This document shows positions 1 to 57,130 of a stretch of 57,130 nt of DNA, piece after piece. The translations under genes were made by a program, and so were the position numbers. Origin of the DNA: Candidatus Omnitrophota bacterium (lineage in GTDB: Bacteria > Omnitrophota > Gorgyraeia > Zapsychrales > Zapsychraceae); assembly GCA_015233115.1 (NCBI GenBank), contig JADFYJ010000017.1, positions 1 to 57,130 on the forward strand. The letters are read 5' to 3'. The notes beneath the pieces were generated by a model that saw only the letters and a program-made list of their open reading frames with translations, ran no database searches and was not told the DNA's origin. Every line of letters starts with the position of its first letter. Position 1 is the first letter of the stretch.

Positions 1-1
1 A

Positions 2-709
2 AACATACTTTCGCATAAAAAATCTGTTCTTATTCCTGATTTTGGAGCTGGCTGTCCCATGGCGGACATGATGACTGTGGAACAATTGCGGCAAATGAAA
101 AAAGAACATCCAAAGGCAAAAGTGGTGTGTTATGTGAATTCTTCAGCAGAGGTTAAAGCGGAGTGTGATGTGTGTTGTACGTCGGCCAACGCGGTGGAAA
201 TTTTGCAAAAAATGTTCACTGAAAAAGACGAAATTCTTTTTGTGCCGGATAAATTTTTAGGTTCTTACGCGGCGAAAAAAGCGAAGCGCAACGTCATTGT
301 TTGGAATGGCTATTGTCCGACGCATGCGAAAATGATGCCGGAAGAAATATTAAAATTAAAGAGCCTTCATCCGGATGCGAAAGTGATGGTTCATCCCGAA
401 TGTCCTGCTCCGGTTGTGAAATTAGCGGATGAAGTGTTGTCGACATCAGGGACGCTGCGCTACACGAACAAATCAGATGCCAAAGAATTTATCGTGGCAA
501 CGGAAAAGGGCATGCTCCATCCTTTGAAAAAAGAAAATCCGAATAAAAAATTCTACGCCGTCTCAGACTTGGCCATTTGCCCCAACATGAAGAAAATCAC
601 GCTGGAAAAAGTCCTTCATTCCTTAGAACACATGGAATACCAAATCGAACTGCCGCAGGAGACGATCAGCCGCGCCTGGGGAAGCATTAAAAGGATGCTG
701 GAATACTAA
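2..709 (+). CDS. nadA: Quinolinate synthase NadA, 5'-truncated by the window edge
   Basis: NadA condenses iminoaspartate with dihydroxyacetone phosphate to quinolinate in de novo NAD synthesis, using a [4Fe-4S] cluster. The frame is open from base 2 and reads through PDFGAGCPMADM, so the ATG at 59 is internal. Three cysteines match the cluster ligands of the family: in GCPMAD, in NGYCPTH and in LAICPNMK. The C-terminal two thirds (about 235 residues of roughly 300) are present and end normally. The upstream part lies outside the window. Family assignment is firm. Confidence 0.95.
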   Translation, partial: NILSHKKSVLIPDFGAGCPMADMMTVEQLRQMKKEHPKAKVVCYVNSSAEVKAECDVCCTSANAVEILQKMFTEKDEILFVPDKFLGSYAAKKAKRNVIVWNGYCPTHAKMMPEEILKLKSLHPDAKVMVHPECPAPVVKLADEVLSTSGTLRYTNKSDAKEFIVATEKGMLHPLKKENPNKKFYAVSDLAICPNMKKITLEKVLHSLEHMEYQIELPQETISRAWGSIKRMLEY

Positions 710-712
710 TAT

Positions 713-834
713 GGGTTGTTGAAAAACGCTTATCTACGGCGTTATTTCTTCATTCGCTTGTGCGGCGTACTTGCTACTGTACGCCTCCGCGCTCTTTCAG
801 AAATGCCTTGTATCTAAGCATTTTTGAACAACCC
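713..834. repeat. Nested inverted repeat (variant of a dispersed hairpin family)
   Basis: Outer arms GGGTTGTTGAAAAA (713-726) and TTTTTGAACAACCC (821-834) pair 13 of 14. A second, weaker stem follows. The inner hairpin is GGCGTAC (764-770) with GTACGCC (779-785). Between the stems are CATTCGCTTGTG on the left and TCCGCGCTC on the right. The architecture matches the elements at 13564, 14885 and 29344, but the loop words differ. It fills most of the gap after nadA. Confidence 0.8.
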
Positions 835-908
835 ATTTAATAATTTTATTGAAGTTCAAAATATTCCATCTGGATTTTTTACGGCTTAATTTACGACTAA
901 AAGGCGGT

Positions 909-936
909 TTGACTTTCCTGAATTTTTCTATATAAT
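909..936 (+). promoter_or_regulatory. Putative sigma70-type promoter of lysS
   Basis: TTGACT at 909-914 and TATAAT at 931-936 are separated by 16 bases, in the AT-rich gap before lysS. It lies after the 713-834 hairpin, so lysS probably starts its own transcript with a leader of about 90 nt. Confidence 0.55.
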
Positions 937-967
937 TAAATGATTATTTATATAAATATATAAAAAC

Positions 968-1001
968 CACCGCGTCGGTGGCGAAAACCACCGACGCGGT
1001 G
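968..1001. repeat. Perfect 14-bp hairpin in the lysS leader
   Basis: CACCGCGTCGGTGG (968-981), loop CGAAAA, then CCACCGACGCGGTG (988-1001). The stem is GC-rich in AT-rich surroundings and sits between the putative promoter and the lysS start. No T-run follows, so it is not an intrinsic terminator. It may be a 5'-leader structure or another dispersed palindrome. Confidence 0.6.
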
Positions 1002-1030
1002 TTCCATGGGTAATTTTAGAAGGGAAGTTT

Positions 1031-2473
1031 ATGGAACAAAATGATGAATTGCGTCAAGTCAGGTTGGAAAAATTAGCTAAATTAGCCGAGCATAAAATAC
1101 CGGCTTATGCTTATAAATTTGAACCGGATCATACGGTTAAAGAAGCTTTAGATAATTTTCAGGAAGAAAAGGCTGTCGTGATCGCTGGACGTTTAATGGC
1201 GATTCGCAGTCATGGTAAAGTGGCGTTCGGAGATATTCAGGATCAGACGGGAAAGATGCAGCTTTTTATGAAAATTGAGCTGGTGGTGACCAATGGTCTG
1301 GAGATGATGAAGGTTTTGGATATCGGCGATATTGTGGGAATCAAAGGGACCTTATTTACGACCAAAACTGGGCAAAAAAGTGTGCGCGTCGGTGAGTTGA
1401 CCATGTTAGCCAAATCCATGTTAACCTTGCCGGAAAAATGGCATGGGTTAAAAGATGTGGATGTCCGTTATAGACAGCGTTATTTGGATTTGATCGCTAA
1501 TGAGGAAGTGAAAGAAGTTTTTATAAAGCGCAGTAAAATAACATCTTTCATTCGTAATTTTCTGGATTCACGCGGGTTTTTAGAAGTGGAAACGCCGATG
1601 CTGCAAACCAGACCTGGAGGAGCCAGAGGCAAGCCGTTTAAGAGCCATCACAATGCTTATGATTTGGAAGTTTATATGCGCATAGCACCGGAATTATTTT
1701 TGAAACGGTTACTGGTCGGCGGGCTGGAACGGGTTTATGAAATGAACCGTAATTTCCGTAATGAAGGCGTTTCGACCAAACATAATCCGGAATTTACCAT
1801 GCTGGAAATTTATCAGGCGTACGGGAATTATGAAGATATGATGAACCTGACGGAAACCATGATCAGCCAATTGGCGTTGGAGATCACGGGATCATACAAA
1901 GTTAAATATCAGGACAAAGAAATTGATTTTACGACGCCGTGGGAACGCCGCTCTTTCGCGCAAGTGGTTAAAGAAAAATTTGATATTAACCCGGAAGATT
2001 CTGCCGATGTTATGCTCGAAAAAGTTAAGGCTAAAAAAGGCCATGTAAAAATTGAGAAACTGACTAAATCCGCGATCATGAATATAGCTGAGGAAGCACT
2101 AGGCGAAGACAAGATTATTAATCCGGTTTTTTTTATGGATTATTTTACATTTTTATGTCCGCTCGCGAAGAATTATCCGGATAATCCTTATGTATCTCAA
2201 CGATTTGAATTTTTTGTGGCCGGTATGGAAGTGGGCAATGCGTATTCTGAGCTCAATGATCCTCAGGAACAAAAGGCCCGTTTTCTTGAAGATTTGGAAG
2301 ATGATCTGGAAACCGGCAATCGCACGATTGATGAGGATTATGTAAACGCCTTAGAACACGGTATGCCTCCGGCCGGTGGACTCGGCATTGGGATTGACCG
2401 CTTGGTCATGCTGTTGACAGATTCTCCGTCGATTAGGGATGTTATATTATTTCCATTGATGAAACCCGTTTAA
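1031..2473 (+). CDS. lysS: Lysyl-tRNA synthetase, class II
   Basis: Charges tRNA-Lys in the cytoplasm. The 480-residue protein has the N-terminal OB-fold anticodon domain (about residues 48-130, with VVIAGRLMAIRSHGKVAFGD). The class II catalytic core follows: motif 1 around FLDSRGFLEVETPML, motif 2 FRNEGVSTKHNPEFTMLE, and motif 3 GLGIGIDRLVMLL near the C-terminus. Length is normal for the family. The start is preceded by GAAGGGAAG. An octamer-repeat array begins six bases after the stop codon. Confidence 0.97.
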   Translation: MEQNDELRQVRLEKLAKLAEHKIPAYAYKFEPDHTVKEALDNFQEEKAVVIAGRLMAIRSHGKVAFGDIQDQTGKMQLFMKIELVVTNGLEMMKVLDIGDIVGIKGTLFTTKTGQKSVRVGELTMLAKSMLTLPEKWHGLKDVDVRYRQRYLDLIANEEVKEVFIKRSKITSFIRNFLDSRGFLEVETPMLQTRPGGARGKPFKSHHNAYDLEVYMRIAPELFLKRLLVGGLERVYEMNRNFRNEGVSTKHNPEFTMLEIYQAYGNYEDMMNLTETMISQLALEITGSYKVKYQDKEIDFTTPWERRSFAQVVKEKFDINPEDSADVMLEKVKAKKGHVKIEKLTKSAIMNIAEEALGEDKIINPVFFMDYFTFLCPLAKNYPDNPYVSQRFEFFVAGMEVGNAYSELNDPQEQKARFLEDLEDDLETGNRTIDEDYVNALEHGMPPAGGLGIGIDRLVMLLTDSPSIRDVILFPLMKPV

Positions 2474-2478
2474 AAAAA

Positions 2479-2729
2479 GTGACCGAGTGACCGAGTAACC
2501 GAGTGACAGAGCAAAAGCGATTGATTGAAAAGCGAATATGCACCGGATAATATAGATTGAGAAATAAGTTTTTATAGCGATTGGCTCGGATAGCATTAGG
2601 ATAGAAGATGAACGATATAATTACAAAAATAAGAGGCAATAGAAAAAAGATAACAAATATCAGAAATTTTACTTAAAGTTTTTGTTTATAGTTTTTTGCT
2701 TTTTCTCTGTTACTCGGTTACCCTGTTAC
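2479..2729. repeat. Inverted pair of degenerate octamer arrays, lysS|lolC junction
   Basis: The left array at 2479-2511 is four units of period 8 (TGACCGAG, TGACCGAG, TAACCGAG, TGACAGAG). The right array at 2705-2729 is the reverse complement of the same words (CTCTGTTA, CTCGGTTA, CCCTGTTA) and ends about 6 bases before the lolC ribosome-binding site AAAAGG. The spacer is purine-rich on the left and T-rich on the right. No gene is seen in it. Confidence 0.85.
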
Positions 2730-2746
2730 TATTCAAAAGGAATTAA

Positions 2747-3940
2747 ATGAAATACGAACAATGGATCAGTTATCGGTATTTGACCGCTTCAAAAACCAGA
2801 TTTTTGAAGTTTTTGAATGTTATATCTATCGCGGGAGTGGCGATCGGTGTGGCTGCCTTGATTGTGGTTACAGCAGTGATGACGGGATTTGGTCATAATC
2901 TGCAGGAAAAAATTATTGGCACGACTCCGCATTTGATGGTTGAGAAAGAAACGGGTGTCAACGATTATGATAAGGTGGTCAGCAAAATTGAAGAAGTGGC
3001 AGGGGTACGCGCCGCTTCGCCGTATATTCAAGGCAATGTGTTTTTGGAACAATCAGGAAAAGCCATGGGTTTGGTTTTGCGGGGCGTAGTTCCTGAGACG
3101 GAAAAAAAGATCACCAAGGTTAAAGAATATTTAACAGAGGGAAAATGGGAAAATCTGCAAGACAACTCGATTTGCATTGGATCGGAATTAGCGGGATATT
3201 TTGGCTACCGGGTTGGAGATGAAATTACCGTCATTTCTCCCGGGTCAGGGATATCGGGACAGAGCTGGCGGTATAAATTAAAGATCGTCGGGATTTTTAC
3301 AACCGGCATGGCAGATTTTGATATGAATTTAGCCTTGGTTAATATAACCACCGGCCAAAAGATTTTTGGCGCGGCGGCTAATTATGCTTCCGGTATCGGG
3401 GTTAAGACCAGTGATCCCAAACAAGCTGACAGAATTAAAAAAGCTATTTATGAAAAAATTGGGTATAGTTTTTTAGTGCGGACCTGGATTGATATGAACC
3501 GGAGTTTATTTGAAGCTTTGTTTCTCGAAAAATGGGGATTGTTTATTGTTTTGACGTTAATGGTTTTAGTCGCGTCGTTTAATATTATTAGTACTTTAGT
3601 TGTGACGGTGTCGAGTAAGATTCATGATATTGGGATCCTGCAATCGATCGGGTTATCTCAAGCATCTATCCGCCGGATATTTACAAAACAAGGATTGTGG
3701 ATTGGGTTTTTAGGTACGTTCTGGGGACTGGTGAGCGGATTTGGCATTTGTTATTTTTTACGGCATTATATAAAAGTTCCGGCGCAGATTTATTCAATTG
3801 ATCATGTTCCGGTTGAAGTTAAAATGACCGATGTGGCCGCGATTATTATAGCCGCGGTCATTATCAGTTTTATCGCGACGATTTATCCGGCAGCTAAAGC
3901 AGCTAAATTGCAGCCGGTGGAGGCATTAAGATATGAATAA
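2747..3940 (+). CDS. lolC: Lipoprotein-releasing ABC transporter permease (LolC/LolE family)
   Basis: Inner-membrane permease that hands outer-membrane lipoproteins to the LolA carrier. The 397-residue protein has an N-terminal membrane segment (about residues 20-45, NVISIAGVAIGVAALIVVTA). A large periplasmic MacB-like core spans about 46-255, and three C-terminal membrane segments form the FtsX-type domain (about 263-290, 310-335, 360-385). It overlaps lolD by 8 bases. Only one permease gene is present, so the complex may be a homodimer of a LolC/E hybrid; this is inference. Confidence 0.92.
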   Translation: MKYEQWISYRYLTASKTRFLKFLNVISIAGVAIGVAALIVVTAVMTGFGHNLQEKIIGTTPHLMVEKETGVNDYDKVVSKIEEVAGVRAASPYIQGNVFLEQSGKAMGLVLRGVVPETEKKITKVKEYLTEGKWENLQDNSICIGSELAGYFGYRVGDEITVISPGSGISGQSWRYKLKIVGIFTTGMADFDMNLALVNITTGQKIFGAAANYASGIGVKTSDPKQADRIKKAIYEKIGYSFLVRTWIDMNRSLFEALFLEKWGLFIVLTLMVLVASFNIISTLVVTVSSKIHDIGILQSIGLSQASIRRIFTKQGLWIGFLGTFWGLVSGFGICYFLRHYIKVPAQIYSIDHVPVEVKMTDVAAIIIAAVIISFIATIYPAAKAAKLQPVEALRYE

Positions 3941-4610
3941 AATTTTAGAAGCGATTAATATACATAAAGTTTACCGGACCGAAGCCGCGGATCTTCCGGT
4001 TTTAAAAGGTGTTGATCTTTCGATCAATCAAGGGGATTTCGTTTCTATTGTCGGTCCGTCGGGCGCAGGTAAATCAACTTTATTGCATATTTTAAGCGGG
4101 TTGGATGTTCCGACTAAAGGGCAGGTTATGTTTGACGGACAGGATCTTTATGCGTTAAAAGATAATGACCGGGCTAAGATCAGGAATTTGAAGATTGGAT
4201 TTGTATTTCAGTTTTATCATTTGCTTCCGGAATTTACTGTTCTTGAAAATGTCGTTTTACCGGGCATGATTAAGGCGAATCAGGCTAAGACCAGAAATTT
4301 TGAAGAGCGAGGATATTCTCTGCTTACCCAGTTAGGTTTGAAAGATAGAGCTCAGCATCGGCCTTATCAATTATCGGGAGGTGAGCAGCAGCGGGTTGCT
4401 ATTGCGCGGGCATTATTTAACGAACCAACTATTATTTTTTGTGATGAACCGACTGGAAATTTAGACTCTGAAAGCGGCCGGGGCATTAAAGATATGTTAA
4501 GGCAAATTAACAAAAAAAATGGTCAAACATTGGTCGTGGTGACCCATGATACCGATTTTGCCACGCTTGCGGGGCGAAAAATTTCAATGAAGGATGGAAA
4601 ACTGATATGA
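3933..4610 (+). CDS. lolD: Lipoprotein-releasing ABC transporter ATPase LolD
   Basis: ATPase that powers lipoprotein release with the permease just upstream. Walker [10 protein letters not shown] (about residue 43), signature LSGGEQQR, Walker [14 protein letters not shown] and the switch histidine in VVVTHD are all present in 225 residues, the usual size. It starts inside the end of lolC and shares ATGA with the next gene, ilvE, so the three genes are probably translated in a coupled way. Confidence 0.94.
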
Positions 4611-5476
4611 AAATTTATTTGAACGGACAATTTGTGGATAGAGAAAAAGCGACAGTGTCTGTGTTTGATCACGGGCTTTTATATGGAGACGGCGCTTTTG
4701 AGGGGATTCGGTCTTATAATGGTCTAGTGTTTATGTTGGAAGAACACATTACCCGATTATACGAAACGTGTCATTCTATGATGATAATGTTGCCGCTCAC
4801 TCCAAAACAAATGATGGCCGCGGTGGTGGATACATTAAAGAAAAATAAACTCAAGGACGCGTATATCCGCTTGGTGGTAACGCGTGGTGAAGGTGACTTA
4901 GGTTTAGATCCTAAAAAATGTTATGGAAAACCAAACATTATTATTATTGCCGGCAAAATTACTTTGTATCCGCCTGAATTATATGAAAAAGGGATGGCAA
5001 TATGTACCGTGCCAACACCGCGCAATATGCCGGAAGCCATGAACCCTCGGTTGAAATCATTGAATTATTTGAATAATATTTTGGCTAAGATTGAAGCGGG
5101 CAATGCGGGTTTCAGCGAAGCCATTATGTTGGATCATATGGGCTTTGTCGCCGAGTGCACTGGGGATAATATTTTTATCATTAAAAATGGCATGTTATCC
5201 ACACCGAGTCAAGGGTGCCTCAAAGGGATTACCCGTGACGTAGTATTGGCCTTGGCGCAAAAAAACAAAATTAAGACGGAAGAACGGTTTATCACCCGAC
5301 ATGAGGTGTTTACAGCTGAAGAATGTTTTTTGACCGGAACAGCGGCGGAAATCATTCCTGTGGTTAAAGTGGACGGACGGCTGGTGGGAAGCGGCGTGCC
5401 TGGCCCGATGACTAAAAAATTAATCAAGCTATTTCATGCGGCAACGGCGAAATTGGGAACAGCATATAAAATATAA
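4607..5476 (+). CDS. ilvE: Branched-chain amino acid aminotransferase (PLP fold type IV)
   Basis: Transfers the amino group between glutamate and branched-chain 2-oxoacids, the last step of Val/Leu/Ile synthesis. The 289 residues carry the fold-type IV features: FDHGLLYGDGAFEGIRSY near the N-terminus, the probable PLP lysine in NPRLKSLNYLNN, and AECTGDNIFI around the cofactor phosphate site. D-amino acid aminotransferase and aminodeoxychorismate lyase share this fold, but the EGIRSY and LKSLNYLNN motifs favour IlvE. It overlaps lolD by four bases. Confidence 0.88.
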   Translation: MKIYLNGQFVDREKATVSVFDHGLLYGDGAFEGIRSYNGLVFMLEEHITRLYETCHSMMIMLPLTPKQMMAAVVDTLKKNKLKDAYIRLVVTRGEGDLGLDPKKCYGKPNIIIIAGKITLYPPELYEKGMAICTVPTPRNMPEAMNPRLKSLNYLNNILAKIEAGNAGFSEAIMLDHMGFVAECTGDNIFIIKNGMLSTPSQGCLKGITRDVVLALAQKNKIKTEERFITRHEVFTAEECFLTGTAAEIIPVVKVDGRLVGSGVPGPMTKKLIKLFHAATAKLGTAYKI

Positions 5477-5483
5477 CTGAAAA

Positions 5484-5572
5484 GTTAATGTTGTTGGTTT
5501 TTGGTTGTTGGTTTTTAGTTGTTGAACGCTTCGCTTTTTCCAAAAACCAAAAACTATCAACCATCAACCAAG
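5484..5572. repeat. Inverted pair of heptamer arrays, ilvE|mcsA junction
   Basis: The left arm (about 5484-5524) is built of 7-bp words such as GTTGGTT, TTTGGTT and TTTAGTT. The right arm (5540-5572) has the complementary words AACCAAA, AACTATC and AACCATC. The loop is only about 15 bases, so this is a near-continuous imperfect hairpin just upstream of mcsA. Confidence 0.8.
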
Positions 5573-5600
5573 TTATTAATTTATTAATAGGATATTTACC

Positions 5601-6092
5601 ATGCATTGTGAAAGTTGTGATAAAAATGAAGCAACAGTTCATTTAACTGAGATTGTAAATGGCGTAGTCCATGAATTTCATTTATGTGATAATTGTGCCA
5701 AGGTCAAGAGTTCCGAAGTGGAACAAAATTTTGGATTAGCAGATTTGTTGGCCGGATTATCCGCTGGGCCTAAAACACAGACTACCATCGCTACGATATG
5801 TAAAAATTGTGGTATCGCGTTTGAAGAATTCAGAAAAACAGGCCGTTTGGGCTGCAGTGAATGTTATCAGTCGTTTAAAATAGAATTAGCTTCACTATTG
5901 AAGCGCATCCATGGTTCAGCGCAACATTTCGGAAAGAAACCGGTTCTTTCCCAAGAGCAAGCGCTGGCCTCATCAGGTCAAAAAGAGTTGATGCAACTTA
6001 AGAATGAGTTGAAAGAAGCCATTGATCAAGAACAATTTGAAAAAGCCGCTCATTTGCGGGACAAAATAAAATCTTTAGAAAAAGGCGCATGA
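5601..6092 (+). CDS. mcsA: McsA, zinc-binding activator of the McsB arginine kinase
   Basis: Activates the protein arginine kinase McsB in the ClpC-dependent quality-control pathway. Of 163 residues, the N-terminal half has CxxC pairs for zinc (MHCESC, LCDNC, ICKNC, GCSEC). The C-terminus has a UVR motif (QLKNELKEAIDQEQFEKAAH), also found in ClpC and UvrB/C. It is followed by mcsB after a single base. No CtsR repressor gene precedes it, unlike the Bacillus operon. Confidence 0.92.
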   Translation: MHCESCDKNEATVHLTEIVNGVVHEFHLCDNCAKVKSSEVEQNFGLADLLAGLSAGPKTQTTIATICKNCGIAFEEFRKTGRLGCSECYQSFKIELASLLKRIHGSAQHFGKKPVLSQEQALASSGQKELMQLKNELKEAIDQEQFEKAAHLRDKIKSLEKGA

Positions 6093-6093
6093 T

Positions 6094-7146
6094 ATGCAAA
6101 TAAATGATTTCATTAATCACACCGGTGAATGGTTTAAGGGCAAAGGAGAGCATCCGGATATAGTCATGTCATCGCGCATCCGTTTGGCGAGGAATTTGTC
6201 ATTACGGGCATTTCCCAGCCGCGCGGCAAAAAAAGAGTTAAGCGCGATTTTGGATTTGGTCAAAGAGACCATGGATAAGATCCCCTATTTTAAAAATACT
6301 TTGTTTTTAAAGGTCAATGAACTTGATAATGTGGATAAACAATTTTTGATCGAGCGGCATTTGATGAGTCATGATCACGCGGAAAATCCCGAAGGCAGGG
6401 GATTGGTGGTTTCGCCGGAAGAAGTATTGTCAGTGATGATTAATGAAGAGGATCATTTGCGTATTCAAGTCATGCAGTCAGGTTTAAATTTGGACGAAAC
6501 CTGGAAAATTGCCAATTCGATCGATGATGAATTATCGAAATATTTGGAGTTCGCGTTTTCCTCGCAGTGGGGCTATCTGACCGCCTGTCCAACGAATACG
6601 GGGACTGCGATGCGCGGGTCTGTGATGGTGCATTTACCCGCGTTGGTGATGACAAAACAAATCAACAAAGTGTTGACCGCGGTGTCCAAGCTTAATTTTG
6701 CGGCGCGTGGTTTTTACGGTGAGGGTACCCAAGCCGCTGGGAATTTTTACCAGATTTCAAATCAGGTGTCACTCGGCCATAGTGAATTGGACGTGATCCA
6801 GAATATTAAGGGCTTGATTCTGCAGATTATTGAGCAGGAAGAGCAGGCTCGTCAAGCGCTTCTCGTGCAGAATAAAATTATGTTGGAGGATAAAATATTC
6901 CGTTCTTATGGGGTTTTAAGGAATGCTCATGTCATGTCGAGCCAGGAAACGATTGAGTTATTATCCATGCTCCGTCTAGGAATTGATTTGCATGTGGTGA
7001 AAGATGTAGACATTAAATCTGTCAACGAATTATTTATTATGATCCAGCCTGCGCATTTGCAGAAAATTGAAGGAAAAAAATTATCGTCGACCGAGCGGGA
7101 CAAAAAACGTGCCGCTTTGATCCGTGAAAAATTAGGAGGGAGCTAG
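6094..7146 (+). CDS. mcsB: Protein arginine kinase McsB
   Basis: Phosphorylates arginines on misfolded proteins and so marks them for ClpC/ClpP. The 350-residue protein belongs to the phosphagen-kinase fold. It shows [10 protein letters not shown] near the N-terminus, the NEED-type motif [10 protein letters not shown], and the active-site loop [15 protein letters not shown] with the family cysteine. It lies between mcsA and clpC with gaps of one and two bases, so the three genes surely form one operon. Confidence 0.95.
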
Positions 7147-7148
7147 AT

Positions 7149-9575
7149 ATGTTTAACCGATTTACAGAACGAGCCAGAAAAGTCATTGTTTTTGCTAAAG
7201 AAGAAGCGAAACGTTTTAATCACGATTATATCGGGACGGAGCATTTACTGCTCGGTTTGATCCGCGAAGGAGAAGGCGTTGCTGCCGCGGTGCTCATGAA
7301 AATGGGATTGGATTTAGAGTCCATCCGCATTGAAGTTGAAAAATTTGTACAGCCTGGTCCGCCGACACAAGTGATCGGAGATATTCCGTTTACGCCACGA
7401 TCTAAAAAGGCTTTGGAGCTCGCAGCTGAAGAAGCCCGCGCCTTAGGTCACAACTATATCGGGACGGAACATTTGTTACTCGGTTTGGTTAAAGAAGGGG
7501 AAGGCATGGCTTACCGGGTCCTTTTAAGTTTGGGATTGGACTTGGGAAAATTGCGGAATGAAATTATGGAATTATTAGGTTCCGGAATTCCGGGTTATGG
7601 ACAGCCAGAACAACCGCAGGCTAAAGCTAACACAAAAACTCCGGCGATTGATGCATATGGCCGTAATTTGAATCAATTTGCTATTGACGGAAAATTAGAT
7701 CCGGTCATTGGCCGCGCTGGAGAAATTGAACGTATTTTACAGATTTTAAGTCGTAGGACCAAGAACAATCCGGTTCTTTTAGGAGAGGCGGGAGTGGGTA
7801 AAACCGCCATTGTGGAAGGCTTGGCGCAGAGAATCGTTGAAGGCAATGTGCCGGAAATTTTAAGAGAAAAAACCATCGTGGTGTTGGATATCGCGCTCAT
7901 GATCGCTGGCACAAAATACCGCGGTCAGTTTGAAGAGCGGATTAAGTCAGTTATGGATGAGATCAAGAGGTCAGGAAAAATTATTTTATTTGTCGATGAG
8001 CTCCATACTTTAGTCGGCGCTGGAGCCGCTGAAGGAGCTATTGATGCTGCTAATATTTTAAAACCAGCATTAGCCCGTGGAGAAATTCAATGCATCGGCG
8101 CAACGACGTTGGATGAATACCGCAAGTATATTGAAAAAGACGCGGCTTTAGAACGTCGTTTTCAAACCATTGTTGTGGAGCCGCCCTCGATTGATGAGAC
8201 GATTTTGATTTTAAAAGGTTTGAGGGATAAGTATGAAGCGCATCATCGGGTCAAATTTTCTGATGAAGCTTTAGACGCGGCAGTCCGTTTATCTGAACGC
8301 TACATCTCCGGAAGGGCGTTGCCGGATAAGGCCGTGGATATTCTCGATGAAGCCGGTTCACGCGCCCGATTAAAAGCCATGGTTGCTCCGCCGGATGTGA
8401 AAGAGCTGGAAGTGGAAATTGAAAAATTCCGCAAGGAAAAAGAGTCCTATATTAAAAGTCAGAATTTTGAAAAAGCGGCACAGATGCGCGACCAGGAACG
8501 CGAAGTGCGGGAAAAATTGGAAAAAATCAAGCAGGATTGGGCTGAAGCCCGTGATAAAGTTACTCCGGTTTTGGGATACGAAGATATCGCGCTCGTGGTA
8601 TCACAATGGACCAAAATTCCGTTAGTCCGTTTAGAGCAGGAAGAAAGTCAGAAACTTTTGAAAATGGAAGAAAAAATGCGCCAGCTGGTTATTGGCCAAG
8701 AAGAAGCGATCAGCGCCATGGCGCGCGCGATCCGTCGTTCCCGCGCAGGGATTAAAGATCCCCGCCGGCCGATTGGTTCATTTGTGTTTCTGGGGCCGAC
8801 TGGAGTTGGAAAGACTTTGTTAGCCCAGGTTTTGGCTGAATTTATGTTCGGCAGTAAAGAAGCTTTGCTGCAGATCGATATGTCAGAGTATATGGATAAA
8901 TTCAATGTGTCCCGTTTGATTGGGGCTCCGCCGGGTTATGTGGGTTATGAAGAAGGCGGACAATTAACTGAGAAAGTGCGTCGTAAACCGTATTCGGTGA
9001 TTTTACTCGACGAAATCGAAAAAGCGCATCCGGATGTTTTTAATCTTTTATTACAAGTGTTTGAAGAAGGCCGGTTAACCGATAGTTTGGGACGGAAAGT
9101 GGATTTCCGCAACACGATTATTTTGATGACTTCGAACGTCGGAGCGGAAATGCTTAAGAAGCAAGGCTCGCTGGGTTTTGGAAAACAGAACGACGACGTG
9201 AATTATGACCATATGAAATCCCGGCTATTGGATGAAGTGAAAAAACATTTTAAACCCGAATTTCTTAACCGTATTGATGAGATCATTGTGTTTAAATCTT
9301 TAACGAGAGAAAATTTGGATAAAATTGTGCAATTAGAAATCAAAGGCGTGTTTGGACGGTTAAAAGATAAAAATATTGAATTAGACATCCCCGCGGATAC
9401 CATTGAATTTTTGATCACCAAAGGCTTTGATCCTATCTATGGCGCCCGGCCTCTTAAAAGAACGCTGCAACGCTATTTGGAAGATCCGTTGTCTGAGTAT
9501 ATCATCTCAGGCCAGGTGAAAGACGGGCAAAAAATCAAAGCGGTCCTAAAAGGGGATACGGTTGTATTTGAATAG
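7149..9575 (+). CDS. clpC: AAA+ unfoldase ClpC
   Basis: Hexameric ATP-dependent unfoldase that feeds substrates to ClpP. In 808 residues it has a double Clp-N repeat (about 1-145, with two copies of [11 protein letters not shown]), a first AAA+ module (Walker A GEAGVGKT) and a UVR-containing middle domain ([14 protein letters not shown]). A second AAA+ module (Walker A GPTGVGKT) follows. The LGF tripeptide in QGSLGFGKQ is in the place of the ClpP-docking loop. clpP is not in this window. Confidence 0.97.
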
Positions 9576-9621
9576 CAACAATAGGTTACAACGATGGACG
9601 AATGACGAGGATGAGTGATCC

Positions 9622-9665
9622 CTGAACCGCGTAGGGTTCAGAGCTATAAACCACGTGGGGTTTAT
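9622..9665. repeat. Two adjacent small hairpins with AACC/GGTT stems
   Basis: CTGAACC, loop GCGTAG, GGTTCAG at 9622-9641, then ATAAACC, loop ACGTGG, GGTTTAT at 9646-9665. Both share AACC-RCGTRG-GGTT while the stem ends differ. A third copy on the other strand lies at 33838-33859. They lie in the 127-base gap between clpC and the next gene. Confidence 0.6.
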
Positions 9666-9702
9666 GGGAAAAGCGAATAAACAGGATACAAGATATAGCT
9701 GA

Positions 9703-10665
9703 ATGTTAAAACGCATATTGTTAGTAACTTTAGGAGTTATATTTTGTTCTCCGGCATGGGCTATGCCTTTGGCGAATTTTCAGGGTCATTTTGATCCGGT
9801 CAATGGAAACGTCAAAGGCATTTTGGACTTGGGAGAATATAAAAAATTTAATGTGGTTGTCAGTAAAGTCACTGACGGCATGTATCAGATGACATTGGGG
9901 ATGGAGCATTTATCGCTTTTAGGCCGCGATGTCACCAGCACGGTTAAGGGATATATTGAACGGGTGGTCGATGCCTATGATGAAGTTGCTTATCAGGGGC
10001 GATTGAACAGCAGTTATTCACTCATCAGTTATCAGCCTATCCGTGAATTGGACTGCGCTTTTCAGATCCGGAAAAATGTGCTGAATATTCAATCATTGAC
10101 GGTCAGCGGAATATCAGTGACCGGAACCGTCGGGTTAACCGGCACGTTTCCCGTCGAGCTGGAAATAAAGTTAAGCAATGTGGCGCTGGATAATTTTTTG
10201 AATTTCTGGATGCCGCAGACGCACTATGACGCCTCAGGAAATGTGAATGGCGTGATCAAGGTTTCAGGCGATGTGAAGAAAATATTTTTAAAAGGGGATC
10301 TGGCCTCTTCAACCGGTCATGTGGGACGGCAGAATTTTGGCGATATGAAACTCTCAGCCATGGGGTATTACCCAGTCGTGCAGATCACTAAATCGCAGTT
10401 AAGCACGACGGATGGTATGGTTTATTCGATATCCGGGTCATTGGATTTTAGTAAACAAAGTTCGATACCGATGCAGGTGAAAGCTTTGACACTGGCACCG
10501 GTGGTTTTTAATTCAGGGTCAGGAACAGAATGGACTTTGAAAAAAAGCCCTTCGGATCAGGGCTTAAGCGCTTGGAAATCTATCATTACGACGGACAATG
10601 GTAAGCGGAATTTAGATGAACATGATTCCGGGGTTGTAGGGATTGAGCAGCGACTCGAATTTTAG
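9703..10665 (+). CDS. Exported protein, possibly AsmA/TamB-like repeat fold
   Basis: No family is recognised with confidence. The 320-residue protein starts with a clear signal peptide (MLKRILLVTLGVIFCSPAWA). The rest is rich in short beta-strand stretches with repeated patterns of the type VNGxIKVSGDVKKxxLKGDL and LDFSKQSSIPMQVKAL, which recall AsmA/TamB-type periplasmic proteins that bridge the envelope. It lies between clpC and radA. An octamer array starts after its stop codon. Role unknown. Confidence 0.75.
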   Translation: MLKRILLVTLGVIFCSPAWAMPLANFQGHFDPVNGNVKGILDLGEYKKFNVVVSKVTDGMYQMTLGMEHLSLLGRDVTSTVKGYIERVVDAYDEVAYQGRLNSSYSLISYQPIRELDCAFQIRKNVLNIQSLTVSGISVTGTVGLTGTFPVELEIKLSNVALDNFLNFWMPQTHYDASGNVNGVIKVSGDVKKIFLKGDLASSTGHVGRQNFGDMKLSAMGYYPVVQITKSQLSTTDGMVYSISGSLDFSKQSSIPMQVKALTLAPVVFNSGSGTEWTLKKSPSDQGLSAWKSIITTDNGKRNLDEHDSGVVGIEQRLEF

Positions 10666-10670
10666 TAAAA

Positions 10671-11006
10671 GTAACCGAGTAACAGAGTAACAGAGTAACA
10701 GAGAAAAGGCGGTTGTTGAAAAAGCCAACGGATGGAGCAACAAAGAAAAAACAACTGATGGAGAAATGAGTGGGCGATGAAAAAAGGATTGAGTTATAAA
10801 TAAAATTTTGCATTACATTTGAAAAAGGCTATTAAATAAAAAGTAAAATAATTGATTTCAATAAGTGTTTTTTAGATTTTTGAAATTTATTTATCGGTTT
10901 TATTTTCTGTGTTGTTTATCCATTTTTTGTTATTCGTTTTTTGTTTTACTGCTTTGGTTTTTATTGCTTTTACTCGGTTACTCTGTTACTCGGTTACTCT
11001 GTTACT
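10671..11006. repeat. Inverted pair of octamer arrays, junction before radA
   Basis: Left array 10671-10703: four octamers of the TAACMGAG type. Right array 10971-11006: four complementary octamers alternating CTCGGTTA and CTCTGTTA, ending just before the radA ribosome-binding site AAGGA. The roughly 265-base spacer has no convincing gene. Its left half is rich in A and G, its right half very T-rich, so the whole gap is quasi-complementary. Confidence 0.88.
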
Positions 11007-11020
11007 TATAAGGATATGGC

Positions 11021-12385
11021 ATGGCTAAAGATAAAAGTATGTTTGTCTGTCAGGAATGCGGGTCGCAGTCGCCGCGCTGGGTGGGGAAATGCCCGGGGTG
11101 TGACGCGTGGAATACTTTGGTGGAGGAGAAAACGCGGCATGTTGAGAAAAAACACGCGCATTTAATTTCAGATTCCAAGCCGGTGGTGTTGAGTCAAGTT
11201 TCCACGAAAGATGAAGAACGGTATGTGACGGGCATTAAAGAATTTGATAATGTGATGGGTTCGGGCATTGTGCGGGGATCTGTCACTTTAATCGGCGGTG
11301 ATCCTGGGATCGGTAAATCAACGTTAGCCTTGCAAGTGAGCTGCGCGCTCAGTCAAAAAGGCAACCGGGTTTTATATGTGAGCGGTGAGGAATCAATCCG
11401 CCAAACCAGTTTGCGGGCAGAACGATTAATTCAAAAACCGACTGACAGTATGTATTTGGTCAGTCAGGTTGATTTGGCGGTTATTTTAGAGCATATTGAA
11501 CAATTCTCGCCGGACGCGGTGGTGATTGATTCTATTCAAGTGGTTTATACGTCGGATATTCTTTCATCGCCGGGAAGCGTTTCCCAAGTGCGGGAGTGCG
11601 CGGCGATTTTAACGCATTTGGCTAAAGCTAAAGGCATCGCGTTATTTTTGATCGGGCATGTCACTAAAGAAGGCGCGATCGCGGGCCCCCGGGTTTTAGA
11701 GCATATTGTTGATACAGTTTTATATTTTGAAGGCGAACGTTATTCATCTTACCGGATTTTGCGCGGGACCAAGAATCGATTTGGGTCGACGAATGAAATT
11801 GGTGTTTTCGAAATGACGGGACTGGGGCTTAAAGAAGTGGATAATCCGTCAGAAATATTTTTATCCGAGCGGCCGGTGAATTCGTCAGGATCGGTGGTCG
11901 TGCCGATTGTGGAAGGGACCAGGCCGTTTCTGGTTGAGATCCAGGGGCTGGTCAGCCGGAGCGCGTTTGGCATGGTGCGACAAAAGGCGCAAGGGTTTGA
12001 TGCCAATCGTTTAGCGCTTTTAATTGCGGTGTTGGAAAAACGTATGGGCTTAAGTTTGCAGGATAAAGATGTGTTTGTTAATGTCGTCGGAGGAGTGAAA
12101 CTGATTGATCCTGCCGCGGATTTGGCGGTGGTGGTGACTGTCGCGTCAGCGTTATTGGATAAACCTGTTCCGTCGGATGTGGTGTTTATCGGTGAAGTGG
12201 GTTTAGCGGCTGAAGTGCGCAGTGTCAGCCAGATTTCTGCGCGGCTTAAAGAAGCGGAAAAATTGGGTTTTAAGCGTTGCGTGATGCCTAAAAATAATTT
12301 AAAAGCAGGGTCAGATATAAAAACAAATTTAAAAATCGTCGCAGTCGAGAATGTGAGACAAGCGCTGGAAGTTTTGGGTAAATAG
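11021..12385 (+). CDS. radA: DNA repair protein RadA
   Basis: RecA-related DnaB-like helicase that drives branch migration in recombinational repair. The 454 residues hold an N-terminal four-cysteine zinc motif (CQEC...CPGC), a RecA-like ATPase with Walker A GGDPGIGKST, the RadA-specific KNRFG motif (in GTKNRFGSTNE), and a C-terminal Lon-protease-like domain. Length is typical. The last base of its stop codon lies next to the heptamer array that starts at 12384. Confidence 0.96.
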   Translation: MAKDKSMFVCQECGSQSPRWVGKCPGCDAWNTLVEEKTRHVEKKHAHLISDSKPVVLSQVSTKDEERYVTGIKEFDNVMGSGIVRGSVTLIGGDPGIGKSTLALQVSCALSQKGNRVLYVSGEESIRQTSLRAERLIQKPTDSMYLVSQVDLAVILEHIEQFSPDAVVIDSIQVVYTSDILSSPGSVSQVRECAAILTHLAKAKGIALFLIGHVTKEGAIAGPRVLEHIVDTVLYFEGERYSSYRILRGTKNRFGSTNEIGVFEMTGLGLKEVDNPSEIFLSERPVNSSGSVVVPIVEGTRPFLVEIQGLVSRSAFGMVRQKAQGFDANRLALLIAVLEKRMGLSLQDKDVFVNVVGGVKLIDPAADLAVVVTVASALLDKPVPSDVVFIGEVGLAAEVRSVSQISARLKEAEKLGFKRCVMPKNNLKAGSDIKTNLKIVAVENVRQALEVLGK

Positions 12386-12543
12386 TATGTGGTATGTGGC
12401 ATGTCGTATGTAGCAAACGATTGGCTGTATAAGCAAAGGGTAAATTAACAAAATGATTTTTTAGAAATTTCAGAGTGTTTTATTTAAAAATTATTAGGAG
12501 TTTTTTTCAATGACTACATACGACATGCTACGCACTACATGCT
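12384..12543. repeat. Inverted pair of heptamer arrays, radA|PIN-TRAM junction
   Basis: Left 12384-12413: GTATGTG, GTATGTG, GCATGTC, GTATGTA. Right 12513-12543: complementary words (CTACATA, CGACATG, CTACGCA, CTACATG), ending about three bases before the AAAAGGAG site of the next gene. The left array begins inside the radA stop codon. Confidence 0.88.
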
Positions 12544-12559
12544 CAAAAGGAGTTAATTT

Positions 12560-13537
12560 ATGACGTTGTTATTTATTCGCTTTTTCTTTTTTATATTGAC
12601 GGGAACGACCGGGTATTATATCGGGACCATGGTGGAAACGCCGGTTTTGGGTTTGGAGATAGGATTGCTCAGTGCTTTGGCGCTTATTTTTCTGGAACAG
12701 CGGATGCACAATGTGTCCGTGCGTGGATTGTCGAGTATGGTTTTTGGTTTATTGCTGGGCTTGTTCATGGCCAAATTAGTGGGAAACATTTTGTCGTTAC
12801 TGCCTTTAGGTGATTTTATTCATTCGGTGGCCGTCATAGTGCTTAATTTGGTTTTTTCATATTTAGGCGTGGTGATGGCTTTGCGTGGAAAAGATGAATT
12901 TAATGTCATTATTCCTTATGTGCGTTTCCGGAGACAAGATGTGCACAGTAAAATTATTTTGATAGATACCAGCGCGGTTATAGATGGGCGGGTGGGCGAT
13001 ATTTATAAAAGTAATTTTTTGCCGGGTCGTTTGGTGGTGCCTAAATTTGTTTTACAGGAATTGCAAACTCTGGCTGATTCCGCGGATGATATTAAGCGTC
13101 AACGGGGTCGCCGGGGGTTGGATATTTTAAAAGAATCACAAAAAGATAACCGGATTGACCTTAGGATTCATGAGGAAGAAGTATCAGATGACCGGGGAGT
13201 TGACGCGAAACTCATTAAGTTAGCTAAATTTTTGGATGCGACCATCTGCACAGTTGATTTTAATCTAGAAAAAATGGCGTCTTTACAGGGCATTCAAGTT
13301 TTGAATTTGAACGCTTTGGCGGAGGCGGTGCGTTGTGTGATTTATCCGGGAGAGTTATTAGAGGTGACTTTAGTTAAAGAAGGGAAAGAGCCGAACCAGG
13401 CTATTGGGTATATGCAGGATGGGACAATGGTGGTCGTTGGCGATGCTCGGTCGAAGATGGGGCAGAGGGTGAATATTGTGGTGACTTCGGTGTTGCAGAC
13501 ACAGTCAGGAAAAATGATATTCGGCAGTATTGCGTAG
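12560..13537 (+). CDS. Membrane-anchored PIN/TRAM domain protein (YacL family)
   Basis: Predicted membrane-bound nuclease-fold protein. The first about 115 residues form four hydrophobic segments. A PIN domain follows (ILIDTSAVIDGRVGDI, with acidic residues typical of the metal site, and RGRRGLDIL), then a C-terminal TRAM domain (about residues 265-325). This matches YacL of Bacillus, which occupies the same position between radA/disA and ispD. Substrate is not established. Start chosen at ATG with AAAAGGAG upstream. Confidence 0.9.
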   Translation: MTLLFIRFFFFILTGTTGYYIGTMVETPVLGLEIGLLSALALIFLEQRMHNVSVRGLSSMVFGLLLGLFMAKLVGNILSLLPLGDFIHSVAVIVLNLVFSYLGVVMALRGKDEFNVIIPYVRFRRQDVHSKIILIDTSAVIDGRVGDIYKSNFLPGRLVVPKFVLQELQTLADSADDIKRQRGRRGLDILKESQKDNRIDLRIHEEEVSDDRGVDAKLIKLAKFLDATICTVDFNLEKMASLQGIQVLNLNALAEAVRCVIYPGELLEVTLVKEGKEPNQAIGYMQDGTMVVVGDARSKMGQRVNIVVTSVLQTQSGKMIFGSIA

Positions 13538-13563
13538 TAAGCGCACGGTTTATGATTGCGCAT

Positions 13564-13640
13564 CAACGCTGTAACCTGTCTTCGCTCAAACAGCAGCTCC
13601 GAAGCGGAGCTGAACTCGCTCGGGACAGGTCACAGCGTTG
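13564..13640. repeat. Nested hairpin element with fixed internal loop (copy A)
   Basis: Outer stem CAACGCTGTAACCTGTC (13564-13580) pairs 16 of 17 with 13624-13640. The fixed word TTCGCTCAAACAG follows at 13581-13593. The inner hairpin is CAGCTCCG, loop AAG, CGGAGCTG (13594-13612), then the fixed word AACTCGCTCGG (13613-13623). Weaker pairing continues outward to about 13541 and 13667. Confidence 0.9.
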
Positions 13641-13688
13641 CTGCTTAATCGTAGATAGCGTGCGAGTTAAAAAAAGAGAGATTATTGG

Positions 13689-14372
13689 ATGAAAATTCAA
13701 GTCATTATTCCGACAGCTGGGTTGGGGAAGAGGTTTAATAGTGATACGCCTAAGACTTTGCTGGAGCTAAAGGGGAGATTGGTTTTTTTGCGGAGCTGTG
13801 AAGTGTTTGAGGATATGGTTGAGGTGGAGAGTATTATTTTGGTGGTGCATGAGGATTATATTTCTGAATATACGGATGCGGTGAAGCAAAGCGGGTTTAA
13901 GAAAATTAAGAAGATTGTGTCCGGCGGATCTACGCGGACTGGGTCAGTCCGTAATGGACTTAAAGAGTTGGATGAGGATACGGAAGTGGTCGTTATACAC
14001 GACGGGGCTCGTCCGTTGTTAGATAAGCAAATAGCCCAAAAGGCTATTGCTATGATGGCGAAAACTGACGCGTTGGTCGTTGCGGTCAGGGTTAAGCCTA
14101 CGATTAAAGAAGTTGATCCACAAACTTTAAAGGTCAAGCGGACTTTGGACCGGAGATTATTATGGGACATTCAAACTCCGCAGGTTTTTAAAAAAGATCT
14201 TATTGTTACGGCGTATCAATCTGACTCTGGGGACATGACCGATGACGCGTCTATGGTCGAAAAAATGGGCAAAGAAGTTATAATCTGTGAAGGCAGTTAT
14301 CGCAATATAAAAATTACCACGCCGGAAGATATGTCATTAGCAACAATATTATTAGGATTAGACCATGGTTAA
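13689..14372 (+). CDS. ispD: 2-C-methyl-D-erythritol 4-phosphate cytidylyltransferase
   Basis: Third step of the MEP isoprenoid pathway: transfers CMP from CTP to methylerythritol phosphate. The 227 residues include the nucleotide-binding start IIPTAGLGKRF (canonical AAGxGxR has T for the first A), PKTLLELKGR, and VVIHDGARPLL. Its end overlaps ispF by eight bases, the usual ispDF pair. Confidence 0.94.
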   Translation: MKIQVIIPTAGLGKRFNSDTPKTLLELKGRLVFLRSCEVFEDMVEVESIILVVHEDYISEYTDAVKQSGFKKIKKIVSGGSTRTGSVRNGLKELDEDTEVVVIHDGARPLLDKQIAQKAIAMMAKTDALVVAVRVKPTIKEVDPQTLKVKRTLDRRLLWDIQTPQVFKKDLIVTAYQSDSGDMTDDASMVEKMGKEVIICEGSYRNIKITTPEDMSLATILLGLDHG

Positions 14373-14856
14373 ACAAAAAGTCGGTATTGGGTATGACATT
14401 CACCGTTTTGTGCCGGGACGAAAACTGGTTTTAGGCGGGGTTGAAATTCCTTATGAGCAGGGATTAGACGGCCATTCTGACGCGGATGTGTTACTGCACG
14501 CGGTGTGTGACGCGATTTTAGGCGCACTGGGCAAGGGGGATATTGGTGAACACTTTCCCAATACGGACCCGGCTTACAAAGATATATCGAGTATGGTTTT
14601 ATTAGGAAAAGTTAAACAACTTTTGGATGAAGAAAATTTTCAGGTTGTGAATTTGGACTGTGTGGTGCAGGCGGAAGCGCCTAAAATTAAAGATTTTAAG
14701 CCCCAGATGAAATTTCATCTGGCGTATCAATTAGTTGTCGACGAAGATTGTATTAACATCAAAGCCACGACGCAAGAAGGATTAGGCGCGATTGGACAGA
14801 AGCAAGGCATTGCGGCGTACGCAGTCGTTTTAATTGAAAGTAACAAAGTAACATAG
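14365..14856 (+). CDS. ispF: 2-C-methyl-D-erythritol 2,4-cyclodiphosphate synthase
   Basis: Fifth MEP-pathway enzyme, a zinc-dependent homotrimer that releases CMP. The metal ligands are in GYDIHRF and in GHSDADVLLHAVCD; 163 residues is normal. Its last codons (SNKVT) are written by TAACAAAG/TAACATAG octamers, so the intergenic repeat array has grown into the coding end. Confidence 0.95.
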   Translation: MVKQKVGIGYDIHRFVPGRKLVLGGVEIPYEQGLDGHSDADVLLHAVCDAILGALGKGDIGEHFPNTDPAYKDISSMVLLGKVKQLLDEENFQVVNLDCVVQAEAPKIKDFKPQMKFHLAYQLVVDEDCINIKATTQEGLGAIGQKQGIAAYAVVLIESNKVT

Positions 14857-15083
14857 TACGCAGCGATAAAGCGCGCGGTAGGACGGTTTGCATTTAAACC
14901 AAATCCTTCGCTCAAACAACCTTGGCGAAGCGCCAAGGAAACTCGCTCGGGGATTCGGTTTTAACGCCAACCTTTAGTTTGGGCACGCGGTTAAAAAATA
15001 TATTTGAAAATGTCAGGTTGTTATTTTTTTTGTTTAGTTTTTCTCTGTTACTCGGTTACTTGGTTACTTGGTTACTCTGTCAC
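14837..15083. repeat. Inverted pair of octamer arrays, ispF|cysE junction
   Basis: The left arm 14837-14858 (period 8, TAACAAAG, TAACATAG) overlaps the end of ispF. The right arm 15043-15083 consists of CTCTGTTA, CTCGGTTA, CTTGGTTA and CTTGGTTA words and ends just before the cysE site AAAAAAGGA. The spacer also contains the nested hairpin at 14885-14972. Confidence 0.78.
14885..14972. repeat. Nested hairpin element with fixed internal loop (copy B)
   Basis: The outer arms 14885-14906 and 14951-14972 pair at 18 of 22 positions. The fixed word TTCGCTCAAACAA is at 14907-14919. The inner hairpin is CCTTGGCG, loop AAG, CGCCAAGG (14920-14938). The fixed word AAACTCGCTCGG is at 14939-14950. Confidence 0.9.
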
Positions 15084-15101
15084 TTTAAAAAAGGATAAGA
15101 T

Positions 15102-15788
15102 ATGATTTGGATCAAACCTTTGGTAGTGTTGCTGCTGATTTTCTTCGGATTCATTCTTTTTATTGCTTTGTTTTTTAAGGATGAATTAAAGGCGACGAGG
15201 GAAAAGGATCCGGCCGCTCAAGGTTATTTGCAAATTATTTTAATGTATTCCGGATTGCACGCGCTGATTGCTTACCGGATCAGTCATAAACTGTGGAATA
15301 TGAAAATGTTTTTTTTGGCGCGGTGGGTTTCACAGATCGCGCGGTTTTTTACCGGTATTGAGATCCATCCTGGTGCAGTGATCGGGAAAGGCCTTTTTAT
15401 CGACCATGGCATGGGCGTGGTGATCGGGGAAACATCGGTGCTGGGCGATAATGTGACCTTGTATCAGGGAGTCACTTTAGGCGGCACAGGAAAAGAAACT
15501 GGCAAACGCCATCCTACGCTGGGAGATAATATTGTAGTGGGCGCGGGCGCGAAAATTTTAGGCAGTATTGATATTGGTTCAAATTCATATATCGGCGCGA
15601 ACGCCGTAGTGATTCATCCGGTTCCGGTCAACTCAACGGTTGTTGGGGTGCCAGGACACATTACCAAGCAGGACGGAAAAAAGCTGGACATTATTTTGGC
15701 GCATAGCCGCATCGGAGATCCCATTATGCAGGATATCGATGATTTGAGCGCGCGGATCGAAGCATTGGAAAAAAAACTTAATAGATAA
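15102..15788 (+). CDS. cysE: Serine O-acetyltransferase
   Basis: Acetylates serine with acetyl-CoA in the first step of cysteine synthesis. The 228-residue protein has a left-handed beta-helix of hexapeptide repeats with the catalytic DHGMGVVIGET region and the GGTGKETGKRHPTLGD loop typical of CysE. A hydrophobic segment (about residues 6-28) at the N-terminus suggests membrane attachment, and a short coiled stretch ends the protein. Next gene is cysS, as in Bacillus. Confidence 0.93.
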   Translation: MIWIKPLVVLLLIFFGFILFIALFFKDELKATREKDPAAQGYLQIILMYSGLHALIAYRISHKLWNMKMFFLARWVSQIARFFTGIEIHPGAVIGKGLFIDHGMGVVIGETSVLGDNVTLYQGVTLGGTGKETGKRHPTLGDNIVVGAGAKILGSIDIGSNSYIGANAVVIHPVPVNSTVVGVPGHITKQDGKKLDIILAHSRIGDPIMQDIDDLSARIEALEKKLNR

Positions 15789-15792
15789 ATTT

Positions 15793-15888
15793 TAATGGTT
15801 AATGGTTCGTGGTTTTTAGTTTTTGGTTAACAGCAAAAACAAAACTTGGGAACTCAACAACCAAAAACCATCAACCAAAAATCGTCAA
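15793..15888. repeat. Inverted pair of heptamer arrays, cysE|cysS junction
   Basis: Left 15793-15828: five heptamers (AATGGTT, AATGGTT, CGTGGTT, TTTAGTT, TTTGGTT). Right 15855-15888: complementary AACAACC, AAAAACC, ATCAACC and AAAAATC. The loop is about 26 bases. The array lies directly before the cysS start at 15900. Confidence 0.85.
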
Positions 15889-15899
15889 CTTATTTAACT

Positions 15900-17300
15900 A
15901 TGGCTATTCGAATTTATAACTCCCTGACTAAACAAAAAGAAGATTTTGTACCTATAAATGGTAAGACCGTTAATATGTATTCCTGCGGCGTTACTGTTTA
16001 TGATAAATGCCATATCGGCCATGCCCGTAGCTTATATATTTTTGATGTCATCAAACGCTATTTGGAATACCGTGGGTTCCAAGTTAATTTTGTCCGAAAT
16101 ATTACAGATGTTGACGATAAAATTATTGCTAAAGCTAATCAACTGAAAAAAACTTTTGAAGATGTGGTGGCAGAGAACATCGCTTTTTATGAACAGGATC
16201 TGAAAACATTAGGAATCGCGCGGGCCAATAAAGCCGAACCCCGGGCTACGGAAAATATTGACGGCATGATCAGCCACATCCAACAGCTGATAGCCAAGGG
16301 CGCGGCATATGAAAAAAATGGTGATGTGTATTTCAGCGTCCGCTCATTTAAAGATTACGGCAAGTTATCCGGCCAAAGCGTAGATAAAATGCTGGAAGCG
16401 GTGCGGATTGATGTTGATGATAAAAAAAATGACCCTCTGGATTTCGCGCTTTGGAAAAAATCTAAACCTGGCGAGCCATTTTGGACGTCTCCCTGGGGTG
16501 ATGGCCGGCCGGGCTGGCACATTGAATGCTCGGTGATGAGTTTGCGGCATCTTAATTGCACAACTTTGGATATTCACGCGGGAGGCCGCGATTTGATCTT
16601 TCCGCATCATGAAAATGAAATTGCTCAGGCCGAAGCGCTGACTGGAAAGCCTTTCGCGAAATACTGGATTCATCATGGGTTACTCACGATTAACGGCGAG
16701 AAAATGGCTAAATCATTGGGTAATTTTATTACAGTGGAAGACGCGGTTAAAAAATTCGCGGTCGATGATTTAAAATGGTTTTTTCTGGCCTCCCATTATG
16801 CCAGCGCCATTGATTTTCGGGATGAAAAAATTACTGAAGCTCACAAAGCATTGGAACGGATTAAAATCTTTTTATCAGAAGCTAAGAATTTTTCACAAGC
16901 TGGCATAAAACCATGCGTGGTTTGTCCGGAGCATATTGAAAAACAAAAAATTGCTTTAATCGCGGCGATGGACGATGATTTCAATACCGCGCACGCGATC
17001 GGCATTTTATTTGAGTTATTGACCGAGGTTTATAAACAAAACGGAAAAGAAATTTATTCTTCCCTGGTTGTCTGTATAGGACAATTTGTAAAAGATTTTG
17101 TTCAAAATGTTTTAGGCCTCGCTTTAGTTGAGTCTTCGGGAAAAATGGCTGAAGAAGAAATCGCGCGATGTTTGGCAGAGCGGCAACAGGCGCGTTTGGA
17201 TAAAAATTTTAAAAAGTCTGACGAAATCCGGGATTTATTGAAAAATAAAGGCGTCATTGTAGAGGATGGCAAAGACGGACAGCGATGGAGATGGTCATGA
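15900..17300 (+). CDS. cysS: Cysteinyl-tRNA synthetase
   Basis: Class I synthetase that charges tRNA-Cys. It shows the zinc/HIGH region YSCGVTVYDKCHIGHAR near the N-terminus, FPHHENEIAQAEA, and the KMSKS-type loop EKMAKSLGN. 466 residues is normal. The frame is open upstream to 15846, but those 18 codons are repeat-derived sequence, so I take the ATG at 15900 (MAIRIYNSL) as the start. The stop codon overlaps the tmk start (ATGA). Confidence 0.95.
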   Translation: MAIRIYNSLTKQKEDFVPINGKTVNMYSCGVTVYDKCHIGHARSLYIFDVIKRYLEYRGFQVNFVRNITDVDDKIIAKANQLKKTFEDVVAENIAFYEQDLKTLGIARANKAEPRATENIDGMISHIQQLIAKGAAYEKNGDVYFSVRSFKDYGKLSGQSVDKMLEAVRIDVDDKKNDPLDFALWKKSKPGEPFWTSPWGDGRPGWHIECSVMSLRHLNCTTLDIHAGGRDLIFPHHENEIAQAEALTGKPFAKYWIHHGLLTINGEKMAKSLGNFITVEDAVKKFAVDDLKWFFLASHYASAIDFRDEKITEAHKALERIKIFLSEAKNFSQAGIKPCVVCPEHIEKQKIALIAAMDDDFNTAHAIGILFELLTEVYKQNGKEIYSSLVVCIGQFVKDFVQNVLGLALVESSGKMAEEEIARCLAERQQARLDKNFKKSDEIRDLLKNKGVIVEDGKDGQRWRWS

Positions 17301-17917
17301 AAAAAGGTTTGTTTATAACATTTGAAGGATCCGAAGGTTCGGGGAAAAGTACTCAAATCGAATTTTTGCGTCAATATTTGGTAAAAAGGCGGAAGAAGGT
17401 TATGTTGCTGCGTGAACCAGGCGGCGTTGCCATCAGCGAAAAAATCAGAGCGATCCTGTTGGATGTGTGCAATAAAAAAATGGGTAGCGAGTGTGAAACT
17501 CTGTTATATTTGGCAGCACGAGCCCAGTTGGTATATGAAGTAATAGCCCCGGCATTGACAAAAGGTTATATAATTTTGTGCGACCGGTTTATGGATTCGA
17601 CTGTCGCGTATCAAGGTTATGGCAACGGCGTAGATATTGAACAAATTTACGAGATCGGAAATTTCGCGACCGGAGGCGTAAGCCCGGATTTGACTTTTAT
17701 TTTTGATCTGGACGCGGAAAAAGGTTTGGCCCGGATTAAACGGCAGAAAGACCGGATTGAACAGCGTAAAATGGACTATCATAAACGGGTCCGTTTAGGC
17801 TATCTGGCCATTGCCAAAAAAGAACCGCAAAGAGTAAAAATGCTCGACGCCACCCGAACTAAGGAAAATTTACAACAGGAAATACAGAGAATAATAAAAA
17901 TGGTATTTGGTATGTAG
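17297..17917 (+). CDS. tmk: Thymidylate kinase
   Basis: Phosphorylates dTMP to dTDP. Walker A FEGSEGSGKST, the LREPGG motif, the DRF motif in LCDRFMDSTVAYQG and an arginine-rich lid region are all seen in 206 residues. I chose ATG 17297, which overlaps the cysS stop and has GGAG six bases upstream, over the in-frame ATGs at 17285 and 17291. The last four codons (VFGM) and the stop are made of GTATGT-type heptamers. Confidence 0.94.
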   Translation: MKKGLFITFEGSEGSGKSTQIEFLRQYLVKRRKKVMLLREPGGVAISEKIRAILLDVCNKKMGSECETLLYLAARAQLVYEVIAPALTKGYIILCDRFMDSTVAYQGYGNGVDIEQIYEIGNFATGGVSPDLTFIFDLDAEKGLARIKRQKDRIEQRKMDYHKRVRLGYLAIAKKEPQRVKMLDATRTKENLQQEIQRIIKMVFGM

Positions 17918-18092
17918 TATGTCGTATGTGGCAAACGACTGTAGTAGTGATTCGTGAAAAGCCTTATAAAAAACTCATTGACGAGAAATTAGATGGCAGA
18001 AAAGAAATTGTCTTTTTGTCATTCCCGCGAAAGCGGGAATCTATATAAAATTTATTTTTTTACTACATACCACATACGACATACTACATACG
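17902..18092. repeat. Inverted pair of heptamer arrays, tmk|holB junction
   Basis: Left 17902-17933: GGTATTT, GGTATGT, AGTATGT, CGTATGT, starting inside tmk. Right 18061-18092: complementary CATACCA, CATACGA, CATACTA and CATACG words, 13 bases before holB. The same word family is used at the radA junction (12384). A separate palindrome lies in the spacer. Confidence 0.88.
18018..18041. repeat. CATTCCCGCGAAAGCGGGAAT palindrome
   Basis: ATTCCCGC, GAAA, GCGGGAAT with flanking GTC and C. This is a repeat type common between genes of many bacteria. Another copy is at 23642-23667. Confidence 0.85.
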
Positions 18093-18105
18093 ATTAATAT
18101 ATTTT

Positions 18106-19074
18106 ATGTTACCTATTCTTGTCCAATATAACGAAGAAGTTTTAAAACGGTTCGCGATGCTGAATCGGACGGGGCGGTTGGCGCATGCGTATTTATTTGT
18201 CGGGCCGCGGTATGTGGGGAAAAAGAAAACAGCTTTGGCAATCGCGAAATTATTGAATTGTGAAAAGAACACGGATGGACAAAAAGATGTTTTTTGTGAT
18301 GAATGCCCGTCGTGCATTAAGATGCAGGTTATGGGGCATCCGGATGTGGCCTTGATAGCCCCGGAGACTGAAGGCGCGAGTATTAAGATTGAGCAGGTCC
18401 GGAGTATTTTGGAAAAAGTCAAAATGCGCGCGTTCGGGACAGGCAAAAAAGTGTTGATTATCGGCGAAGCCCAGCATTTATTGACAGCAGGCGCGAATAT
18501 TCTTTTAAAAACATTGGAAGAGCCGTCTCCGGATACAATATTGATTTTGACAGCAACGGCTATGGAAAATATATTGCCGACTATCCGTTCCCGCTGTCAT
18601 ATGGTGCGTTTTTCGCCGTTTTCAAAAGCAGCGCTGGAAAATCAATTGACACAGCATTACGATGAAAGTAAATTGGCTTCTCATTTTTTGGCGTTTTCCG
18701 CGGAAGGGTGTTTAGGCAAAGCGCTTCAACTGCGGGACAGCCAATCTTTCGAAAAAAAGAACCAGGCCATCAATCGGTTTGTATTATCTGATGATGAGGC
18801 GTATATTAAGAATGTGCTAGAAGAAGATGAGGACGTGAAGTTTCTTTTAGAGATTCTGGAAGGCTGGGTCCGTGACGCGATCTTGGTTAAGTCGGGAATT
18901 TCCGATACGCGGATTATCAATTTTGACCGGATGAATGATCTGGCCCGTTTCGCGCAAAAATTGGCATTTAAAGATTTGACTGATCTTTACAGCCAGGTCG
19001 TGAAAGCGCAGAAAATGCTTTCCGAAAATTTTAATATTAAAGTCGCATTGGCAACGATTAAATTAATGATGTAA
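18106..19074 (+). CDS. holB: DNA polymerase III delta' subunit
   Basis: Clamp-loader subunit. In 322 residues it has HAYLFVGPRYVGKKKTA in the Walker A position (a degenerate P-loop, as is usual for delta', which does not hydrolyse ATP), a four-cysteine zinc module (NCEKN...FCDECPSC), and the sensor region LLKTLEEPSPDTILIL. The neighbours tmk and ricT match the Bacillus tmk-holB-ricT order. Confidence 0.9.
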   Translation: MLPILVQYNEEVLKRFAMLNRTGRLAHAYLFVGPRYVGKKKTALAIAKLLNCEKNTDGQKDVFCDECPSCIKMQVMGHPDVALIAPETEGASIKIEQVRSILEKVKMRAFGTGKKVLIIGEAQHLLTAGANILLKTLEEPSPDTILILTATAMENILPTIRSRCHMVRFSPFSKAALENQLTQHYDESKLASHFLAFSAEGCLGKALQLRDSQSFEKKNQAINRFVLSDDEAYIKNVLEEDEDVKFLLEILEGWVRDAILVKSGISDTRIINFDRMNDLARFAQKLAFKDLTDLYSQVVKAQKMLSENFNIKVALATIKLMM

Positions 19075-19092
19075 TCCCGCATAAGGAGATTT

Positions 19093-19962
19093 ATGGCAAA
19101 TGTCGTTAAAGCACAACTCGGAGAATACCGTTCGATCGAGTTTTTTGAGATTGGAGATTTAGAATTCAAGCGCGGAGATTACGCGATTCTGGAAGTTGAC
19201 CGTTCATACGAGTTTGGCCGGTTGGTTTCTACGACGAAAATTCCTGCCGATGATAAAGCAGCTGCGCCCGCAGGAAAAGTGGTGCGGTTAGCCACTTTAG
19301 GGGATTTAAAACAAATAGAGAATAACCGGATGAAAGCCAAAGACGCGATGCGTTCTTGTTTAAGTAAGATCAGCGAGCGGCAATTGGATATGCAGATGGT
19401 TAAATCCGAATACACGTTTGATAGCAGTAAAATTATATTTTATTTTACGTCAGAAGGCCGCGTTGATTTCCGTAATTTAGTCAAAGACTTGGCCCGGGTA
19501 TTTCGTGTACGTATCGAACTGAAACAAATCGGCGTACGGGATCGTTCTAAAATTATTAAAGGGCATGGTTTATGCGGGCGCGATTTATGTTGTGGTTCAT
19601 ACATGCATGATTTTCATCCATTGTCGATTAAAATGGCGAAAGAACAGAATTTGCCGCTTAATCCGTCGAGAATATCCGGCGTGTGTGGGCGGATTAAATG
19701 CTGTATGTCTTATGAATATCTGGTGTACAAAGAATTGGCCCGGACTTTACCGCGAATAGGCGACAAAGTGGATCTTCCTGAGGGCAAAGGCCGCATTATT
19801 GACATCAATGTTTTAAAACGCTGTGCCAGTATTGATTTGGGCGAAGGGTATGTGATCCGGAAAGTTTTTGATACAAAAGACGCGGTTAAAAAAACAGAAA
19901 CAGGAAAAAAGGACGATGACAACGAAGTTTTATCTGACGACTCCGATTTATTACGTGAATGA
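19093..19962 (+). CDS. ricT: PSP1-domain protein RicT (YaaT family)
   Basis: In Bacillus, RicT with RicA and RicF forms an Fe-S complex that acts on RNase Y-dependent RNA processing. The 289 residues include the PSP1 core and the cysteine-rich signature GLCGRDLCCGSY followed by GVCGRIKCCMSYE. The six cysteines suit Fe-S binding. ATG 19093 has AAGGAG upstream. The C-terminus is charged and overlaps metG by 47 bases. Confidence 0.92.
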   Translation: MANVVKAQLGEYRSIEFFEIGDLEFKRGDYAILEVDRSYEFGRLVSTTKIPADDKAAAPAGKVVRLATLGDLKQIENNRMKAKDAMRSCLSKISERQLDMQMVKSEYTFDSSKIIFYFTSEGRVDFRNLVKDLARVFRVRIELKQIGVRDRSKIIKGHGLCGRDLCCGSYMHDFHPLSIKMAKEQNLPLNPSRISGVCGRIKCCMSYEYLVYKELARTLPRIGDKVDLPEGKGRIIDINVLKRCASIDLGEGYVIRKVFDTKDAVKKTETGKKDDDNEVLSDDSDLLRE

Positions 19963-21412
19963 TAGGCCGCACATTGGCCATGCGTACACGACGATATTAG
20001 CTGATGTATTAGCCCGCTTTCATCGCCAGGCAGGCGATGAGGTGTTTTTTTTAACGGGTTTGGATGAGCACGGACAAAAAGTTTTGCAAGCCTCCCAGGC
20101 TCGCGGCTTAACGCCTCAACAGCATTGCGATGACTTGGCTCCGCGGTTTTCGCAATTATGGGAAAAGCTGGGAATTTCTAATGACGATTTTATCCGCACG
20201 ACCCAAGACCGTCATAAAAAAGTGGTGCAAGCTGTCCTGCGAAAAGTTTATGAAAAAGGCGATATTTATCAGAGTGAATATGAAGGCTGGTATTCTGTCG
20301 CGGAAGAGCGTTTTATAACGGAAACAGAAAAGGAGTCCGGTGAGTTTCGCGACGTAAAAATGCTCAAAGAACGCAATTGGTTTTTCCGCATGAGTCAGTA
20401 TCAACAAAAACTGATAGACCACATCAATGCGCATCCTCAGTTTATTCAACCAGAACACCGCAAAAATGAAATTTTAGGTTTTCTCCGTCAACCCTTGACC
20501 GATTTGTGTATATCTCGCCCTAAATCAAGAATGGGCTGGGGCATTGAACTGCCGTTTGATACAGAATACGTGACTTATGTCTGGTTTGACGCGCTTTTGA
20601 ATTATTTGACCGGTGTGGGTTATTTGACAGAGGATGATAAATTTAAAAAATGGTGGCCAGCGTCATTGCATTTGCTGGGCAAAGATATTTTGACCACGCA
20701 TTCTGTGTATTGGACGACTATGTTATTTTCATTAGACTTGCCGCTTCCGGAGACTATTTTCGCGCACGGGTGGTGGATGCTGGGCGAATCCAAGATGAGC
20801 AAATCCGTCGGGAATGTGGTTAATCCTTTAGACCTGGTTGATCAGTTTGGGGTTGATCCGGTCAGATATTATTTGATGCGGGAAATGATCCCAGGGCAGG
20901 ACGCGCATTTTACTATGGAATCGTTTGTTAAGCGGTTTAATAGTGATCTGGCTAATGATTTTGGCAATCTGTTAAACCGTGTCAGCGGACTTATTCCAAA
21001 ATATTTTAATGCTATTGTGCCTGAACCCGGCGCCTTAACACCGGAAGATCAGCATATCCAAACGATTGCCGAGAATTTACAGAATAAAGTGCCGGGTTTG
21101 ATTAAAGAACTTAAGGTGAGTGAGGCGATTGAAGAGATTTTACAATTAATCCGCGCCGTCAATAAATACATGGAACAGCAGGCTCCCTGGAAATTGGCTA
21201 AAGAAAATTTACCGGCAGCCGGACGGGTTTTGTATGTTGCCTCCGAGGCATTGCGGATCAGCGCTTTACACTTATCGCCAGTTATGCCCGCGAAAACCGA
21301 TACAGTTTTAAATGTGTTAGGAGCCAAAGGCAGTTCACCCCAATGGGGCGGATTAAAACCCGGCACAAAATTAGGCGAACACGGAGCATTGTTTCCGAGA
21401 ATAGAAAAATAG
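19916..21412 (+). CDS. metG: Methionyl-tRNA synthetase
   Basis: Class I synthetase that charges tRNA-Met. HIGH motif in DRPHIGHAYTT and KMSKS in ESKMSKSVGN. At 498 residues it lacks the C-terminal tRNA-binding domain found in longer forms, and no zinc-knuckle cysteines are visible. The frame opens at 19868, but ATG 19916 with AAAAGGA upstream (MTTKFYLTTPIYYVN) fits the family start. Confidence 0.94.
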   Translation: MTTKFYLTTPIYYVNDRPHIGHAYTTILADVLARFHRQAGDEVFFLTGLDEHGQKVLQASQARGLTPQQHCDDLAPRFSQLWEKLGISNDDFIRTTQDRHKKVVQAVLRKVYEKGDIYQSEYEGWYSVAEERFITETEKESGEFRDVKMLKERNWFFRMSQYQQKLIDHINAHPQFIQPEHRKNEILGFLRQPLTDLCISRPKSRMGWGIELPFDTEYVTYVWFDALLNYLTGVGYLTEDDKFKKWWPASLHLLGKDILTTHSVYWTTMLFSLDLPLPETIFAHGWWMLGESKMSKSVGNVVNPLDLVDQFGVDPVRYYLMREMIPGQDAHFTMESFVKRFNSDLANDFGNLLNRVSGLIPKYFNAIVPEPGALTPEDQHIQTIAENLQNKVPGLIKELKVSEAIEEILQLIRAVNKYMEQQAPWKLAKENLPAAGRVLYVASEALRISALHLSPVMPAKTDTVLNVLGAKGSSPQWGGLKPGTKLGEHGALFPRIEK

Positions 21413-21615
21413 GTCACAAGGACACAAAGTCACAAGGTCACAAAGGGAAAGTTTTATAAAAACAACGAAATAAAACGTGCATATTTGATTATATTAATAA
21501 ATTGTTTGATATTCTTAAGTTTTAAATTTTTTTGTTTTATTTTTATTTATGGCTTTTTGCTTTTTTTATCTTTATTGGCCTTTGTGACCTTGTGTCCTTG
21601 TGACATTGTGACCTT
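21412..21615. repeat. Inverted pair of octamer arrays, metG|mtnA junction
   Basis: Left 21412-21447: GTCACAAG, GACACAAA, GTCACAAG, GTCACAAA, starting at the last base of the metG stop. Right 21577-21615: complementary TTTGTGAC, CTTGTGTC, CTTGTGAC, ATTGTGAC. The spacer has A-rich and T-rich halves that can also pair loosely. No gene seen. Confidence 0.88.
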
Positions 21616-21635
21616 TTAAAAAAGGATAGAACTTT

Positions 21636-22679
21636 ATGTCAATTTCGACCATTGTTTGGAAAAAAGATCACGTGCGGTTAATTGATCAGACTAAATTACC
21701 CCATGAATTAGTTTATTTGGATTGTTATGATGTAGAACCATTGTGTGACGCGATTAAGCGGTTGAGTGTGCGCGGCGCTCCGGCTTTGGGGGTGGCGGCT
21801 GGGTTTGGCGTTCTTTTGGGGATTAAAGATTTCACCGGACACGATCGGCATTTGTTTAACGCGCACATTGAGCAGGTTTGCGCGCAAATCGGCGCTTCTC
21901 GTCCGACTGCGGTTAATTTATTTTATGCCTTAGACCGGATGCAGATGGTGGTGGAGAAGCATCCTCACGAGGACGTTCCTGCCGTGTGCCGTTTACTGGA
22001 AAAAGAAGCTATGGCCATGTTTAAAGAAGATCAGCAAGTGTGCCGGCAAATGGGAAATTTCGGCGCAAAGTTAATTCGTAAGGGCGGGACGTATATTACA
22101 GTTTGTAACGCGGGCGCATTAGCGACTTCAGATTACGGGACAGCTTTAGGGGTTTTTTATAGCGCGCAAGCGGAAGGCAAAGATTTTAAAGTGTTTTCCT
22201 TAGAGACCCGTCCTTTGTTGCAGGGAGCGCGGTTGACGGTTTGGGAATTAATGCAAAGTAAGATTGATGTCACCTTGATCTGTGACAATATGGCCGCTTC
22301 GGTCATGAAAAATCAAAAGATCGACGGGATTTTTGCCGGAGCTGACCGGATTGCATCTAACGGTGACGCGGCGAATAAAATCGGAACTTACATGTTAGCT
22401 GTTTTGGCGAAATATCACAAAGTGCCGTTTTATATTGTGGCGCCGGAATCGACATTTGATTTAAGCATCAAGAGCGGTGAACAGATTCCCATAGAACAAC
22501 GCGGGGCGGATGAAGTCCGCTCGTTTGGGGGGTGCAAAACAGCGCCGGATAAAGTCAAAGTGTTTAACCCGGCTTTTGATGTAACAGACCATGGTCTGAT
22601 CAAAGGGATTGTGACGGAAAAAGGCATTATCACCCCTCCGTTTAAAACCAACATCAAACGGGCATTTCTCAATGGTTAA
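21636..22679 (+). CDS. mtnA: Methylthioribose-1-phosphate isomerase
   Basis: Converts methylthioribose-1-phosphate to the ribulose form in methionine salvage. The 347 residues show SVRGAPALGVAAGFGV, ETRPLLQGARLT (around the active-site region) and GADRIASNGDAANKIGTY, typical of MtnA and its eIF2B-like fold. No other salvage genes are nearby. It overlaps thiL by eight bases. Confidence 0.94.
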   Translation: MSISTIVWKKDHVRLIDQTKLPHELVYLDCYDVEPLCDAIKRLSVRGAPALGVAAGFGVLLGIKDFTGHDRHLFNAHIEQVCAQIGASRPTAVNLFYALDRMQMVVEKHPHEDVPAVCRLLEKEAMAMFKEDQQVCRQMGNFGAKLIRKGGTYITVCNAGALATSDYGTALGVFYSAQAEGKDFKVFSLETRPLLQGARLTVWELMQSKIDVTLICDNMAASVMKNQKIDGIFAGADRIASNGDAANKIGTYMLAVLAKYHKVPFYIVAPESTFDLSIKSGEQIPIEQRGADEVRSFGGCKTAPDKVKVFNPAFDVTDHGLIKGIVTEKGIITPPFKTNIKRAFLNG

Positions 22680-23574
22680 ATTAACGTATTTAGGTGAGTT
22701 TGGTTTGATTGAGCGTTTAAGCCGGTTATGTCCCTGTTCGAACGCGGTTATCAAAGGAATCGGCGACGACACAGCTGTGCTGCGCAGTCCAGTCAAGAAA
22801 CAGCTTCTTTTAACGACGGACATGTTAGTTGAAAATGTGCACTTTACCCGCAAAACCAAAGGTTTCCTGATCGGCAGAAAAGCCCTGGCGTGCAATATTA
22901 GTGATATCGCCGCGATGGGAGGGATTCCCAAATCAGCTGTAGTATCTTTGGGAATTTCCGGACGGGAAGACAGCCGTTTTGTGGATGAAGTTTACCGGGG
23001 AATTGGAGCTTTAGCCAAAGAATTTAAAGTTGACATCGTCGGAGGAGATACAGTCAAGACGCATCAATTGATTATCAATATCGCTTTGACAGGAGAAGCG
23101 TCGATGCGGGATATTGTTTACCGCAGCGGTGCGAAAGTCGGCGATAAAATTTTCGTCACTGGAGAATTAGGAAATTCTTTGAAATCCGGGCACCACCTGA
23201 CTTTTACACCGCGTTTGGCAGAATCACAATTTTTGGTAAAAAAATATCCCCCCCACAGCATGATTGATATTTCTGACGGATTGATCGCGGATTTAGGCCA
23301 TATTTTAAAACAAAGCAAAGTCGGCGCGTGTCTTTATGAAGATCAAATCCCTCTGCGCAAAGGCGCCCGGGTCGCGGACGCGTTTAAAGACGGAGAAGAT
23401 TTCGAACTCTTATTCACTCTTCCGCCGGATAAAGCGTCATTATTGCGAAGGCAAAAAAAATTCAACATGACCGAGATCGGCGAAATTGTTCCTGCCGCTC
23501 AGGGATATTTTTTGATGGACGACAACGGCCGCAAAGAATCACTTAATACTTCGACAGGATACCAGCATTTTTAA
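22672..23574 (+). CDS. thiL: Thiamine-monophosphate kinase
   Basis: Phosphorylates thiamine monophosphate to thiamine diphosphate. The 300 residues contain GIGDDTAVL, TTDMLVENVHF, an IGRKALACNISDIAAMGG segment and DISDGLIADLGHI, all typical of the ThiL/PurM fold. Translation is coupled to mtnA through the overlap. Confidence 0.93.
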   Translation: MVKLTYLGEFGLIERLSRLCPCSNAVIKGIGDDTAVLRSPVKKQLLLTTDMLVENVHFTRKTKGFLIGRKALACNISDIAAMGGIPKSAVVSLGISGREDSRFVDEVYRGIGALAKEFKVDIVGGDTVKTHQLIINIALTGEASMRDIVYRSGAKVGDKIFVTGELGNSLKSGHHLTFTPRLAESQFLVKKYPPHSMIDISDGLIADLGHILKQSKVGACLYEDQIPLRKGARVADAFKDGEDFELLFTLPPDKASLLRRQKKFNMTEIGEIVPAAQGYFLMDDNGRKESLNTSTGYQHF

Positions 23575-23580
23575 AAAAAC

Positions 23581-23613
23581 GTGACAATGTAACAGTGTGA
23601 CAATGTGACAGTG
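23581..23613. repeat. Octamer array after thiL without a matching right arm
   Basis: Units TGACAATG, TAACAGTG, TGACAATG, TGACAGTG of period 8. The junction's other end (23731-23754) carries unrelated heptamers (CTATGGC, CTATAGC, CTATTTC), so here the two arms do not pair. Confidence 0.75.
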
Positions 23614-23641
23614 AAAAATAATGGGTGCACGATAAATATAT

Positions 23642-23720
23642 GTCATTCCCGCGAAAGCGGGAATCCAGAAAAATCAGTTTTATTATTAATGGATCCCCGA
23701 TTAAAGCACTCGGGGATGAC
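23642..23720. repeat. Pair of inverted ATTCCCGC-type repeats
   Basis: GTCATTCCCGCGAAAGCGGG begins at 23642. A facing relative at 23689-23720 starts TGGATCCCCG and ends CTCGGGGATGAC. The two face each other and resemble a BIME-like pair in the thiL-tsaE gap. Confidence 0.75.
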
Positions 23721-23761
23721 AGCTATCTTTCTATGGCCTATAGCCTATTTCCTCATATAAA

Positions 23762-24208
23762 ATGTCAAATATATTAAGACAACACAATTTGATTACTCAC
23801 AGTCCTGACGAAACTATCGTTTTGGGCGCGAAATTAGCAAAAGAATTAAAGCCAGGGTCAATCATATGTTTGTTTGGTGATTTGGGCGCGGGAAAAACCA
23901 CACTGGTAAAAGGCTTTGCTAAAGGTTTACGTTTAAAAGCTGATGATGTTCACAGTCCTACGTTTACCTTGCTCAATATTTATGAAGGAAAAGGCCGCCG
24001 GACACTTTATCATTTCGATCTTTACCGTTTGGCTGAATCATCTGAAATCGAATTGCTGGGCTATGAAGAATTTTTATACGGCCAAGGCCTCAGCGTCATA
24101 GAATGGCCCGAACGTTTAGGCCAATTAATGCCCAAAGAATACATAAGAATAGAATTATCGCACCGCGCAGAATTCGAGCGGGGCATTAGTATAAAGGAAG
24201 TTAAATAA
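23762..24208 (+). CDS. tsaE: tRNA threonylcarbamoyladenosine ATPase TsaE
   Basis: Small ATPase of the t6A37 tRNA-modification complex, which works with TsaB, TsaC and TsaD. The 148 residues contain Walker A FGDLGAGKTTLVKG, HSPTFTLLN and VIEWPERLG. It is separated from tsaB only by the palindrome at 24222-24314. Confidence 0.95.
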   Translation: MSNILRQHNLITHSPDETIVLGAKLAKELKPGSIICLFGDLGAGKTTLVKGFAKGLRLKADDVHSPTFTLLNIYEGKGRRTLYHFDLYRLAESSEIELLGYEEFLYGQGLSVIEWPERLGQLMPKEYIRIELSHRAEFERGISIKEVK

Positions 24209-24221
24209 TATAAGGATATTT

Positions 24222-24314
24222 GTTGTTTGTACTCGCTACGGGAATACGGCCGTGCTCAAACAGGCCTGGCGGCGAACTGCGCGCGGCCATATTCCCTCCG
24301 TTCATACAAACAAC
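24222..24314. repeat. Nested hairpin element, divergent copy (copy C)
   Basis: Outer GTTGTTTGT (24222-24230) pairs with ACAAACAAC (24306-24314). The second stem GGGAATACGGCCG (24240-24252) pairs 12 of 13 with 24284-24296. The internal words are TGCTCAAACA (24253-24262) and GAACTGCGCG (24274-24283), related to the fixed words of copies A, B and D. The inner hairpin is short. Confidence 0.8.
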
Positions 24315-24324
24315 GTATAATTTT

Positions 24325-25020
24325 ATGAAATTATTATCATTCGACACTTCATCTAAAATATTTTCCCTCGCTTTAAGTGATAACGGGAAAATTGTGCGTT
24401 ACCGCAATTTGGAATTGGGAAAACAGCTTTCTTCGGATATTACGAAATATATCCGGGATATTTTAAAATCGGTTGATTGGACTCTGAATGATCTGGACGG
24501 CTTTGCGGTTGGGGTTGGCCCGGGATCATTCACGAGTTTACGGGTGGGCTTAGCCACTGTTAAAGCTTTGGCTTTGGCTTTGGATAAACCGATTGTTGGC
24601 ATATGCAGTTTGGATTTGATCGCTATGAACGCTTCGCGCGATTTTCAACATGTTTGCGTGATCAACGATGCCCGCCGGGATTTGGTGTATGCCGCGTTTT
24701 ACGATTTGACTTCGGAGGGAAATTTCCGACGGGGTGGCGACTATTTATTGACTGATCTCAGGACGGTTATTACAAAAATTAAAAAAAAGTTTGCCATTTT
24801 GGGCGATGCTGTAACAATGATTGAAGAGGCTGACCGCGTCCGATTGCTTAAACTAGGTTGTGAGATCTCGGAAGATGAACGCCGGTGGTATCCCAAAGCG
24901 CAAAATTTGTCAAAAGCGGTTGAGGAACGGTTTCAAAACAAAAAATTTGATGATCCCAATAAATTAGTGCCAATGTATTTACACGCGGACGACTGTCAGA
25001 TAAATAGAGGTAATAGGTAA
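24325..25020 (+). CDS. tsaB: tRNA threonylcarbamoyladenosine synthesis protein TsaB
   Basis: Scaffold partner of TsaD in t6A37 synthesis. The 231-residue protein starts MKLLSFDTSSKIFSLAL and carries GVGPGSFTSLRVGLATVKAL. The frame continues upstream to 24220, but that part is translated palindrome, so ATG 24325 is preferred. It ends with the Asn/Arg-rich tail typical of short TsaB forms. Confidence 0.93.
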   Translation: MKLLSFDTSSKIFSLALSDNGKIVRYRNLELGKQLSSDITKYIRDILKSVDWTLNDLDGFAVGVGPGSFTSLRVGLATVKALALALDKPIVGICSLDLIAMNASRDFQHVCVINDARRDLVYAAFYDLTSEGNFRRGGDYLLTDLRTVITKIKKKFAILGDAVTMIEEADRVRLLKLGCEISEDERRWYPKAQNLSKAVEERFQNKKFDDPNKLVPMYLHADDCQINRGNR

Positions 25021-25045
25021 AAAATAAAATAAATAATATGTTTTT

Positions 25046-25112
25046 CCTATGGCCTATAGCCTTTGCAAGTAAGTGCCTTTACAAGCAAGTGCCTTTAAAA
25101 GTTAAGTGCCTA
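25046..25112. repeat. Short tandem-word array before alr
   Basis: CCTATGG/CCTATAG heptamers, then three copies of AAGTGCC spaced 16 and 17 bases (25071, 25087, 25104). It resembles the right arms at other junctions. The matching left arm after tsaB is weak (AGAGGTAATAGGTAA). Confidence 0.6.
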
Positions 25113-25114
25113 TT

Positions 25115-26299
25115 ATGCAAAATTATAAAATAAAAGATGTTTCGCCGGTCACGTGGGTGGAAGTCGATTTAGGGGCTTTGCGGCATAATGTGACGCAGAT
25201 CCAGGAATTGGCGGCTGGTAATCCTTTTTTTCTTCCGTTTAGGCCGGACACGGCCAACAAAACTTTTGACGCGACTCAAGTATTAGCTGTCATAAAAGCA
25301 GACGCTTATGGCCATGGCATGGACAAGGTCGGCCCGGAATTGGACCGGATGGGGGTGGGTTTTTTCGGTGTTTCCGACGTGCCGGAAGGAATCAGACTGC
25401 GTAATTTGGGAATCAAAAAACCGGTTCTTTTATTCGAAAGCACTTTGCCGGATTACGCGAAACAAATGGCGGAGTATGATTTAATGCCCGCGGTTTGCAC
25501 TATGGATTTGGCAGAAGCGCTTAATGAGTGCGGTCAGAAAAAAAAGAAACGCGTGGATATCCACGTGGTGCTCGACACGGGTATGGGACGGCTGGGGGTG
25601 TGGTATAAAGAAGCGTATCCTTTTATTGAAAAGTTAATGAATATGCGGTATCTGCGGGTGATGGGGATTATGACCCATTTTCCAGCGGCAGATTCCGACC
25701 GCGCATTCACTAAACAACAAATCCGTATTGTCTATAATCTGGTTAAACGCCTGGATCAGGGAGGCTTGATCATTCCTTATATTCACGCGGCCAACAGTAT
25801 GGGCTTAGCCTCGTATGAAACTCACGTTTTGAATTTGGCCCGTCCAGGTTTAATGCTTTATGGCCTTTATCCGCATCCGAGTTTACAGAAAAAAATATCA
25901 TTGCGGCCGGTCATGAGCGTTAAATCGAAAGTATTGTTTTTGAAAGACGTTGGAAAAGGCCGGAGCATCAGTTATGGCCGAACTTTTTTTACACAAAAAG
26001 ATATGAAAGTGGCGGTAGTCCCTATTGGATATCATGACGGATATTTCCGGTCATTATCTAATCAGTCGCATATGGTCATCAATGGTGTACGTTGTCCGGT
26101 GATCGGCCGGGTAACTATGGATCAGTGCATGCTGGATGTTTCAAAAGTTCCTTATCTTATGGCAGGAATGCCGGTGACTGTCATAGGCCAGGAAGCACAA
26201 GCCTCAGTTACGGCGGATGAATTAGCTGATATTGCTGGTACCATCAATTATGAAATTGTCTGTAACTTAGGCAATCGCCTTCCCAGAATTTACAAATAA
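25115..26299 (+). CDS. alr: Alanine racemase
   Basis: PLP enzyme that makes D-alanine for peptidoglycan. The PLP lysine lies in LAVIKADAYGHGMDKV. The C-terminal catalytic tyrosine region is PIGYHDGYFRSLSNQ, and GRVTMDQCMLDVS follows; 394 residues is normal. I used ATG 25115; a GTG at 25106 inside the repeat is possible. The residue 40-60 region holds a small insertion (FFLPFRPDTANKTFDATQ). Convergent with lptG after 20 bases. Confidence 0.95.
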   Translation: MQNYKIKDVSPVTWVEVDLGALRHNVTQIQELAAGNPFFLPFRPDTANKTFDATQVLAVIKADAYGHGMDKVGPELDRMGVGFFGVSDVPEGIRLRNLGIKKPVLLFESTLPDYAKQMAEYDLMPAVCTMDLAEALNECGQKKKKRVDIHVVLDTGMGRLGVWYKEAYPFIEKLMNMRYLRVMGIMTHFPAADSDRAFTKQQIRIVYNLVKRLDQGGLIIPYIHAANSMGLASYETHVLNLARPGLMLYGLYPHPSLQKKISLRPVMSVKSKVLFLKDVGKGRSISYGRTFFTQKDMKVAVVPIGYHDGYFRSLSNQSHMVINGVRCPVIGRVTMDQCMLDVSKVPYLMAGMPVTVIGQEAQASVTADELADIAGTINYEIVCNLGNRLPRIYK

Positions 26300-26319
26300 A
26301 CCTATTGCAAAATCCGGGT

Positions 26320-27423
26320 TTAAAATTTTTCTTCAATGAGATAGAATGCGCCAAGAGCAAAAACTCCTGGAGCGCAGAATGCGGCGACAAAGGGGGGGAA
26401 TGCTCCGCCTTTTCCTAAGGCCAGGGATACGGCATTAACGACGTAGTATAGAAATCCAATAAGCAAAGCGATCCCGAAACAAGCAAAGGTTGATCCGCGT
26501 CTGCCGCGTAAAAGAAGAGCAAACGGTAATCCTACCAGCACGAGGACAATATTCATAAAGGGGTAAGCAAATTTTTGAAACAAATCCACTTTCAAATTTT
26601 CTAGAGCGCGGGTAGCGCCGCTGTGGCTGAAGCGGTCGATGTATTGGTTTAATTGTTTGATATTCATCATTTGGACATTTACGCGTTGTTTCAGAAAATC
26701 TTGCGGGGTTTCTTTGATATCCATCAATTTTTCTTTATATATTTTTACCACGGTGGGGGTTTTAAAACTTTCATCAAATATGGTTATTTGGCATTCTTGA
26801 AATTTCCAGGCAATACCTGTCCATAAGCCTTTGAGCGCGGCAATTTTTTGTTTGATATTTTGGTTTTCATCATGTTCAATGATGGTAACGCCCTCTAGTT
26901 CATAATTTTTGGGATTGAAAGAATCAATAAAATAAAGACGATTTTGCATCCCGTAGAAGGTTAAATTTTTTATTTTTTCTTTTTGCTGTTTATTTTGGTC
27001 GGCCTTGATGGTGAGATATTCCGTCTGAATTTTTTTGCTTTCGATAGTTGCACCGGGGACAAATTTTTCATTGGCCCAGAATACGCAAACAGCGATGAGG
27101 ACGCTCAATAAAAGTGCCGGCTTAGTGATTTGCCAAAAATTAAGGCCGCTGGAGCGCATGGCTACGATTTCATTATGCGTGTTCAGTTGGCTATAGGTAA
27201 AAATACAGGCCAATAAACAGGCGATCGGCGTGACTTGCATGAGCATAGTCGGTACAAAAAAATAATAATAACGGGCCATAATCATTAACGGCACTTTTTG
27301 GCCGATGATTTCGTCTAAATTCGTCGTGATATCAATGAGAATATAAATGAAAGTAAAAATCAAAATAATCAGAAAAAAAGTTTTGATCAGGGATCGGGAT
27401 ATGTATTTTTCTAAGATACGCAT
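26320..27423 (-). CDS. lptG: LPS export permease LptG (YjgQ family)
   Basis: With LptF forms the membrane channel of the LptB2FG exporter that extracts lipopolysaccharide. The 367-residue protein starts MRILEKYISRSLIKTFFL. It has N-terminal membrane segments, a periplasmic beta-jellyroll middle and C-terminal segments (PFMNIVLVLVGLPFALLLRG). The frame opens earlier (27483), but the MRIL start overlaps lptF by 13 bases and fits the family. The LptG/LptF order is assigned by position and is less certain than the family. Confidence 0.9.
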   Translation of the reverse strand: MRILEKYISRSLIKTFFLIILIFTFIYILIDITTNLDEIIGQKVPLMIMARYYYFFVPTMLMQVTPIACLLACIFTYSQLNTHNEIVAMRSSGLNFWQITKPALLLSVLIAVCVFWANEKFVPGATIESKKIQTEYLTIKADQNKQQKEKIKNLTFYGMQNRLYFIDSFNPKNYELEGVTIIEHDENQNIKQKIAALKGLWTGIAWKFQECQITIFDESFKTPTVVKIYKEKLMDIKETPQDFLKQRVNVQMMNIKQLNQYIDRFSHSGATRALENLKVDLFQKFAYPFMNIVLVLVGLPFALLLRGRRGSTFACFGIALLIGFLYYVVNAVSLALGKGGAFPPFVAAFCAPGVFALGAFYLIEEKF

Positions 27424-28496
27424 TTGAAATTTAAAAATCCTGCTGTGATTAAACCAGTGACATTTGGCACCCACATGACCCATTCTGGATCAGCCAGGCG
27501 TTGAGCGCTGATGGCTTCGCATCCCATGGACAATAAATAATAAACGACAGCGCAAATAACGGCAAAAAGAACATTGGCGGATTTTTCCCGTTTGTTTGTG
27601 ATAACAGCAATGGGAAAGCCGATCAAAATAAATACAAAGGGTGAAAATGACCAAGTGATTTTTCGCCAGTATTCAGTTTTTAGATCAGTGACGTCGATCA
27701 GTAATTGTTCTTCTTTGGTAATTTCCTCTTTGAGTTCTTTAAGGGACATACTTTTGGGTTTTTTCCCCATAAGTTGTTTACGATTGGAGAGGTCTAGAGT
27801 GATGAAATAATTATCGAAATTAATTTTATAAAATGAATTCCCGTTTTTTAAATCTGGTTGATCAGCTGTCCCTTGCATGAGCTTGAGTTTGATTTCCCGT
27901 TTTCCAGGTACCATGGTAAACTCGCCGCGTTTGGCAATAATGGTACGGGTGGGCCCATTTTCTTGCGGCTGATAAATCGCGACATTGCTGAGCTTATAAC
28001 CATCGATTTTATGGATAAACAGTGTTTGACCATTAAATGAATTGATAAAAACACCTGCTTCTAAAAGGGCGGTAGGGTTTTCGGCGCCCAAATTGCTTAA
28101 CAATGTACGCTGTTTTTGATGCGCGTAAGGTATGACACGTTCATTGAGCAGAATACAAAATAAACTGAGAATAATACCTACTACGGCGAGAGGAAAAAGG
28201 ATTTTATGCAAATGAATGCCATTAGCCCGTATGGCCATGATTTCATTGTCTGAAGACAAACGGCTGAACGCAATAATGACACCAATTAAACAGGCAATGG
28301 GCAAGGTGTATCCTAAAAGGACAGGGACATAGAGGATGAATATTTTAGCAATAGTCCATAAACTGACGCCTTTATTAATGACTAAATTGGCTAATTGCAC
28401 CAGATTGCCTAATAAAAAAATACAGGTGAGCACTCCTAAGGATAAGAAAAAAGGAGTGATGCATTCTCTAAGGATATAATTTCGTAATATTCGCAT
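27411..28496 (-). CDS. lptF: LPS export permease LptF (YjgP family)
   Basis: Partner of LptG in lipopolysaccharide export. The 361 residues have the same plan: MRILRNYILRECITPFFLSL start with early membrane segments, a soluble middle (about 100-265) and WSFSPFVFILIGFPIAV in the C-terminal membrane part. ATG 28496 lies four bases after the comF stop, while an upstream TTG is unlikely. It implies an LPS-bearing outer membrane. Confidence 0.9.
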   Translation of the reverse strand: MRILRNYILRECITPFFLSLGVLTCIFLLGNLVQLANLVINKGVSLWTIAKIFILYVPVLLGYTLPIACLIGVIIAFSRLSSDNEIMAIRANGIHLHKILFPLAVVGIILSLFCILLNERVIPYAHQKQRTLLSNLGAENPTALLEAGVFINSFNGQTLFIHKIDGYKLSNVAIYQPQENGPTRTIIAKRGEFTMVPGKREIKLKLMQGTADQPDLKNGNSFYKINFDNYFITLDLSNRKQLMGKKPKSMSLKELKEEITKEEQLLIDVTDLKTEYWRKITWSFSPFVFILIGFPIAVITNKREKSANVLFAVICAVVYYLLSMGCEAISAQRLADPEWVMWVPNVTGLITAGFLNFKCVS

Positions 28497-28500
28497 AAAT

Positions 28501-29226
28501 TTATTTAACAATCGCCAACGTCAACACACCCACTGTCCCCGCGCCAGCTAGTTTAAGCATGCGGCCTGCTTCAGAGACTGTTGCGCCGGTGGTTAAAAGA
28601 TCGTCGATAATTAATATATTTTTAAAATTCAGGTTTTTAGAATGTTTTATTCTAAAAGCCCCCTTAAGGTTTGTCCAGCGTTCTTTTTGATCAAGCAGGG
28701 TCTGGGTTTTAGTGTTTTTAACACGTATTAAAGATTTATTATATAATGGAATATCATATTTCTTGCTGATTATTTGAGCTAAAATTTCCGATTGATTGAA
28801 CCCGCGTTCCCGCATTTTAGCTGGGTGAAGGGGAACAGGCATGATCAGATCGAATTGTTTGATGTCAAATTGATGAGTTTCCAGAAAGCAGATCATCAAC
28901 CGGGTGAATTCATGTTTAAGAAAAAGATTACCTTGATATTTAAACCGGTGCAAAAGAGTTCGTAATGGTTCCTCAAAAAGACACGCGCTCCAGGCAAAAT
29001 CAAAGTGTATTTCCTGGGTTGAGCAAATATCGCAAAGCGCCTGTGATGAATGTCTCAGAGATCTGGAACATTTAGGACAGAAGCGGGGCTGGTTAAATTT
29101 GATCTTGCTTTGGCATTCTGGGCATAGAAAATCCGTGGGCAAGCGTGAACGCATGTAAGTTTGACATAGGGAACAATTAGGGGGATAGACCAGATCAAGT
29201 AAAGAATTGAAAAAGTCTTTGAACAC
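28501..29226 (-). CDS. comF: ComF family phosphoribosyltransferase-like protein
   Basis: ComF proteins assist uptake or processing of transforming DNA. The 241-residue protein has an N-terminal cysteine-rich zinc region (PPNCSLC, FLCPEC, RFCPKC, LCDIC). A PRTase domain follows with the PRPP loop ILIIDDLLTTGAT and MPVPLHPAKMRERGFNQSE. The start is GTG; no later Met fits. It heads a minus-strand group with lptF and lptG. Confidence 0.93.
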   Translation of the reverse strand: MFKDFFNSLLDLVYPPNCSLCQTYMRSRLPTDFLCPECQSKIKFNQPRFCPKCSRSLRHSSQALCDICSTQEIHFDFAWSACLFEEPLRTLLHRFKYQGNLFLKHEFTRLMICFLETHQFDIKQFDLIMPVPLHPAKMRERGFNQSEILAQIISKKYDIPLYNKSLIRVKNTKTQTLLDQKERWTNLKGAFRIKHSKNLNFKNILIIDDLLTTGATVSEAGRMLKLAGAGTVGVLTLAIVK

Positions 29227-29343
29227 AAAAATAGAATAGCATGGGACAATTTTTTTAACAATAAAAATTAAGAAGCTTGAACTTTGGCTAACGGATAATA
29301 TAATTGATAAGGCGATGGTATGCCGTGTCTGAAAATTTGACGG

Positions 29344-29427
29344 GCAGCATTGGAATCAAGTCCTTCGCTCAAACAACCTCGGCGAAAAGCCGAGGAAACT
29401 CGCTCGGGGACTTGACTCCAATGTTGC
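29344..29427. repeat. Nested hairpin element with fixed internal loop (copy D)
   Basis: Outer stem GCAGCATTGGAATCAAGTCC (29344-29363) pairs 18 of 20 with 29408-29427. The fixed word TTCGCTCAAACAA is at 29364-29376. The inner hairpin is CCTCGGC, GAAAA, GCCGAGG (29377-29395), then AAACTCGCTCGG (29396-29407). It lies between the divergent comF and the next gene. Confidence 0.9.
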
Positions 29428-29483
29428 TTTTACAATAGGCAGGGACACAGCATGATCTAGATAGGTTAACTATGGAGGGTTGC

Positions 29484-29789
29484 ATGAAAAAAATAATTCT
29501 AATGTTATGTGTTTTGGCTTTTACCTGTTCGACGGCATTCGCGTTTTTATTTGAAGGAAAAGTAATGACGAGAGAAGAGATTAAACAATTAACGGATGAC
29601 GCTCTTTTGCAGACGTATACAGATATCATGATTGAGAAACGGGCGAATGAGGCTTTTCACGCGAATTCCGGGTATTCTCCGAAAGAATATGAAAATTACA
29701 AAGTGCTTTTGACCTATGTGGTTAATTTAAGACAAGAAATGGCTAATAGAAAAATTGATCCCCCGGCGGTGGGGGAATGGCTTAAGTAG
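29484..29789 (+). CDS. Small exported protein of unknown function
   Basis: No family recognised. The 101 residues begin with a signal peptide (MKKIILMLCVLAFTCSTAFA). The mature part is charged and probably helical (TREEIKQLTDDALLQTYTDI) with a short conserved-looking end, NRKIDPPAVGEWLK. ATG 29484 has GGAGGG 4-9 bases upstream; the ATG at 29472 is not supported. Its stop codon TAG is part of the GTAG head of the following hairpin. Confidence 0.75.
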   Translation: MKKIILMLCVLAFTCSTAFAFLFEGKVMTREEIKQLTDDALLQTYTDIMIEKRANEAFHANSGYSPKEYENYKVLLTYVVNLRQEMANRKIDPPAVGEWLK

Positions 29790-29810
29790 GGGCGATCTCC
29801 TGATCGCCCG
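29786..29810. repeat. GTAG-headed hairpin (REP-like)
   Basis: GTAG followed by GGGCGATC, TCCT, GATCGCCC. The GTAG-plus-stem layout matches REP sequences handled by REP-associated tyrosine transposases. Further copies are at 30407, 30515 (inverted), 34066, 47075 and 49741. Confidence 0.75.
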
Positions 29811-29836
29811 CATAAAATAGTAAAGGATAATAAGCA

Positions 29837-30394
29837 ATGAATTCGATTGAACAACAAAGAAAACGATTGTTAGAAATTATTACTAAAGATGCATACTTCA
29901 GGGAGAAGATTATTCTATCTTCAGGAAAGGAAAGTGATTTTTATATTGATGCCCGGCTGGTGACATTAAACGCGGAAGGTGTTTATTTAATTGCGAGCAT
30001 TATGCTGGATATGGTCAAGAACGATGGCATTACTGCGATTGGTGGGCCGACTTTAGGAGCTGATCCCATGGTAGGAGCTTTGGGCGTATTAAGTTTTCAG
30101 GCTGGACATCCGGTTAAAACATTTATTATCCGCAAAGAAGCGAAAAAACATGGCAAACAAAAACAAATTGAAGGCCCGGTTCTGACAGCTCAGGATCATA
30201 TTATTTTAATCGATGATGTTGCGACAACCGGTAAAGCGTTTTTGCAGTCTTTGGATGTTTTTGACCAGATGGGCTTTAAAGCCAAAAAAGCTATCTGTAT
30301 CGTAGACCGCAACGAAGGTGCCCGAGAAGCTTTAGCTGCAAGAGGCTGTGAACTGTTGAAAATATTTGACATTAACGAAATTCATAAAAAATAG
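29837..30394 (+). CDS. pyrE: Orotate phosphoribosyltransferase
   Basis: Makes OMP from orotate and PRPP in pyrimidine synthesis. The 185-residue protein has SGKESDFYIDARL near the N-terminus, GGPTLGADPMV, FIIRKEAKKHGKQKQIEG and the PRPP loop IILIDDVATTGKAFL. No other pyr genes are nearby. Confidence 0.94.
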   Translation: MNSIEQQRKRLLEIITKDAYFREKIILSSGKESDFYIDARLVTLNAEGVYLIASIMLDMVKNDGITAIGGPTLGADPMVGALGVLSFQAGHPVKTFIIRKEAKKHGKQKQIEGPVLTAQDHIILIDDVATTGKAFLQSLDVFDQMGFKAKKAICIVDRNEGAREALAARGCELLKIFDINEIHKK

Positions 30395-30406
30395 TATGTG
30401 ATGGTA

Positions 30407-30539
30407 GTAGGGGCGATCTCCTGATCGCCCGCACCAAAGTTGACTTAAAAATTTTACATTCCAGGGTTTTGGGGAATTGGTTTTATTGAAATAAAAAAGC
30501 GAATATCTTGTAAACGGGCGATCGGGAGATCGCCCCTAC
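30407..30539. repeat. Facing pair of GTAG-headed hairpins
   Basis: GTAG + GGGCGATC..GATCGCCC at 30407-30430, and the inverted copy GGGCGATC..GATCGCCC + CTAC at 30516-30539. Two facing REP-like units make a BIME-like arrangement that fills the pyrE-maf gap. Confidence 0.8.
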
Positions 30540-30619
30540 AGAATTTATTTAAAATGTCAAAAATATTTGGCCACGACATAAAGTAATTTTACTGCCTACT
30601 ATTAGATTAGGACATTAAT

Positions 30620-31198
30620 ATGAGAAAAATCATTTTAGCCTCCGGCTCTGCCCAGCGAAAAAAGTTACTTGATTTATTGGATGTCAAATTTACGGTGATT
30701 AAGAGCGATGCTGAAGAGCTGACAGAAATCAAAACGACCTGCGCGGCTTTGGTCAAACATAATGCGCTCATTAAAGCGCGGGATGTGGCGTCCCGGGTTA
30801 AAAAGGGTGTCGTCATCGGCGCGGATACCGTGGTTTATTTAGGTGGGAAAATTTTGATCTTAAAACCTAAGTCATTACAGGAAGCCAAGAAAAATTTAAA
30901 ATTATTGTTCCGCCGTCCGCAGTGGGTTTTAACCGGGGTGGCGGTGATCGACGTGGAAAGCGGCAAAGAAATCGTGTCTTATGAAAAAACCCGCGTATTT
31001 ATGGAACCGTTGACTGACGCGGAAATTGATCGATATTATCAAAAAATGTCACCTTTGGATAAAGCCGGCGGCTTTGATATTGAAGGCCGGGGTTCAGCGT
31101 TTATCCACCGCATTGAAGGCTGTTATACCAACGTGATTGGTTTGCCCATGGCCAAATTGTTCGAGATGTTAAAAGAAGTTGGTGTTTTTTTAATTTAG
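30620..31198 (+). CDS. maf: Maf-family nucleotide pyrophosphatase
   Basis: Hydrolyses modified or non-canonical nucleoside triphosphates. The 192 residues show ILASGSAQRKKLL at the start, GADTVVYLGGKI, VLTGVAVID, and the C-terminal DKAGGFDIEGRGSAFI (canonical form AGAYxIQGxG, so somewhat divergent). Start ATG follows an AT-rich leader. Confidence 0.92.
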   Translation: MRKIILASGSAQRKKLLDLLDVKFTVIKSDAEELTEIKTTCAALVKHNALIKARDVASRVKKGVVIGADTVVYLGGKILILKPKSLQEAKKNLKLLFRRPQWVLTGVAVIDVESGKEIVSYEKTRVFMEPLTDAEIDRYYQKMSPLDKAGGFDIEGRGSAFIHRIEGCYTNVIGLPMAKLFEMLKEVGVFLI

Positions 31199-31205
31199 GT
31201 TAAGT

Positions 31206-31982
31206 ATGCGAAGAAAAATATTTATTTTGATTTTTTTGTTAATGGTCTGCGGACTGAAGATAAGTTATGCGGAGTTTAATTTAGCGACGGGAAAGACCGA
31301 ATCATTGTTGATCAATAGTGATCAAGAAGAAGGTATGGGCGCCTCAGCCGCGGCGACTGTGGATAAGCAGTTTAAAACCATTGAAGATGTAGATATTAAC
31401 GAACGGGTCAAAAAAATATTAAATAAAATTGTCAAAGTGTGCGACCGCCGAGATTTAGTGTATGTGATCAAAGTGATTGATGAAAAAGACATCAATGCCG
31501 TGAGTTTACCCGGCGGATATATTTATGTTTTTAAAGGTTTGATTGATAAAGTAAAAAACGACGGCCAGTTAGCCAGTGTCATCGCTCATGAGGTGGGGCA
31601 TATTACCGCGCGGCACTCTGTTAAGAGAATACAAGCAGCCTATGGAGCCATGCTATTGCAGCTTGGATCTATGGCCGCAGGCGGCAGAGTCGCGAGCGGA
31701 GTCGGATTAGCCTTAGATTCAATTTTTTCCGAATATTCCCAACAAGACGAATTTGAAGCTGACGAATTAGGGTTTAAGTATTTGACGAAGGCGGGATATG
31801 ACGCAAAAGATATGCTCGCTTTTTTTGAAATATTACAGAAAGAAAATAATAAAAAAATTGGTTTATACAATTACTTTAGGACCCATCCTTATATAGGAAT
31901 GCGTATTTCCAACATCCGCGCCAAGATGAAGGGCGGAATGGAATTTCGCGAATACTTGAATCTAACCGGGGAGAAATCATGA
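31206..31982 (+). CDS. Periplasmic M48 family zinc metalloprotease
   Basis: Probable envelope protease with a role like BepA. A signal peptide (MRRKIFILIFLLMVCGLKISYA) is followed by a single M48 domain in 258 residues. The zinc motif is HEVGHITARH, and the third ligand glutamate is in QDEFEADELGFKYL. The TPR repeats of full BepA are absent. It overlaps the DUF192 gene by four bases (ATGA). Confidence 0.9.
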   Translation: MRRKIFILIFLLMVCGLKISYAEFNLATGKTESLLINSDQEEGMGASAAATVDKQFKTIEDVDINERVKKILNKIVKVCDRRDLVYVIKVIDEKDINAVSLPGGYIYVFKGLIDKVKNDGQLASVIAHEVGHITARHSVKRIQAAYGAMLLQLGSMAAGGRVASGVGLALDSIFSEYSQQDEFEADELGFKYLTKAGYDAKDMLAFFEILQKENNKKIGLYNYFRTHPYIGMRISNIRAKMKGGMEFREYLNLTGEKS

Positions 31983-32416
31983 AAAAAATTATTTTTATTG
32001 TATCAATATTTTTGGTATCAGGATTCCAATATGGTTATGCCATGGATCAGGGGGAAGTGTGTTATAAGGACAAATGCATTAAAGTGGAAGAAGCAAAAAC
32101 TTTCGCTGAGAAAACCCGCGGTTTGCAAGGCAGAACCAAGATGACGGATGATCAAGGGATGCTATTTATTTTTGATAAACCGGAAAACTCGGCCTTTTGG
32201 ATGAAAGATATGCAAATGTCGATTGATATGATCTGGCTTGATGAAAAAGGTACTGTTCAGGCGATTGACGTGTCTGTCCCTCCGTGTAAAACCGAGACCT
32301 GCATGAATTATACGTCAGGAAAACCCACTAAATACGTTCTAGAAGTCGCCGCAGGCTTTTCCGGGAGAAGGGGAATAAAAGAAGGGGAACTACTTAAAAT
32401 TCGCGCACTTCCCTAA
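31979..32416 (+). CDS. Exported DUF192 family protein
   Basis: DUF192 proteins are small, mostly exported and uncharacterised. The 145 residues have a signal peptide (MKKIIFIVSIFLVSGFQYG) and the family core RGLQGRTKMTDDQGMLFIF, SAFWMKDMQMSIDMIWLDE. Cysteines at C..CY..DKC and PPCKTETC could pair. It is translationally coupled to the M48 protease and runs 27 bases into the end of the convergent lpdA. Confidence 0.88.
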   Translation: MKKIIFIVSIFLVSGFQYGYAMDQGEVCYKDKCIKVEEAKTFAEKTRGLQGRTKMTDDQGMLFIFDKPENSAFWMKDMQMSIDMIWLDEKGTVQAIDVSVPPCKTETCMNYTSGKPTKYVLEVAAGFSGRRGIKEGELLKIRALP

Positions 32417-33808
32417 AAATAATTCGGCGCATTCTTTGAGAGTTTCGGAAAGAGTTGGATGCGGATGAATGGCATTGGCTAATTGCTCGACAGTCAGCTC
32501 ATTTTCAATCGCTAAAACTGCTTCACTGATCAAATCGCCTGCTTCACTGCCGGCAATACCAATTCCTAATATTTTATGAGATTTTTTATCCGCAATAATT
32601 TTGGTCGTGCCTTCCGGATGAGCCATGCTGATGGCCCGGCCACACGCAGCCCAGGGGAATGAAACAATTTTTACGTCGAGATTTTGCGCGGTGGCTTCAG
32701 CTTCCGTAATCCCGCACCAGGCGATTTGCGGCTCAGTAAATATAACCGCGGGAATGGCTTTCGGCGCGAACGAAGCATGATTTTGACCAGTCAGAGAGCT
32801 GATCGCGATATGCGCTTCAAATGAGGCTTTGTGCGCGAGCATGGGCTGTCCTGTTACATCGCCAATGGCATAGATATTTTTATTGGACGTTTGACGCTGG
32901 CCATTGACTTTAATAAAACCTTTTTCATCCATTTCCACGCCGGCGCAGTTCAAATTAATGTTAGCTGTATTTGGACGGCGGCCAATCGCGACTAATGCTT
33001 TATCGAATAAATGTTCTGTCTTGCCTTTTTTATCTTCGAGCATGACCTTCAATTTTCCATCCATATCCTCTATGAAAACGACTTTAGTTCCGGTCTTGAT
33101 CTCTTTAAATTTTCTACGGAGTTTTTGCTGGAGGACGCGGCTTAAGTCTTTGTCTACTCCCGGCAGGATAGAATCTGTCATCTCAACCACCGTGACCTGA
33201 CTTCCCAAAGCGGCATAAACACTGCCGAGTTCAAGCCCAATATAACCGCCGCCAATCACTAAAAAAGTAGGGGGCACATTGCCCAGATCAAGCGCGGCAG
33301 ACGAGTCCAATATTTTTTCTGATAAAGGCATGTTGGGTATGCCTGAGGGAATCGAACCTGTAGCAATAATAGCTTTTTTGAATTTGTATGCCTGCTCACC
33401 GTTTATCGTTTGGATTACCGCAATATCCGCGGAAATAAACGAAGCCAGTCCTTGAATAAAATTAACTTTACGGGCTTTGCATAATTGTTTTAATCCGCCG
33501 GCCAGCCGTTCGGTAACTGAAATTTTCCAGTCGCGTAAACGATTGATGTCAATCGTTGGTTCCGCAAACGTGATGCCGATATTTTGCGCGTCTTTGGCGT
33601 CAGTTAATATCTTAGCAGCGTGGAGTAGAGTTTTAGAAGGGATGCATCCGCGGTTTAAGCAAACCCCGCCAATCTGGTCGGAGGTGTCAACCAATGTGAC
33701 GGATAGACCTTGGTCAGCAGCCAGAAAAGCCGCGGCGTATCCGCCCGGCCCAGCTCCGATAACCAGGAGATCAATTGTATTCTGAGAACATGCGCATTCG
33801 TTTGACAT
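32390..33808 (-). CDS. lpdA: Dihydrolipoyl dehydrogenase
   Basis: FAD enzyme that reoxidises dihydrolipoamide in 2-oxoacid dehydrogenase or glycine-cleavage complexes. The 472 residues show GAGPGGYAAA for FAD, the redox disulfide GGVCLNRGCIPSKTLL, GGGYIGLELG for NAD, and the catalytic HPHPTLSE at the C-terminus. It stands alone here, without partner E1/E2 genes, so the complex it serves is unknown. Confidence 0.95.
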   Translation of the reverse strand: MSNECACSQNTIDLLVIGAGPGGYAAAFLAADQGLSVTLVDTSDQIGGVCLNRGCIPSKTLLHAAKILTDAKDAQNIGITFAEPTIDINRLRDWKISVTERLAGGLKQLCKARKVNFIQGLASFISADIAVIQTINGEQAYKFKKAIIATGSIPSGIPNMPLSEKILDSSAALDLGNVPPTFLVIGGGYIGLELGSVYAALGSQVTVVEMTDSILPGVDKDLSRVLQQKLRRKFKEIKTGTKVVFIEDMDGKLKVMLEDKKGKTEHLFDKALVAIGRRPNTANINLNCAGVEMDEKGFIKVNGQRQTSNKNIYAIGDVTGQPMLAHKASFEAHIAISSLTGQNHASFAPKAIPAVIFTEPQIAWCGITEAEATAQNLDVKIVSFPWAACGRAISMAHPEGTTKIIADKKSHKILGIGIAGSEAGDLISEAVLAIENELTVEQLANAIHPHPTLSETLKECAELFLGKCANFK

Positions 33809-33812
33809 AAAT

Positions 33813-33974
33813 TTTTTAAATGCCGAAGGATTTTAAACCTAAACCCTGCGTGGTTTAGGTGGGACTCGGCGCCTTCGGTCGGCCACTCGTCTCGCAAACA
33901 GATGCTCCGATTTGTCGCATCAGCGAGACTCTCTTCTCGTCCCTTTTTTTATAATATTTTTAAATGCCGAAGGA
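33813..33974. repeat. Direct repeat of the tRNA-Leu 3' end flanking a palindromic segment
   Basis: TTTTTAAATGCCGAAGGA (18 bp) occurs at 33813-33830 and again at 33957-33974, where it covers the 3' end of tRNA-Leu. Between them are a CCTAAACC/GGTTTAGG hairpin (33838-33859) and a larger palindrome built on GTCTCGC..GCGAGAC and GATGC..GCATC. The layout resembles a tiny att-like duplication. Confidence 0.6.
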
Positions 33975-34046
33975 GGGACTCGAACCCTCATGAGTTGCCT
34001 CATACGCCTCTGAAACGTACGTGTCTACCAATTTCACCACTTCGGC
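33965..34046 (-). tRNA. tRNA-Leu, anticodon CAG
   Basis: On the minus strand the 82-nt gene starts GCCGAAG and ends CTTCGGCA, which close the acceptor stem. The D-arm has AATTGGTAGAC. The anticodon stem TACGT/GCGTA encloses loop TTCAGAG, giving anticodon CAG. A class II variable arm (TGAG..CTCA) and T-arm GAGGG-TTCGAGT-CCCTC follow. CCA is not encoded. Confidence 0.96.
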
Positions 34047-34065
34047 GGATATGTTTGTTTTTTTC

Positions 34066-34090
34066 GTAGGGGAGATCTCCTGATCTCCCG
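34066..34090. repeat. GTAG-headed hairpin (REP-like)
   Basis: GTAG followed by GGGAGATC, TCCT, GATCTCCC. It is the same design as at 29786, with a compensating change in the stem (C to A and G to T). Confidence 0.7.
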
Positions 34091-34222
34091 CAACAAAATA
34101 TTCGTTTTTAATCTTTTTGTGCCCCCAGTATACTTTCAAATATGTGAGCTGTCAAATTTTACTAAGGATAAACGGGAGAGTATGTTATAATTTCTCAAAT
34201 ATTTTTCAATTTAAGGCAAATT

Positions 34223-34669
34223 ATGGATAATGTCGTAACCACCAATAAAAAAGCATACCGGGATTTTGAACTTTTTGATAAATACCAATGCGGTATTGTG
34301 CTCCAAGGCGCGGAAATAAAATCCGTGCGCGCCGGGAAAGTCAATTTTAAAAGCGCGTTCGCCCGGATTGATGAGGACGAACTGTTTCTTTTTAATTTAA
34401 GCATTGATCCTTATGTGCAGGCCAGTTATTTGGCAACATTGTCTGAACGCCCCAGAAAATTACTCGTCCATAAACGTGAAGTCAAAAAAATATACGCGGT
34501 CATGTCGCAAAAAAATATGACCCTGGTTCCGACGCAATTATATTTCAACAACCGCGGCATTTTAAAAGTTGAAATTGCTCTGGCGAAGGGCAAAAGATCG
34601 TTTGATAAGCGCGACGACATTAAAAAACGTTCCATAGACCGGGAAATTGATCGCAGGATGAAGAAATAA
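34223..34669 (+). CDS. smpB: SsrA-binding protein SmpB
   Basis: Binds tmRNA and delivers it to stalled ribosomes in trans-translation. The 148 residues contain NKKAYRDFELFDKYQCGIVL, GAEIKSVRAGKVNFKSAF and the basic tail KRSFDKRDDIKKRSIDREID. It sits right before ssrA, a common arrangement. Confidence 0.96.
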   Translation: MDNVVTTNKKAYRDFELFDKYQCGIVLQGAEIKSVRAGKVNFKSAFARIDEDELFLFNLSIDPYVQASYLATLSERPRKLLVHKREVKKIYAVMSQKNMTLVPTQLYFNNRGILKVEIALAKGKRSFDKRDDIKKRSIDREIDRRMKK

Positions 34670-34676
34670 GGCTCAG

Positions 34677-34705
34677 TTGCGGCAGACGGACATTTGATGT
34701 ATAAT
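34677..34705 (+). promoter_or_regulatory. Putative promoter of ssrA
   Basis: TTGCGG at 34677-34682 and TATAAT at 34700-34705, spacer 17. It is placed to start transcription about 45 bases before the mature tmRNA 5' end. Confidence 0.55.
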
Positions 34706-34758
34706 TAGATTGTTTCTAGAAGAAGTATTTGTTCTTTAACATAAGATCACACATTTAT

Positions 34759-35402
34759 GGGGGTGATCGGATTCGACTTAAGATGTTGATGTGTAGGCGG
34801 CATGCCGAGGAAGCCTGGTTGGCCTCGTAAAAAATCTGGGCAAAAACTAAACGCAAACTACGATGTAGTTGCTGAGGCAGAAAGCATCCTCGCGGGTGCC
34901 GAAGCCGCATTAGTCTAAGTTACAAGCTAACTTAGCCTTTTTATCGGGGGTCGCCCGCGACTCGATAAAAAGCACACTGTGGGCTGGTTCTGATAAACGT
35001 TTTCGGTGTCAGAATGAGATCTTAGAAAACTGGGTTTAACGCATCCTGTACGCTGGAGACGTTAAACCAAGACCAAAAAACGTTCTACGCATGTAGAAGC
35101 TTACGCAAAGCTCTTTAAGGACCGGGGTTCGATTTGTAAAAAGTCGACTTCTGGAGTAATTCAGAAGTAAAACTTGGCTTACATCAAGGAAACCCTAACT
35201 CGTAATGGAGAGGGCAATCTTGAGGGGTGAAAGCCCTGCAGAGACTTCCTCATTCGTGAGGAGATAGGAGGTATTGCCGTTGAATGTGCGACGGTAAATT
35301 TACGCCTTCTATAACACGCCAGGCTCCCGATATAAATTCGGGATGAAGAAATAGTCCACGCTATTTGGAAACAGATAGGCTAGTGTCCCCGCACCTCCAC
35401 CA
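34759..35402 (+). ncRNA. ssrA: tmRNA (ssrA), interrupted by a group I intron
   Basis: tmRNA rescues stalled ribosomes and tags the unfinished protein. The 5' end GGGGGTGATCGGATTCGAC and the 3' end CACCTCC-ACCA (CCA encoded, 35400-35402) form the tRNA-like acceptor. The tag frame starts at GCA 34853 and stops at TAA 34916. It encodes 21 residues, beginning ANYDVVAEAES and ending AGAEAALV. The stop lies in hairpin CTAAGTTA/TAACTTAG. The T-arm is split after TTCGAT by a 252-nt intron. Without it the RNA is 392 nt, a normal length. The tag end ALV is unusual, since most tags end in AA. Confidence 0.96.
35134..35385 (+). ncRNA. Group I intron in the T-loop of tmRNA
   Basis: Removing 35134-35385 restores CGGGG-TTCGATT-CCCCG, a correct T-arm. 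P1 pairs the exon end UCGAU (last base 35133) with GUCGA at 35143-35147 and has the required U-G pair at the splice site. The intron ends in G (35385). P2 is CTTCTG/CAGAAG (35148-35167), P4 CAAG/CTTG, P5 CCCT/AGGG, P7 GACT (35243)/AGTC (35353) in the context AGAAATAGTCC, P8 TCCCGA/TCGGGA. There is no room for a homing endonuclease. Confidence 0.92.
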
Positions 35403-35566
35403 TTTGTATTTTTGTTGTTGTAAATGTATTATTTGACAGTGGTTTATGAAAGCGATAATATTCTCACATAGCATTGGTGCCCAAATAGTGCCCATTTTAA
35501 AATTGGGTCTGGGCATGAAAACGTGAGGATATATTGATTAAACAAACTGTCAAAGAAACTTATTAA

Positions 35567-35601
35567 AGGCAATCTTCTCTATTGAGGAGGTTGCCTTTTT
35601 T
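35567..35601 (+). terminator. Intrinsic terminator downstream of ssrA
   Basis: AGGCAATCTTCTC pairs with GAGGAGGTTGCCT (with G-T pairs), loop TATT, followed by seven T. It ends the ssrA transcript 165 bases after the CCA. The gap 35403-35566 holds an imperfect palindrome with TGCCCATTTTAAAATTGGG but no gene. Confidence 0.85.
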
Positions 35602-35614
35602 TATTGGAGTATTT

Positions 35615-35743
35615 ATGAAGGTTAATTTAAGTTTATTGGACGAATACAAAAAAATAATTAACAAATTTCCCGAAAATAAAATCACGGAAATAAGGATACA
35701 TTTAGATAATATTCCGAAGGTAGGTATTACGACCCTTCATTAG
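35615..35743 (+). CDS. Short ORF (42 codons), possible gene remnant
   Basis: MKVNLSLLDEYKKIINKF opens after TTGGAG, and the frame ends at TAG 35741-35743. Its last codons already lie in the Rhs-derived sequence, read in another frame. This suggests the 5' part of a gene of unknown kind joined to the Rhs fragment by a rearrangement. Confidence 0.35.
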   Translation: MKVNLSLLDEYKKIINKFPENKITEIRIHLDNIPKVGITTLH

Positions 35744-36159
35744 GGAGATTTATTTCAGCCGATATGCTGGTACCGTATCCTTCTGATCCGCAATCATTAA
35801 ACCGATATAGCTACTGTCATAATAATCCTGTTAACAGAACCGACCCTAGTGGACATAAGAGTTGGTGGAAGAAATTCTGGGGAGGGGTTCAGGATTTTGT
35901 TAGGGATTATGGCGGGCTGTTTGGTTTGTCTGGTGGGTTAGCCAATGGGATTATTAACAATAATTGGCAACCGCTTAAAAATCAGCTTATTGCGGGAGCA
36001 ACAGCTTTTGTATTCTCGGGCTTTAATCCTATAGCTACAATGGCAGCGATGGTTACTACGAGTTTTCTGGATTCTAAACCTGGCCAACAACTAACAAAGT
36101 TTTTTGCGGCAGAAGTAATGGATGACATGTTAGGCGAGTTCTGGTGCCACACACCGTGA
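35725..36159 (+). pseudogene. Rhs-repeat protein C-terminal remnant
   Basis: The frame opens with RYYDPSLGRFISAD and continues NRYSYCHNNPVNRTDPSGH, the conserved end of an Rhs/YD-repeat core. About 100 residues of variable C-terminal tip follow (KSWWKKFWGGVQDFVRDYGG). The thousand or more residues of repeat core normally upstream are missing. The last codons (WCHTP-stop) come from the terminal repeat of the transposase element at 36143, so the tip is truncated as well. Rhs tips are usually toxins. This tip matches nothing I recognise. Confidence 0.8.
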
Positions 36160-36264
36160 CCCGAATTAAATATCTGGTTTTTTGTAGTAATTTGATATAA
36201 TTTATTATTAAATATTCCCTTTACAATCCCTTTTAAGATTCCCTAATCTTGGAGGGATTTTTTT

Positions 36265-36921
36265 ATGTCAAGAATAGCAAGAGTAGAAGCGTTGGGGTAT
36301 CCGCATCATGTGATTCAGCGGGGCAATCGGAATCAGAAGGTGTTTTTTAGCGATCAGGATAAAGAAACATATCTAAAAATTTTGAAAATGAATAAGGATA
36401 TATTTGGTTTTGAAATTTGGGCGTATTGTCTTATGGATAATCATGTTCATCTTGTTGTTGTTCCGAAGAAGGAAAATGGAATGATAATGGGTATTGCTGA
36501 AACGCATCGTATGTATACGCGCATGATTAATTTTAGGTATGGTTGGCGGGGATATTTATGGCAGGGACGATTTAAAAGTTTTGTTATGGATGACAACTAT
36601 TTATTCGAAACTGTCCGGTATATAGAGATGAATCCTGTTAAGGCAAAAATCAAAAGAATAGCTGAAGAATATAAATATTCAAGTGCAAAAGCGCACTTAT
36701 CCAGAAAGCTCGATGAGATTTTAGATGATTTTTATTTATTAAATCAGGTTGATGATTGGAAACAATATTTAAGTTCAGGAGTTTTGGATGATGCCGTTAC
36801 TAAAATGAAAAATTCGGAATTAACCGGGCGGCCTTTGGGATCTGATGATTTTTTAAAAAAGCTAGAAAAAATTTTAGGCAGGGAATTTATAAAGAGAAAG
36901 CCGGGACCGAAAATAAAATGA
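36265..36921 (+). CDS. REP-associated tyrosine transposase (Y1/HUH family)
   Basis: Single-strand DNA transposase of the IS200/IS605-like Y1 fold. The start MSRIARVEALGYPHHVIQRG is typical of the group. The HUH pair is in DNHVHLVV and the catalytic tyrosine in VRYIEMNPVKA. The C-terminal half (TGRPLGSDDFLKKLEKILG) looks like the DNA-binding tail of larger RAYTs. 218 residues, apparently intact. It overlaps the next ORF through ATGA. Confidence 0.93.
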   Translation: MSRIARVEALGYPHHVIQRGNRNQKVFFSDQDKETYLKILKMNKDIFGFEIWAYCLMDNHVHLVVVPKKENGMIMGIAETHRMYTRMINFRYGWRGYLWQGRFKSFVMDDNYLFETVRYIEMNPVKAKIKRIAEEYKYSSAKAHLSRKLDEILDDFYLLNQVDDWKQYLSSGVLDDAVTKMKNSELTGRPLGSDDFLKKLEKILGREFIKRKPGPKIK

Positions 36922-37214
36922 AAAAAGATAAAAAAATATCATTTGAGATAACATTGATGGAAGAGGAAAAGATAAAAGATGCAATTTTTTTGGAGCCATT
37001 TTTATATGATAATCTCCGGAAAACTAAACAGAAGGGTCGGAATAAGTTGGTTTCTTTTGATGTGCATGATTTGTTTGATTTGATAAGTGCGCTCAGAGAG
37101 TGCGCGCATTTTAGTAAATCGTATAAGCGCCAACAAGAAACCAAAAAATTTATTAATAGATTATCCGAATATTTGACGTTGATTTATAATAATGAACGAT
37201 ATTTGGGTGTGTAG
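36918..37214 (+). CDS. Small protein coupled to the RAYT, unknown function
   Basis: The 98 residues are not recognised. The N-terminal half has a beta-like pattern (KISFEITLMEEEKIKDAIF), and the rest is likely helical with SFDVHDLFDLISALREC and a basic stretch KSYKRQQETKKFINRL. No signal peptide or membrane segment. Start overlaps the transposase stop, so it is translated with it and lies inside the inverted ends. It could be an accessory or regulator of the element. Confidence 0.65.
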   Translation: MKKDKKISFEITLMEEEKIKDAIFLEPFLYDNLRKTKQKGRNKLVSFDVHDLFDLISALRECAHFSKSYKRQQETKKFINRLSEYLTLIYNNERYLGV

Positions 37215-37292
37215 ATAAAGAGTATAGACATGGAATTTTAATAGTTTAAATAATTCGGGTTATAGTGTGTGGCACCGGAAAAAGGATATCTT

Positions 37293-37790
37293 ATGCAATA
37301 TGCGCGTGTTTTTGAAATGACTCAACTTGATAAAATAATTTTGACTTTGTCAGCGACTTGCATTTTACCTGTGCTGGTTCATTTAATCCCGTTTTTTGCG
37401 GCAGATATTGGACGGTACTGGCTGCCGATTTTTTACGCGCCTTTGGTAGCTGCGCTGTGTTTCCGTCCTCAAGTGGCCATAACGGCAAGTCTCTTGGGGC
37501 CTATGGTCAATCACGCGTTATTGAGAATGCCGAGTTACCCGGAAGCTCAGTTTTTAACTTCGGAGCTGATGATTTTTAGTGCCGTTATTTTGATCTTAAG
37601 AAAATTTTTTAAACCTCAAGGCTGGGCTGTTATTCTTGCTTTCATTTTCGCGAATGCTGTTTCATCGTCTATATTTTGGCACACGGATTGGGCCGCCATA
37701 GGACAAGGCGTGGCCCATTGCTGGCCCGGCTTGTTGGCGCTGGTGATTTTAACCGAAGGCGTAAACTATTTAAGAAAAGAAAATGCTTAA
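37293..37790 (+). CDS. Integral membrane protein, possible ECF-type S component
   Basis: The 165-residue protein has about five hydrophobic segments. It carries a small-residue motif APLVAALCFRPQVAITASLL and GPMVNHALLRMP, which recalls substrate-binding (S) components of ECF transporters, but I cannot assign a substrate. Start is ATG 37293 with AAAAAGGA upstream; an in-frame GTG lies inside the transposon end. It overlaps the next PRTase gene by eight bases, hinting at import of a base or nucleoside-like compound. Confidence 0.6.
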   Translation: MQYARVFEMTQLDKIILTLSATCILPVLVHLIPFFAADIGRYWLPIFYAPLVAALCFRPQVAITASLLGPMVNHALLRMPSYPEAQFLTSELMIFSAVILILRKFFKPQGWAVILAFIFANAVSSSIFWHTDWAAIGQGVAHCWPGLLALVILTEGVNYLRKENA

Positions 37791-38196
37791 GATAACTTAT
37801 AAAAAAATTGTCAACGCGTTCAAAAATTTTTCATTTCCGGATGTTGATTTTGTCGTCGGAATTGGGACTGGCGGCCTGATACCGGCATCCATGGCCGCTT
37901 ATCATCTCGATAAAGAAATCGCTTATTTTCATGTCAATTATCGGGATGACAATAATCAACCTCAGCATAAAAAGCCGGTTTTTTTGGAATCTCAGCCGAT
38001 TCATCAAGGTGTTAAAAATATTTTACTCATCGATGATGTTTCCGTAACGGGAAAAACTCTGGATGCGGTTAAGAAAAAGTTATCCGCTTATCATGTTCAG
38101 ACTTTTGTGCTGGTTGGGTTGGCGGATTTTGTCCTTTTTCCTGAAATTAAAGAATGTGTGGATTGGCCTTGGAAAAGTTTAAAAAATAAGGATTGA
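37783..38196 (+). CDS. Type I phosphoribosyltransferase-like protein
   Basis: A short PRTase of 137 residues. The PRPP loop is ILLIDDVSVTGKTLD, with VVGIGTGGLIPASMAA upstream as the pyrophosphate loop. It resembles xanthine/guanine PRTases of archaeal and thermophile type more than OPRTs, but the base is not fixed by the sequence. It is coupled to the membrane protein upstream and followed one base later by the DUF362 gene. Confidence 0.78.
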   Translation: MLKITYKKIVNAFKNFSFPDVDFVVGIGTGGLIPASMAAYHLDKEIAYFHVNYRDDNNQPQHKKPVFLESQPIHQGVKNILLIDDVSVTGKTLDAVKKKLSAYHVQTFVLVGLADFVLFPEIKECVDWPWKSLKNKD

Positions 38197-38197
38197 T

Positions 38198-39271
38198 ATG
38201 AAAAGCAAAGTTTATTTTATTCCGTTTAAAAACTCGTTGGACATTGCTGACGGGCAGAAAAGGCTCAAGAAACTATTGGATGAGAGCGGGATTCTGGATT
38301 TTATTAAAAAAGATCATGAGGTGGCCGTTAAAGTTCATTTTGGGGAAGAAGGCAATACCGGATATATCCCTGCGGATTTTGCCGGTGTGGTTTGCCATGA
38401 AATCCTTCCAAAAGGGGCTAAGGCATTTTTATCTGATACCAATACGCTCTATCCGGGAAAACGTACGAATTGTGAAGACCATCGTCAATTAGCTTATGCG
38501 CATGGATTTACGAAAGACAAAACCGGTGTGGAGGTCATCATTCCTGACGATAATAATAAAAAAGATACGGCTGAAATTGTTGTTGATAAACAATTTATCA
38601 AGACCGCCAAGGTGGCAAGCCTTTTTACGGACGCGGATGCTCTGGTGGTGATCAGTCATTTTAAAGGTCATATGCTGAGCGGCTTCGGCGGATCATTAAA
38701 AAATGTGGGTATGGGCTGTGCTATGCGGGAAGGCAAAATGGCCCAGCATTGCAGTGTGTCACCTCAAGTTTACGAAGATAAATGCGTTGGGTGCGGCGCT
38801 TGCATTAAGGTGTGCCCGGTGAACGCTATCCAGATTGAAGGCGGCAAGGCCAAGCTGGATGCGTCAAAGTGTATTGGCTGTGCCGGCTGCGTAGGGGTTT
38901 GTAAAACGTGGGCCATGTTTGTATTTTCTGAATCTGGCGACGTCATGCAGAAAAAAATGGCTGAATACTGCCTCGCTGTACTCGGAAGTAAGAAAGAAAA
39001 AGCGTGTTTTATCAATTTCGCGATTAAAATCAATAAAGAGTGCGATTGCTGGCCGCATGATAATCCCCGCATTGGGCCTGACGCGGGTATATTATTGTCT
39101 TCCGACCCTGTGGCCCTGGATAAAGCATCCTTCGATGTTGTTTTCCACCAATGCCGCAAAGATATTTTCAAAGAATCCCATCCAGAGCAAAACAGTTTTG
39201 AACAGCTTTTATACGCCCAGTTTTTGGGGTTGGGCCATATGGAATATACGCTGGTTGAAGTGAATACATAA
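38198..39271 (+). CDS. DUF362 protein with 2x[4Fe-4S] ferredoxin domain
   Basis: The N-terminal two thirds form a DUF362 domain (VAVKVHFGEEGNTGYI, VVISHFKGHMLSGFGGSLKN). The ferredoxin insert carries CVGCGACIKVCPVNAI and CIGCAGCVGVCKTW. The C-terminal DUF362 part (GILLSSDPVALDKASFD) follows. 357 residues, cytoplasmic. Such proteins are probable electron carriers of unknown partner. Confidence 0.9.
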   Translation: MKSKVYFIPFKNSLDIADGQKRLKKLLDESGILDFIKKDHEVAVKVHFGEEGNTGYIPADFAGVVCHEILPKGAKAFLSDTNTLYPGKRTNCEDHRQLAYAHGFTKDKTGVEVIIPDDNNKKDTAEIVVDKQFIKTAKVASLFTDADALVVISHFKGHMLSGFGGSLKNVGMGCAMREGKMAQHCSVSPQVYEDKCVGCGACIKVCPVNAIQIEGGKAKLDASKCIGCAGCVGVCKTWAMFVFSESGDVMQKKMAEYCLAVLGSKKEKACFINFAIKINKECDCWPHDNPRIGPDAGILLSSDPVALDKASFDVVFHQCRKDIFKESHPEQNSFEQLLYAQFLGLGHMEYTLVEVNT

Positions 39272-39431
39272 ATTTCTTTTATTATGATCGGGATAAGTTT
39301 AAATTTGCGGATATGTCTGGCTCATTAAAAGCTTTATGTATCCCCGGAATTAATGGTTGTGTAAATTGTGGCATTTGTAATATTTACACCATGGTGTAAT
39401 AAAGTCTAATTTAATCCGAGGTGCTTTGATT

Positions 39432-39866
39432 ATGAATTCTGATATTTGGGAAATATTGCACGATGGGTTGATTGCTGATATTTTCGGAAATATTCCCGGG
39501 AATGTCGAATTTAAGATTGAAATTGAATATTTAAGAAGAATTTTTTCCGATGATGGCAAGTGTATTTTTTTGTTGTTAAAGGATTGCTCGTCGTTTAAGG
39601 TTCAAAGTTATGAAATGATGGATACCGGTGAAAAAGAATCCAGGGATTTTATTGACCTGGTTAAAGGAAATTCTGAGATATTAAGAGTAGATGCTGAGGA
39701 CGAAGCATAAGGACTGAAAATTGAGTGTACGAATTGCAATTTTTGGATTATATATAAGGATTTTTCGGTAAGACTTGATAACGGAAAAGATGTTTCGTTT
39801 AAAGAATTAGAAAAAGCATGTGCTAAATATTGGGAAGATTGGCAAAAAAAATATAATTTGAAGTAG
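39432..39866 (+). pseudogene. Gene broken by an in-frame TAA, possibly immunity-like
   Basis: ATG 39432, with AGGTG upstream, opens a 92-residue frame (MNSDIWEILHDGLIADIFG) that stops at TAA 39708. The same frame then runs on without a stop for 51 more codons (GLKIECTNCNFWIIYKDFSV ... KKYNLK) to TAG 39866. The combined protein of about 144 residues is acidic and soluble, in the size range of toxin-immunity proteins. The family is not recognised. A nonsense mutation is the simplest reading. Confidence 0.6.
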
Positions 39867-39949
39867 TTATTTTTGGGATTTTGCAAGTACTACGTTATGC
39901 TTTGCGGTTTTGTCACCAAAAAACTATTACTATTTCGAGGAGAGTTTGC

Positions 39950-40159
39950 ATGAAAAATTTTTTGTGGATTTTGTTTTTATTTATTATGTTTTCAATTTCT
40001 TCATCAAGCGCTGAAACACTTGTTTTGAATTCGGGAAAAGAAGTTACGGGTAAAATTGTTTCTCGTACTAGTGAAACAGTTGTTATTGAGAATGAGAGCG
40101 GACGTAACGGAGTTCTGGGGACACAATACTTAATTATTGCTTGGGGATCTAATTTTTAA
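39950..40159 (+). CDS. Small exported protein truncated by a palindromic insertion
   Basis: Signal peptide MKNFLWILFLFIMFSISSSS is followed by TLVLNSGKEVTGKIVSRTSE, a short beta pattern common in exported proteins of unknown role. From about residue 54 (GVLGTQYLIIAWGSNF) the codons come from the inverted repeat at 40113, so the natural C-terminus is lost. ATG 39950 has GAGGAGAG upstream. Confidence 0.6.
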   Translation: MKNFLWILFLFIMFSISSSSAETLVLNSGKEVTGKIVSRTSETVVIENESGRNGVLGTQYLIIAWGSNF

Positions 40160-40193
40160 AGAAATTAACCAAATAAGTATTGTGTCCCCAGAA
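40113..40193. mobile_element. 81-bp element with perfect 20-bp inverted ends
   Basis: TTCTGGGGACACAATACTTA at 40113-40132 is exactly complementary to 40174-40193. The centre has no coding capacity. GGGGACA-type ends of this form are often seen near Y1 transposases. A relative with GGGGACATGATACTTAATT lies at 51398, and a single relic GGGGACTGGCACAGAG at about 41094. Confidence 0.75.
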
Positions 40194-40252
40194 TTATATA
40201 GGTTCTGCTGGCACGTTAAAAATGATGTCCTAGTTAGGGTGGTATTGTCCTG

Positions 40253-40281
40253 TTGACATTTGTGTCCTTTTATTCTAAATT
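40253..40281 (+). promoter_or_regulatory. Putative sigma70-type promoter of the PEP-CTERM gene
   Basis: TTGACA at 40253-40258, spacer 17, TAAATT at 40276-40281, about 50 bases before the start codon. Confidence 0.55.
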
Positions 40282-40330
40282 ATCCCATTCAAAGCAACAA
40301 TAATTTTATAAAATCAATAGGAGAACAGCC

Positions 40331-40993
40331 ATGCAAAAAAAGGTATTATCAACTATTCTGCTTTTATTAACGGGAATTGTTTTCATCCCTCAAGCCCACG
40401 CGGCACTTATTGCGGCTGACGCCGTAGCTAACAGCTCATGGTATACCATGCCGGTTTCAACCATTGTAGACGGTAGTGGTCTGAATACAGCTAATAATCC
40501 TCCGACGCATACTTCTACAGATTGGTCTTCTTCCTGGGAAACTATGCCGTATCAATATTCAGGAGTAGTCACCTTTGATTTTCACCAGAATACGGATGTG
40601 GGAAGTTTTAGGGTTTGGAATTTTAATTTAGTCAATGGTAATGGCTCATTCACTGGCCGCGGTTCAAAAGATGTTAATGTTTTAACACAAACTGACGGCG
40701 GCGCATGGGTAGATCGAGGGTTGTATCTTTTTCCTGAAGCTCCGGGGTTGGATTCTTACACTGGAAATCTTTTCGCAAATCAAAATTGGGAAGATGTCCG
40801 TTATGTAAAATTCAATATTAGCAGTATTTGGGGCGAAGGGGATACGGGCGGGCACACGGGTTTATCTGAAGTGCAATTTTATACGCCTGAAGAAACACCA
40901 GGGAATGGTCAATCAACGGTTCCTGAACCAGCAACGATGTTTTTATTAGGTAGCGGTTTTTTAGGAATATTTTTTAGAAGATTTGGCCGATAA
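40331..40993 (+). CDS. PEP-CTERM sorted exported protein, discoidin-like body
   Basis: Signal peptide MQKKVLSTILLLLTGIVFIP..AHA, a beta-rich body of about 165 residues (SGVVTFDFHQNTDVGSFRVW, GLSEVQFYTPEE) that recalls F5/8-type carbohydrate-binding domains, and the C-terminal tripartite tag VPEPATMFLLGSGFLGIFF ending RRFGR. The tag is processed by an exosortase/EpsH enzyme, not encoded in this window. It has its own promoter and terminator. Confidence 0.88.
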   Translation: MQKKVLSTILLLLTGIVFIPQAHAALIAADAVANSSWYTMPVSTIVDGSGLNTANNPPTHTSTDWSSSWETMPYQYSGVVTFDFHQNTDVGSFRVWNFNLVNGNGSFTGRGSKDVNVLTQTDGGAWVDRGLYLFPEAPGLDSYTGNLFANQNWEDVRYVKFNISSIWGEGDTGGHTGLSEVQFYTPEETPGNGQSTVPEPATMFLLGSGFLGIFFRRFGR

Positions 40994-41016
40994 AAATTGC
41001 TGTTGAAGAAAATATT

Positions 41017-41058
41017 AATCCGCAGATTGTTTGTAAAAACGATTTGCGGATTTTTTTT
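41017..41058 (+). terminator. Intrinsic terminator after the PEP-CTERM gene
   Basis: AATCCGCA and TTGCGGATT form the stem, with extra pairing GATTG/CGATT inside, followed by eight T. Confidence 0.8.
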
Positions 41059-41188
41059 ATTTCAATACTTGATTTTTTAAGCAGATTTAATTCGGGGACT
41101 GGCACAGAGTAGATTTAATATGTTATACTTTTCTAAATTTAGAATAATCCTCGTTTGGCCTTGACAATATAATTGACCTGGGATGACT

Positions 41189-42376
41189 ATGAAAAAATGT
41201 CCTTTTTGTGCAGAAAAAATTCAAGATGCGGCTTTAAAATGTAAGCATTGTAATGAATCTTTGGTATCAGAAGATGCCGCAACAGCCATTGCATTTTTAG
41301 AAGCTTTACAGCTATCAGTAAAAGCCAAGAAATCTAAAAAGATTTTTTGGTTTTTATTAATGATTTTAATAGTTGTTGGATCTGTTTTATGTGTGACAAA
41401 ATTTGACAAAATACAGACTTTAATTCATTCAATTCCCATATCAAAAATGTTATCGTTATATACTCCCCCAAGCAGAAAAATAGAGGGATTAACTGATTTG
41501 CAAAAAAAATTGTCGAATCAGTTTTCATCTTCAAAAGGCTATGTCGCGGATACGGCTCAAGTGTTAACGCCTGAAGACAAAAGTAAAATTGAATCTATGA
41601 TAGAATCAATTGAAGAGAAAGTTCCAGTGCAAATAGTTGTTGTCACCGTTGATTCAGTAGCGCCGGAATCTTTGGAAGATTACATGGCTAAGGTATTTAG
41701 ACATTTAAACGCCGACGTTAAAGTCAGAACAAATGCGGTTTGTTTATTTATCGCCGTTAAAGATCACCAATTCCGTATTGAAGTGGGCGAGTCTTTAATG
41801 GGTATTTTGACTGATCAAGAATTAGAAAAAATTACAGAAGAAAATATTGTTCCTTCTTTTCAGTTTAAAAATTATTTTCAAGGCATTAATGATAGTGTCG
41901 ATGCCATTGGCAAGTTGATCGAGGAACAGTTTAATGCTAACACTGGTTTAGCGGTTAAAAGTGAGATAAAAGAATTGAATGAAAATAAAGCTTCCAATTT
42001 AGCTGTAAAAATTGGTAATATATCGTATGAAGTAATATCTGCCCGGTGGTCTGCTAAGATAAATGAAAGTGAAGGGCGTGAACCGCCAGCGGGAAAAATG
42101 TTTTTGGTTGTTAAATTAAATGTGAAAAATGACGATACGAAGCCGCGCACAGTACCACAGATTAAATTAGTCGATAAAAATAACGCTGGATATCAAATTG
42201 ATAGTCAATCTTGGACGATAAAAGATACGATAGGTTCTTTGGAGCACCTTAATCCGGGTGAACAAAAAAGTGGAATAATATTTTTCTCTGTTCCTCAGGG
42301 CAAAGAATATCGTCTTAAAGTTTCTGAAGGAGGCAGAACAGAGCATAGCCTATTCATAAAACTTTCTTCTTTATAA
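41189..42376 (+). CDS. Zinc-ribbon, membrane-anchored TPM-domain and DUF4352-like protein
   Basis: Four regions in one 395-residue chain: an N-terminal zinc ribbon (CPFCAEKIQDAALKCKHC), one membrane segment (about 48-67), and a TPM (YgcG-type) domain (about 110-245, GYVADTAQVLTPEDKSKIES, AVCLFIAVKDHQFRIEVGES). The C-terminal beta domain resembles DUF4352 (about 265-395, KMFLVVKLNVKNDD). TPM domains act in envelope or photosystem repair. Start ATG 41189 has TGGGA upstream; ATG 41183 is possible. Confidence 0.82.
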   Translation: MKKCPFCAEKIQDAALKCKHCNESLVSEDAATAIAFLEALQLSVKAKKSKKIFWFLLMILIVVGSVLCVTKFDKIQTLIHSIPISKMLSLYTPPSRKIEGLTDLQKKLSNQFSSSKGYVADTAQVLTPEDKSKIESMIESIEEKVPVQIVVVTVDSVAPESLEDYMAKVFRHLNADVKVRTNAVCLFIAVKDHQFRIEVGESLMGILTDQELEKITEENIVPSFQFKNYFQGINDSVDAIGKLIEEQFNANTGLAVKSEIKELNENKASNLAVKIGNISYEVISARWSAKINESEGREPPAGKMFLVVKLNVKNDDTKPRTVPQIKLVDKNNAGYQIDSQSWTIKDTIGSLEHLNPGEQKSGIIFFSVPQGKEYRLKVSEGGRTEHSLFIKLSSL

Positions 42377-43245
42377 TGAGTATTTTTATGCCGATCGAAC
42401 AATTATCTTTTCATCACAAAGATCTTCTCCGTGAACGTTTAAAAAATGTTCAGACCTCATTATCCGAATATAGTTTCGCTAATCTTTTTTTATTCCGCGG
42501 TATGCATCATTATGAAGTTTTGTCTGAAAAAAATGAAATATTTATTATTGGAACGATGCGTGATGGCCGGAGATATGTAATGCCTACGCTTGATCCAAGG
42601 CTGGGGGATAACAGCTTGCTGTTTAAATTGTCAAAAAATTACGATTGTATTTTTCCTATTGCTGAAGAATGGCTGGATATTTTTGATGCTGACCGGTTCA
42701 CTCGGTCGTATCACGATGACGATTCAGACTATATTTATACGGTTGACCAGCTTTCGACATATAAGGGGCAAAAACTTCATGGTCAAAAAAATCTTCTCAA
42801 TCAATTTTTTTTAAAATATACGCCTAACCCGCAGCCTCTTACTAAAGAGTGTATGCCCGACGGCCGAACTATTTTAAATGACTGGCAGATTCAGAGCGGA
42901 GAAAATAAAGAAGCAACGGATTATTATCCATGCTTAGACGCACTGGAAAAATATGATGAGCTTGTTTTATGCGGCGGAATTTATTATGTGGATCAAGAAC
43001 CTGCCGGGTTTATGATCGGTGAAGAAATCAATGAAAAGATGTTTCTCGTTCATTTTGCTAAAGGTCTTAAAAAGTTTAAAGGAATATATCAATACATGTA
43101 TAATCAATTCGCGAAAATACTTCCTAACAAATATATTTTTATGAATTTTGAGCAGGATATGGGGAAAACAGTGTTAAAGGCCGCGAAACTGTCCTATCAT
43201 CCTGATCAAATTCTCAAAAAATATCGGATCCAAAGGATATCATGA
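42376..43245 (+). CDS. DUF2156 (GNAT-like) family protein
   Basis: Relatives include the catalytic part of phosphatidylglycerol lysyltransferases and stand-alone DUF2156 proteins. The 289 residues show FHHKDLLRERLKN, SEYSFANLFLFR, and the C-terminal GNAT-like half FLVHFAKGLKKFKGIYQYMY and NFEQDMGKTVLKAAKLSYHP. There are no membrane segments, so it is a soluble acyl or aminoacyl transferase-like protein of unknown substrate. The start overlaps the previous stop by one base. Confidence 0.8.
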   Translation: MSIFMPIEQLSFHHKDLLRERLKNVQTSLSEYSFANLFLFRGMHHYEVLSEKNEIFIIGTMRDGRRYVMPTLDPRLGDNSLLFKLSKNYDCIFPIAEEWLDIFDADRFTRSYHDDDSDYIYTVDQLSTYKGQKLHGQKNLLNQFFLKYTPNPQPLTKECMPDGRTILNDWQIQSGENKEATDYYPCLDALEKYDELVLCGGIYYVDQEPAGFMIGEEINEKMFLVHFAKGLKKFKGIYQYMYNQFAKILPNKYIFMNFEQDMGKTVLKAAKLSYHPDQILKKYRIQRIS

Positions 43246-43652
43246 CCAAGCCTAACCCTATGCATTTATCAATGGTTATTTGCGATTCTATTATTGAAGA
43301 CCGCTTGACTGGAAAAAAATCTTTGATAGGAATTTTTAATAACATTCAAGCGAATGCCGTTCCTTGCGTGCATCCTAAATTAAGCGTTTTTATCGCTTTA
43401 ACCGAAGGAAATGGGCAATATAAAGCACAACTGCGCTGTTTAAAAGTCGGGGATGAAAAGGAAATATTTTCAGTTAATGGAGAAGTATATTTTAAAGATC
43501 CTTCCCAAATTGTGGAATTAATTTTTGATTTTTCCGGGCTTAATTTTCCGGATTACGGTGATTACCGGTTTGATTTTTTATGCGAAGGACGTCAGGTTGT
43601 TGGTCGAAGATTTATAATATCCGACGACAAAGGAGGGAAGCGTAACACTTAG
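43242..43652 (+). CDS. Small conserved beta-sandwich protein (DUF6941-like)
   Basis: The 136-residue soluble protein has the pattern MVICDSIIEDRLTGKKSLIG, GIFNNIQA, LSVFIALTEGNGQYKAQLRC and YRFDFLCEGRQVVGRRF, which I recall from DUF6941 proteins found in many environmental genomes; the name is a recollection, not a search result. ATG overlaps the DUF2156 gene by four bases. Function unknown. Confidence 0.65.
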   Translation: MTKPNPMHLSMVICDSIIEDRLTGKKSLIGIFNNIQANAVPCVHPKLSVFIALTEGNGQYKAQLRCLKVGDEKEIFSVNGEVYFKDPSQIVELIFDFSGLNFPDYGDYRFDFLCEGRQVVGRRFIISDDKGGKRNT

Positions 43653-43740
43653 CCTGTTTTTAAGTCGGAAAATTTTTTGATCAAGTTGGGTTGTTTTTTT
43701 GTTTTTTATCGGGTATACTTTCAGCATTCAAAGGATACCC

Positions 43741-44316
43741 ATGAAAAAAAATACTACTGTCCCATTTTTTGTTATCTGTTGTTTATTTTTCTGTGCCTTT
43801 AGCGCAGCGGCCGGCCTATTAAACGGATCCGGCGAGCATTCTTCACCAGGCATGGACCAAATTCCAGACCGGTCAGTCGCCAGAATGCTATCTGATGATT
43901 TTTCCAATCAAAGGCCGCTCAAGGACGGATCCAATCCATGGCTCCCATTTGTCATTCCGCAGGAGAATCATTTTTGTTCCCCATTTGAGGGCGATGGGAG
44001 CGGCGGCAATTCATTTAACAATTCTGGCAGTGGAGATTTTGGCCAATCGTTCAGCAGACATAGTTCGACTCGTGAAACTGATCCGGATTCTTGGGGCAAT
44101 AGTGGAGGCGCTCCAAATTCATCTGATCCATCTGGTTCGTCTGGCTTACCTGATCCGAAAGATTTGTTACCTGGCGATCTTCCTATATTTTATCCAACAA
44201 TATCGCCATCTATTTTTGATGATTCGCCGTCTGTTGTCCCTGAACCATCGACAATATTATTGTTAAGTATGGGCATAATGGGAATGTTGCCTTTGACCCG
44301 TCGGCGTATTCTATGA
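43741..44316 (+). CDS. PEP-CTERM sorted exported protein, Ser/Gly-rich
   Basis: The 191 residues begin with a signal peptide (MKKNTTVPFFVICCLFFCAF). A low-complexity Ser/Gly/Asp/Pro-rich body follows (GDGSGGNSFNNSGSGDFG, PNSSDPSGSSGLPDPKD). The chain ends with VVPEPSTILLLSMGIMGML and a basic tail LTRRRIL, the PEP-CTERM sorting tag. ATG 43741 has AAAGGA upstream. It overlaps the next gene by four bases. Confidence 0.85.
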   Translation: MKKNTTVPFFVICCLFFCAFSAAAGLLNGSGEHSSPGMDQIPDRSVARMLSDDFSNQRPLKDGSNPWLPFVIPQENHFCSPFEGDGSGGNSFNNSGSGDFGQSFSRHSSTRETDPDSWGNSGGAPNSSDPSGSSGLPDPKDLLPGDLPIFYPTISPSIFDDSPSVVPEPSTILLLSMGIMGMLPLTRRRIL

Positions 44317-44771
44317 TTTTTGACCAAATTCAAAATCTTAAATATTATAATAAAATAATTCCTCAAGTTTTGTCCATACAGGAATTTATTGCGCGCACGG
44401 ACTGTTTGTCATTACCAGCCGGAGAAATAGAAATTTGCGGGAGAGATTTATTCGTCCGTACTAATGAATATATGACAGAGCCGCAGGGCGCAAAACGGTT
44501 TGAAACCCATCAGCTATACGCGGATGTTCAATATGTGGTTTATGGCACAGAAATGATGGGGTTTTGTGTTGAGAAACATTTAAATGAATTAACTTTATAT
44601 GAACCCCCAAATGATATCCAATTTTTTAAAACTCCCGCTCAGGTGACAGATATTATCGTCCATGAAGGAAATTTTGTTGTATTTTTCCCGCAGGAAGCTC
44701 ATCAGCCAGGATGCATGTATCAAAAGCCCGCACGGGTGAAAAAATTAGTTTTTAAAATCCGCATGGTGTGA
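44313..44771 (+). CDS. YhcH/YjgK/YiaL family protein
   Basis: Small cupin-like family linked to sugar metabolism (sialic acid and ketosugar pathways in E. coli). The 152 residues include FETHQLYADVQYVVYG and FFPQEAHQPGCM, with the histidines expected to bind metal, and KKLVFKIRM at the end. No sugar genes are nearby, so the substrate is unknown. Confidence 0.85.
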   Translation: MIFDQIQNLKYYNKIIPQVLSIQEFIARTDCLSLPAGEIEICGRDLFVRTNEYMTEPQGAKRFETHQLYADVQYVVYGTEMMGFCVEKHLNELTLYEPPNDIQFFKTPAQVTDIIVHEGNFVVFFPQEAHQPGCMYQKPARVKKLVFKIRMV

Positions 44772-44884
44772 GGTCTTTTATCCCCGTATTTATTTTATCT
44801 AAGTCTTTGGGCCAATTGTGTTTTTAGCTTTCTTCAAATACAATGATTTAAATTATTTTAACCATTCATTGATAGGAGAGTATT

Positions 44885-45244
44885 ATGAAGAATAAATTTT
44901 TGCTTTTTGGTTTAGTAATGTTTTTTATGGTAGGACTTGCTGCGTGCAGTCAGAAACCAAAATCTGCCAATTCCGAAGAAGCGATCCAACAGTCGCAAAC
45001 ATTGAAGACTGTAGATGATCAAGTCAAATATTTAGTCAATGAAGCAAATGGATTTGTTAATACAAAGAATTACGATCAGGCGGTTAATATTGCGAATCAT
45101 ATATTGGCTAATTTAGACAAAAATTCTGCGCCTGCGATGAGTGTTTTGGAAAAAGCCCAAGCCCAGCTCAAAGCCATGGCGGATAAAAAAGTTACAGAAA
45201 TGAAAGGTGCGATGCAGAATACTTTGGGAGGAATGGGAAAATAA
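44885..45244 (+). CDS. Small lipoprotein
   Basis: Signal peptide with lipobox GLAAC (cleavage before Cys21). The mature part of about 100 residues is helical (EEAIQQSQTLKTVDDQVKYL, NYDQAVNIANHILAN) and resembles a single TPR-like hairpin. SD GGAGAG is near the start. Function unknown. It is followed 40 bases later by the aquaporin. Confidence 0.8.
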   Translation: MKNKFLLFGLVMFFMVGLAACSQKPKSANSEEAIQQSQTLKTVDDQVKYLVNEANGFVNTKNYDQAVNIANHILANLDKNSAPAMSVLEKAQAQLKAMADKKVTEMKGAMQNTLGGMGK

Positions 45245-45284
45245 TCGGTAATGATTGTTATTATCAAAATTAAAAGGAGAGAGT

Positions 45285-45989
45285 ATGCCTTTAATGCACA
45301 GAGCGTCTGTTGAGTGTATTGGAACATTTTGGTTGGTGTTGGGCGGGTGCGGCAGTGCGGTTTTAGCTGCAGCATTTCCGGGTTTAGGAATTGGTTTTTT
45401 AGGTGTGGCATTAGCTTTTGGATTAACTGTATTGACCATGGCATTCGCCATTGGTCATATTTCAGGTTGTCATCTTAACCCTGCGGTTTCAGTCGGTCTT
45501 GCCGTATCAGGCAAGTTTAAGGCCGCTGATCTTCCCGCGTATATTATCGCGCAAGTGATCGGTGCCGTGATTGCGGGTGGCGTTCTTTATTTAATCGCTA
45601 GCGGGAAACCGGGTTTTGATGTCGCGAATGGGTTTGCTTCCAATGGTTATGGCGCGCACTCTCCGGGTGGTTATTCTTTAGGCGCTGGATTTATTTGTGA
45701 AGTGGTTATGACCGGTATGTTCTTGCTCATTATTCTTGGCTCAACCGATAAACGCGCGCCGCAGGGATTTGCTCCCATTGCGATTGGTTTAGGATTGACG
45801 CTTATTCATCTTATTAGTATTCCCGTGACTAATACGTCAGTCAACCCGGCCAGAAGTACCGGGGTAGCCTTATATGTCGGCGGATGGGCCATAACGCAAT
45901 TATGGATGTTTTGGGTCGCACCGATTTTGGGTGCTGTTATCGGCGGTTTATTGCACCGGGTGATGAATCCCCCAATTCCTGATTTCTAA
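45285..45989 (+). CDS. aqpZ: Aquaporin Z
   Basis: Water channel of the inner membrane. It has six membrane segments and both NPA loops (HLNPAVS and SVNPARS) in 234 residues. [19 protein letters not shown] and [15 protein letters not shown] match AqpZ rather than glycerol facilitators. Start ATG 45285 has GGAGAGA upstream. Confidence 0.95.
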
Positions 45990-46050
45990 TTAGGAATTAG
46001 GGTGAATCCGGAAAAATAAAAATGATCGCAAGCTTTTAAATTGACATTAC

Positions 46051-46084
46051 ACCTTCGTTCAGATTAAACTGAGCGAAGGTTTTC
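46051..46084 (+). terminator. Intrinsic terminator after aqpZ
   Basis: ACCTTCGTTCAG and CTGAGCGAAGGT form a 12-bp stem with one G-T pair, loop ATTAAA, then TTTTCTCTT. Confidence 0.75.
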
Positions 46085-46112
46085 TCTTATACCTATAAAA
46101 CCGAAAGAAATT

Positions 46113-47060
46113 ATGGTAGATCCGGATTTGTTAAAAATTGCCGCGTCAAAGCGCGAGACTCTTAAAGCGAGCACCAACGCGATACGTTTAGTTAATAGTA
46201 TGGGAGATGACGAGGAGCTTAGCGGTTTAATCCTCGAACAGTATCATCAACATTTTGTCGCGCAAATATTTGATGAACGCTGGCTCAAGGAAAAAAAGCT
46301 TCTGAGAGATTTTGTAAAAGAACAGGGCGGCGTGTACTTGGTTATTAAAGACCGCACAGAATCAGCGTCTTCACATCCTGATGATATTAAACGAAATGTT
46401 TGGATAGAACACAATTCTTCGCAAACAATCGTCGAAGAAAACGGTTTAAACTTTGGCGTGGATTTGAATGATACCCTAAACACAGGATTGTTTTTAGACA
46501 TGCGTCATAATCGCAAAGTGGTTTCCGGCTTGGCCGCGAACCGGAAGGTTTTAAACTGTTTTGCCTACACATGTTCGTTTGGAGTGTATTGCCGGCATAA
46601 AGGCGCAATCAGTGTGGTCAATGTGGATGTCAGCAAAAAAAGTTTGGACCGCGGCCGGGCGAATTATGAGTTAAATGGAATCGTACCCGAGAAAAACGAA
46701 TTTATCCGCGCGGATGCGGTTGAATATCTTGAGAAAGCGGTTAAAAAAGATAACCGGTTTGATCTGATTATTCTTGATCCTCCGTCATTTGCCCGGCATG
46801 AGGGAAAAATTTTTAGCGTCAAAAAAGATCTGGCCGGGTTGATCGCGAATGCGGTTAAAGTTCTTAATCCTGATGGTGTTTTGTTTGTATCAACGAATTT
46901 AAGTGATATGAATCCGGAATATTTAGAGGATTTGATCACGGAAGCCGCAAAAAATAGAACGGTTAAAAAAGTCGATTACTTCGGACAAGACCAGGATTTT
47001 CCCGGAAGCGGGCTTATGTCAGAAAGCTGTTTGTCAGCAGTATTGGTTATTTTGTCGTAA
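46113..47060 (+). CDS. Class I SAM-dependent rRNA methyltransferase-like protein (RlmI/RlmK type)
   Basis: Probably a 23S rRNA base methyltransferase. The 315 residues have an EEI-like middle domain, the SAM site VLNCFAYTCSFGVYC (family usually YTGxFSV, here C-S for G-x), and the catalytic LIILDPPSFAR. The N-terminal PUA domain of RlmI is missing or reduced. The exact target base is not known. Confidence 0.85.
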   Translation: MVDPDLLKIAASKRETLKASTNAIRLVNSMGDDEELSGLILEQYHQHFVAQIFDERWLKEKKLLRDFVKEQGGVYLVIKDRTESASSHPDDIKRNVWIEHNSSQTIVEENGLNFGVDLNDTLNTGLFLDMRHNRKVVSGLAANRKVLNCFAYTCSFGVYCRHKGAISVVNVDVSKKSLDRGRANYELNGIVPEKNEFIRADAVEYLEKAVKKDNRFDLIILDPPSFARHEGKIFSVKKDLAGLIANAVKVLNPDGVLFVSTNLSDMNPEYLEDLITEAAKNRTVKKVDYFGQDQDFPGSGLMSESCLSAVLVILS

Positions 47061-47074
47061 TTTAGGTATTGTAC

Positions 47075-47100
47075 GTAGGGGAGGGTCTGAGACTCTCCCG
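47075..47100. repeat. GTAG-headed hairpin (REP-like)
   Basis: GTAG followed by GGGAGGGTC, TGA, GACTCTCCC. It is a further member of the group at 29786 and 34066, with a different stem sequence. Confidence 0.65.
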
Positions 47101-47140
47101 TTTTAAAATTTGTTTTTAATTTTCTAAAATAGGAGACCTC

Positions 47141-47761
47141 ATGAAAAAATTACTTCACATTATCGCTACTCCCCGGGGAGATGAATCCAGAACTTTAAAA
47201 GTTTCAAAAGTGTTTTTGGAACAATTTAAAAGCACCCATCCTGATTGGACTGTTGATAAATTGGATTTAACTCAAGAAAACCTGCCTTCATTGACTGTTA
47301 AACGCGTTGATGGAAAATATGCCCTATTAGGGGGCAAAGATCTTTCCGGTGAAATGAAGGATGCCTGGGCTGAAATTATTAAGCACATTGAAAGGTTTAT
47401 GTCAGCTGATGCTTATTTGATCAGCATTCCGATGTGGAATTTTAGTATTCCTTATACTTTGAAACAATACATTGATATCATTTTTCAGCCTAAATATCTC
47501 TTCCGTTATACGGCGGCTGGAGTGGAAGGGTTAGTCACGAACAGGAAAATGGTCGTGATCACCAGCCGCGGCGGCGACTATTCTTCTGCTATGAAAAGCG
47601 CTGATTTTCAGGAACCGTATCTTCGTTTTGCGTTTGGATTTGTAGGTCTGAAAGATATTACGTTTATTAATGCCCAACCAATGGACATGGGACAAGACCT
47701 GCAAGCTCAAAAAATCGCGGCAGCTCAGGATTTAGCCAAGGCAATTGCGCAAGCTATATAG
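47141..47761 (+). CDS. FMN-dependent NADH-azoreductase (AzoR family)
   Basis: Flavodoxin-fold NAD(P)H quinone/azo reductase. The 206 residues show IIATPRGDESRTLKVSKVF for FMN phosphate binding, IPMWNFSIPYTLKQYIDIIF and VVITSRGGDYS. Length and motifs fit AzoR. It is likely a detoxifying quinone reductase and seems to be a single-gene unit. Confidence 0.9.
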   Translation: MKKLLHIIATPRGDESRTLKVSKVFLEQFKSTHPDWTVDKLDLTQENLPSLTVKRVDGKYALLGGKDLSGEMKDAWAEIIKHIERFMSADAYLISIPMWNFSIPYTLKQYIDIIFQPKYLFRYTAAGVEGLVTNRKMVVITSRGGDYSSAMKSADFQEPYLRFAFGFVGLKDITFINAQPMDMGQDLQAQKIAAAQDLAKAIAQAI

Positions 47762-47788
47762 CCCGCCTGCTTGTTTTTTTCTTTTTTT

Positions 47789-47860
47789 GTGTCATACTTT
47801 AAATGGGCTTAGAACGATTGATATTTAAAGTTTGACACTAATTGTCTGATTTTTTAAATA
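47789..47860 (+). promoter_or_regulatory. Promoter with overlapping 16-bp inverted repeat
   Basis: GTGTCATACTTTAAAT (47789-47804) pairs 15 of 16 with ATTTAAAGTTTGACAC (47823-47838). TTGACA within the right arm (47832-47837) and TAAATA (47855-47860) are 17 bases apart. The palindrome could be an operator for the surface-protein gene at 47888 or a two-way terminator. Confidence 0.5.
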
Positions 47861-47887
47861 CTCAGCATTATAAAGGGAGAAAAAAAC

Positions 47888-49612
47888 ATGTCAAAAAAAT
47901 CATTTATCATCTTAAGTTTGCTGTTTAGCTGGACTGGGATGGTTTGGGCAGGGACAACAGAGTTAAAAGTCTCTTATCCTTCCCCTTTTGGAGTATATAA
48001 AGCCATGCGTTTGGTTCCCGTTACAAAAGCTAAGCTTAATAAGTCAGCCGCTGGCACAGAAGGCGCGTTACAGGTCGTAGATAATGAAACAGAAGCGGCA
48101 GGTCCGCAATATACCCTTGATGTATCGCAGGGGGCGAGTGGCAGCACATGGAATTTGTTCCCTTGGTTTGAAAAAAATAGTGTGGTGCAGTTGTTTGATA
48201 CAAAAGCGAATGTCGGCATTGGGACGACGAAACCACAAAGTATCTTGCATGTTATGAATCCATCAGGTCCCGGAAGTATTCTGGTGAGTGGAAAAGGAGA
48301 CCAGTGGAATTATGGCTGTTATGGAATTACCGATGGGAAAGGCGTTAGTGGTGATGGAGGGATAGATACAAATGGCTGGTCCATGTGTCAAACTGTGGGG
48401 TTGAATCCGAAAGATAACACCATTGATCAAAATTACCAAAACCAATTCGTTATTAGCCGCTGGGATAAAGCGTTGTCTCAAGGCCATAGAAACGTCTTTT
48501 TTCTTACCAAAGAAGGAAAATTAGGTCTTAATACAGATAGAGTTCCGTTGACTAATTTAGAAATATTAGACCCTATTAATCCGGCAGGTCTTTTAATCGG
48601 CGGTAAGGGAGGAAAATATACAAATTCTTGCCTGGCCTTAACAGATCAAAACGGTTTATGGGATCCCATAAAAAATACTACTTCTTTAACGGGTTGGAAT
48701 ATGTGTTATACCAATGCGCCGAATGGATATGATAATTGGAATGAATTACTAGTTTTTCAAAAATGGGTAGGAGCTGATCATTCTAATGTCATGATAATGG
48801 GTAAAGACGGCAATGTGGGTATTGGAGTTAATCATCCCCCTCAGGCAAGGCTTGAAGTCGCCAGTACTGGTGCAAATACGGCGGGAAGTCTGGTGGTAAG
48901 CGGGGCAGGGGACAAGTGGAATCATTCCTGTCTTGGGTTAACTGATGGCAAGGGATTAAACGGGGATGACACTAAAGGCTGGAATATGTGTTATACCAAC
49001 AGCACAGATAATAATTACAATGACCAACTTGTTATTCAGAGCTGGAATAAAGCCTTATATTCGAACACAAGTCATAAAAACATTTTGTTTGTAACTAAAG
49101 ATGGAAAAATGGGCCTTAATACGGATCGATCTCCGGTGACTAATTTGGAAATTTTGGACACAAAAAATCCAGCAGGACTCATTGTGGGAGGCAAGGGTGG
49201 TCAATACACGAATTCATGTATTGCTTTAACGGATGAAAAAGGAGCGTGGGATCCGAACAAAGGCATCAGTCTTCAAGGATGGAATATGTGTTATTCGAAT
49301 GCTCCGTCTCAATATCCTAGTTGGAATGAGATGTTAATTTTCCAAAAATGGTCAGGAACAACTCACATCAACGCCATGGTCATTGGGAAAAATGGAAACG
49401 TCGGGATTGGTCAAGATCAACCGGCTCAAAAGTTGGATGTGGGTGGGAATGTTAAAGCACAAAGAGTTCAAGTGACAGAATCAATTCAAGGTTCGACTTG
49501 TTCTGCCGGAGAAGCTGGAACCATAGGGCTCAATAACAATGGGACAACATTAAAGGCTTGTATTAAGGTCAATGGCAGTTATGTTTGGAAAAATATTCAA
49601 TTTGAGCCATAA
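47888..49612 (+). CDS. Large exported repeat protein with four Cys-paired repeats
   Basis: Signal peptide MSKKSFIILSLLFSWTGMVWA, then GTTELKVSYPSPFGVYKAM and NVGIGTTKPQ, the layout of surface or fibre-like proteins. The body has four tandem units of about 90-100 residues (about residues 130-225, 226-320, 334-415, 416-510). Each has CxxLTDxxG..GWNMCYTN (one cysteine before LTD, one in MC) and alternating NxGIG / GLNTDR..LEILD links. Units 1+2 and 3+4 are copies of each other. The C-terminus (STCSAGEAGTIGLNNNGTTL) resembles a fibre tip. Function unknown. Confidence 0.8.
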   Translation: MSKKSFIILSLLFSWTGMVWAGTTELKVSYPSPFGVYKAMRLVPVTKAKLNKSAAGTEGALQVVDNETEAAGPQYTLDVSQGASGSTWNLFPWFEKNSVVQLFDTKANVGIGTTKPQSILHVMNPSGPGSILVSGKGDQWNYGCYGITDGKGVSGDGGIDTNGWSMCQTVGLNPKDNTIDQNYQNQFVISRWDKALSQGHRNVFFLTKEGKLGLNTDRVPLTNLEILDPINPAGLLIGGKGGKYTNSCLALTDQNGLWDPIKNTTSLTGWNMCYTNAPNGYDNWNELLVFQKWVGADHSNVMIMGKDGNVGIGVNHPPQARLEVASTGANTAGSLVVSGAGDKWNHSCLGLTDGKGLNGDDTKGWNMCYTNSTDNNYNDQLVIQSWNKALYSNTSHKNILFVTKDGKMGLNTDRSPVTNLEILDTKNPAGLIVGGKGGQYTNSCIALTDEKGAWDPNKGISLQGWNMCYSNAPSQYPSWNEMLIFQKWSGTTHINAMVIGKNGNVGIGQDQPAQKLDVGGNVKAQRVQVTESIQGSTCSAGEAGTIGLNNNGTTLKACIKVNGSYVWKNIQFEP

Positions 49613-49658
49613 AAAGGGACAATTAAAAAGTTATTGATGTTTTAACATTAATAAAATT

Positions 49659-49726
49659 AAACCAGGTTTTCAAGATGCTCTAGCCGAGATGAAAGGTTGG
49701 CAGTGTCTGGAATTCCTGGTTTTTTT
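49659..49726 (+). terminator. Long structured terminator-like hairpin
   Basis: AAACCAGG (49659-49666) pairs with CCTGGTTT (49715-49722) followed by T-run to 49726. Inside, GATGCT/AGTGTC and AGCC/GGTT can also pair, so the arm is branched or bulged. A short GTAG-headed hairpin (GGGACT, CA, AGTCTC) follows at 49741-49758. The rest of the gap to 49850 shows no gene. Confidence 0.6.
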
Positions 49727-49850
49727 ATCCTAAATTTTAAGTAGGGGACTCAAGTCTCATTGTTAAAATAAAAAAAATCTATTATTTTAATTTAAAAGGG
49801 GTCATAGAAAAAGCGAACTAATTTTTTATAACTAAAGAAAGTAAAATATC

Positions 49851-50600
49851 ATGATAAAATTTATACGCAGGGGGATGATAACTGTAATTATAATGCTGAC
49901 CGTTGGATCGTACCAAGCTTGGGCAGGATCTGACTGGTTTAAAAATGTTCTCAGTCCGCTTACCAATAATAATACGGTTAATCTCAAACAAACCTCTCTC
50001 AATAACACGACCATTGCTTCAGGGCTAAGAGATGCCTTGCGTGTCGGCATTGATAAAACTATTGCTTTAACCGGACAGACTGACGGATTTTTTAAGAATC
50101 AGGCGATCAAAATCAGCATGCCTCAGCAGTTGCAAATTATGGATAAAGCATTGCGAGCGGTCGGTTACGGCCCTAAAGTTGATGAATTTGTTTTGAGCAT
50201 GAACCGCGCGGCTGAGACTGCCTCGCCAGTGGCTCGGGATATTTTTATTAATTCAATCATGGGGATCACTTTTGATGATGCTCAACACATTCTTAACGGA
50301 GGGAACACTGCTGCTACGGAATATTTTAAAGGAAAAACTGCGCAACAACTGCAAGGGTTGTTTCAACCCGTTGTAAACCAAAAACTTAATGAATTTGAAG
50401 TCACCCGCCGTTATAATATTCTCATTGAGAAATATAAGACTTTGCCTTTTGCTAGTAAATTTCCTGCTCCTAGTATTAATGATTATGTCGTGCGCAAAGC
50501 TTTGGATGGAATTTTTTATGTGCTTGGACAGCAGGAGCAGGCAATCCGTCAAGATCCGGCGGCCAGAGTAACGGATATTTTGAAACAGGTGTTTAAATAA
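49851..50600 (+). CDS. Exported DUF4197 family protein
   Basis: DUF4197 proteins are exported and uncharacterised. The 249 residues carry a signal peptide (about 1-25, ending YQAWA) and the family core [52 protein letters not shown]. No lipobox. It seems to be a single-gene unit. Confidence 0.85.
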
Positions 50601-50630
50601 TGGAAAATATTTTAAGCACTTGACGAAGGG

Positions 50631-50658
50631 TTGACAAATACGAAAGAGATGGTATCCT
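50631..50658 (+). promoter_or_regulatory. Putative promoter of the sigma-factor gene
   Basis: TTGACA at 50631-50636, spacer 16, TATCCT at 50653-50658. It would give a leader of about 110 nt that contains the terminator at 50731. Confidence 0.55.
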
Positions 50659-50730
50659 TAATTGTAAAAATTAAATAAAAAATAATTGTTTTCCAGGCAA
50701 AGTTTGTTTGGAAAATCTGTAAGGCGAAGA

Positions 50731-50766
50731 CGCCCTTTATCCATCACTGGATAAAGGGCGTTTTTA
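50731..50766 (+). terminator. Leader terminator / attenuator before the sigma gene
   Basis: CGCCCTTTATCC (50731-50742), loop ATCACT, GGATAAAGGGCG (50749-50760), then five T: a perfect 12-bp intrinsic terminator. It lies inside the leader and ends at the ribosome-binding region of the ORF at 50778. AAGGCGAAGACGCC precedes it and could form an alternative pairing with GGGCG. Confidence 0.75.
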
Positions 50767-50777
50767 TTGAGGTTAAA

Positions 50778-51272
50778 ATGTCTTTTGAAGAATTAACTGA
50801 AAGAATATCAACCAAATTAAAAGGGATTGTGTATAAGATCCATAGATCTTCACCGTCTTTTTCTGCGGAAGACTTGTATCAGGAAGCGGTTCTTAATCTT
50901 TGGGTCGAGTATGAAAATGGTAAGTTATCAGACAAGACAGACAGTTATATTTTACAAAGCTGTTATTTTTATTTGAAGAATTACATACGCACGGCACAGG
51001 ATAGGACATCCTTATTGAGCGTGAATATGCCGATGGAAAGTCTTTCCGTTGAAGTCAAGGATTCGGTTGATGAAGATCCTGATATGGATACTTTAATGGA
51101 GAAAGTTTTTAATGACGGGTTAAGCCGGAAGGAAAAAGAGATTGTTTTCTTTTATCTTCAAGGATGGACGACAAGGCAAATAGGTGAACGGCTGGGAGTT
51201 TCTCATGTGAGTGTTGTGAAATTGGAGCATAATATTCGAGAAAAGTGTAAAAATTTTAAAAATCATGTTTAA
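50778..51272 (+). CDS. Small RNA polymerase sigma-70 family factor
   Basis: Of 164 residues, the N-terminal part has a sigma region 2 (SFSAEDLYQEAVLNLWVEYE, SYILQSCYFYLKNYIRT). The C-terminal part has region 4 (LSRKEKEIVFFYLQGWTTRQ, IGERLGVSHVSVVKLEHNI). It is a compact ECF-like or phage-type sigma. No anti-sigma gene is adjacent. Its place before the P-II permease gene suggests a role in that regulon; this is inference. Confidence 0.8.
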   Translation: MSFEELTERISTKLKGIVYKIHRSSPSFSAEDLYQEAVLNLWVEYENGKLSDKTDSYILQSCYFYLKNYIRTAQDRTSLLSVNMPMESLSVEVKDSVDEDPDMDTLMEKVFNDGLSRKEKEIVFFYLQGWTTRQIGERLGVSHVSVVKLEHNIREKCKNFKNHV

Positions 51273-51343
51273 TTTTGGTTACCAAACCGTGATTTTTGTA
51301 CTTGTATTGGTGTAGTACCCGCAATGATGCGCAAACCAACAAT

Positions 51344-51371
51344 GACGTTCCTCAGAAGGAACGTCTTTTAT
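51344..51371 (+). terminator. Terminator-like hairpin in the permease leader (1)
   Basis: GACGTTCCT (51344-51352), loop CAGA, AGGAACGTC (51357-51365), then TTTTATTTTAT. It may end the sigma transcript or serve as an attenuator of the next gene. AATGATGCGCAAACC lies just upstream. Confidence 0.7.
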
Positions 51372-51385
51372 TTTATAAGACACAG

Positions 51386-51461
51386 GCGTCTTGGCTGGGG
51401 GACATGATACTTAATTTGTTTTAATTAAGTTTCGTGTTCCCCGACTAAAGGCGCTTTTTTT
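51386..51461 (+). terminator. Long hairpin with T-run in the permease leader (2)
   Basis: GCGTCTT..AAAGGCGC encloses GGGGGACATGATACTTAATT facing TAATTAAGTTTCGTGTTCCCC (51397-51442), and seven T follow. The inner part is a relative of the 81-bp element at 40113. It ends 32 bases before the permease start. Confidence 0.7.
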
Positions 51462-51493
51462 ATTGAAAGAATAAACAGAAAGGAAGGTGTTTT

Positions 51494-53407
51494 ATGGCTA
51501 CGGTTGATATGACAAAACCGGAAATTAAACCAACACTTGGATTGCTGGGCGCAACGGTCAACGCAATGGCCTTGATTGCTCCCGGGGCATTTTTGTGGAT
51601 TACGTATCAGTTACAAGCGGCAGCGACTGCGCCCAATGGTACTTCGGTGAGTAGTGATATTTGGGCGGGAATTGTGGCTGCTCTGGTGATCGCGTTCTTA
51701 ACCGCGATCTCTTATGCGGAATTGGCCAAAATTTATCCGGAAGCAGGATTTAAAAGCTGCTGCTATTTTGTAGAGAAGGCTTTTGGCGGACTTAAGAGGA
51801 AGAAAAAAGAAGGATGTCCTGAAGGATGCGCGGAAGGGTCTTCGGATGAACGACGTAAACCTTTCACGCTCACCCGTTTTGCCAAACTTATTACAGCTTG
51901 GTCAGCGCATCTTTTTTACTGGGTCTATCCGGGCGTCATGGTCGCGTTCATGGCTAACTTGATCGGCTACCTTTATACGCAGTTTACCGGACACACCTTT
52001 TCTATGGGCACGTTGACCGGCATTGGAGTGGTGTTCGCCTTTGCTTGTGCCTATATTGCTTACCGTGGAGTCACCGGTTCAACTAAAACCGCATTTTGGA
52101 TTAACGTCATTCAGCTGGTGACGTTGGTGATCTTTAGCGGTTTGGCAATTTGGTACCGTATCGCGAATCCGCAACACGCGACACAATGGTCATTTACCGG
52201 CGGGTGGGATGTTATCCGTCCGCATTCACTTTATGGTGTATTAATTCAGTCGACAGTTGCTATTTTGATCTTGGTTGGGTTTGAAAGCTGTACCGCGCTT
52301 TCAGCGGAAACCAAGGAACCGGAAAAAACGATTCCAAAAGCAATTATTCTTTCTTTGGTTATTCAGGGGATATTCGCATATCTGTTCCAATACTTTGCCG
52401 CAGGATTGATGGTTAGCGAAAAGTTGGTCGGGACAGCAGCCGGAAAAGCAGTTATGGGTCTTGATGCTGCTGCGGCATCAGGCGCGCCGATCGGCGATAT
52501 GGCAAAACTTTTGGGAGATAATCTCTTAGGCGGGATAGGGTTTGGTTTGATGATTACCATGGCCATTACTGTTGCTATCGCGATTATCGGAACCACATTA
52601 AGTTGTATGAATACCGCGGTACGCGTCAGCTGTGCTATGGCTGAAGATAAAGAGTTCCCGGAATTATTGGGATTTATGGACGGTCAATTCAGCACCCCGC
52701 ATGTAGCCCTTTGGGTTTTGGCTATTGTTTCCTCTATTATCGCGGCGGTCGGCGTGCGGTCAGTCGTCGGGTTAACAGGCATTACTTTGGCATCCAATCT
52801 GGGAACATTTGTGCTTTACGCGATGACATGTATTTCCGCGTTTCTTGCTTTTAAGGATAGAGCGGATTTTAAAGTGATTAAGCATGCTGTTATTCCTGGT
52901 CTAGGGTTAATCACGAATCTCATCATGGTTGTCGCTATCGTTTATCTGTATATCATCGGAAATTCTGACGCTCAGGCTGAGGCGAAGATATGCTTTATCA
53001 TCGCCGGCGCTTGGGGTTTCATTAGTTTGTTTTATGTTGCTATGACGACGATGAACAAGTCCTACCATTTAAAAATGGTTTCAGGGGTGATTCGTCCGGA
53101 ACAGCTGAACTTGGTGGTGGAAGCTCTTCGGCAGGAAGATTATATCATGGGGATGACCGTCACCAAAGTAAGAGGTTTTGGCCGTCAAAAAGGCCAAGTC
53201 ATTGGGGATGCGGAAACTAACCGTATTAATTTTCTTCCCAAGGTGAGGGTGGATGTGGTGGTTAAGGAATGGGATGTCCCAACGGTCATGGATATTATGA
53301 GTGAAGCCGCGCGGACCGGGAATGTTGGTGACGGAAAGATTTTTGTGCTAGACGCGTCACAGGCAAGACGTATCCGCACCAGTGATGATGGAGTATGGGC
53401 GATATAA
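51494..53407 (+). CDS. APC-family amino acid permease with C-terminal P-II domain
   Basis: The 637-residue fusion has about 12 membrane segments of an amino acid/polyamine permease (about 15-520; GATVNAMALIAPGAFLWI, ALSAETKEPEKTIPKAII). An intact P-II (GlnB-like) domain spans about 525-637 (VSGVIRPEQLNLVVEAL, VRGFGRQKGQ, NFLPKVRVDVVV, GNVGDGKIFVLD). The T-loop (VIGDAETNRI) lacks the RGxEY tyrosine that is uridylylated in classical P-II. A Lys/Cys-rich loop (KKKEGCPEGCAEG, about 102-114) is inserted between early segments. A gate directly sensing 2-oxoglutarate/ATP is inferred. Confidence 0.93.
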   Translation: MATVDMTKPEIKPTLGLLGATVNAMALIAPGAFLWITYQLQAAATAPNGTSVSSDIWAGIVAALVIAFLTAISYAELAKIYPEAGFKSCCYFVEKAFGGLKRKKKEGCPEGCAEGSSDERRKPFTLTRFAKLITAWSAHLFYWVYPGVMVAFMANLIGYLYTQFTGHTFSMGTLTGIGVVFAFACAYIAYRGVTGSTKTAFWINVIQLVTLVIFSGLAIWYRIANPQHATQWSFTGGWDVIRPHSLYGVLIQSTVAILILVGFESCTALSAETKEPEKTIPKAIILSLVIQGIFAYLFQYFAAGLMVSEKLVGTAAGKAVMGLDAAAASGAPIGDMAKLLGDNLLGGIGFGLMITMAITVAIAIIGTTLSCMNTAVRVSCAMAEDKEFPELLGFMDGQFSTPHVALWVLAIVSSIIAAVGVRSVVGLTGITLASNLGTFVLYAMTCISAFLAFKDRADFKVIKHAVIPGLGLITNLIMVVAIVYLYIIGNSDAQAEAKICFIIAGAWGFISLFYVAMTTMNKSYHLKMVSGVIRPEQLNLVVEALRQEDYIMGMTVTKVRGFGRQKGQVIGDAETNRINFLPKVRVDVVVKEWDVPTVMDIMSEAARTGNVGDGKIFVLDASQARRIRTSDDGVWAI

Positions 53408-53467
53408 AAAAAGTAAAAAGTAAAAGTACTGCAAAAATAAAAAAAGCAAAATATTAGGAGACATATC

Positions 53468-53806
53468 ATGAAAAAGATAGAAGCCATAATCCGTCCGGCC
53501 AGGGTCAGTCACGTTTGTGAGGCCTTGGATAAAGTAGGACACCCAGGAATGATGCTGACCGAAATTGAAGGTCATGGAAAACAAAAAGGCATGACCAAAG
53601 TTTTGCGCGGCAAAGAGTATCATGTCGAGTTTATGACTAAAACAAAGATCGATATTGTAGCAAAAGACGAGGACGTGGCAAGAATCGTTCAAGCCATTCG
53701 TGAAGCTGCTTTCACCGGAGAGGTCGGCGATGGAAAAATATTCGTTTCAGCTATGGAGGATGCGATACGAATCCGGACAGATGAAAAAGGCGATACTGTT
53801 TTGTAG
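53468..53806 (+). CDS. glnB: Nitrogen regulatory protein P-II
   Basis: Trimeric sensor of 2-oxoglutarate, ATP and ADP. 112 residues: KKIEAIIRPARVSHVCEAL, GHGKQKG, T-loop MTKVLRGKEYHVEF with the tyrosine of the RGxEY motif kept, and FTGEVGDGKIFVSAMEDAIR. It is 60 bases downstream of the P-II-fused permease, so the two P-II domains may compete or form mixed trimers. GlnB versus GlnK is not decided. Confidence 0.95.
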   Translation: MKKIEAIIRPARVSHVCEALDKVGHPGMMLTEIEGHGKQKGMTKVLRGKEYHVEFMTKTKIDIVAKDEDVARIVQAIREAAFTGEVGDGKIFVSAMEDAIRIRTDEKGDTVL

Positions 53807-53813
53807 GTGTGTT

Positions 53814-53957
53814 ATGAAAAAAACACGACAAGAAGAATTAATGGAATTGCAGCAAAACATAAAAGAAAGCCTTCGGCAGAAAAAGCTGAAGGAGTTAAAA
53901 AGATTAGTCCAGAGGTATTTATGTCTATTAATGTTCAAACCAAAGACCAGGAGGTAA
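53814..53957 (+). CDS. Small ORF between P-II and porin (47 aa)
   Basis: ATG 53814 after TAGGTG opens a Lys/Glu-rich, probably helical peptide (MKKTRQEELMELQQNIKESL). It stops at TAA 53955, two bases before the porin start and overlapping the porin's GGAGG. The fit suggests translational coupling, but it could also be chance. No homologue recognised. Confidence 0.4.
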   Translation: MKKTRQEELMELQQNIKESLRQKKLKELKRLVQRYLCLLMFKPKTRR

Positions 53958-53959
53958 AA

Positions 53960-55219
53960 ATGTATCGTTTTCATATGGGATTTGTTTTAGGTTTCATGTT
54001 GTTCATGTTAGGATTTCCGGCCCTGTGCCGGGCGGATGACGCTAAAGAGGCAGAGTTGTTGCAAAAGGTTGATGCTATGGAAAAAAGGATTAAATTTTTA
54101 GAAGAGAACCAAGTAAAGAGTGGAGACGCTGTAATTAACAAAACTGAGGTCGAAGCTATTGTAGACGAAAAAGTTTCTAAATCCGTTGTTCCTGATTTTT
54201 TCAAAGATATAACCATGAGCGGTTTTGTGGATACTTCTTACGTTTACAATACCAATCATCCGGACTCTGGTACCAATACTGCACGGGCTTTTGATACGGA
54301 AGCCAATAGTTTTGGTTTTCAGGCCGCCAAGCTGGCTCTTGAAAAATTGCCTGCCAAGACCGGCGGAGTTGGTTTTCGGACGGACCTTTTGTTAGGAGAA
54401 GATGCCAAGGTTTTGAATTCTTTCACAAACGGATTTGGCAGTGACGGTGATTTTGACGTGGAGCAGGCATATGTCGATATTATGGCGCCTGTCGGTAAGG
54501 GGTTGGATATTAAGGCTGGTAAATTTACCACTTTGGCTGGAGCCGAAGTCATTGAATCCAAAGACAACTGGAATTTTAGCCGCTCGCTTCTGTTCGGCTA
54601 TGCAGAGCCTGCGACCCATACCGGTGTTCGCGCCAGTTATCCGATTACAGATACTCTGACCGGATATCTTGGTGTCAATAACGGCTGGGACGATGTGAAG
54701 GATAACAATAAAGGGAAGTCGGTTGAAAGTTCTCTAGCGTGGGCGCCCAAGGATTGGTTCTCATTAAATCTGGCAGGGATGTATGGACCAGAACAGGCAT
54801 TCAATAATCACTCGAACCGAGGTTTGGTCAGCCTTGTCGCGACCTACCAGCCGATCAAGCCATTGACCCTGAAACTCGCTGCGGATTATGCTAACGAACA
54901 GGATACGACCGGGCTGAACATGGATAAAAATGGAACGTGGTCTGGCGTTGCTGGCTATGCGCGCTATGACATCAATGACAAGTGGAGCTTGTCCAACCGG
55001 ACTGAATATTTTTCTGATCCCAATGGTCTGCGGGTTGTTCCCGGTACTAATTTGAGCATGTGGGAGAATACATCAACTTTAGAGTTAAGGCCTTATAAGG
55101 GTCTTATTACTCGTCTGGAATACCGTTATGACAGTGCTTCTGAAGACATTTATACGGTGGGTTCTGCATCTGCGGGTCATCAGGGGACGGTGGGTTTAGA
55201 AGCGATTTTTGCGTTTTAA
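53960..55219 (+). CDS. Outer-membrane beta-barrel porin (OmpL/bbp2-like)
   Basis: The 419-residue protein has a signal peptide (about 1-25, ending CRA), a short coiled coil (AELLQKVDAMEKRIKFLEEN) and a beta-barrel of about 330 residues with paired strands (VDTSYVYNTNHPDSGTN, LDIKAGKFTTLAGAEVIES, ...) ending in aromatic F (LEAIFAF). This resembles putative porins of the bbp2 (PF07642) type found next to ammonium and P-II genes. The start is ATG 53960 with AGGAGG; the longer frame from 53807 is rejected. Confidence 0.87.
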   Translation: MYRFHMGFVLGFMLFMLGFPALCRADDAKEAELLQKVDAMEKRIKFLEENQVKSGDAVINKTEVEAIVDEKVSKSVVPDFFKDITMSGFVDTSYVYNTNHPDSGTNTARAFDTEANSFGFQAAKLALEKLPAKTGGVGFRTDLLLGEDAKVLNSFTNGFGSDGDFDVEQAYVDIMAPVGKGLDIKAGKFTTLAGAEVIESKDNWNFSRSLLFGYAEPATHTGVRASYPITDTLTGYLGVNNGWDDVKDNNKGKSVESSLAWAPKDWFSLNLAGMYGPEQAFNNHSNRGLVSLVATYQPIKPLTLKLAADYANEQDTTGLNMDKNGTWSGVAGYARYDINDKWSLSNRTEYFSDPNGLRVVPGTNLSMWENTSTLELRPYKGLITRLEYRYDSASEDIYTVGSASAGHQGTVGLEAIFAF

Positions 55220-55243
55220 ATAAATAGTGTCTAAATAAGTCAA

Positions 55244-55274
55244 TAAGGCCAGAGAGGCCCTCTGGCCTTATATT
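55244..55274 (+). terminator. Intrinsic terminator after the porin
   Basis: TAAGGCCAGA (55244-55253), loop GAGGCCC, TCTGGCCTTA (55261-55270), then TATTTTAAT. The following gap to 55464 is AT-rich. It contains TTGAGACAGCTGTTCTCAA at about 55430, a possible operator before kdp. Confidence 0.8.
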
Positions 55275-55464
55275 TTAATATTTGTTTCAATTTTGGTATT
55301 TATTTTTTTCGTTAATACTCCCCTGAATGATTTGTTCTGCTTTTAATATTTTTTTAATACCTTCGGCCTTCTATTTAATTTGAAAGTTTCCAGTAAAATG
55401 TTATAAATATCATTAGAATAAAATCATTTTGAGACAGCTGTTCTCAAGCTTAGAGAGGGTTCAT

Positions 55465-55545
55465 ATGGATCTGATTTTTATCATTATAATAATTTTGCTT
55501 ATGTTGACTTCATTTGCTTTTATCAATTTGTGCGGCAAAGTATAA
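55465..55545 (+). CDS. 26-aa single-span membrane peptide upstream of kdpF
   Basis: ATG 55465 after GAGAGGG encodes MDLIFIIIIILLMLTSFAFI followed by NLCGKV. One membrane segment, Cys near the end. Small unannotated peptides of this form occur before kdpF in other genomes, to my recollection. It is 13 bases upstream of kdpF. Confidence 0.55.
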   Translation: MDLIFIIIIILLMLTSFAFINLCGKV

Positions 55546-55558
55546 GGGAAGGTGTCAT

Positions 55559-55651
55559 ATGTTAGTGATTTATTGGATCGGCGGAATTTTGGCTTTTGGT
55601 TTGTTCATTTATTTATTTCTCGCGTTGCTTAAACCGGAGATATTTTCATGA
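55559..55651 (+). CDS. kdpF: KdpF, small subunit of the K+-transporting ATPase
   Basis: 30 residues, one membrane span: MLVIYWIGGILAFGLFIYLF followed by LALLKPEIFS, which fits KdpF (YLxxALxKPExF). SD is GGAAGG. It overlaps kdpA by four bases (ATGA). KdpF stabilises the KdpFABC complex. Confidence 0.88.
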   Translation: MLVIYWIGGILAFGLFIYLFLALLKPEIFS

Positions 55652-57130
55652 ACTGGAATAATGTTATTCAAATATCCACTTACCTTATTGTCTTATTATT
55701 GACAGTTAAGCCGCTCGGCATTTACATGGCCTGTGTTTATGAGGGAAGGCCTGCGGGTTTAAATGTTTGGTTTGCTTCTTTTGAAAAGTGGATTTACAAA
55801 ATTTGCGGTGTCAAAGAAGAAGATGGCATGACCTGGAAAGAATATGCTGTGGCGCTCATGCTGTTTAATGCGTTGGGAATATTTTTTGTTTATGCTATCC
55901 AGCGCCTTCAGAATTTTTTACCTTTTAATCCAATGGCTATGCCGGTGGTCTCGCCTGATTCTTCATTTAATACGGCAGTCAGTTTCGTTACTAATACCAA
56001 TTGGCAAGGCTATAGCGGCGAGGGTACCATGAGTTATTTGACGCAAATGCTAGCGTTGACGGTTCAGAATTTTGTTTCTGCCGCGACGGGTATGGCGGTT
56101 TTGGTCGCGTTGATCCGAGGTTTTATCCAAAAACAAACCAAGACACTTGGTAATTTCTGGGTGGATTTAGTAAGGACTACGCTTTATATTTTAATTCCTT
56201 TGTCACTTATCTTGGCTCTTGTATTAGTTTGGCAAGGCGTGCCGCAGACATTTAATTCAAGCGCGACAGCCACTTTGGTTCAGCCTATGAAAGATGCGGC
56301 AGGTAAACCTGTAACGGATCAGGTGATTGCTCTCGGTCCGGTCGCCTCACAAATAGCCATCAAACAATTGGGTACGAACGGCGGTGGTTTTTTTAATACT
56401 AATTCCGCGCATCCGTTTGAGAATCCTACGCCGCTAAGTAATTTTTTGGAAATGCTGACCATACTCCTCATTCCTGCCGGCCTTTGTTGTACTTTCGGTT
56501 TCATGGTCAAAGACCGTCGTCAAGGCTGGGCACTATTGGCCGCTATGCTTCTAATTTTTATTCCTTGTCTGGTTTGGTCGGTCCAGATTGAACAAAAAGG
56601 TAATCCTTTAATCGCGCGTTTGGGCGTTAACCAAGCCGCTACTGCTTTTCAACCGGGTGGAAATATGGAGGGGAAGGAAGCGCGTTTTGGGATTGTCAGC
56701 TCATCCATTTGGTCAGTCGCCACAACGTCAGCATCGAATGGTTCAGTCAATTCCATGCATGATTCTTTTATGCCTTTAGGCGGAATGATTCCGATGTGGC
56801 TCATTCAATTAGGTGAAGTTATATTCGGCGGTGTGGGTTGCGGGCTGTTTGGCATGATCGCCTTTGTGATCGTCGCGGTTTTTATTGCCGGACTAATGAT
56901 CGGGAGGACTCCCGAATACTTGGGTAAAAAAATTGAAGCGTATGAAATGAAAATGGCGTCGTTGGTCGCTTTGATCCCGCATATTTTTATTCTAATGCCG
57001 ACAGCGATAGCCGTACTTATCGCTGCTGGAAAAGCCGGGATTGCTAATCCGGGAGCGCATGGTTTTAGCGAGATTTTATATGCCTTTTCCTCCGCGGCAG
57101 GAAATAATGGAAGTGCTTTTGCCGGGTTGT
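55648..57130 (+). CDS. kdpA: K+-transporting ATPase subunit KdpA, 3'-truncated by the window edge
   Basis: Potassium-channel-like subunit of the high-affinity Kdp pump. It starts MNWNNVIQISTYLIVLLLTV and shows the filter-loop motifs SFVTNTNWQGYSGE, LGTNGGGFFNTNSAHPFENP, TTSASNGSVNSMHDSF and the start of the fourth (SSAAGNNGSAFAG). About 494 of roughly 560 residues are in the window. kdpB and kdpC should follow outside. Confidence 0.97.
   Translation, partial: MNWNNVIQISTYLIVLLLTVKPLGIYMACVYEGRPAGLNVWFASFEKWIYKICGVKEEDGMTWKEYAVALMLFNALGIFFVYAIQRLQNFLPFNPMAMPVVSPDSSFNTAVSFVTNTNWQGYSGEGTMSYLTQMLALTVQNFVSAATGMAVLVALIRGFIQKQTKTLGNFWVDLVRTTLYILIPLSLILALVLVWQGVPQTFNSSATATLVQPMKDAAGKPVTDQVIALGPVASQIAIKQLGTNGGGFFNTNSAHPFENPTPLSNFLEMLTILLIPAGLCCTFGFMVKDRRQGWALLAAMLLIFIPCLVWSVQIEQKGNPLIARLGVNQAATAFQPGGNMEGKEARFGIVSSSIWSVATTSASNGSVNSMHDSFMPLGGMIPMWLIQLGEVIFGGVGCGLFGMIAFVIVAVFIAGLMIGRTPEYLGKKIEAYEMKMASLVALIPHIFILMPTAIAVLIAAGKAGIANPGAHGFSEILYAFSSAAGNNGSAFAGL

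Follow-up and report, generated by a model that had tools for sequence, protein, structure and literature searches.

Arrays at gene junctions of the window

The window, which is the whole stretch of 57,130 nucleotides analysed here, comes from an Omnitrophota genome (G000) and carries tandem arrays of degenerate 7- or 8-bp words at junctions between genes such as lysS, cysS, metG and alr (Table 1). A sequence-only reading had named eight junctions where an array behind the stop codon is matched by the reverse complement of the same words ahead of the next gene. An alignment of the sequence behind the stop with that ahead of the next start at 12 junctions recovered all eight pairs, with arms of 21-63 nt that were 74-87% complementary. 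Numbered by the last base of the upstream gene, these are the junctions 2473, 5476, 10665, 12385, 14856, 15788, 17917 and 21412. The two arrays that had been described as unpaired or partial also behaved as described, since the one at junction 23574 had no partner and the one at 25020 had an at best weakly related counterpart. In the same alignment, no array was detected at junction 9575, and junction 13537 showed an inverted repeat that is not periodic. The periods and words agreed with Tandem Repeats Finder. Parts of the CCAAAAACCAAAAACTATCAACC core of the array at 5540..5570 were found again at other junctions, and the spacer ahead of the array at 15043..15085 also contains an unrelated palindromic multicopy repeat (about 14870-14993).

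Table 1. Positions of the arrays in the window
Feature	Position	Strand	Context
Stop-side 8-mer array (GTGACCGA/GTAACCGA)	2478..2511	+	3' of lysS
Start-side array, same word class reverse-complemented	2705..2730	-	5' of MacB/FtsX permease gene (lolC-like); 28/33 complementary
Stop-side 7-mer array (GGTTNTT)	5490..5524	+	3' of aminotransferase class IV gene
Start-side array, GGTTNTT class	5540..5570	-	5' of UVR-motif gene (mcsA-like); 25/31 complementary
Stop-side 8-mer array (GTAACMGA)	10670..10703	+	orthologous gap 355 bp here, 3 bp in congener G001
Start-side array	10970..11006	-	5' of radA-like gene; 39/45 complementary
Stop-side 7-mer array (GTATGTN)	12385..12415	+	overlaps stop of radA-like gene
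Start-side GTATGTN array	12514..12543	-	5' of PIN/TRAM gene; 25/30 complementary
Stop-side 8-mer array	14837..14858	+	overlaps 3' end of ispF (YgbB)
Start-side GTWAC array	15043..15085	-	5' of hexapeptide-transferase gene; 18/21 complementary
Stop-side 7-mer array (GGTTNNT)	15792..15828	+	
Start-side array partnering 15792..15828	15855..15889	-	5' of cysS; 25/34 complementary
Stop-side GTATGTN array	17901..17931	+	overlaps 3' end of thymidylate kinase gene
Start-side GTATGTN array	18061..18091	-	5' of DNA polymerase III delta' gene; 30/37 complementary
Stop-side 8-mer array (GTCACAAR)	21411..21445	+	3' of metG
Start-side array, GTCACAAR family	21582..21615	-	5' of IF-2B-family (mtnA-like) gene; 48/63 complementary; aligned with 8 other copies
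Unpaired 8-mer array (GTGACAAT/GTAACAGT)	23581..23613	+	
Period-16 array	25059..25111	-	5' of alr; counterpart after upstream stop only weak

Period and position of the arrays in the source genome

The analysis covered 1.19 of 2.39 Mb of the source genome, 0.39 of about 2.0 Mb of its congener G001 and 0.36 of about 1.1 Mb of the distant Omnitrophota genome G386, the samples being mostly first contigs and no random draw. The first sample of the source genome was picked after matches had been seen, and the 853-kb and 1.19-Mb sets add pieces picked without that knowledge. Genes were called with our own hexamer-score caller and not with a standard annotator. The score thresholds for arrays varied between analyses (9-14), and some array calls that are A/T-rich low-complexity runs (e.g. 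C11 249627 in the orthologous-gap set) were kept in.

In 853 kb of the source genome, 57 intergenic runs at period 7 and 51 at period 8 scored at least 12, and each of the other periods from 4 to 13 gave 0-5. Inside genes, 0-4 such runs were found at any period, with 3 each at 7 and 8. The arrays were also commoner than expected by chance, with 25 runs at period 7 and 34 at period 8 in the first sample of 453 kb against 1 each in one Markov copy; the copy gave exactly one run at nearly every period, probably owing to a stretch of N that was left out in later scripts. The three-unit pattern GTWACNNN had 175 (overlapping) matches genome-wide against 2 for the reversed pattern, and 0 in 36 relatives. 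Many different words occur in this one genome, mostly without G-tracts. The period is strictly 7 or 8 both here (window GC about 41%) and in the other array genome with 63% GC, and the words of the two are unrelated.

Co-directional junctions, where the arrays had been placed by the sequence-only reading, carry one in 122 of 485 cases; the arrays are not confined to them, however, and were found at 13/53 convergent or divergent junctions as well. A partner arm at a score of at least 14 was detected at 57 of the 122, which leaves about half without a detected partner. Pairs at both edges were seen at 34/485 co-directional and 0/53 convergent or divergent junctions (Fisher p = 0.039), and with a looser partner test at 57/485 and 2/53 (p = 0.10). 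Stop-side arrays begin at a median of 4 nt past the stop codon and start-side arrays end at a median of 19 nt ahead of the next start. The spacers are skewed in composition as first described, the inner spacer at 30 of the 34 junctions containing 45% A to the left of its midpoint and 56% T to the right of it, compared to 32% A and 33% T in 45 spacers without arrays drawn from 210.

The two arms match by word class

The period was identical in both arms at all 34 both-edge co-directional junctions, which none of 100,000 shuffles reached. Within a word class, the order of the units in an arm matched its own partner no better than permuted partners of the same class (p = 0.79, 1.0, 0.60 and 0.06 for 14, 4, 6 and 7 pairs; the test was possible for 31 of the 34). 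The arm words thus match by class and not unit by unit, and unit-by-unit copying between the arms was rejected by this permutation test.

When the junctions were folded, the predicted energy was -63.6 kcal/mol with the own arms, -41.9 with an arm of the wrong class and -44.0 with a shuffled arm (34 junctions). At least 12 pairs between the arms were predicted at 32/34 junctions, and 33/34 were more stable than with the wrong-class arm. These results support arms that are class-matched at each junction and for which strong pairing is predicted in an RNA that reads through both. The inner spacer showed no pairing beyond its composition and folded no better than half-wise shuffles (17/30 lower), which ruled out a palindrome of the whole spacer; spacers without arrays folded somewhat better than their own shuffles (33/45 lower). 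Mismatches between the arms cluster at a single phase of the word (0.58 in G386 and 0.48 in the source genome, with 0.41 at random in both), and same-base mismatches made up 77/192 and 77/308 in the two genomes, respectively.

Dispersed families with conserved stop-side flanks

Four word classes were tested for near-copied 14-nt inner flanks, with 53 arms of other classes lying outside the test. For stop-side arms, such flanks were found in 16/24 arms of the GTWAC class (3.8 with shuffled letters), 11/19 of GTATG (3.0), 4/13 of GGTT (0.7) and 5/10 of GTCACAA (0.5). The start-side flanks were not clearly above shuffled ones (14/20 against 15.0 for GTWAC, 8/12 against 6.0 for GTATG). Judged in this way, the four tested classes look like dispersed families whose inner flanks are conserved, at least on the stop side. 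Nine GTCACAA elements can be aligned end to end with a mean pairwise identity of 0.68, a value that includes the arrays and stands without a shuffled control. Extra hairpins bound a GTATGT element of which three copies have both arms and one has a single arm, and this subfamily occurs in both orientations relative to the genes. The motif GCGATTG lies within 18/82 stop-side and 0/65 start-side arms, and 24 of the 25 intergenic occurrences of CGATTG[AG]TG share the coding strand of the preceding gene.

Comparison with related genomes

The spacers were compared with one congener, G001, at 69 orthologous junctions. At the 17 with arrays, the median spacer was 215 bp in the source genome and 13 bp in the congener, whereas the 52 without arrays had median gaps of 19 and 10 bp. 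The congener gap was 42 bp or less at 12 of the 17, the other five being long in the congener too. Behind the radA-like gene of the window, the gap is 174 bp here and -4 bp in the congener. By this comparison, we take the array-bounded spacers to be insertions.

A second lineage was analysed in family f33, where the counted loci include second loci of one genome (e.g. L204, L205, L239, L240). The rpsD-rpoA spacer was at most 53 bp at 22/26 loci and held a paired-array insert in two genomes, G386 and G398. The atpA-atpG gap was at most 6 bp at 12/15 loci; the inserts carry different words, CGAATTG and AAGGTAAA (G386, G398). At atpG-atpD (14 loci) the words in G386 and G398 are CCAAATC and the 8-mer GGAGGAAC. 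A fixed protein-binding word was rejected, as the words differ within one genome and also between genomes at one junction.

In G386, the arrays are denser versions with shorter loops and many words, 26 canonical words being counted among 41 pairs with close variants counted apart; rpsD-rpoA and atpA-atpG-atpD are among the places that hold them. Paired arrays were present at 27/139 co-directional and 5/21 convergent or divergent junctions, 32 pairs in all. Inside gene calls there were 21 period-7 runs, some of these calls probably being wrong. Some word classes share loops (three, by eye), and the loops of the AGCACAC and GGAAGCT classes are not alike. In G103, chosen for its GTCTGTN matches, 99 kb contained no strong intergenic run of period 7 or 8 and one weaker array.

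Probable mobile insertions and alternative explanations

Observed by computation were the pairs, their class specificity, spacers exceeding those of the congener and, in the second lineage, those of family-mates, the conserved stop-side flanks and the gene-oriented motif. We consider it likely that dispersed, short and non-coding insertion elements of REPIN- or MITE-like architecture have these arrays as their inverted ends, and that folding in the mRNA allows the elements to be tolerated. Such elements would repeatedly have integrated at compact junctions between genes, each family with its own 7- or 8-bp word in about 2-8 repeats per arm and with a looser inner sequence that may differ between the stop end and the start end, and they would move as units. 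In a polycistronic mRNA, the arms would make roughly 20-35 base pairs, with interruptions, and loop the insert out; neither the upstream stop codon nor the downstream ribosome-binding site would lie within the stem. Looping-out, as predicted by the folding, probably makes the insertions tolerable; it could keep polarity or RNA decay low enough for them to persist in essential operons. In DNA, the arms would be a likely recognition or intermediate structure. It is doubtful, although conceivable, that the machinery making or moving the elements reads a stem with a break at every 7 or 8 bp, irrespective of the word, so that the period is its footprint. If such a word-agnostic mobile hairpin existed, it would offer a general way of putting DNA into essential operons without breaking them.

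For the movement itself, several signals were tested. No target-site duplication was found, as outer 5-mers were shared at 16/34 junctions against a permuted mean of 13.3. IS200-like Y1_Tnp genes were searched in 10 genomes and numbered 6 in the source genome, 3 in G001, 1 in G398, 1 in the array-poor G103 and 0 in G169; G386 also had 0 in an assembly that is 78% complete. One of the six in the source genome lies beside strong period-7/8 arrays and one beside a weak run. From these counts and neighbourhoods, a RAYT/IS200 transposase was rejected as the mover.

The sequence-only reading had proposed that the paired arms loop out the spacer and bring the stop codon and the next start together. 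As a regulatory device for translational coupling, this would fit the class-matched arms with their strong predicted fold, the closeness of the arrays to both codons and the restriction of both-edge pairs to co-directional junctions in the source genome. On the coding strand of 63 arm pairs there, G.U pairs also outnumber A.C mismatches (99 to 61), which a C-to-T mutation bias would give as well; the excess is reversed in G386 (29 to 49). Most relatives, however, are already compact at the junction, so nothing needed to be brought together, and at the convergent or divergent junctions of G386 a bridge from stop to start is impossible; even in the source genome, the looser test found two such pairs. 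A dedicated bridge is not supported and we regard it as quite unlikely. A local origin without a moving element, in which the polymerase slips in steps of 7 or 8 bp and template switching at a hairpin copies the word into the opposite arm, seems rather unlikely. It would account for a strict period at both GC contents with unrelated words, for arms that share a class and differ in unit order, and for the lack of a target-site duplication, but template switching should copy the unit order too, and local slippage does not predict that unlinked junctions of one word class have conserved inner flanks and, in some cases, loops in common.

Long stems right after stop codons could also be transcription terminators or attenuators. 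The arrays, however, sit between same-strand housekeeping genes including rpsD-rpoA and the atp genes, and a GC-rich stem with a T-run as in intrinsic terminators was not seen: the 10 nt past the right arm contain 35% T in the source genome and 25% in G386, and none of the 28 terminator-like sites at 2000-21800 of the window (20.0 +/- 3.9 expected) overlaps an arm. This function is scarcely credible. We also hold it to be very unlikely that a repeat-reading protein binds the arrays, an idea put forward for the TAACTGA repeats of Beggiatoaceae. The placement beside start and stop codons resembles those repeats as they are described, but the many words of G386 contrast with the account of BOGUAY, where a single word forms 169 direct sets and one inverted repeat, i.e. 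one in 170 sets (MacGregor 2015, PMC4679880). Promoter-like sites were not enriched at 2000-21800 of the window (49 against 42.6 +/- 5.9). A few lie inside array spacers (e.g. 2525, 10777, 18076).

Relation to known repeats

The TAACTGA repeats are related to cyanobacterial STRRs. They are described as direct repeats in Beggiatoaceae, cyanobacteria and Bacteroidetes, located beside start codons and present strain-specifically, and some close relatives have shorter spacers, as is the case for the Omnitrophota arrays (PMC4679880). Unlike these unpaired direct arrays of a single word, as far as they are described, the Omnitrophota arrays are paired and have many words.

The pairing, which had seemed new, is already known from Xanthomonas. 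The heptamer arrays of Xanthomonas and Nostoc (GGGAATC / GGGGA(C/T)T) are described as intergenic and degenerate; on the coding strand they are mostly located 0-50 bp past a stop, and on the non-coding strand ahead of a start (Rehm et al. 2015, PMC4692102). Two arrays that are inverted and convergent were counted there 70 times in Xcc and 75 times in Xac. The same account links them to no single gene function; in it, each genus has one type of G-rich word, interpreted as forming G-quadruplexes and tied to genomic stability. The Omnitrophota arrays likewise consist of degenerate intergenic 7-bp tandem units, with period 8 as well, and are convergently inverted (34 junctions in the source genome, 32 pairs in G386). 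In contrast to the Xanthomonas and Nostoc type as described, they share no G-rich, G4-capable word and have class-matched arms, spacers longer than those of relatives and multicopy flanks. What appears to be new compared to the Xanthomonas pairs is the many words of 7 or 8 bp and the insertion seen by comparison. In the literature searched, no paper joining Omnitrophota, intergenic and tandem repeats was found.

Cyanobacterial tRNA-Leu introns have degenerate heptanucleotide repeats on both sides of the P6b stem. This stem sits inside a group I intron, whereas the Omnitrophota arrays are intergenic insertions. REPINs are REP doublets that form hairpins and are linked to RAYT transposases; they are described as inverted repeats scattered through extragenic space, each with a spacer, for which hairpins in ssDNA or mRNA are predicted, and with several groups per genome (Bertels and Rainey 2011, PMC3116915). 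Similarly, the Omnitrophota elements form dispersed, multicopy extragenic families, with the start-side flanks of two classes not clearly above shuffles. They differ from REPINs as described there in that the arms are tandem 7/8-bp arrays with a word for each class, where REP units are over-represented conserved palindromes, and in that no association with a RAYT gene flanked by the repeat was seen in the Y1_Tnp search. Terminal inverted repeats are shared with MITEs, the target-site duplication is not.

Heptamer arrays between bacterial genes were noted earlier, in accounts that as drawn on here offer no settled explanation (PMC4679880, PMC4692102). In Omnitrophota, matched inverted pairs with many words and two periods mark putative insertions in essential operons whose junctions are otherwise compact. 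The constrained features (period, inversion and position) are thereby told apart from the free one (the word), and origin and tolerance become testable questions. In the viral sequences of IMG/VR, the GTAACNGA array was found in 4 stretches and the CAATCCGC array in 14, with an inverted partner in 4 of the 18.

Paired arrays in the window

The window corresponds to C8:1-57130 of a 2.39-Mb genome (G000), for which Candidatus Omnitrophota MAGs are the closest named relatives. The array region of the window holds housekeeping genes. The sequence-only reading had described eight pairs of arrays, each a tandem run of degenerate 7- or 8-bp words, with a stop-side arm after the upstream gene and an inverted start-side arm before the next one. 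Alignment of the arms recovered 8/8 pairs and left the two junctions described as unpaired or partial in the same state. The periods of 7 or 8 were confirmed by repeat analysis of the window.

Features of the window and of related sequences
Sequence	Position	Feature
Window		Array region, first part: lysS, MacB/FtsX permease, aminotransferase, UVR-motif gene, guanido phosphotransferase (mcsB-like), clpC-like
Window		Array region, middle: radA-like, PIN/TRAM, ispD, ispF, hexapeptide transferase, cysS, tmk
Window		Array region, last part: DNA polymerase III delta' gene, metG, IF-2B-family gene, AIRS gene, alr
Window	~713-834	Spacer before lysS: long imperfect inverted repeat GGGTTGTTGAAAAACGC...GCATTTTTGAACAACCC, MITE-like
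Window	~965-1001	Palindromic core CCACCGACGCGGTG, upstream of lysS
Window	~14870-14993, ~18018-18041, ~23642-23665	Multicopy palindromic repeats in array spacers: GCGCGCGGTAGG..TTTAAACC family, plus GTCATTCCCGCGAAAGCGGGAATC
Window	36265-36921	IS200-like Y1_Tnp gene (PF01797, E 9.7e-13), one of 6 in G000
G000 contig C2	near 14742	Y1_Tnp gene with core CCACCGACGCGGTG on both sides
L148 (G386)	11071-11379, 14749-15375	Ribosomal-operon proteins apparently extended at the N terminus by array DNA in our own gene calls, e.g. NPKSAIRNPKF
L042	after 4430	Spacer with paired arms
L073	after 4069	Spacer with paired arms

Abundance, pairing and polarity

In 853 kb of the genome under study (G000), strong intergenic runs numbered 57 for period 7 and 51 for period 8, and 0-5 for the other periods from 4 to 13. 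Within genes, 0-4 strong runs were found at any period. A three-unit GTWAC pattern matched 175 times across the genome, compared with 2 matches for the reversed pattern, and was found in 0/36 relatives.

Junctions of 50-900 bp were counted in a 1.19-Mb sample of G000. Arrays were present at 122/485 co-directional and 13/53 other junctions. Both edges carried arrays at 34 of the co-directional junctions, whereas none of the others did (p = 0.039). When the partner test was relaxed, paired arrays occurred at 57/485 versus 2/53 (p = 0.10). The period was identical in both arms of all 34 pairs, where the best of 100,000 shuffles gave 28. In the G000 pairs, an arm's own partner was no better than same-class partners from other junctions, so the arms are paired by class.

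On the coding strand, 63/82 stop-side and 12/65 start-side arrays of G000 were G-rich, and the same strand rule was obeyed at convergent (4/4) and divergent (0/3) junctions. The motif GCGATTG lay just inside 18/82 stop-side and 0/65 start-side arms, with an expectation of 0.006 per arm. The spacers had been described as purine-rich on the left and T-rich on the right. In the inner spacers, the left side was A-rich (45% A) and the right side T-rich (56% T). This skew was absent from G000 spacers without arrays.

Insertion relative to a congener

The congener G001, whose LysS is 86% identical to that of G000 over 306 residues, had no GTWAC arrays and few intergenic runs (3 of period 7 and 2 of period 8 in the 391 kb read). 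The gaps were compared at 69 orthologous junctions. At the 17 with arrays in G000, the median gap was 215 bp in G000 versus 13 bp in G001, and at the 52 without arrays 19 bp versus 10 bp. The G001 gap was at most 42 bp at 12/17 array junctions. Inspected by eye, three of the remaining five contained G001's own multicopy palindrome, two of these beside a different array; the other two look coding in G001, so gene calls differ between the genomes. At 3 further junctions, an array was called in G001 alone.

A second lineage

Genome G386 belongs to family f33 of the same class and has 63.5% GC in its first stretches. Its intergenic regions contained 71 runs of period 7 and 4 of period 8 in 360 kb, and 21 more of period 7 lay inside our own gene calls. 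Paired arms were found at 27/139 co-directional, 2/11 divergent and 3/10 convergent junctions; the median length of their loops was 15 nt. The 41 pairs used 26 canonical words when close variants are treated as distinct; mismatches between arms clustered at one word phase and were often same-base.

Arrays of G386 occupy the rpsD-rpoA junction and the interior of the atp operon, among other places. Most family-mates have only short spacers here (rpsD-rpoA at most 53 bp at 22/26 loci, atpA-atpG at most 6 bp at 12/15). G398, also of f33, had paired arrays at atpA-atpG and atpG-atpD with words different from those of G386, and an rpsD-rpoA array with a related word. Of the 26 loci compared at rpoA-rplQ, those of two other genomes gave array calls, and in a third genome there is an inverted repeat that the array caller did not report. 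The trait thus reappears with new words. Genome G103 had almost no arrays in 99 kb, so the trait is not universal. These comparisons show, for at least two lineages of Omnitrophota, that the spacers bounded by inverted class-matched 7/8-mer arrays are insertions when set against related genomes.

For the protein extensions in L148, the gene calls may have misplaced the start sites, or arrays may have been captured as coding. Other Omnitrophota have paired arms of CGAAATC-type and GACACAA-type in the same gene neighbourhood (L042, L073). The IMG/VR contigs L251, L252, L259 and L261 contain several 7-mer arrays each, some with inverted partners.

Dispersed families

With the arrays masked, 57/101 array-bearing spacers were similar to another spacer (E < 1e-4), partly via multicopy palindromes, which are unrelated to the arrays; reversed sequences, used as a control, still produced 19 hits at this threshold, so low complexity contributes to the similarity. 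Class-specific inner flanks are the stronger evidence for families. They were analysed for four classes, leaving out 53 arms of other classes. Near-copies of stop-side flanks exceeded shuffled flanks for GTWAC (16/24 versus 3.8), GTATG (11/19 versus 3.0), GGTT (4/13 versus 0.7) and GTCACAA (5/10 versus 0.5). Start-side flanks were above shuffles for GTCACAA (5/7 versus 1.4) and GGTT (7/18 versus 3.0), hardly for GTATG (8/12 versus 6.0) and not for GTWAC (14/20 versus 15.0). Nine GTCACAA elements, selected for arrays at both ends, aligned end to end. One GTATGT subfamily had additional hairpins beyond the arrays and occurred in both orientations relative to genes. Judged by such similarity, the tested word classes are dispersed families, and we infer that the elements are mobile as units.

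Predicted folding

Folding against shuffled controls had been proposed by the sequence-only reading. In the predicted read-through RNA of 34 junctions, own arms formed a mean of 23.6 inter-arm pairs, a wrong-class arm 6.1 and a shuffled arm 8.4, with predicted energies of -63.6, -41.9 and -44.0 kcal/mol, respectively. Fewer than 12 pairs were predicted at 2/34 junctions. The arms would accordingly fold into hairpins in mRNA in this model, and the insertions may be tolerated through looping-out.

In 63 arm pairs of G000, G.U wobbles outnumbered A.C mismatches (99 versus 61), as in a 75-pair set (84 versus 54). This excess fits selection at the RNA level, and a C-to-T bias of the coding strand would fit as well. 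In G386 the sign was opposite (29 versus 49), so the excess is no general proof of RNA-level selection.

Comparison with known repeats

The pairing had seemed new, but Rehm et al. (PMC4692102) already describe Xanthomonas heptamer arrays that are placed likewise and form 70-75 inverted pairs in each genome. TAACTGA arrays are described by MacGregor (PMC4679880), and the nearest mobile architecture is that of REPINs (PMC3116915). The Omnitrophota case departs from these three systems in using many words and two periods, in its class-matched arms and family flanks, and in having spacers that comparison with relatives identifies as insertions. No 7/8-mer arrays were found beside the Y1_Tnp gene of the window. 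The CCACCGACGCGGTG core and the Y1_Tnp gene on C2 are possibly a true REP/RAYT pair.

Follow-up and report, generated by a model that had tools for sequence, protein, structure and literature searches.

Positions 35134 to 35385 of the window, by which we mean the whole stretch of 57,130 nucleotides analysed here, are a group I intron lodged in the T-loop of the tmRNA gene, and this intron is real, intact and correctly bounded. The explanation that suits it best, and of which we are highly confident, is that of an ordinary, presumably self-splicing intron of the tmRNA T-loop, which would have arrived by homing and whose endonuclease gene (HEG) would since have been lost. The DNA itself is placed in the phylum Candidatus Omnitrophota by its named relatives.

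The split tmRNA gene and the limits of its intron

The elements of the locus, all of them on the plus strand, are the following:

34223..34669 (+): smpB, the tmRNA cofactor gene (Pfam SmpB, 176.6 bits, E 3.4e-52), adjoining the tmRNA gene upstream
34759-35402 (+): tmRNA (ssrA) gene, two exons split by the intron, directly behind smpB
34759..35133 (+): tmRNA 5′ exon (RF00023, 124.5 bits), ending in T-stem CGGGG and T-loop TTCGAT
34853..34918 (+): tmRNA tag reading frame ANYDVVAEAESILAGAEAALV*, resume codon GCA, at its presumed position, translated from the spliced sequence
35134..35385 (+): group I intron, 252 nt, ORF-less, T-loop position 7, last base omega G
35386..35402 (+): tmRNA 3′ exon, with the last T-loop base T, T-stem CCCCG, acceptor CACCTCC and ACCA
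35565..35598 (+): intrinsic terminator-like hairpin, downstream of the tmRNA

The preliminary description had proposed that the T-loop is interrupted by a group I intron of 252 nt, devoid of ORFs and with exactly these boundaries, and Rfam, ARAGORN and the restoration of the arm agree with it on every point. The search with the Infernal group I model that it suggested (Rfam cmscan) gave a match to RF00028 at 35126-35378 (61.2 bits, E 4e-13, against a gathering score of 50 bits), which spans the full model, positions 1-253, and the intron thereby passes the refutation check by group I model that the description had set. The tmRNA model RF00023, in turn, matched the unspliced DNA at 34766-35135, aligned up to GGTTCGATT and lacking the 3′ strands of both the T-stem and the acceptor. 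ARAGORN found no tmRNA in the unspliced window DNA and a complete one in the sequence from which the 252 nt had been removed, where it also gave a shorter version of the same tag frame, AEAESILAGAEAALV*.

The 5′ exon ends as ...CGGGG-TTCGAT at 35133 and the 3′ exon reads T-CCCCG-CACCTCC-ACCA, the insertion point being between T-loop nucleotides 6 and 7 (TTCGAT/T). Excision restores the T-arm CGGGG-TTCGATT-CCCCG, and the corresponding string, CGGGGTTCGATTCCCCG, is found in the spliced sequence and not in the precursor; the acceptor GGGGGTG of the 5′ exon pairs at 7/7 positions with CACCTCC (35392-35398). The boundaries are those given by the standard rules for group I introns, by which the final U of the exon pairs with a G of the guide and the intron itself ends in G: here the −1 U, U35133, pairs with G35143, and the final base of the intron is G35385. 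The longest frame within the intron has 27 amino acids, and no intact HEG is found there.

Several other elements lie downstream. At 35477-35493, and likewise in the related genome G003 (L053:3266-3283), a paired motif, GTGCCCAAAYAGTGCCC, is found some 70–75 nt behind the tmRNA, with a chance expectation of 0.01 in the window; it is perhaps the remnant of an integrase site. Right behind the tmRNA, at 35764-36921, there is a fragment similar to an Rhs-type repeat core, for which Pfam gives no match, and after it an IS200-type transposase (Y1_Tnp, E 1e-12); further on, the secreted protein encoded at 40331-40993 bears a PEP-CTERM sorting motif (E 3.5e-7).

Fold of the intron and predicted course of splicing

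Folding and comparison both recover the helices named in the preliminary description (P1 with its U-G pair, P2, P4, P5, P7 and P8), together with others:

35129..35147 (+): P1, exon UCGAU (35129-35133) with guide GUCGA (35143-35147), U-G at the 5′ splice site
35148..35167 (+): P2, CUUCUGGA/UUCAGAAG, GUAA loop, covarying
35173-35178 with 35318-35323 (+): P3, catalytic core
35184-35189/35218-35223 (+): P4, catalytic core
35193-35196/35211-35214 (+): P5, catalytic core
35224-35228/35233-35237 (+): P6, catalytic core
35243-35246 with 35353-35356 (+): P7, the guanosine-binding helix, GACU with AGUC, pseudoknotted with P3
35247-35262 (+): P7.1 hairpin, pair probability 0.9-1.0
35265..35311 (+): P7.2 domain (35265-35271/35305-35311, inner hairpin 35277-35294), pair probability 0.9-1.0
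35325-35330/35338-35343 (+): P8
35361-35367/35372-35378 (+): P9, GAAA loop

The precursor folds 6 standard deviations better than its shuffles (z −5.9, 0/200 as good), its unconstrained structure of minimum free energy coinciding with the group I fold in its nested part, and the mean pair probability is 0.77-1.0 for P1, P2, P3, P4, P5, P6, P7.1, P7.2, P8 and P9. P7 was left out of this scoring because it forms a pseudoknot, and was judged instead by comparison: it is invariant in 22 related T-loop introns and agrees with the Rfam consensus. Across these same 22 relatives P3, P4, P6 and P7 are 100% paired; compensatory changes affect four of the six pairs of P3 and five of the six of P8 (95% paired), and for both helices none of 300 shuffles pairs as well. 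P2 is paired in 95% of cells, with compensatory change in 7/8 pairs (0/300 shuffles as good), and P9 in 77%, in a region where the MAFFT alignment is loose. The pairing between exon and guide is kept in all 31 introns compared, the guide being either GUCGA or GUCGC, while P10 is weak, with 1 bp in the window intron and 0-3 bp in relatives. Between P7 and P3 stand two additional helices, P7.1 and P7.2, which we take to be the mark of subgroup IA and which point to this subgroup for the window intron. A chance match or a misalignment was also considered as the origin of the intron call and is ruled out by the E-value, the exact restoration of the arm, the fold z-score and the covariation.

According to this anatomy, the primary transcript (34759-35402) would fold into a ribozyme in which the T-loop exon UCGAU and the internal guide GUCGA come together as P1; an external guanosine would attack after U35133, and the freed 5′ exon would then attack after G35385. 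The ligated tmRNA would thus regain its T-arm and with it the capacity to be processed, charged and used with SmpB. Such guanosine-dependent self-splicing has a precedent in an intron of the same class, that of the Clostridium botulinum tmRNA, of 287 nt, previously shown to self-splice (PMC2729099).

Distribution, class and rival explanations

The intron is present in 17 of the 384 Omnitrophota genomes sampled, always in the tmRNA T-loop and at the same subsite, and the T-stem is restored in all 17 although the stems differ (CGGGG, CCGGG, GCGGG, GGCGG, GCCGG). Within the window's family (f1) four of the genomes searched carry it, namely that of the window itself (G000), the same-genus genome G001 (JADFYE01), G003 and G009. 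The same lineage of introns also reaches the Deltaproteobacteria and WOR-1, with a sister lineage in Bacillota; the intron model R1 matches T-loop introns in Deltaproteobacteria (L135, L137, L152), WOR-1 (L134), Pseudomonadota (L191, L174) and Bacillota. The Bacillota introns form a clade apart from those of Omnitrophota, Deltaproteobacteria and WOR-1 (100/100) and differ from them in the layout of P6. The introns of L135 and L137 sit in TGCGAT loops. Group I introns in general occur in 28/55 relatives, most of them outside tmRNA, the lineage being intron-rich.

In the Omnitrophota family f15 the introns are not a single clade (AU test, p 7e-69), a sign that they have moved from family to family. 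In the same tree an intron of family f7 is nested within those of f1, and since the monophyly of f1 is not rejected (AU test, p 0.16), horizontal transfer is claimed for f15 only and not for the window copy.

As regards its class, the site had been described as known but rare, from a few bacteria, an estimate now outdated: 883 unique intron-form tmRNAs from 21 phyla have been catalogued, all of them with the intron in the T-loop, mostly at position 7, and with an average intron length of 293 nt (Nawrocki, Petrov and Williams, 2025, PMC11915505), the position-7 introns having been first described by Williams (2002), as cited in that work. The window intron adds one case to this class, whose description it fits in every point tested (same gene, subsite, −1 U, omega G and short ORF-less form), so that nothing essential differs. 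Of the 883 published introns, 36 (4.1%) are reported to have a HEG, located either in the region of P7.1 or behind P9 (PMC11915505), and the occasional position in the P7.1/P7.2 region is also that seen among the relatives of the window intron; their share in Omnitrophota is 10/17, although the two samplings differ.

Given that the window's genome (91% complete) contains a single tmRNA candidate over the Rfam cut-off, the intron must splice if trans-translation is used. This dependence of tmRNA function on splicing is what favors the notion, put forward in the preliminary description, of the intron as a control point, that is, a regulatory switch in which conditional splicing would set the level of working tmRNA. 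However, nothing in the sequence suggests that splicing is regulated, no match to a riboswitch or any other regulatory RNA family was found in the intron (Rfam cmscan), and the intron is missing from most members of its family. Its patchy presence, partly at odds with host taxonomy as in f15, is what would be expected of a mobile element and not of a conserved control. A switch of this kind thus seems to us highly improbable, and a selfish or neutral self-splicing element is the simpler reading. It is likewise scarcely credible that the intron is dead for splicing and the tmRNA gene defunct, whether as a pseudogene or as an artefact of assembly. The weak P10 would agree with this, but the core helices and the splice-site rules are all intact, the acceptor and the T-stem are fully paired, the tag frame is open and the neighboring smpB is undamaged; moreover, the same insertion is found in the same-genus relative, in an independent assembly and with an intron identity of 90-94%, and tmRNA is nearly universal among bacteria.

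Endonuclease genes inside and beside the intron

In 10 of the 17 Omnitrophota introns the P7.2 loop contains an open LAGLIDADG HEG of at least 134 codons, these introns measuring 637-665 nt. The gene starts with TTG (once ATG) a few bases after AGGAGGT and in most cases stops at ...CGGTAA, so that its ends form part of the P7.2 helices. Its product is recognized as Pfam LAGLIDADG_1 (24.3 bits, cut-off 23.1), and the nearest solved proteins (PDB) are I-MsoI, I-AniI and I-CreI constructs, the HEG profile matching the full length of I-MsoI (E 0.012) and, in part, an engineered I-MsoI chain (E 1.3e-6). Like the homodimeric endonucleases of the I-MsoI/I-CreI type, which it resembles at the level of the sequence profile, the relatives' protein of 134 aa has a single motif, and it should therefore work as a homodimer whose target is near-palindromic; the T-arm DNA would be a site of this kind. 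The intron would have reached the T-loop through DNA homing, with the endonuclease encoded in P7.2 presumably cutting intronless T-arm DNA, and the window copy, its HEG gone, would now be a stationary passenger. Viral contigs were considered as a source of the HEG and gave distant relatives only (best 43%, partial), with no close source among them.

The sister species in the same genus has the HEG in the P7.2 loop (G001, L051:2961-3365). In the window's genome, by contrast, which lacks such a gene in the intron, a search with profile A2 found no relative of it, and hence no free-standing partner for collaborative homing either near the intron or elsewhere, although in a genome 91% complete a gene located elsewhere could be missed. 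In the intron itself, at the place where the HEG of the relatives starts and stops, there is the following element:

35280..35297 (+): five-codon frame TTG AAT GTG CGA CGG TAA, behind AGGAGGT

It is possible that this frame is the remnant of a HEG deletion. As proof of a scar, however, the window's own P7.2 was discarded, its longest word shared with the HEG being 7 nt, within the range of shuffles (p ~0.4).

In the tree built on the ribozyme part, the ORF-less introns are scattered among those bearing a HEG, with 6 changes of state, at least 5 of them forced by well-supported branches, and a single ORF-less clade is rejected (p 2e-5). Two HEG-bearing introns share a five-row clade (99/90) with that of the window. 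Taken by itself, the tree gives the number of changes and does not separate gain from loss, and some ORF-less P7.2 domains (G003, G229, G235 and that of the window) have no HEG word above chance, both of which would accommodate the opposite history, in which the ORF-less introns came first and the HEG entered P7.2 repeatedly. Against it stand the coding ends of the HEG that persist in three ORF-less introns, 19 nt in G384 (AAAATTGAACCAACGGTAA; shuffle p 0), 12 nt in G009 (shuffle p 0) and 11 nt in G247 (shuffle p 0.015), as well as the fact that the HEGs of neighboring introns are nearest kin (G001-G293, 99/98), which suggests that the gene was inherited with the intron in this clade, to which the window copy belongs. 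We consider such repeated invasion unlikely. The loss of the HEG is thus the best reading of the sequences for the window copy too, taken from the tree and from the scars of the three other relatives; as its P7.2 contains no above-chance HEG word, it is to the tree that this loss appeals, and a more extensive deletion, gene conversion with an ORF-less intron as donor, or HEG gains on several occasions would be possible in this particular copy.

A search of named genomes with the ten HEGs of the Omnitrophota introns yielded 186 relatives, and 79 loci were retained. In 65 of these a tmRNA gene lies at most 1.5 kb from the HEG relative (Rfam), and a further two (L150, L170) are recognized by the intron model, with which 67/79 loci are linked to tmRNA. 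Among the source genomes of ten of the loci, eight of which lack a tmRNA close by, the T-loop intron occurs somewhere in nine. The arrangements are diverse: (i) the HEG is within the intron in Omnitrophota, WOR-1 (L134) and Deltaproteobacteria (L135, L137); (ii) in Bacillota (loci among L138-L202) it is outside the tmRNA gene, convergent and just behind the tmRNA terminator, as in L138 or in L172, where the HEG occupies 1501-1893 and the tmRNA 2223-2559 on the minus strand; (iii) in Proteobacteria (L191, L174) and in L152 it is downstream and in the same direction as the tmRNA; (iv) in two Chloroflexota (L149, L173) it is antisense within a T-loop intron whose loop subsite differs from that of the window. 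In L176, L180, L188, L189 and L136 the HEG accompanies an intronless tmRNA. Two of these tmRNAs have odd T-loops, TGCAACT and TCCGATA (L136:321-343, L180:1051-1090 minus), which are possibly resistant target sites. In an Omnitrophica genome (CG11, PCWB01000003.1; L128:985-2010) behind an intact intronless tmRNA lie the HEG, half of the intron (its 3′ part) and the decayed remains of an older 3′ exon, where the intron appears to have been bypassed via replacement of the 3′ end of the gene.

The association can be followed more closely in 147 genomes of Clostridiaceae, where 37 have the intron (one weak match excluded), 29 the HEG, 23 both and 6 the HEG without the intron (odds ratio 28, p 3e-12). 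Wherever the two share a contig (22 genomes), the HEG lies downstream in convergent orientation, at about 200-500 nt from the 5′ half of the intron in 14 and at 2.8-55 kb in 8; these distant genes would probably have been pushed out by later insertions. In G396, G415, G454, G395, G435, G533 and G398 a gap of 2.8-15 kb separates the convergent HEG from the tmRNA, as though islands had entered between the 3′ end of the latter and the HEG.

Collaborative homing, in which a free-standing HEG and an ORF-less intron share one common target, is known from phages (review, PMC3984707). The ORF-less T-loop introns beside free-standing HEG relatives in Clostridiaceae, Bacillaceae and some Proteobacteria resemble it, with the difference that they are at a bacterial chromosomal tmRNA and not in a phage, and this pair is missing from the window's genome. 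On balance, we lean towards the view that the tmRNA T-arm has a LAGLIDADG lineage of its own, in at least four layouts: within P7.2, antisense within the intron, free-standing downstream of a tmRNA with an ORF-less intron, and next to intronless tmRNAs, this last in several Patescibacteria-type lineages. A free-standing HEG would bring about the homing of the intron by co-conversion, and the window's intron would be a copy whose HEG has been lost. If this is accepted, the low published rate of HEGs would be partly apparent, because the gene is often just outside the tmRNA gene. No published account of the linkage between HEG and tmRNA was found in a literature search that left out most subscription papers and older tmRNA-website papers, and as far as this search extends, the details of mobility (the distribution of the HEG, its loss, and the tmRNA linkage of free-standing LAGLIDADG genes) are unreported.

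The window intron is a clean and well-bounded case from an uncultured phylum, and one of practical consequence for annotation, since ARAGORN misses its tmRNA and Rfam sees a truncated piece only. Its larger value is comparative. One and the same intron in sister species, of which one has the HEG and the other does not, the scars of HEG deletion in three further relatives, and the linkage of free-standing LAGLIDADG genes to intron-bearing tmRNA genes jointly make the cycle of gain, loss and re-gain of homing introns testable at one site over many phyla, and also offer an answer to the rarity of HEGs in the published tmRNA introns. It is the endonuclease dedicated to tmRNA that is the part worth following.

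Follow-up and report, generated by a model that had tools for sequence, protein, structure and literature searches.

A 57,130-nucleotide stretch of contig JADFYJ010000017.1 from a Candidatus Omnitrophota bacterium (the window) encodes an APC-family permease with a P-II domain attached at its C terminus. The fusion would be the known P-II control of transporters made covalent, in a transporter superfamily new to P-II control. On balance, we lean toward reading the protein as a nitrogen-regulated APC-family importer whose covalently attached cytosolic P-II domain gates the permease on the basis of a trimer; within this reading, we infer ligand binding, the make-up of the trimer, the direction of gating, and the substrate. 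The arrangement suggests that uptake is gated directly by the nitrogen status of the cell. The core of the cluster consists of four features:

51494 to 53407, forward strand: gene for a fusion of a 12-TM APC permease (residues 1-525) and a P-II domain at the C terminus (residues 526-637), from Pfam, AlphaFold2, and the ApcT match
53069 to 53404, forward strand: fused P-II domain, residues 526-637, from the AlphaFold2 model, the junction alignment, and the ligand residues
53468 to 53806, forward strand: free P-II partner of the EGHGKQKG type with Tyr51 kept, Pfam P-II E 1.9e-28, in its own clade in the tree
53807 to 55219, forward strand: BBP2/OmpL-like outer-membrane porin, next in the cluster, Pfam BBP2 E 1.8e-86; the listed start is GTG, with ATG at 53960 more likely to be the true one

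The preliminary description had proposed an APC permease with an intact C-terminal P-II domain, and this is what we find: the fusion gene is a single unbroken ORF of 637 residues with a ribosome site preceding its ATG, the P-II domain is intact in sequence, and Pfam detects AA_permease_2 at residues 126-483 (E 2e-25) and P-II (PF00543) at residues 527-630 (E 1.4e-20, 74 bits against a cut-off of 25). The AlphaFold2 monomer model (pLDDT 82.3, pTM 0.80) has 12 TM helices, a count that places the fused P-II domain, as modeled, in the cytosol. TM12 is modeled as one helix (residues 491-524) that is followed by the first strand of P-II (beta1, residues 526-533) with no linker, and in the alignment this junction is free of indels in 39 of 39 fusions, unlike an ordinary flexible linker. 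The distal T-loop of the fused domain (about residues 560-582) has low model confidence, as is expected of a mobile loop. The permease part of the window protein also has an odd charged, Cys-containing insertion (KRKKKEGCPEGCAEGSSDERR) at residues 99-123 (about 51788-51862), located in the cytosolic TM2-TM3 loop and absent from the family consensus.

The top structural match of the model was ApcT (3gia; Z 39.1, rmsd 2.4 over 406 aligned residues), and the GkApcT/CAT homologue (6f34; Z 37.8) and KimA (Z 36) were also matched. A phmmer search of the permease part against PDB sequences gave no match; the profile of the permease family reaches SLC7/CAT-type transporters and ApcT. The AA_permease_2 profile and the 12-TM inverted-repeat fold place the protein in the APC superfamily and, like ApcT and GkApcT, it has the 12-TM LeuT/APC fold. 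It differs from these two in being only 16-17% identical to them, in its extra C-terminal P-II domain, and in having Gln207, invariant in the permease family, aligned with the TM5 Lys of GkApcT, so that the lysine of the proton-coupled ApcT/CAT subgroup is missing. We take this lysine to be the proton-coupling K191. The APC matches are generic (amino-acid/polyamine) and single out no substrate.

Scanned once, the GTDB species genomes gave 80 loci, which represent the best matches and not a census. Counting that of the window, there are 39 full permease–P-II fusions, all from MAGs. The 38 further fusions, found in independent MAGs and 54-72% identical, exclude an assembly or frameshift artefact or chance as the source of the architecture. 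The MAGs carry about ten phylum labels in all: Omnitrophota, Elusimicrobiota, Thermodesulfobacteriota, Planctomycetota, Nitrospirota, and Spirochaetota, and further Fibrobacterota, Firestonebacteria, FCPU426, Myxococcota, and Pseudomonadota. The distribution is patchy, with a match in only 12 of 285 sampled genomes of Omnitrophota. In a maximum-likelihood tree of the 80 permeases, all fused ones lie on one side of a branch with 100/100 support, and the sole "unfused" member within the fused clade, L038, is truncated where its contig stops. In the P-II tree, the fused domains similarly form one 100/100 clade, separated by a branch of 0.8 from every free P-II. Independent fusions were rejected by the single origin in both trees, and the fused domain and the adjacent P-II fall in separate clades, which rejects the former as a copy of the latter. 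A single fusion, later passed from phylum to phylum, would, judged from these trees, best explain the pattern. A known and widespread transporter class was named in the preliminary description as grounds to abandon its idea; the class indeed proved widespread, but we found it described nowhere in the searched literature. The search covered full-text literature and few subscription papers and returned no account of an APC–P-II fusion, and the domain architecture may have been noticed earlier.

The closest solved chains to the fused domain are true GlnK/GlnB proteins and not PII-like outliers, the top one being GlnK2 of Methanothermococcus (E 3.4e-22, residues 522-636). We aligned the 39 fused domains, the 38 relatives and the window, and numbered P-II residues after Escherichia coli GlnB. 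R9, G37, R38, K58, G87-D88-G89-K90, and R101 are kept in 39 of 39 domains, R103 in 36, and Q39 in 33, with Thr in the other six, mostly of FCPU426 type. These are the ATP and Mg-ATP-2-oxoglutarate (2-OG) residues of classical P-II proteins, with the GDGK loop, R101, and R103 serving ATP and Q39 and K58, at the base of the T-loop, serving 2-OG, and the window domain has GDGK, R101, R103, Q39, and K58 all present. The absence of ATP- or 2-OG-binding residues, which would have counted heavily against the original proposal, was thus not observed in the window. R101 and R103 reach into the ATP site of the adjacent subunit, and given this cross-subunit role, their retention implies that the fused domain works in a trimer. 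The T-loop has fared differently: between positions 41 and 55 its length ranges from 8 to 21 residues, its sequence is variable, and it is without a conserved plug, which we count against the leading model. Tyr51, the uridylylation site that is not universal in the P-II family, is found in none of the 39 fused domains; the window domain has Asn at this position, and 30 domains have Asp or Glu. The six copies with Thr at Q39 (L034, L041, L042, L045, and L068 among them), all but L034 also without a free partner, have possibly lost 2-OG sensing, as far as the residue itself tells.

A free P-II of one clade, the partner type, is found near 32 of the 39 fused loci; the seven without it belong to the derived FCPU426-type group, and these seven, together with the six Thr-at-Q39 domains, also count against the leading model. 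The partner has retained what the fused domain has not: its T-loop has 13 residues in 29 of 30 cases, Tyr51 is present in 28 of 30, and Arg47 is conserved. In the host genome (G000, 91% complete), no GlnD uridylyltransferase was found, and among 20 host genomes searched, only three had any GlnD match, one of them (G005) weak and in a giant frame. Given this scarcity, the retention of Tyr51 need not mean uridylylation, and the earlier argument from a "modifiable tyrosine" is weak: the loss of the residue in the fused domain and its persistence in the free copy stand, its modification does not. Both amt genes of the genome have their own P-II directly behind them, which leaves the partner at 53468-53806 dispensable for Amt and free for the permease. 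Pairwise distances of fused domains and partners are correlated (0.82, Mantel P 0.0005), compared with 0.55 for the fused domain and its own permease and 0.33-0.38 for the fused domain and the GlnK that is linked to Amt in these loci. Linkage in a single operon gives some correlation by itself, and most of the excess is due to a single clade of six members; once it is left out, the correlation between fused domain and partner is 0.64 and the partial correlation, with the permease removed, is 0.34. In this clade (L006, L009, L013, L014, L017, and L040), the fused and the free P-II have both strongly diverged and the permease has not. The co-variation and the dedicated gene support mixed trimers, short of proof. 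The suggestion made at the outset, that either the permease trimerises or mixed trimers with the free P-II form, therefore appears sound in its logic, with R101 and R103 expected to act across subunits and the partner co-varying with the fused domain.

The ATP/ADP and Mg-ATP-2-OG sites of P-II proteins are intersubunit clefts, which is why a trimer is the expected working form of the fused domain. Under the model that we favor, the continuous passage of the TM12 helix into P-II beta1 would transmit the state of the P-II domain to the permease. The trimer would most likely be mixed with the adjacent free P-II, the alternative being three permeases joined via their P-II domains. At high 2-OG, signaling nitrogen hunger, 2-OG-loaded P-II would favor the transporting state; at low 2-OG and high ADP, ADP-loaded or 2-OG-free P-II, together with the free partner, would close the permease. 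The APC relatives known so far function as monomers or dimers, which we count against control of the permease by a P-II trimer.

The surroundings of the gene add to the picture of uptake. The BBP2 porin cluster (c6) recurs at both fused and unfused loci, and amt and glnA genes lie near the fusion in many loci, glnA only sometimes in the fused clade. The closest unfused permeases, among the matches listed, are 51-65% identical and belong to a conserved operon of permease, PP2C phosphatase, Ser/Thr protein kinase, and type I glutamine synthetase, found in Chloroflexota, Ignavibacteriota, Bacteroidota, and other hosts. Such unfused relatives occur within L043-L085 (L083, L076, and L054, for example), and a BBP2 porin often precedes their operon. 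These sisters are the nearest relatives of the permease part, yet they have no P-II and in its place the operon holds the kinase/phosphatase pair; in other words, P-II stands in the fused clade where the sisters have kinase and phosphatase. Transport by the sisters is possibly controlled by phosphorylation, and control by nitrogen status is the simplest common theme of the transporter family. A more far-reaching version of the leading model, which we put forward tentatively, has a self-sensing APC transporter whose protomers are trimerised via the fused and the co-evolving free P-II, with ATP/ADP/2-OG gating the uptake of amino acids or amines; this control would have replaced the possible kinase/phosphatase control of the sisters and moved between uncultured phyla by gene transfer.

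The same observations can be read in the opposite direction. The permease could be a transceptor that senses extracellular or bound substrate and, via TM12, makes the P-II domain capture or release the free P-II or other nitrogen proteins. The rigid TM12–P-II junction and the dedicated free P-II at most loci would suit this, as would the greater conservation of the permease domain (71% mean identity) than of either P-II (60% and 56%), and the Amt-HK sensor KsAmt5, which signals inward, provides a precedent (PMC10433425). However, the conserved ATP/2-OG pocket fits a cytosolic sensor at least equally well, no output domain is known, and the operon context of porin, amt, and glnA is that of uptake, and we find the transceptor unlikely. 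We are equally doubtful of the fused P-II as a docking module that senses nothing and serves only to trimerise the permease or to recruit the free P-II, the T-loop of which would then act as the plug. The drift of the fused T-loop against the constancy of that of the partner, and the co-variation of the two, agree with such a role, but near-invariant 2-OG/ATP residues are unexpected for a mere scaffold and seven fusions have no partner to recruit. Finally, a degenerate or neutral fusion that hitch-hikes on a useful permease is very improbable: Thr at Q39 and the missing partners, mostly in the same derived FCPU426-type lineage, speak for it, but frame, junction, and pocket have survived wide divergence and persist under about ten phylum labels, and no loss was seen.

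Expression signals around the fusion point to nitrogen-type regulation, with sigma-54 sites in many relatives and the gene's own promoter-like element, ANTAR-like hairpins, and terminators in the window. A near-perfect sigma-54 -24/-12 site was found upstream of 17 of 38 fused and 4 of 42 unfused genes, with about 0.3 expected per group. In the window and in close Omnitrophota, the site is replaced by a leader with the element GTTACC-N15-18-ACTTGTA, then small hairpins with hexaloops, and either one or two intrinsic terminators. We considered whether genomes with the leader lack sigma-54 and place no weight on the idea: six of six are without it, yet about half of the phylum lacks sigma-54, and two genomes with sigma-54-type sites likewise gave no sigma-54 match. 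The region upstream of the fusion holds the following:

50778 to 51272, forward strand: small sigma-70-like gene of 164 aa, weak Pfam Sigma70_r2/r4 matches
51278 to 51306, forward strand: promoter-like element GTTACCA-N15-ACTTGTA, the only match in the genome
51320 to 51331, forward strand: ANTAR-like hexaloop hairpin P1, CGC AAUGAU GCG, loop with A1 and G4, stem of 3 bp only
51338 to 51349, forward strand: ANTAR-like hairpin P2, AAC AAUGAC GUU, loop with A1 and G4, weak 3-bp stem recognized by eye, overlapping the 5' arm of terminator 1
51344 to 51369, forward strand: intrinsic terminator 1, GACGTTCC..GGAACGTC with a T-run, conserved in the alignment
51377 to 51392, forward strand: third hexaloop hairpin, AAGAC ACAGGC GUCUU, strong stem, overlapping the 5' arm of terminator 2
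51385 to 51461, forward strand: intrinsic terminator 2, a long hairpin followed by seven T, from sequence and fold

The promoter-like element occurs 22 times over 905 kb of loci (re-fetched copies counted) against once in the reversed control, and amt/P-II clusters in L010, L018, and L022 have it upstream as well. Homologues of the small sigma-like gene were found in eight loci, namely the window, six other loci with the fusion, and the contig-truncated L053; in six loci no more than about 20 nt separate the element from the end of the gene. The gene is directly followed by the element in the window (50778-51306), L007, L016, L018, L020, and L053. The gene is possibly the dedicated sigma factor of the operon, and gene and element together look like an undescribed sigma factor and nitrogen regulon. 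The whole leader folds with a z score of -8.5. The published ANTAR signature is a hexaloop with A at position 1 and G at position 4 (PMC3369931); such hexaloops with a stem of at least 4 bp were present in 9 of 16 leaders, where 0.82 would be expected, while the P1 and P2 stems of the window have only 3 bp. The genome has one GAF-GAF-ANTAR gene, and GAF-ANTAR genes adjoin the fusion in five loci. The single GAF-GAF-ANTAR protein (L086, 466-1698) could act on the leader (51320-51461). RNAs of this type have been predicted before P-II and ammonium-transporter genes (Ramesh et al.), so the ANTAR-like leader layer is already of a known kind. A match to the bglG leader (Rfam RF03530) was dismissed as chance (24.8 bits against a cut-off of 80, E 0.37). 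Elsewhere in the window, the ORF at 36265-36921 resembles a REP-associated tyrosine transposase (RAYT), and the ORFs at 40331-40993 and 43699-44316 have VPEP...R-type C termini that look like PEP-CTERM sorting signals.

The fusion has parallels among known systems. The P-II-controlled transporters reviewed in 2023 are Amt, NrtABCD, UrtABCDE, and SbtA (PMC10710835), and the preliminary view that known P-II targets are mainly Amt channels was too narrow. In AmtB–GlnK, NrtABCD, UrtABCDE, and SbtA–SbtB, a P-II gene stands, as at the fusion, beside the transporter gene as an adjacent free partner, and the P-II senses ATP/ADP/2-OG (AMP for SbtB) and controls the uptake of nitrogen or carbon, as the leading model would have it for the fusion too; in the fusion, by contrast, a P-II is covalent, the transporter is of the APC and not the Amt, ABC, or SbtA type, and a second, free P-II exists besides. 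KimA, a K+ importer with bound c-di-AMP, shares the APC fold and, on the leading model, nucleotide control at cytosolic parts but has another effector and another cytosolic domain and is a dimer (title of 8b71). KsAmt5 is likewise a nitrogen transporter with a fused cytosolic signaling domain, but its membrane part is Amt, its fused part is a histidine kinase, and it works as a receptor (PMC10433425).

P-II control so far seems limited to trimeric transporters (PMC10710835), an apparent limit that counts against P-II control of an APC permease. A conserved P-II/APC fusion would break this rule or explain it, and it would extend P-II control to a transporter superfamily absent from the list of the review. 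The sister clades point to an exchange of control modules in evolution, with kinase/phosphatase on one side and P-II on the other, that is open to testing, and the fusion would offer a single-chain system for measuring 2-OG/ATP sensing and transport together.
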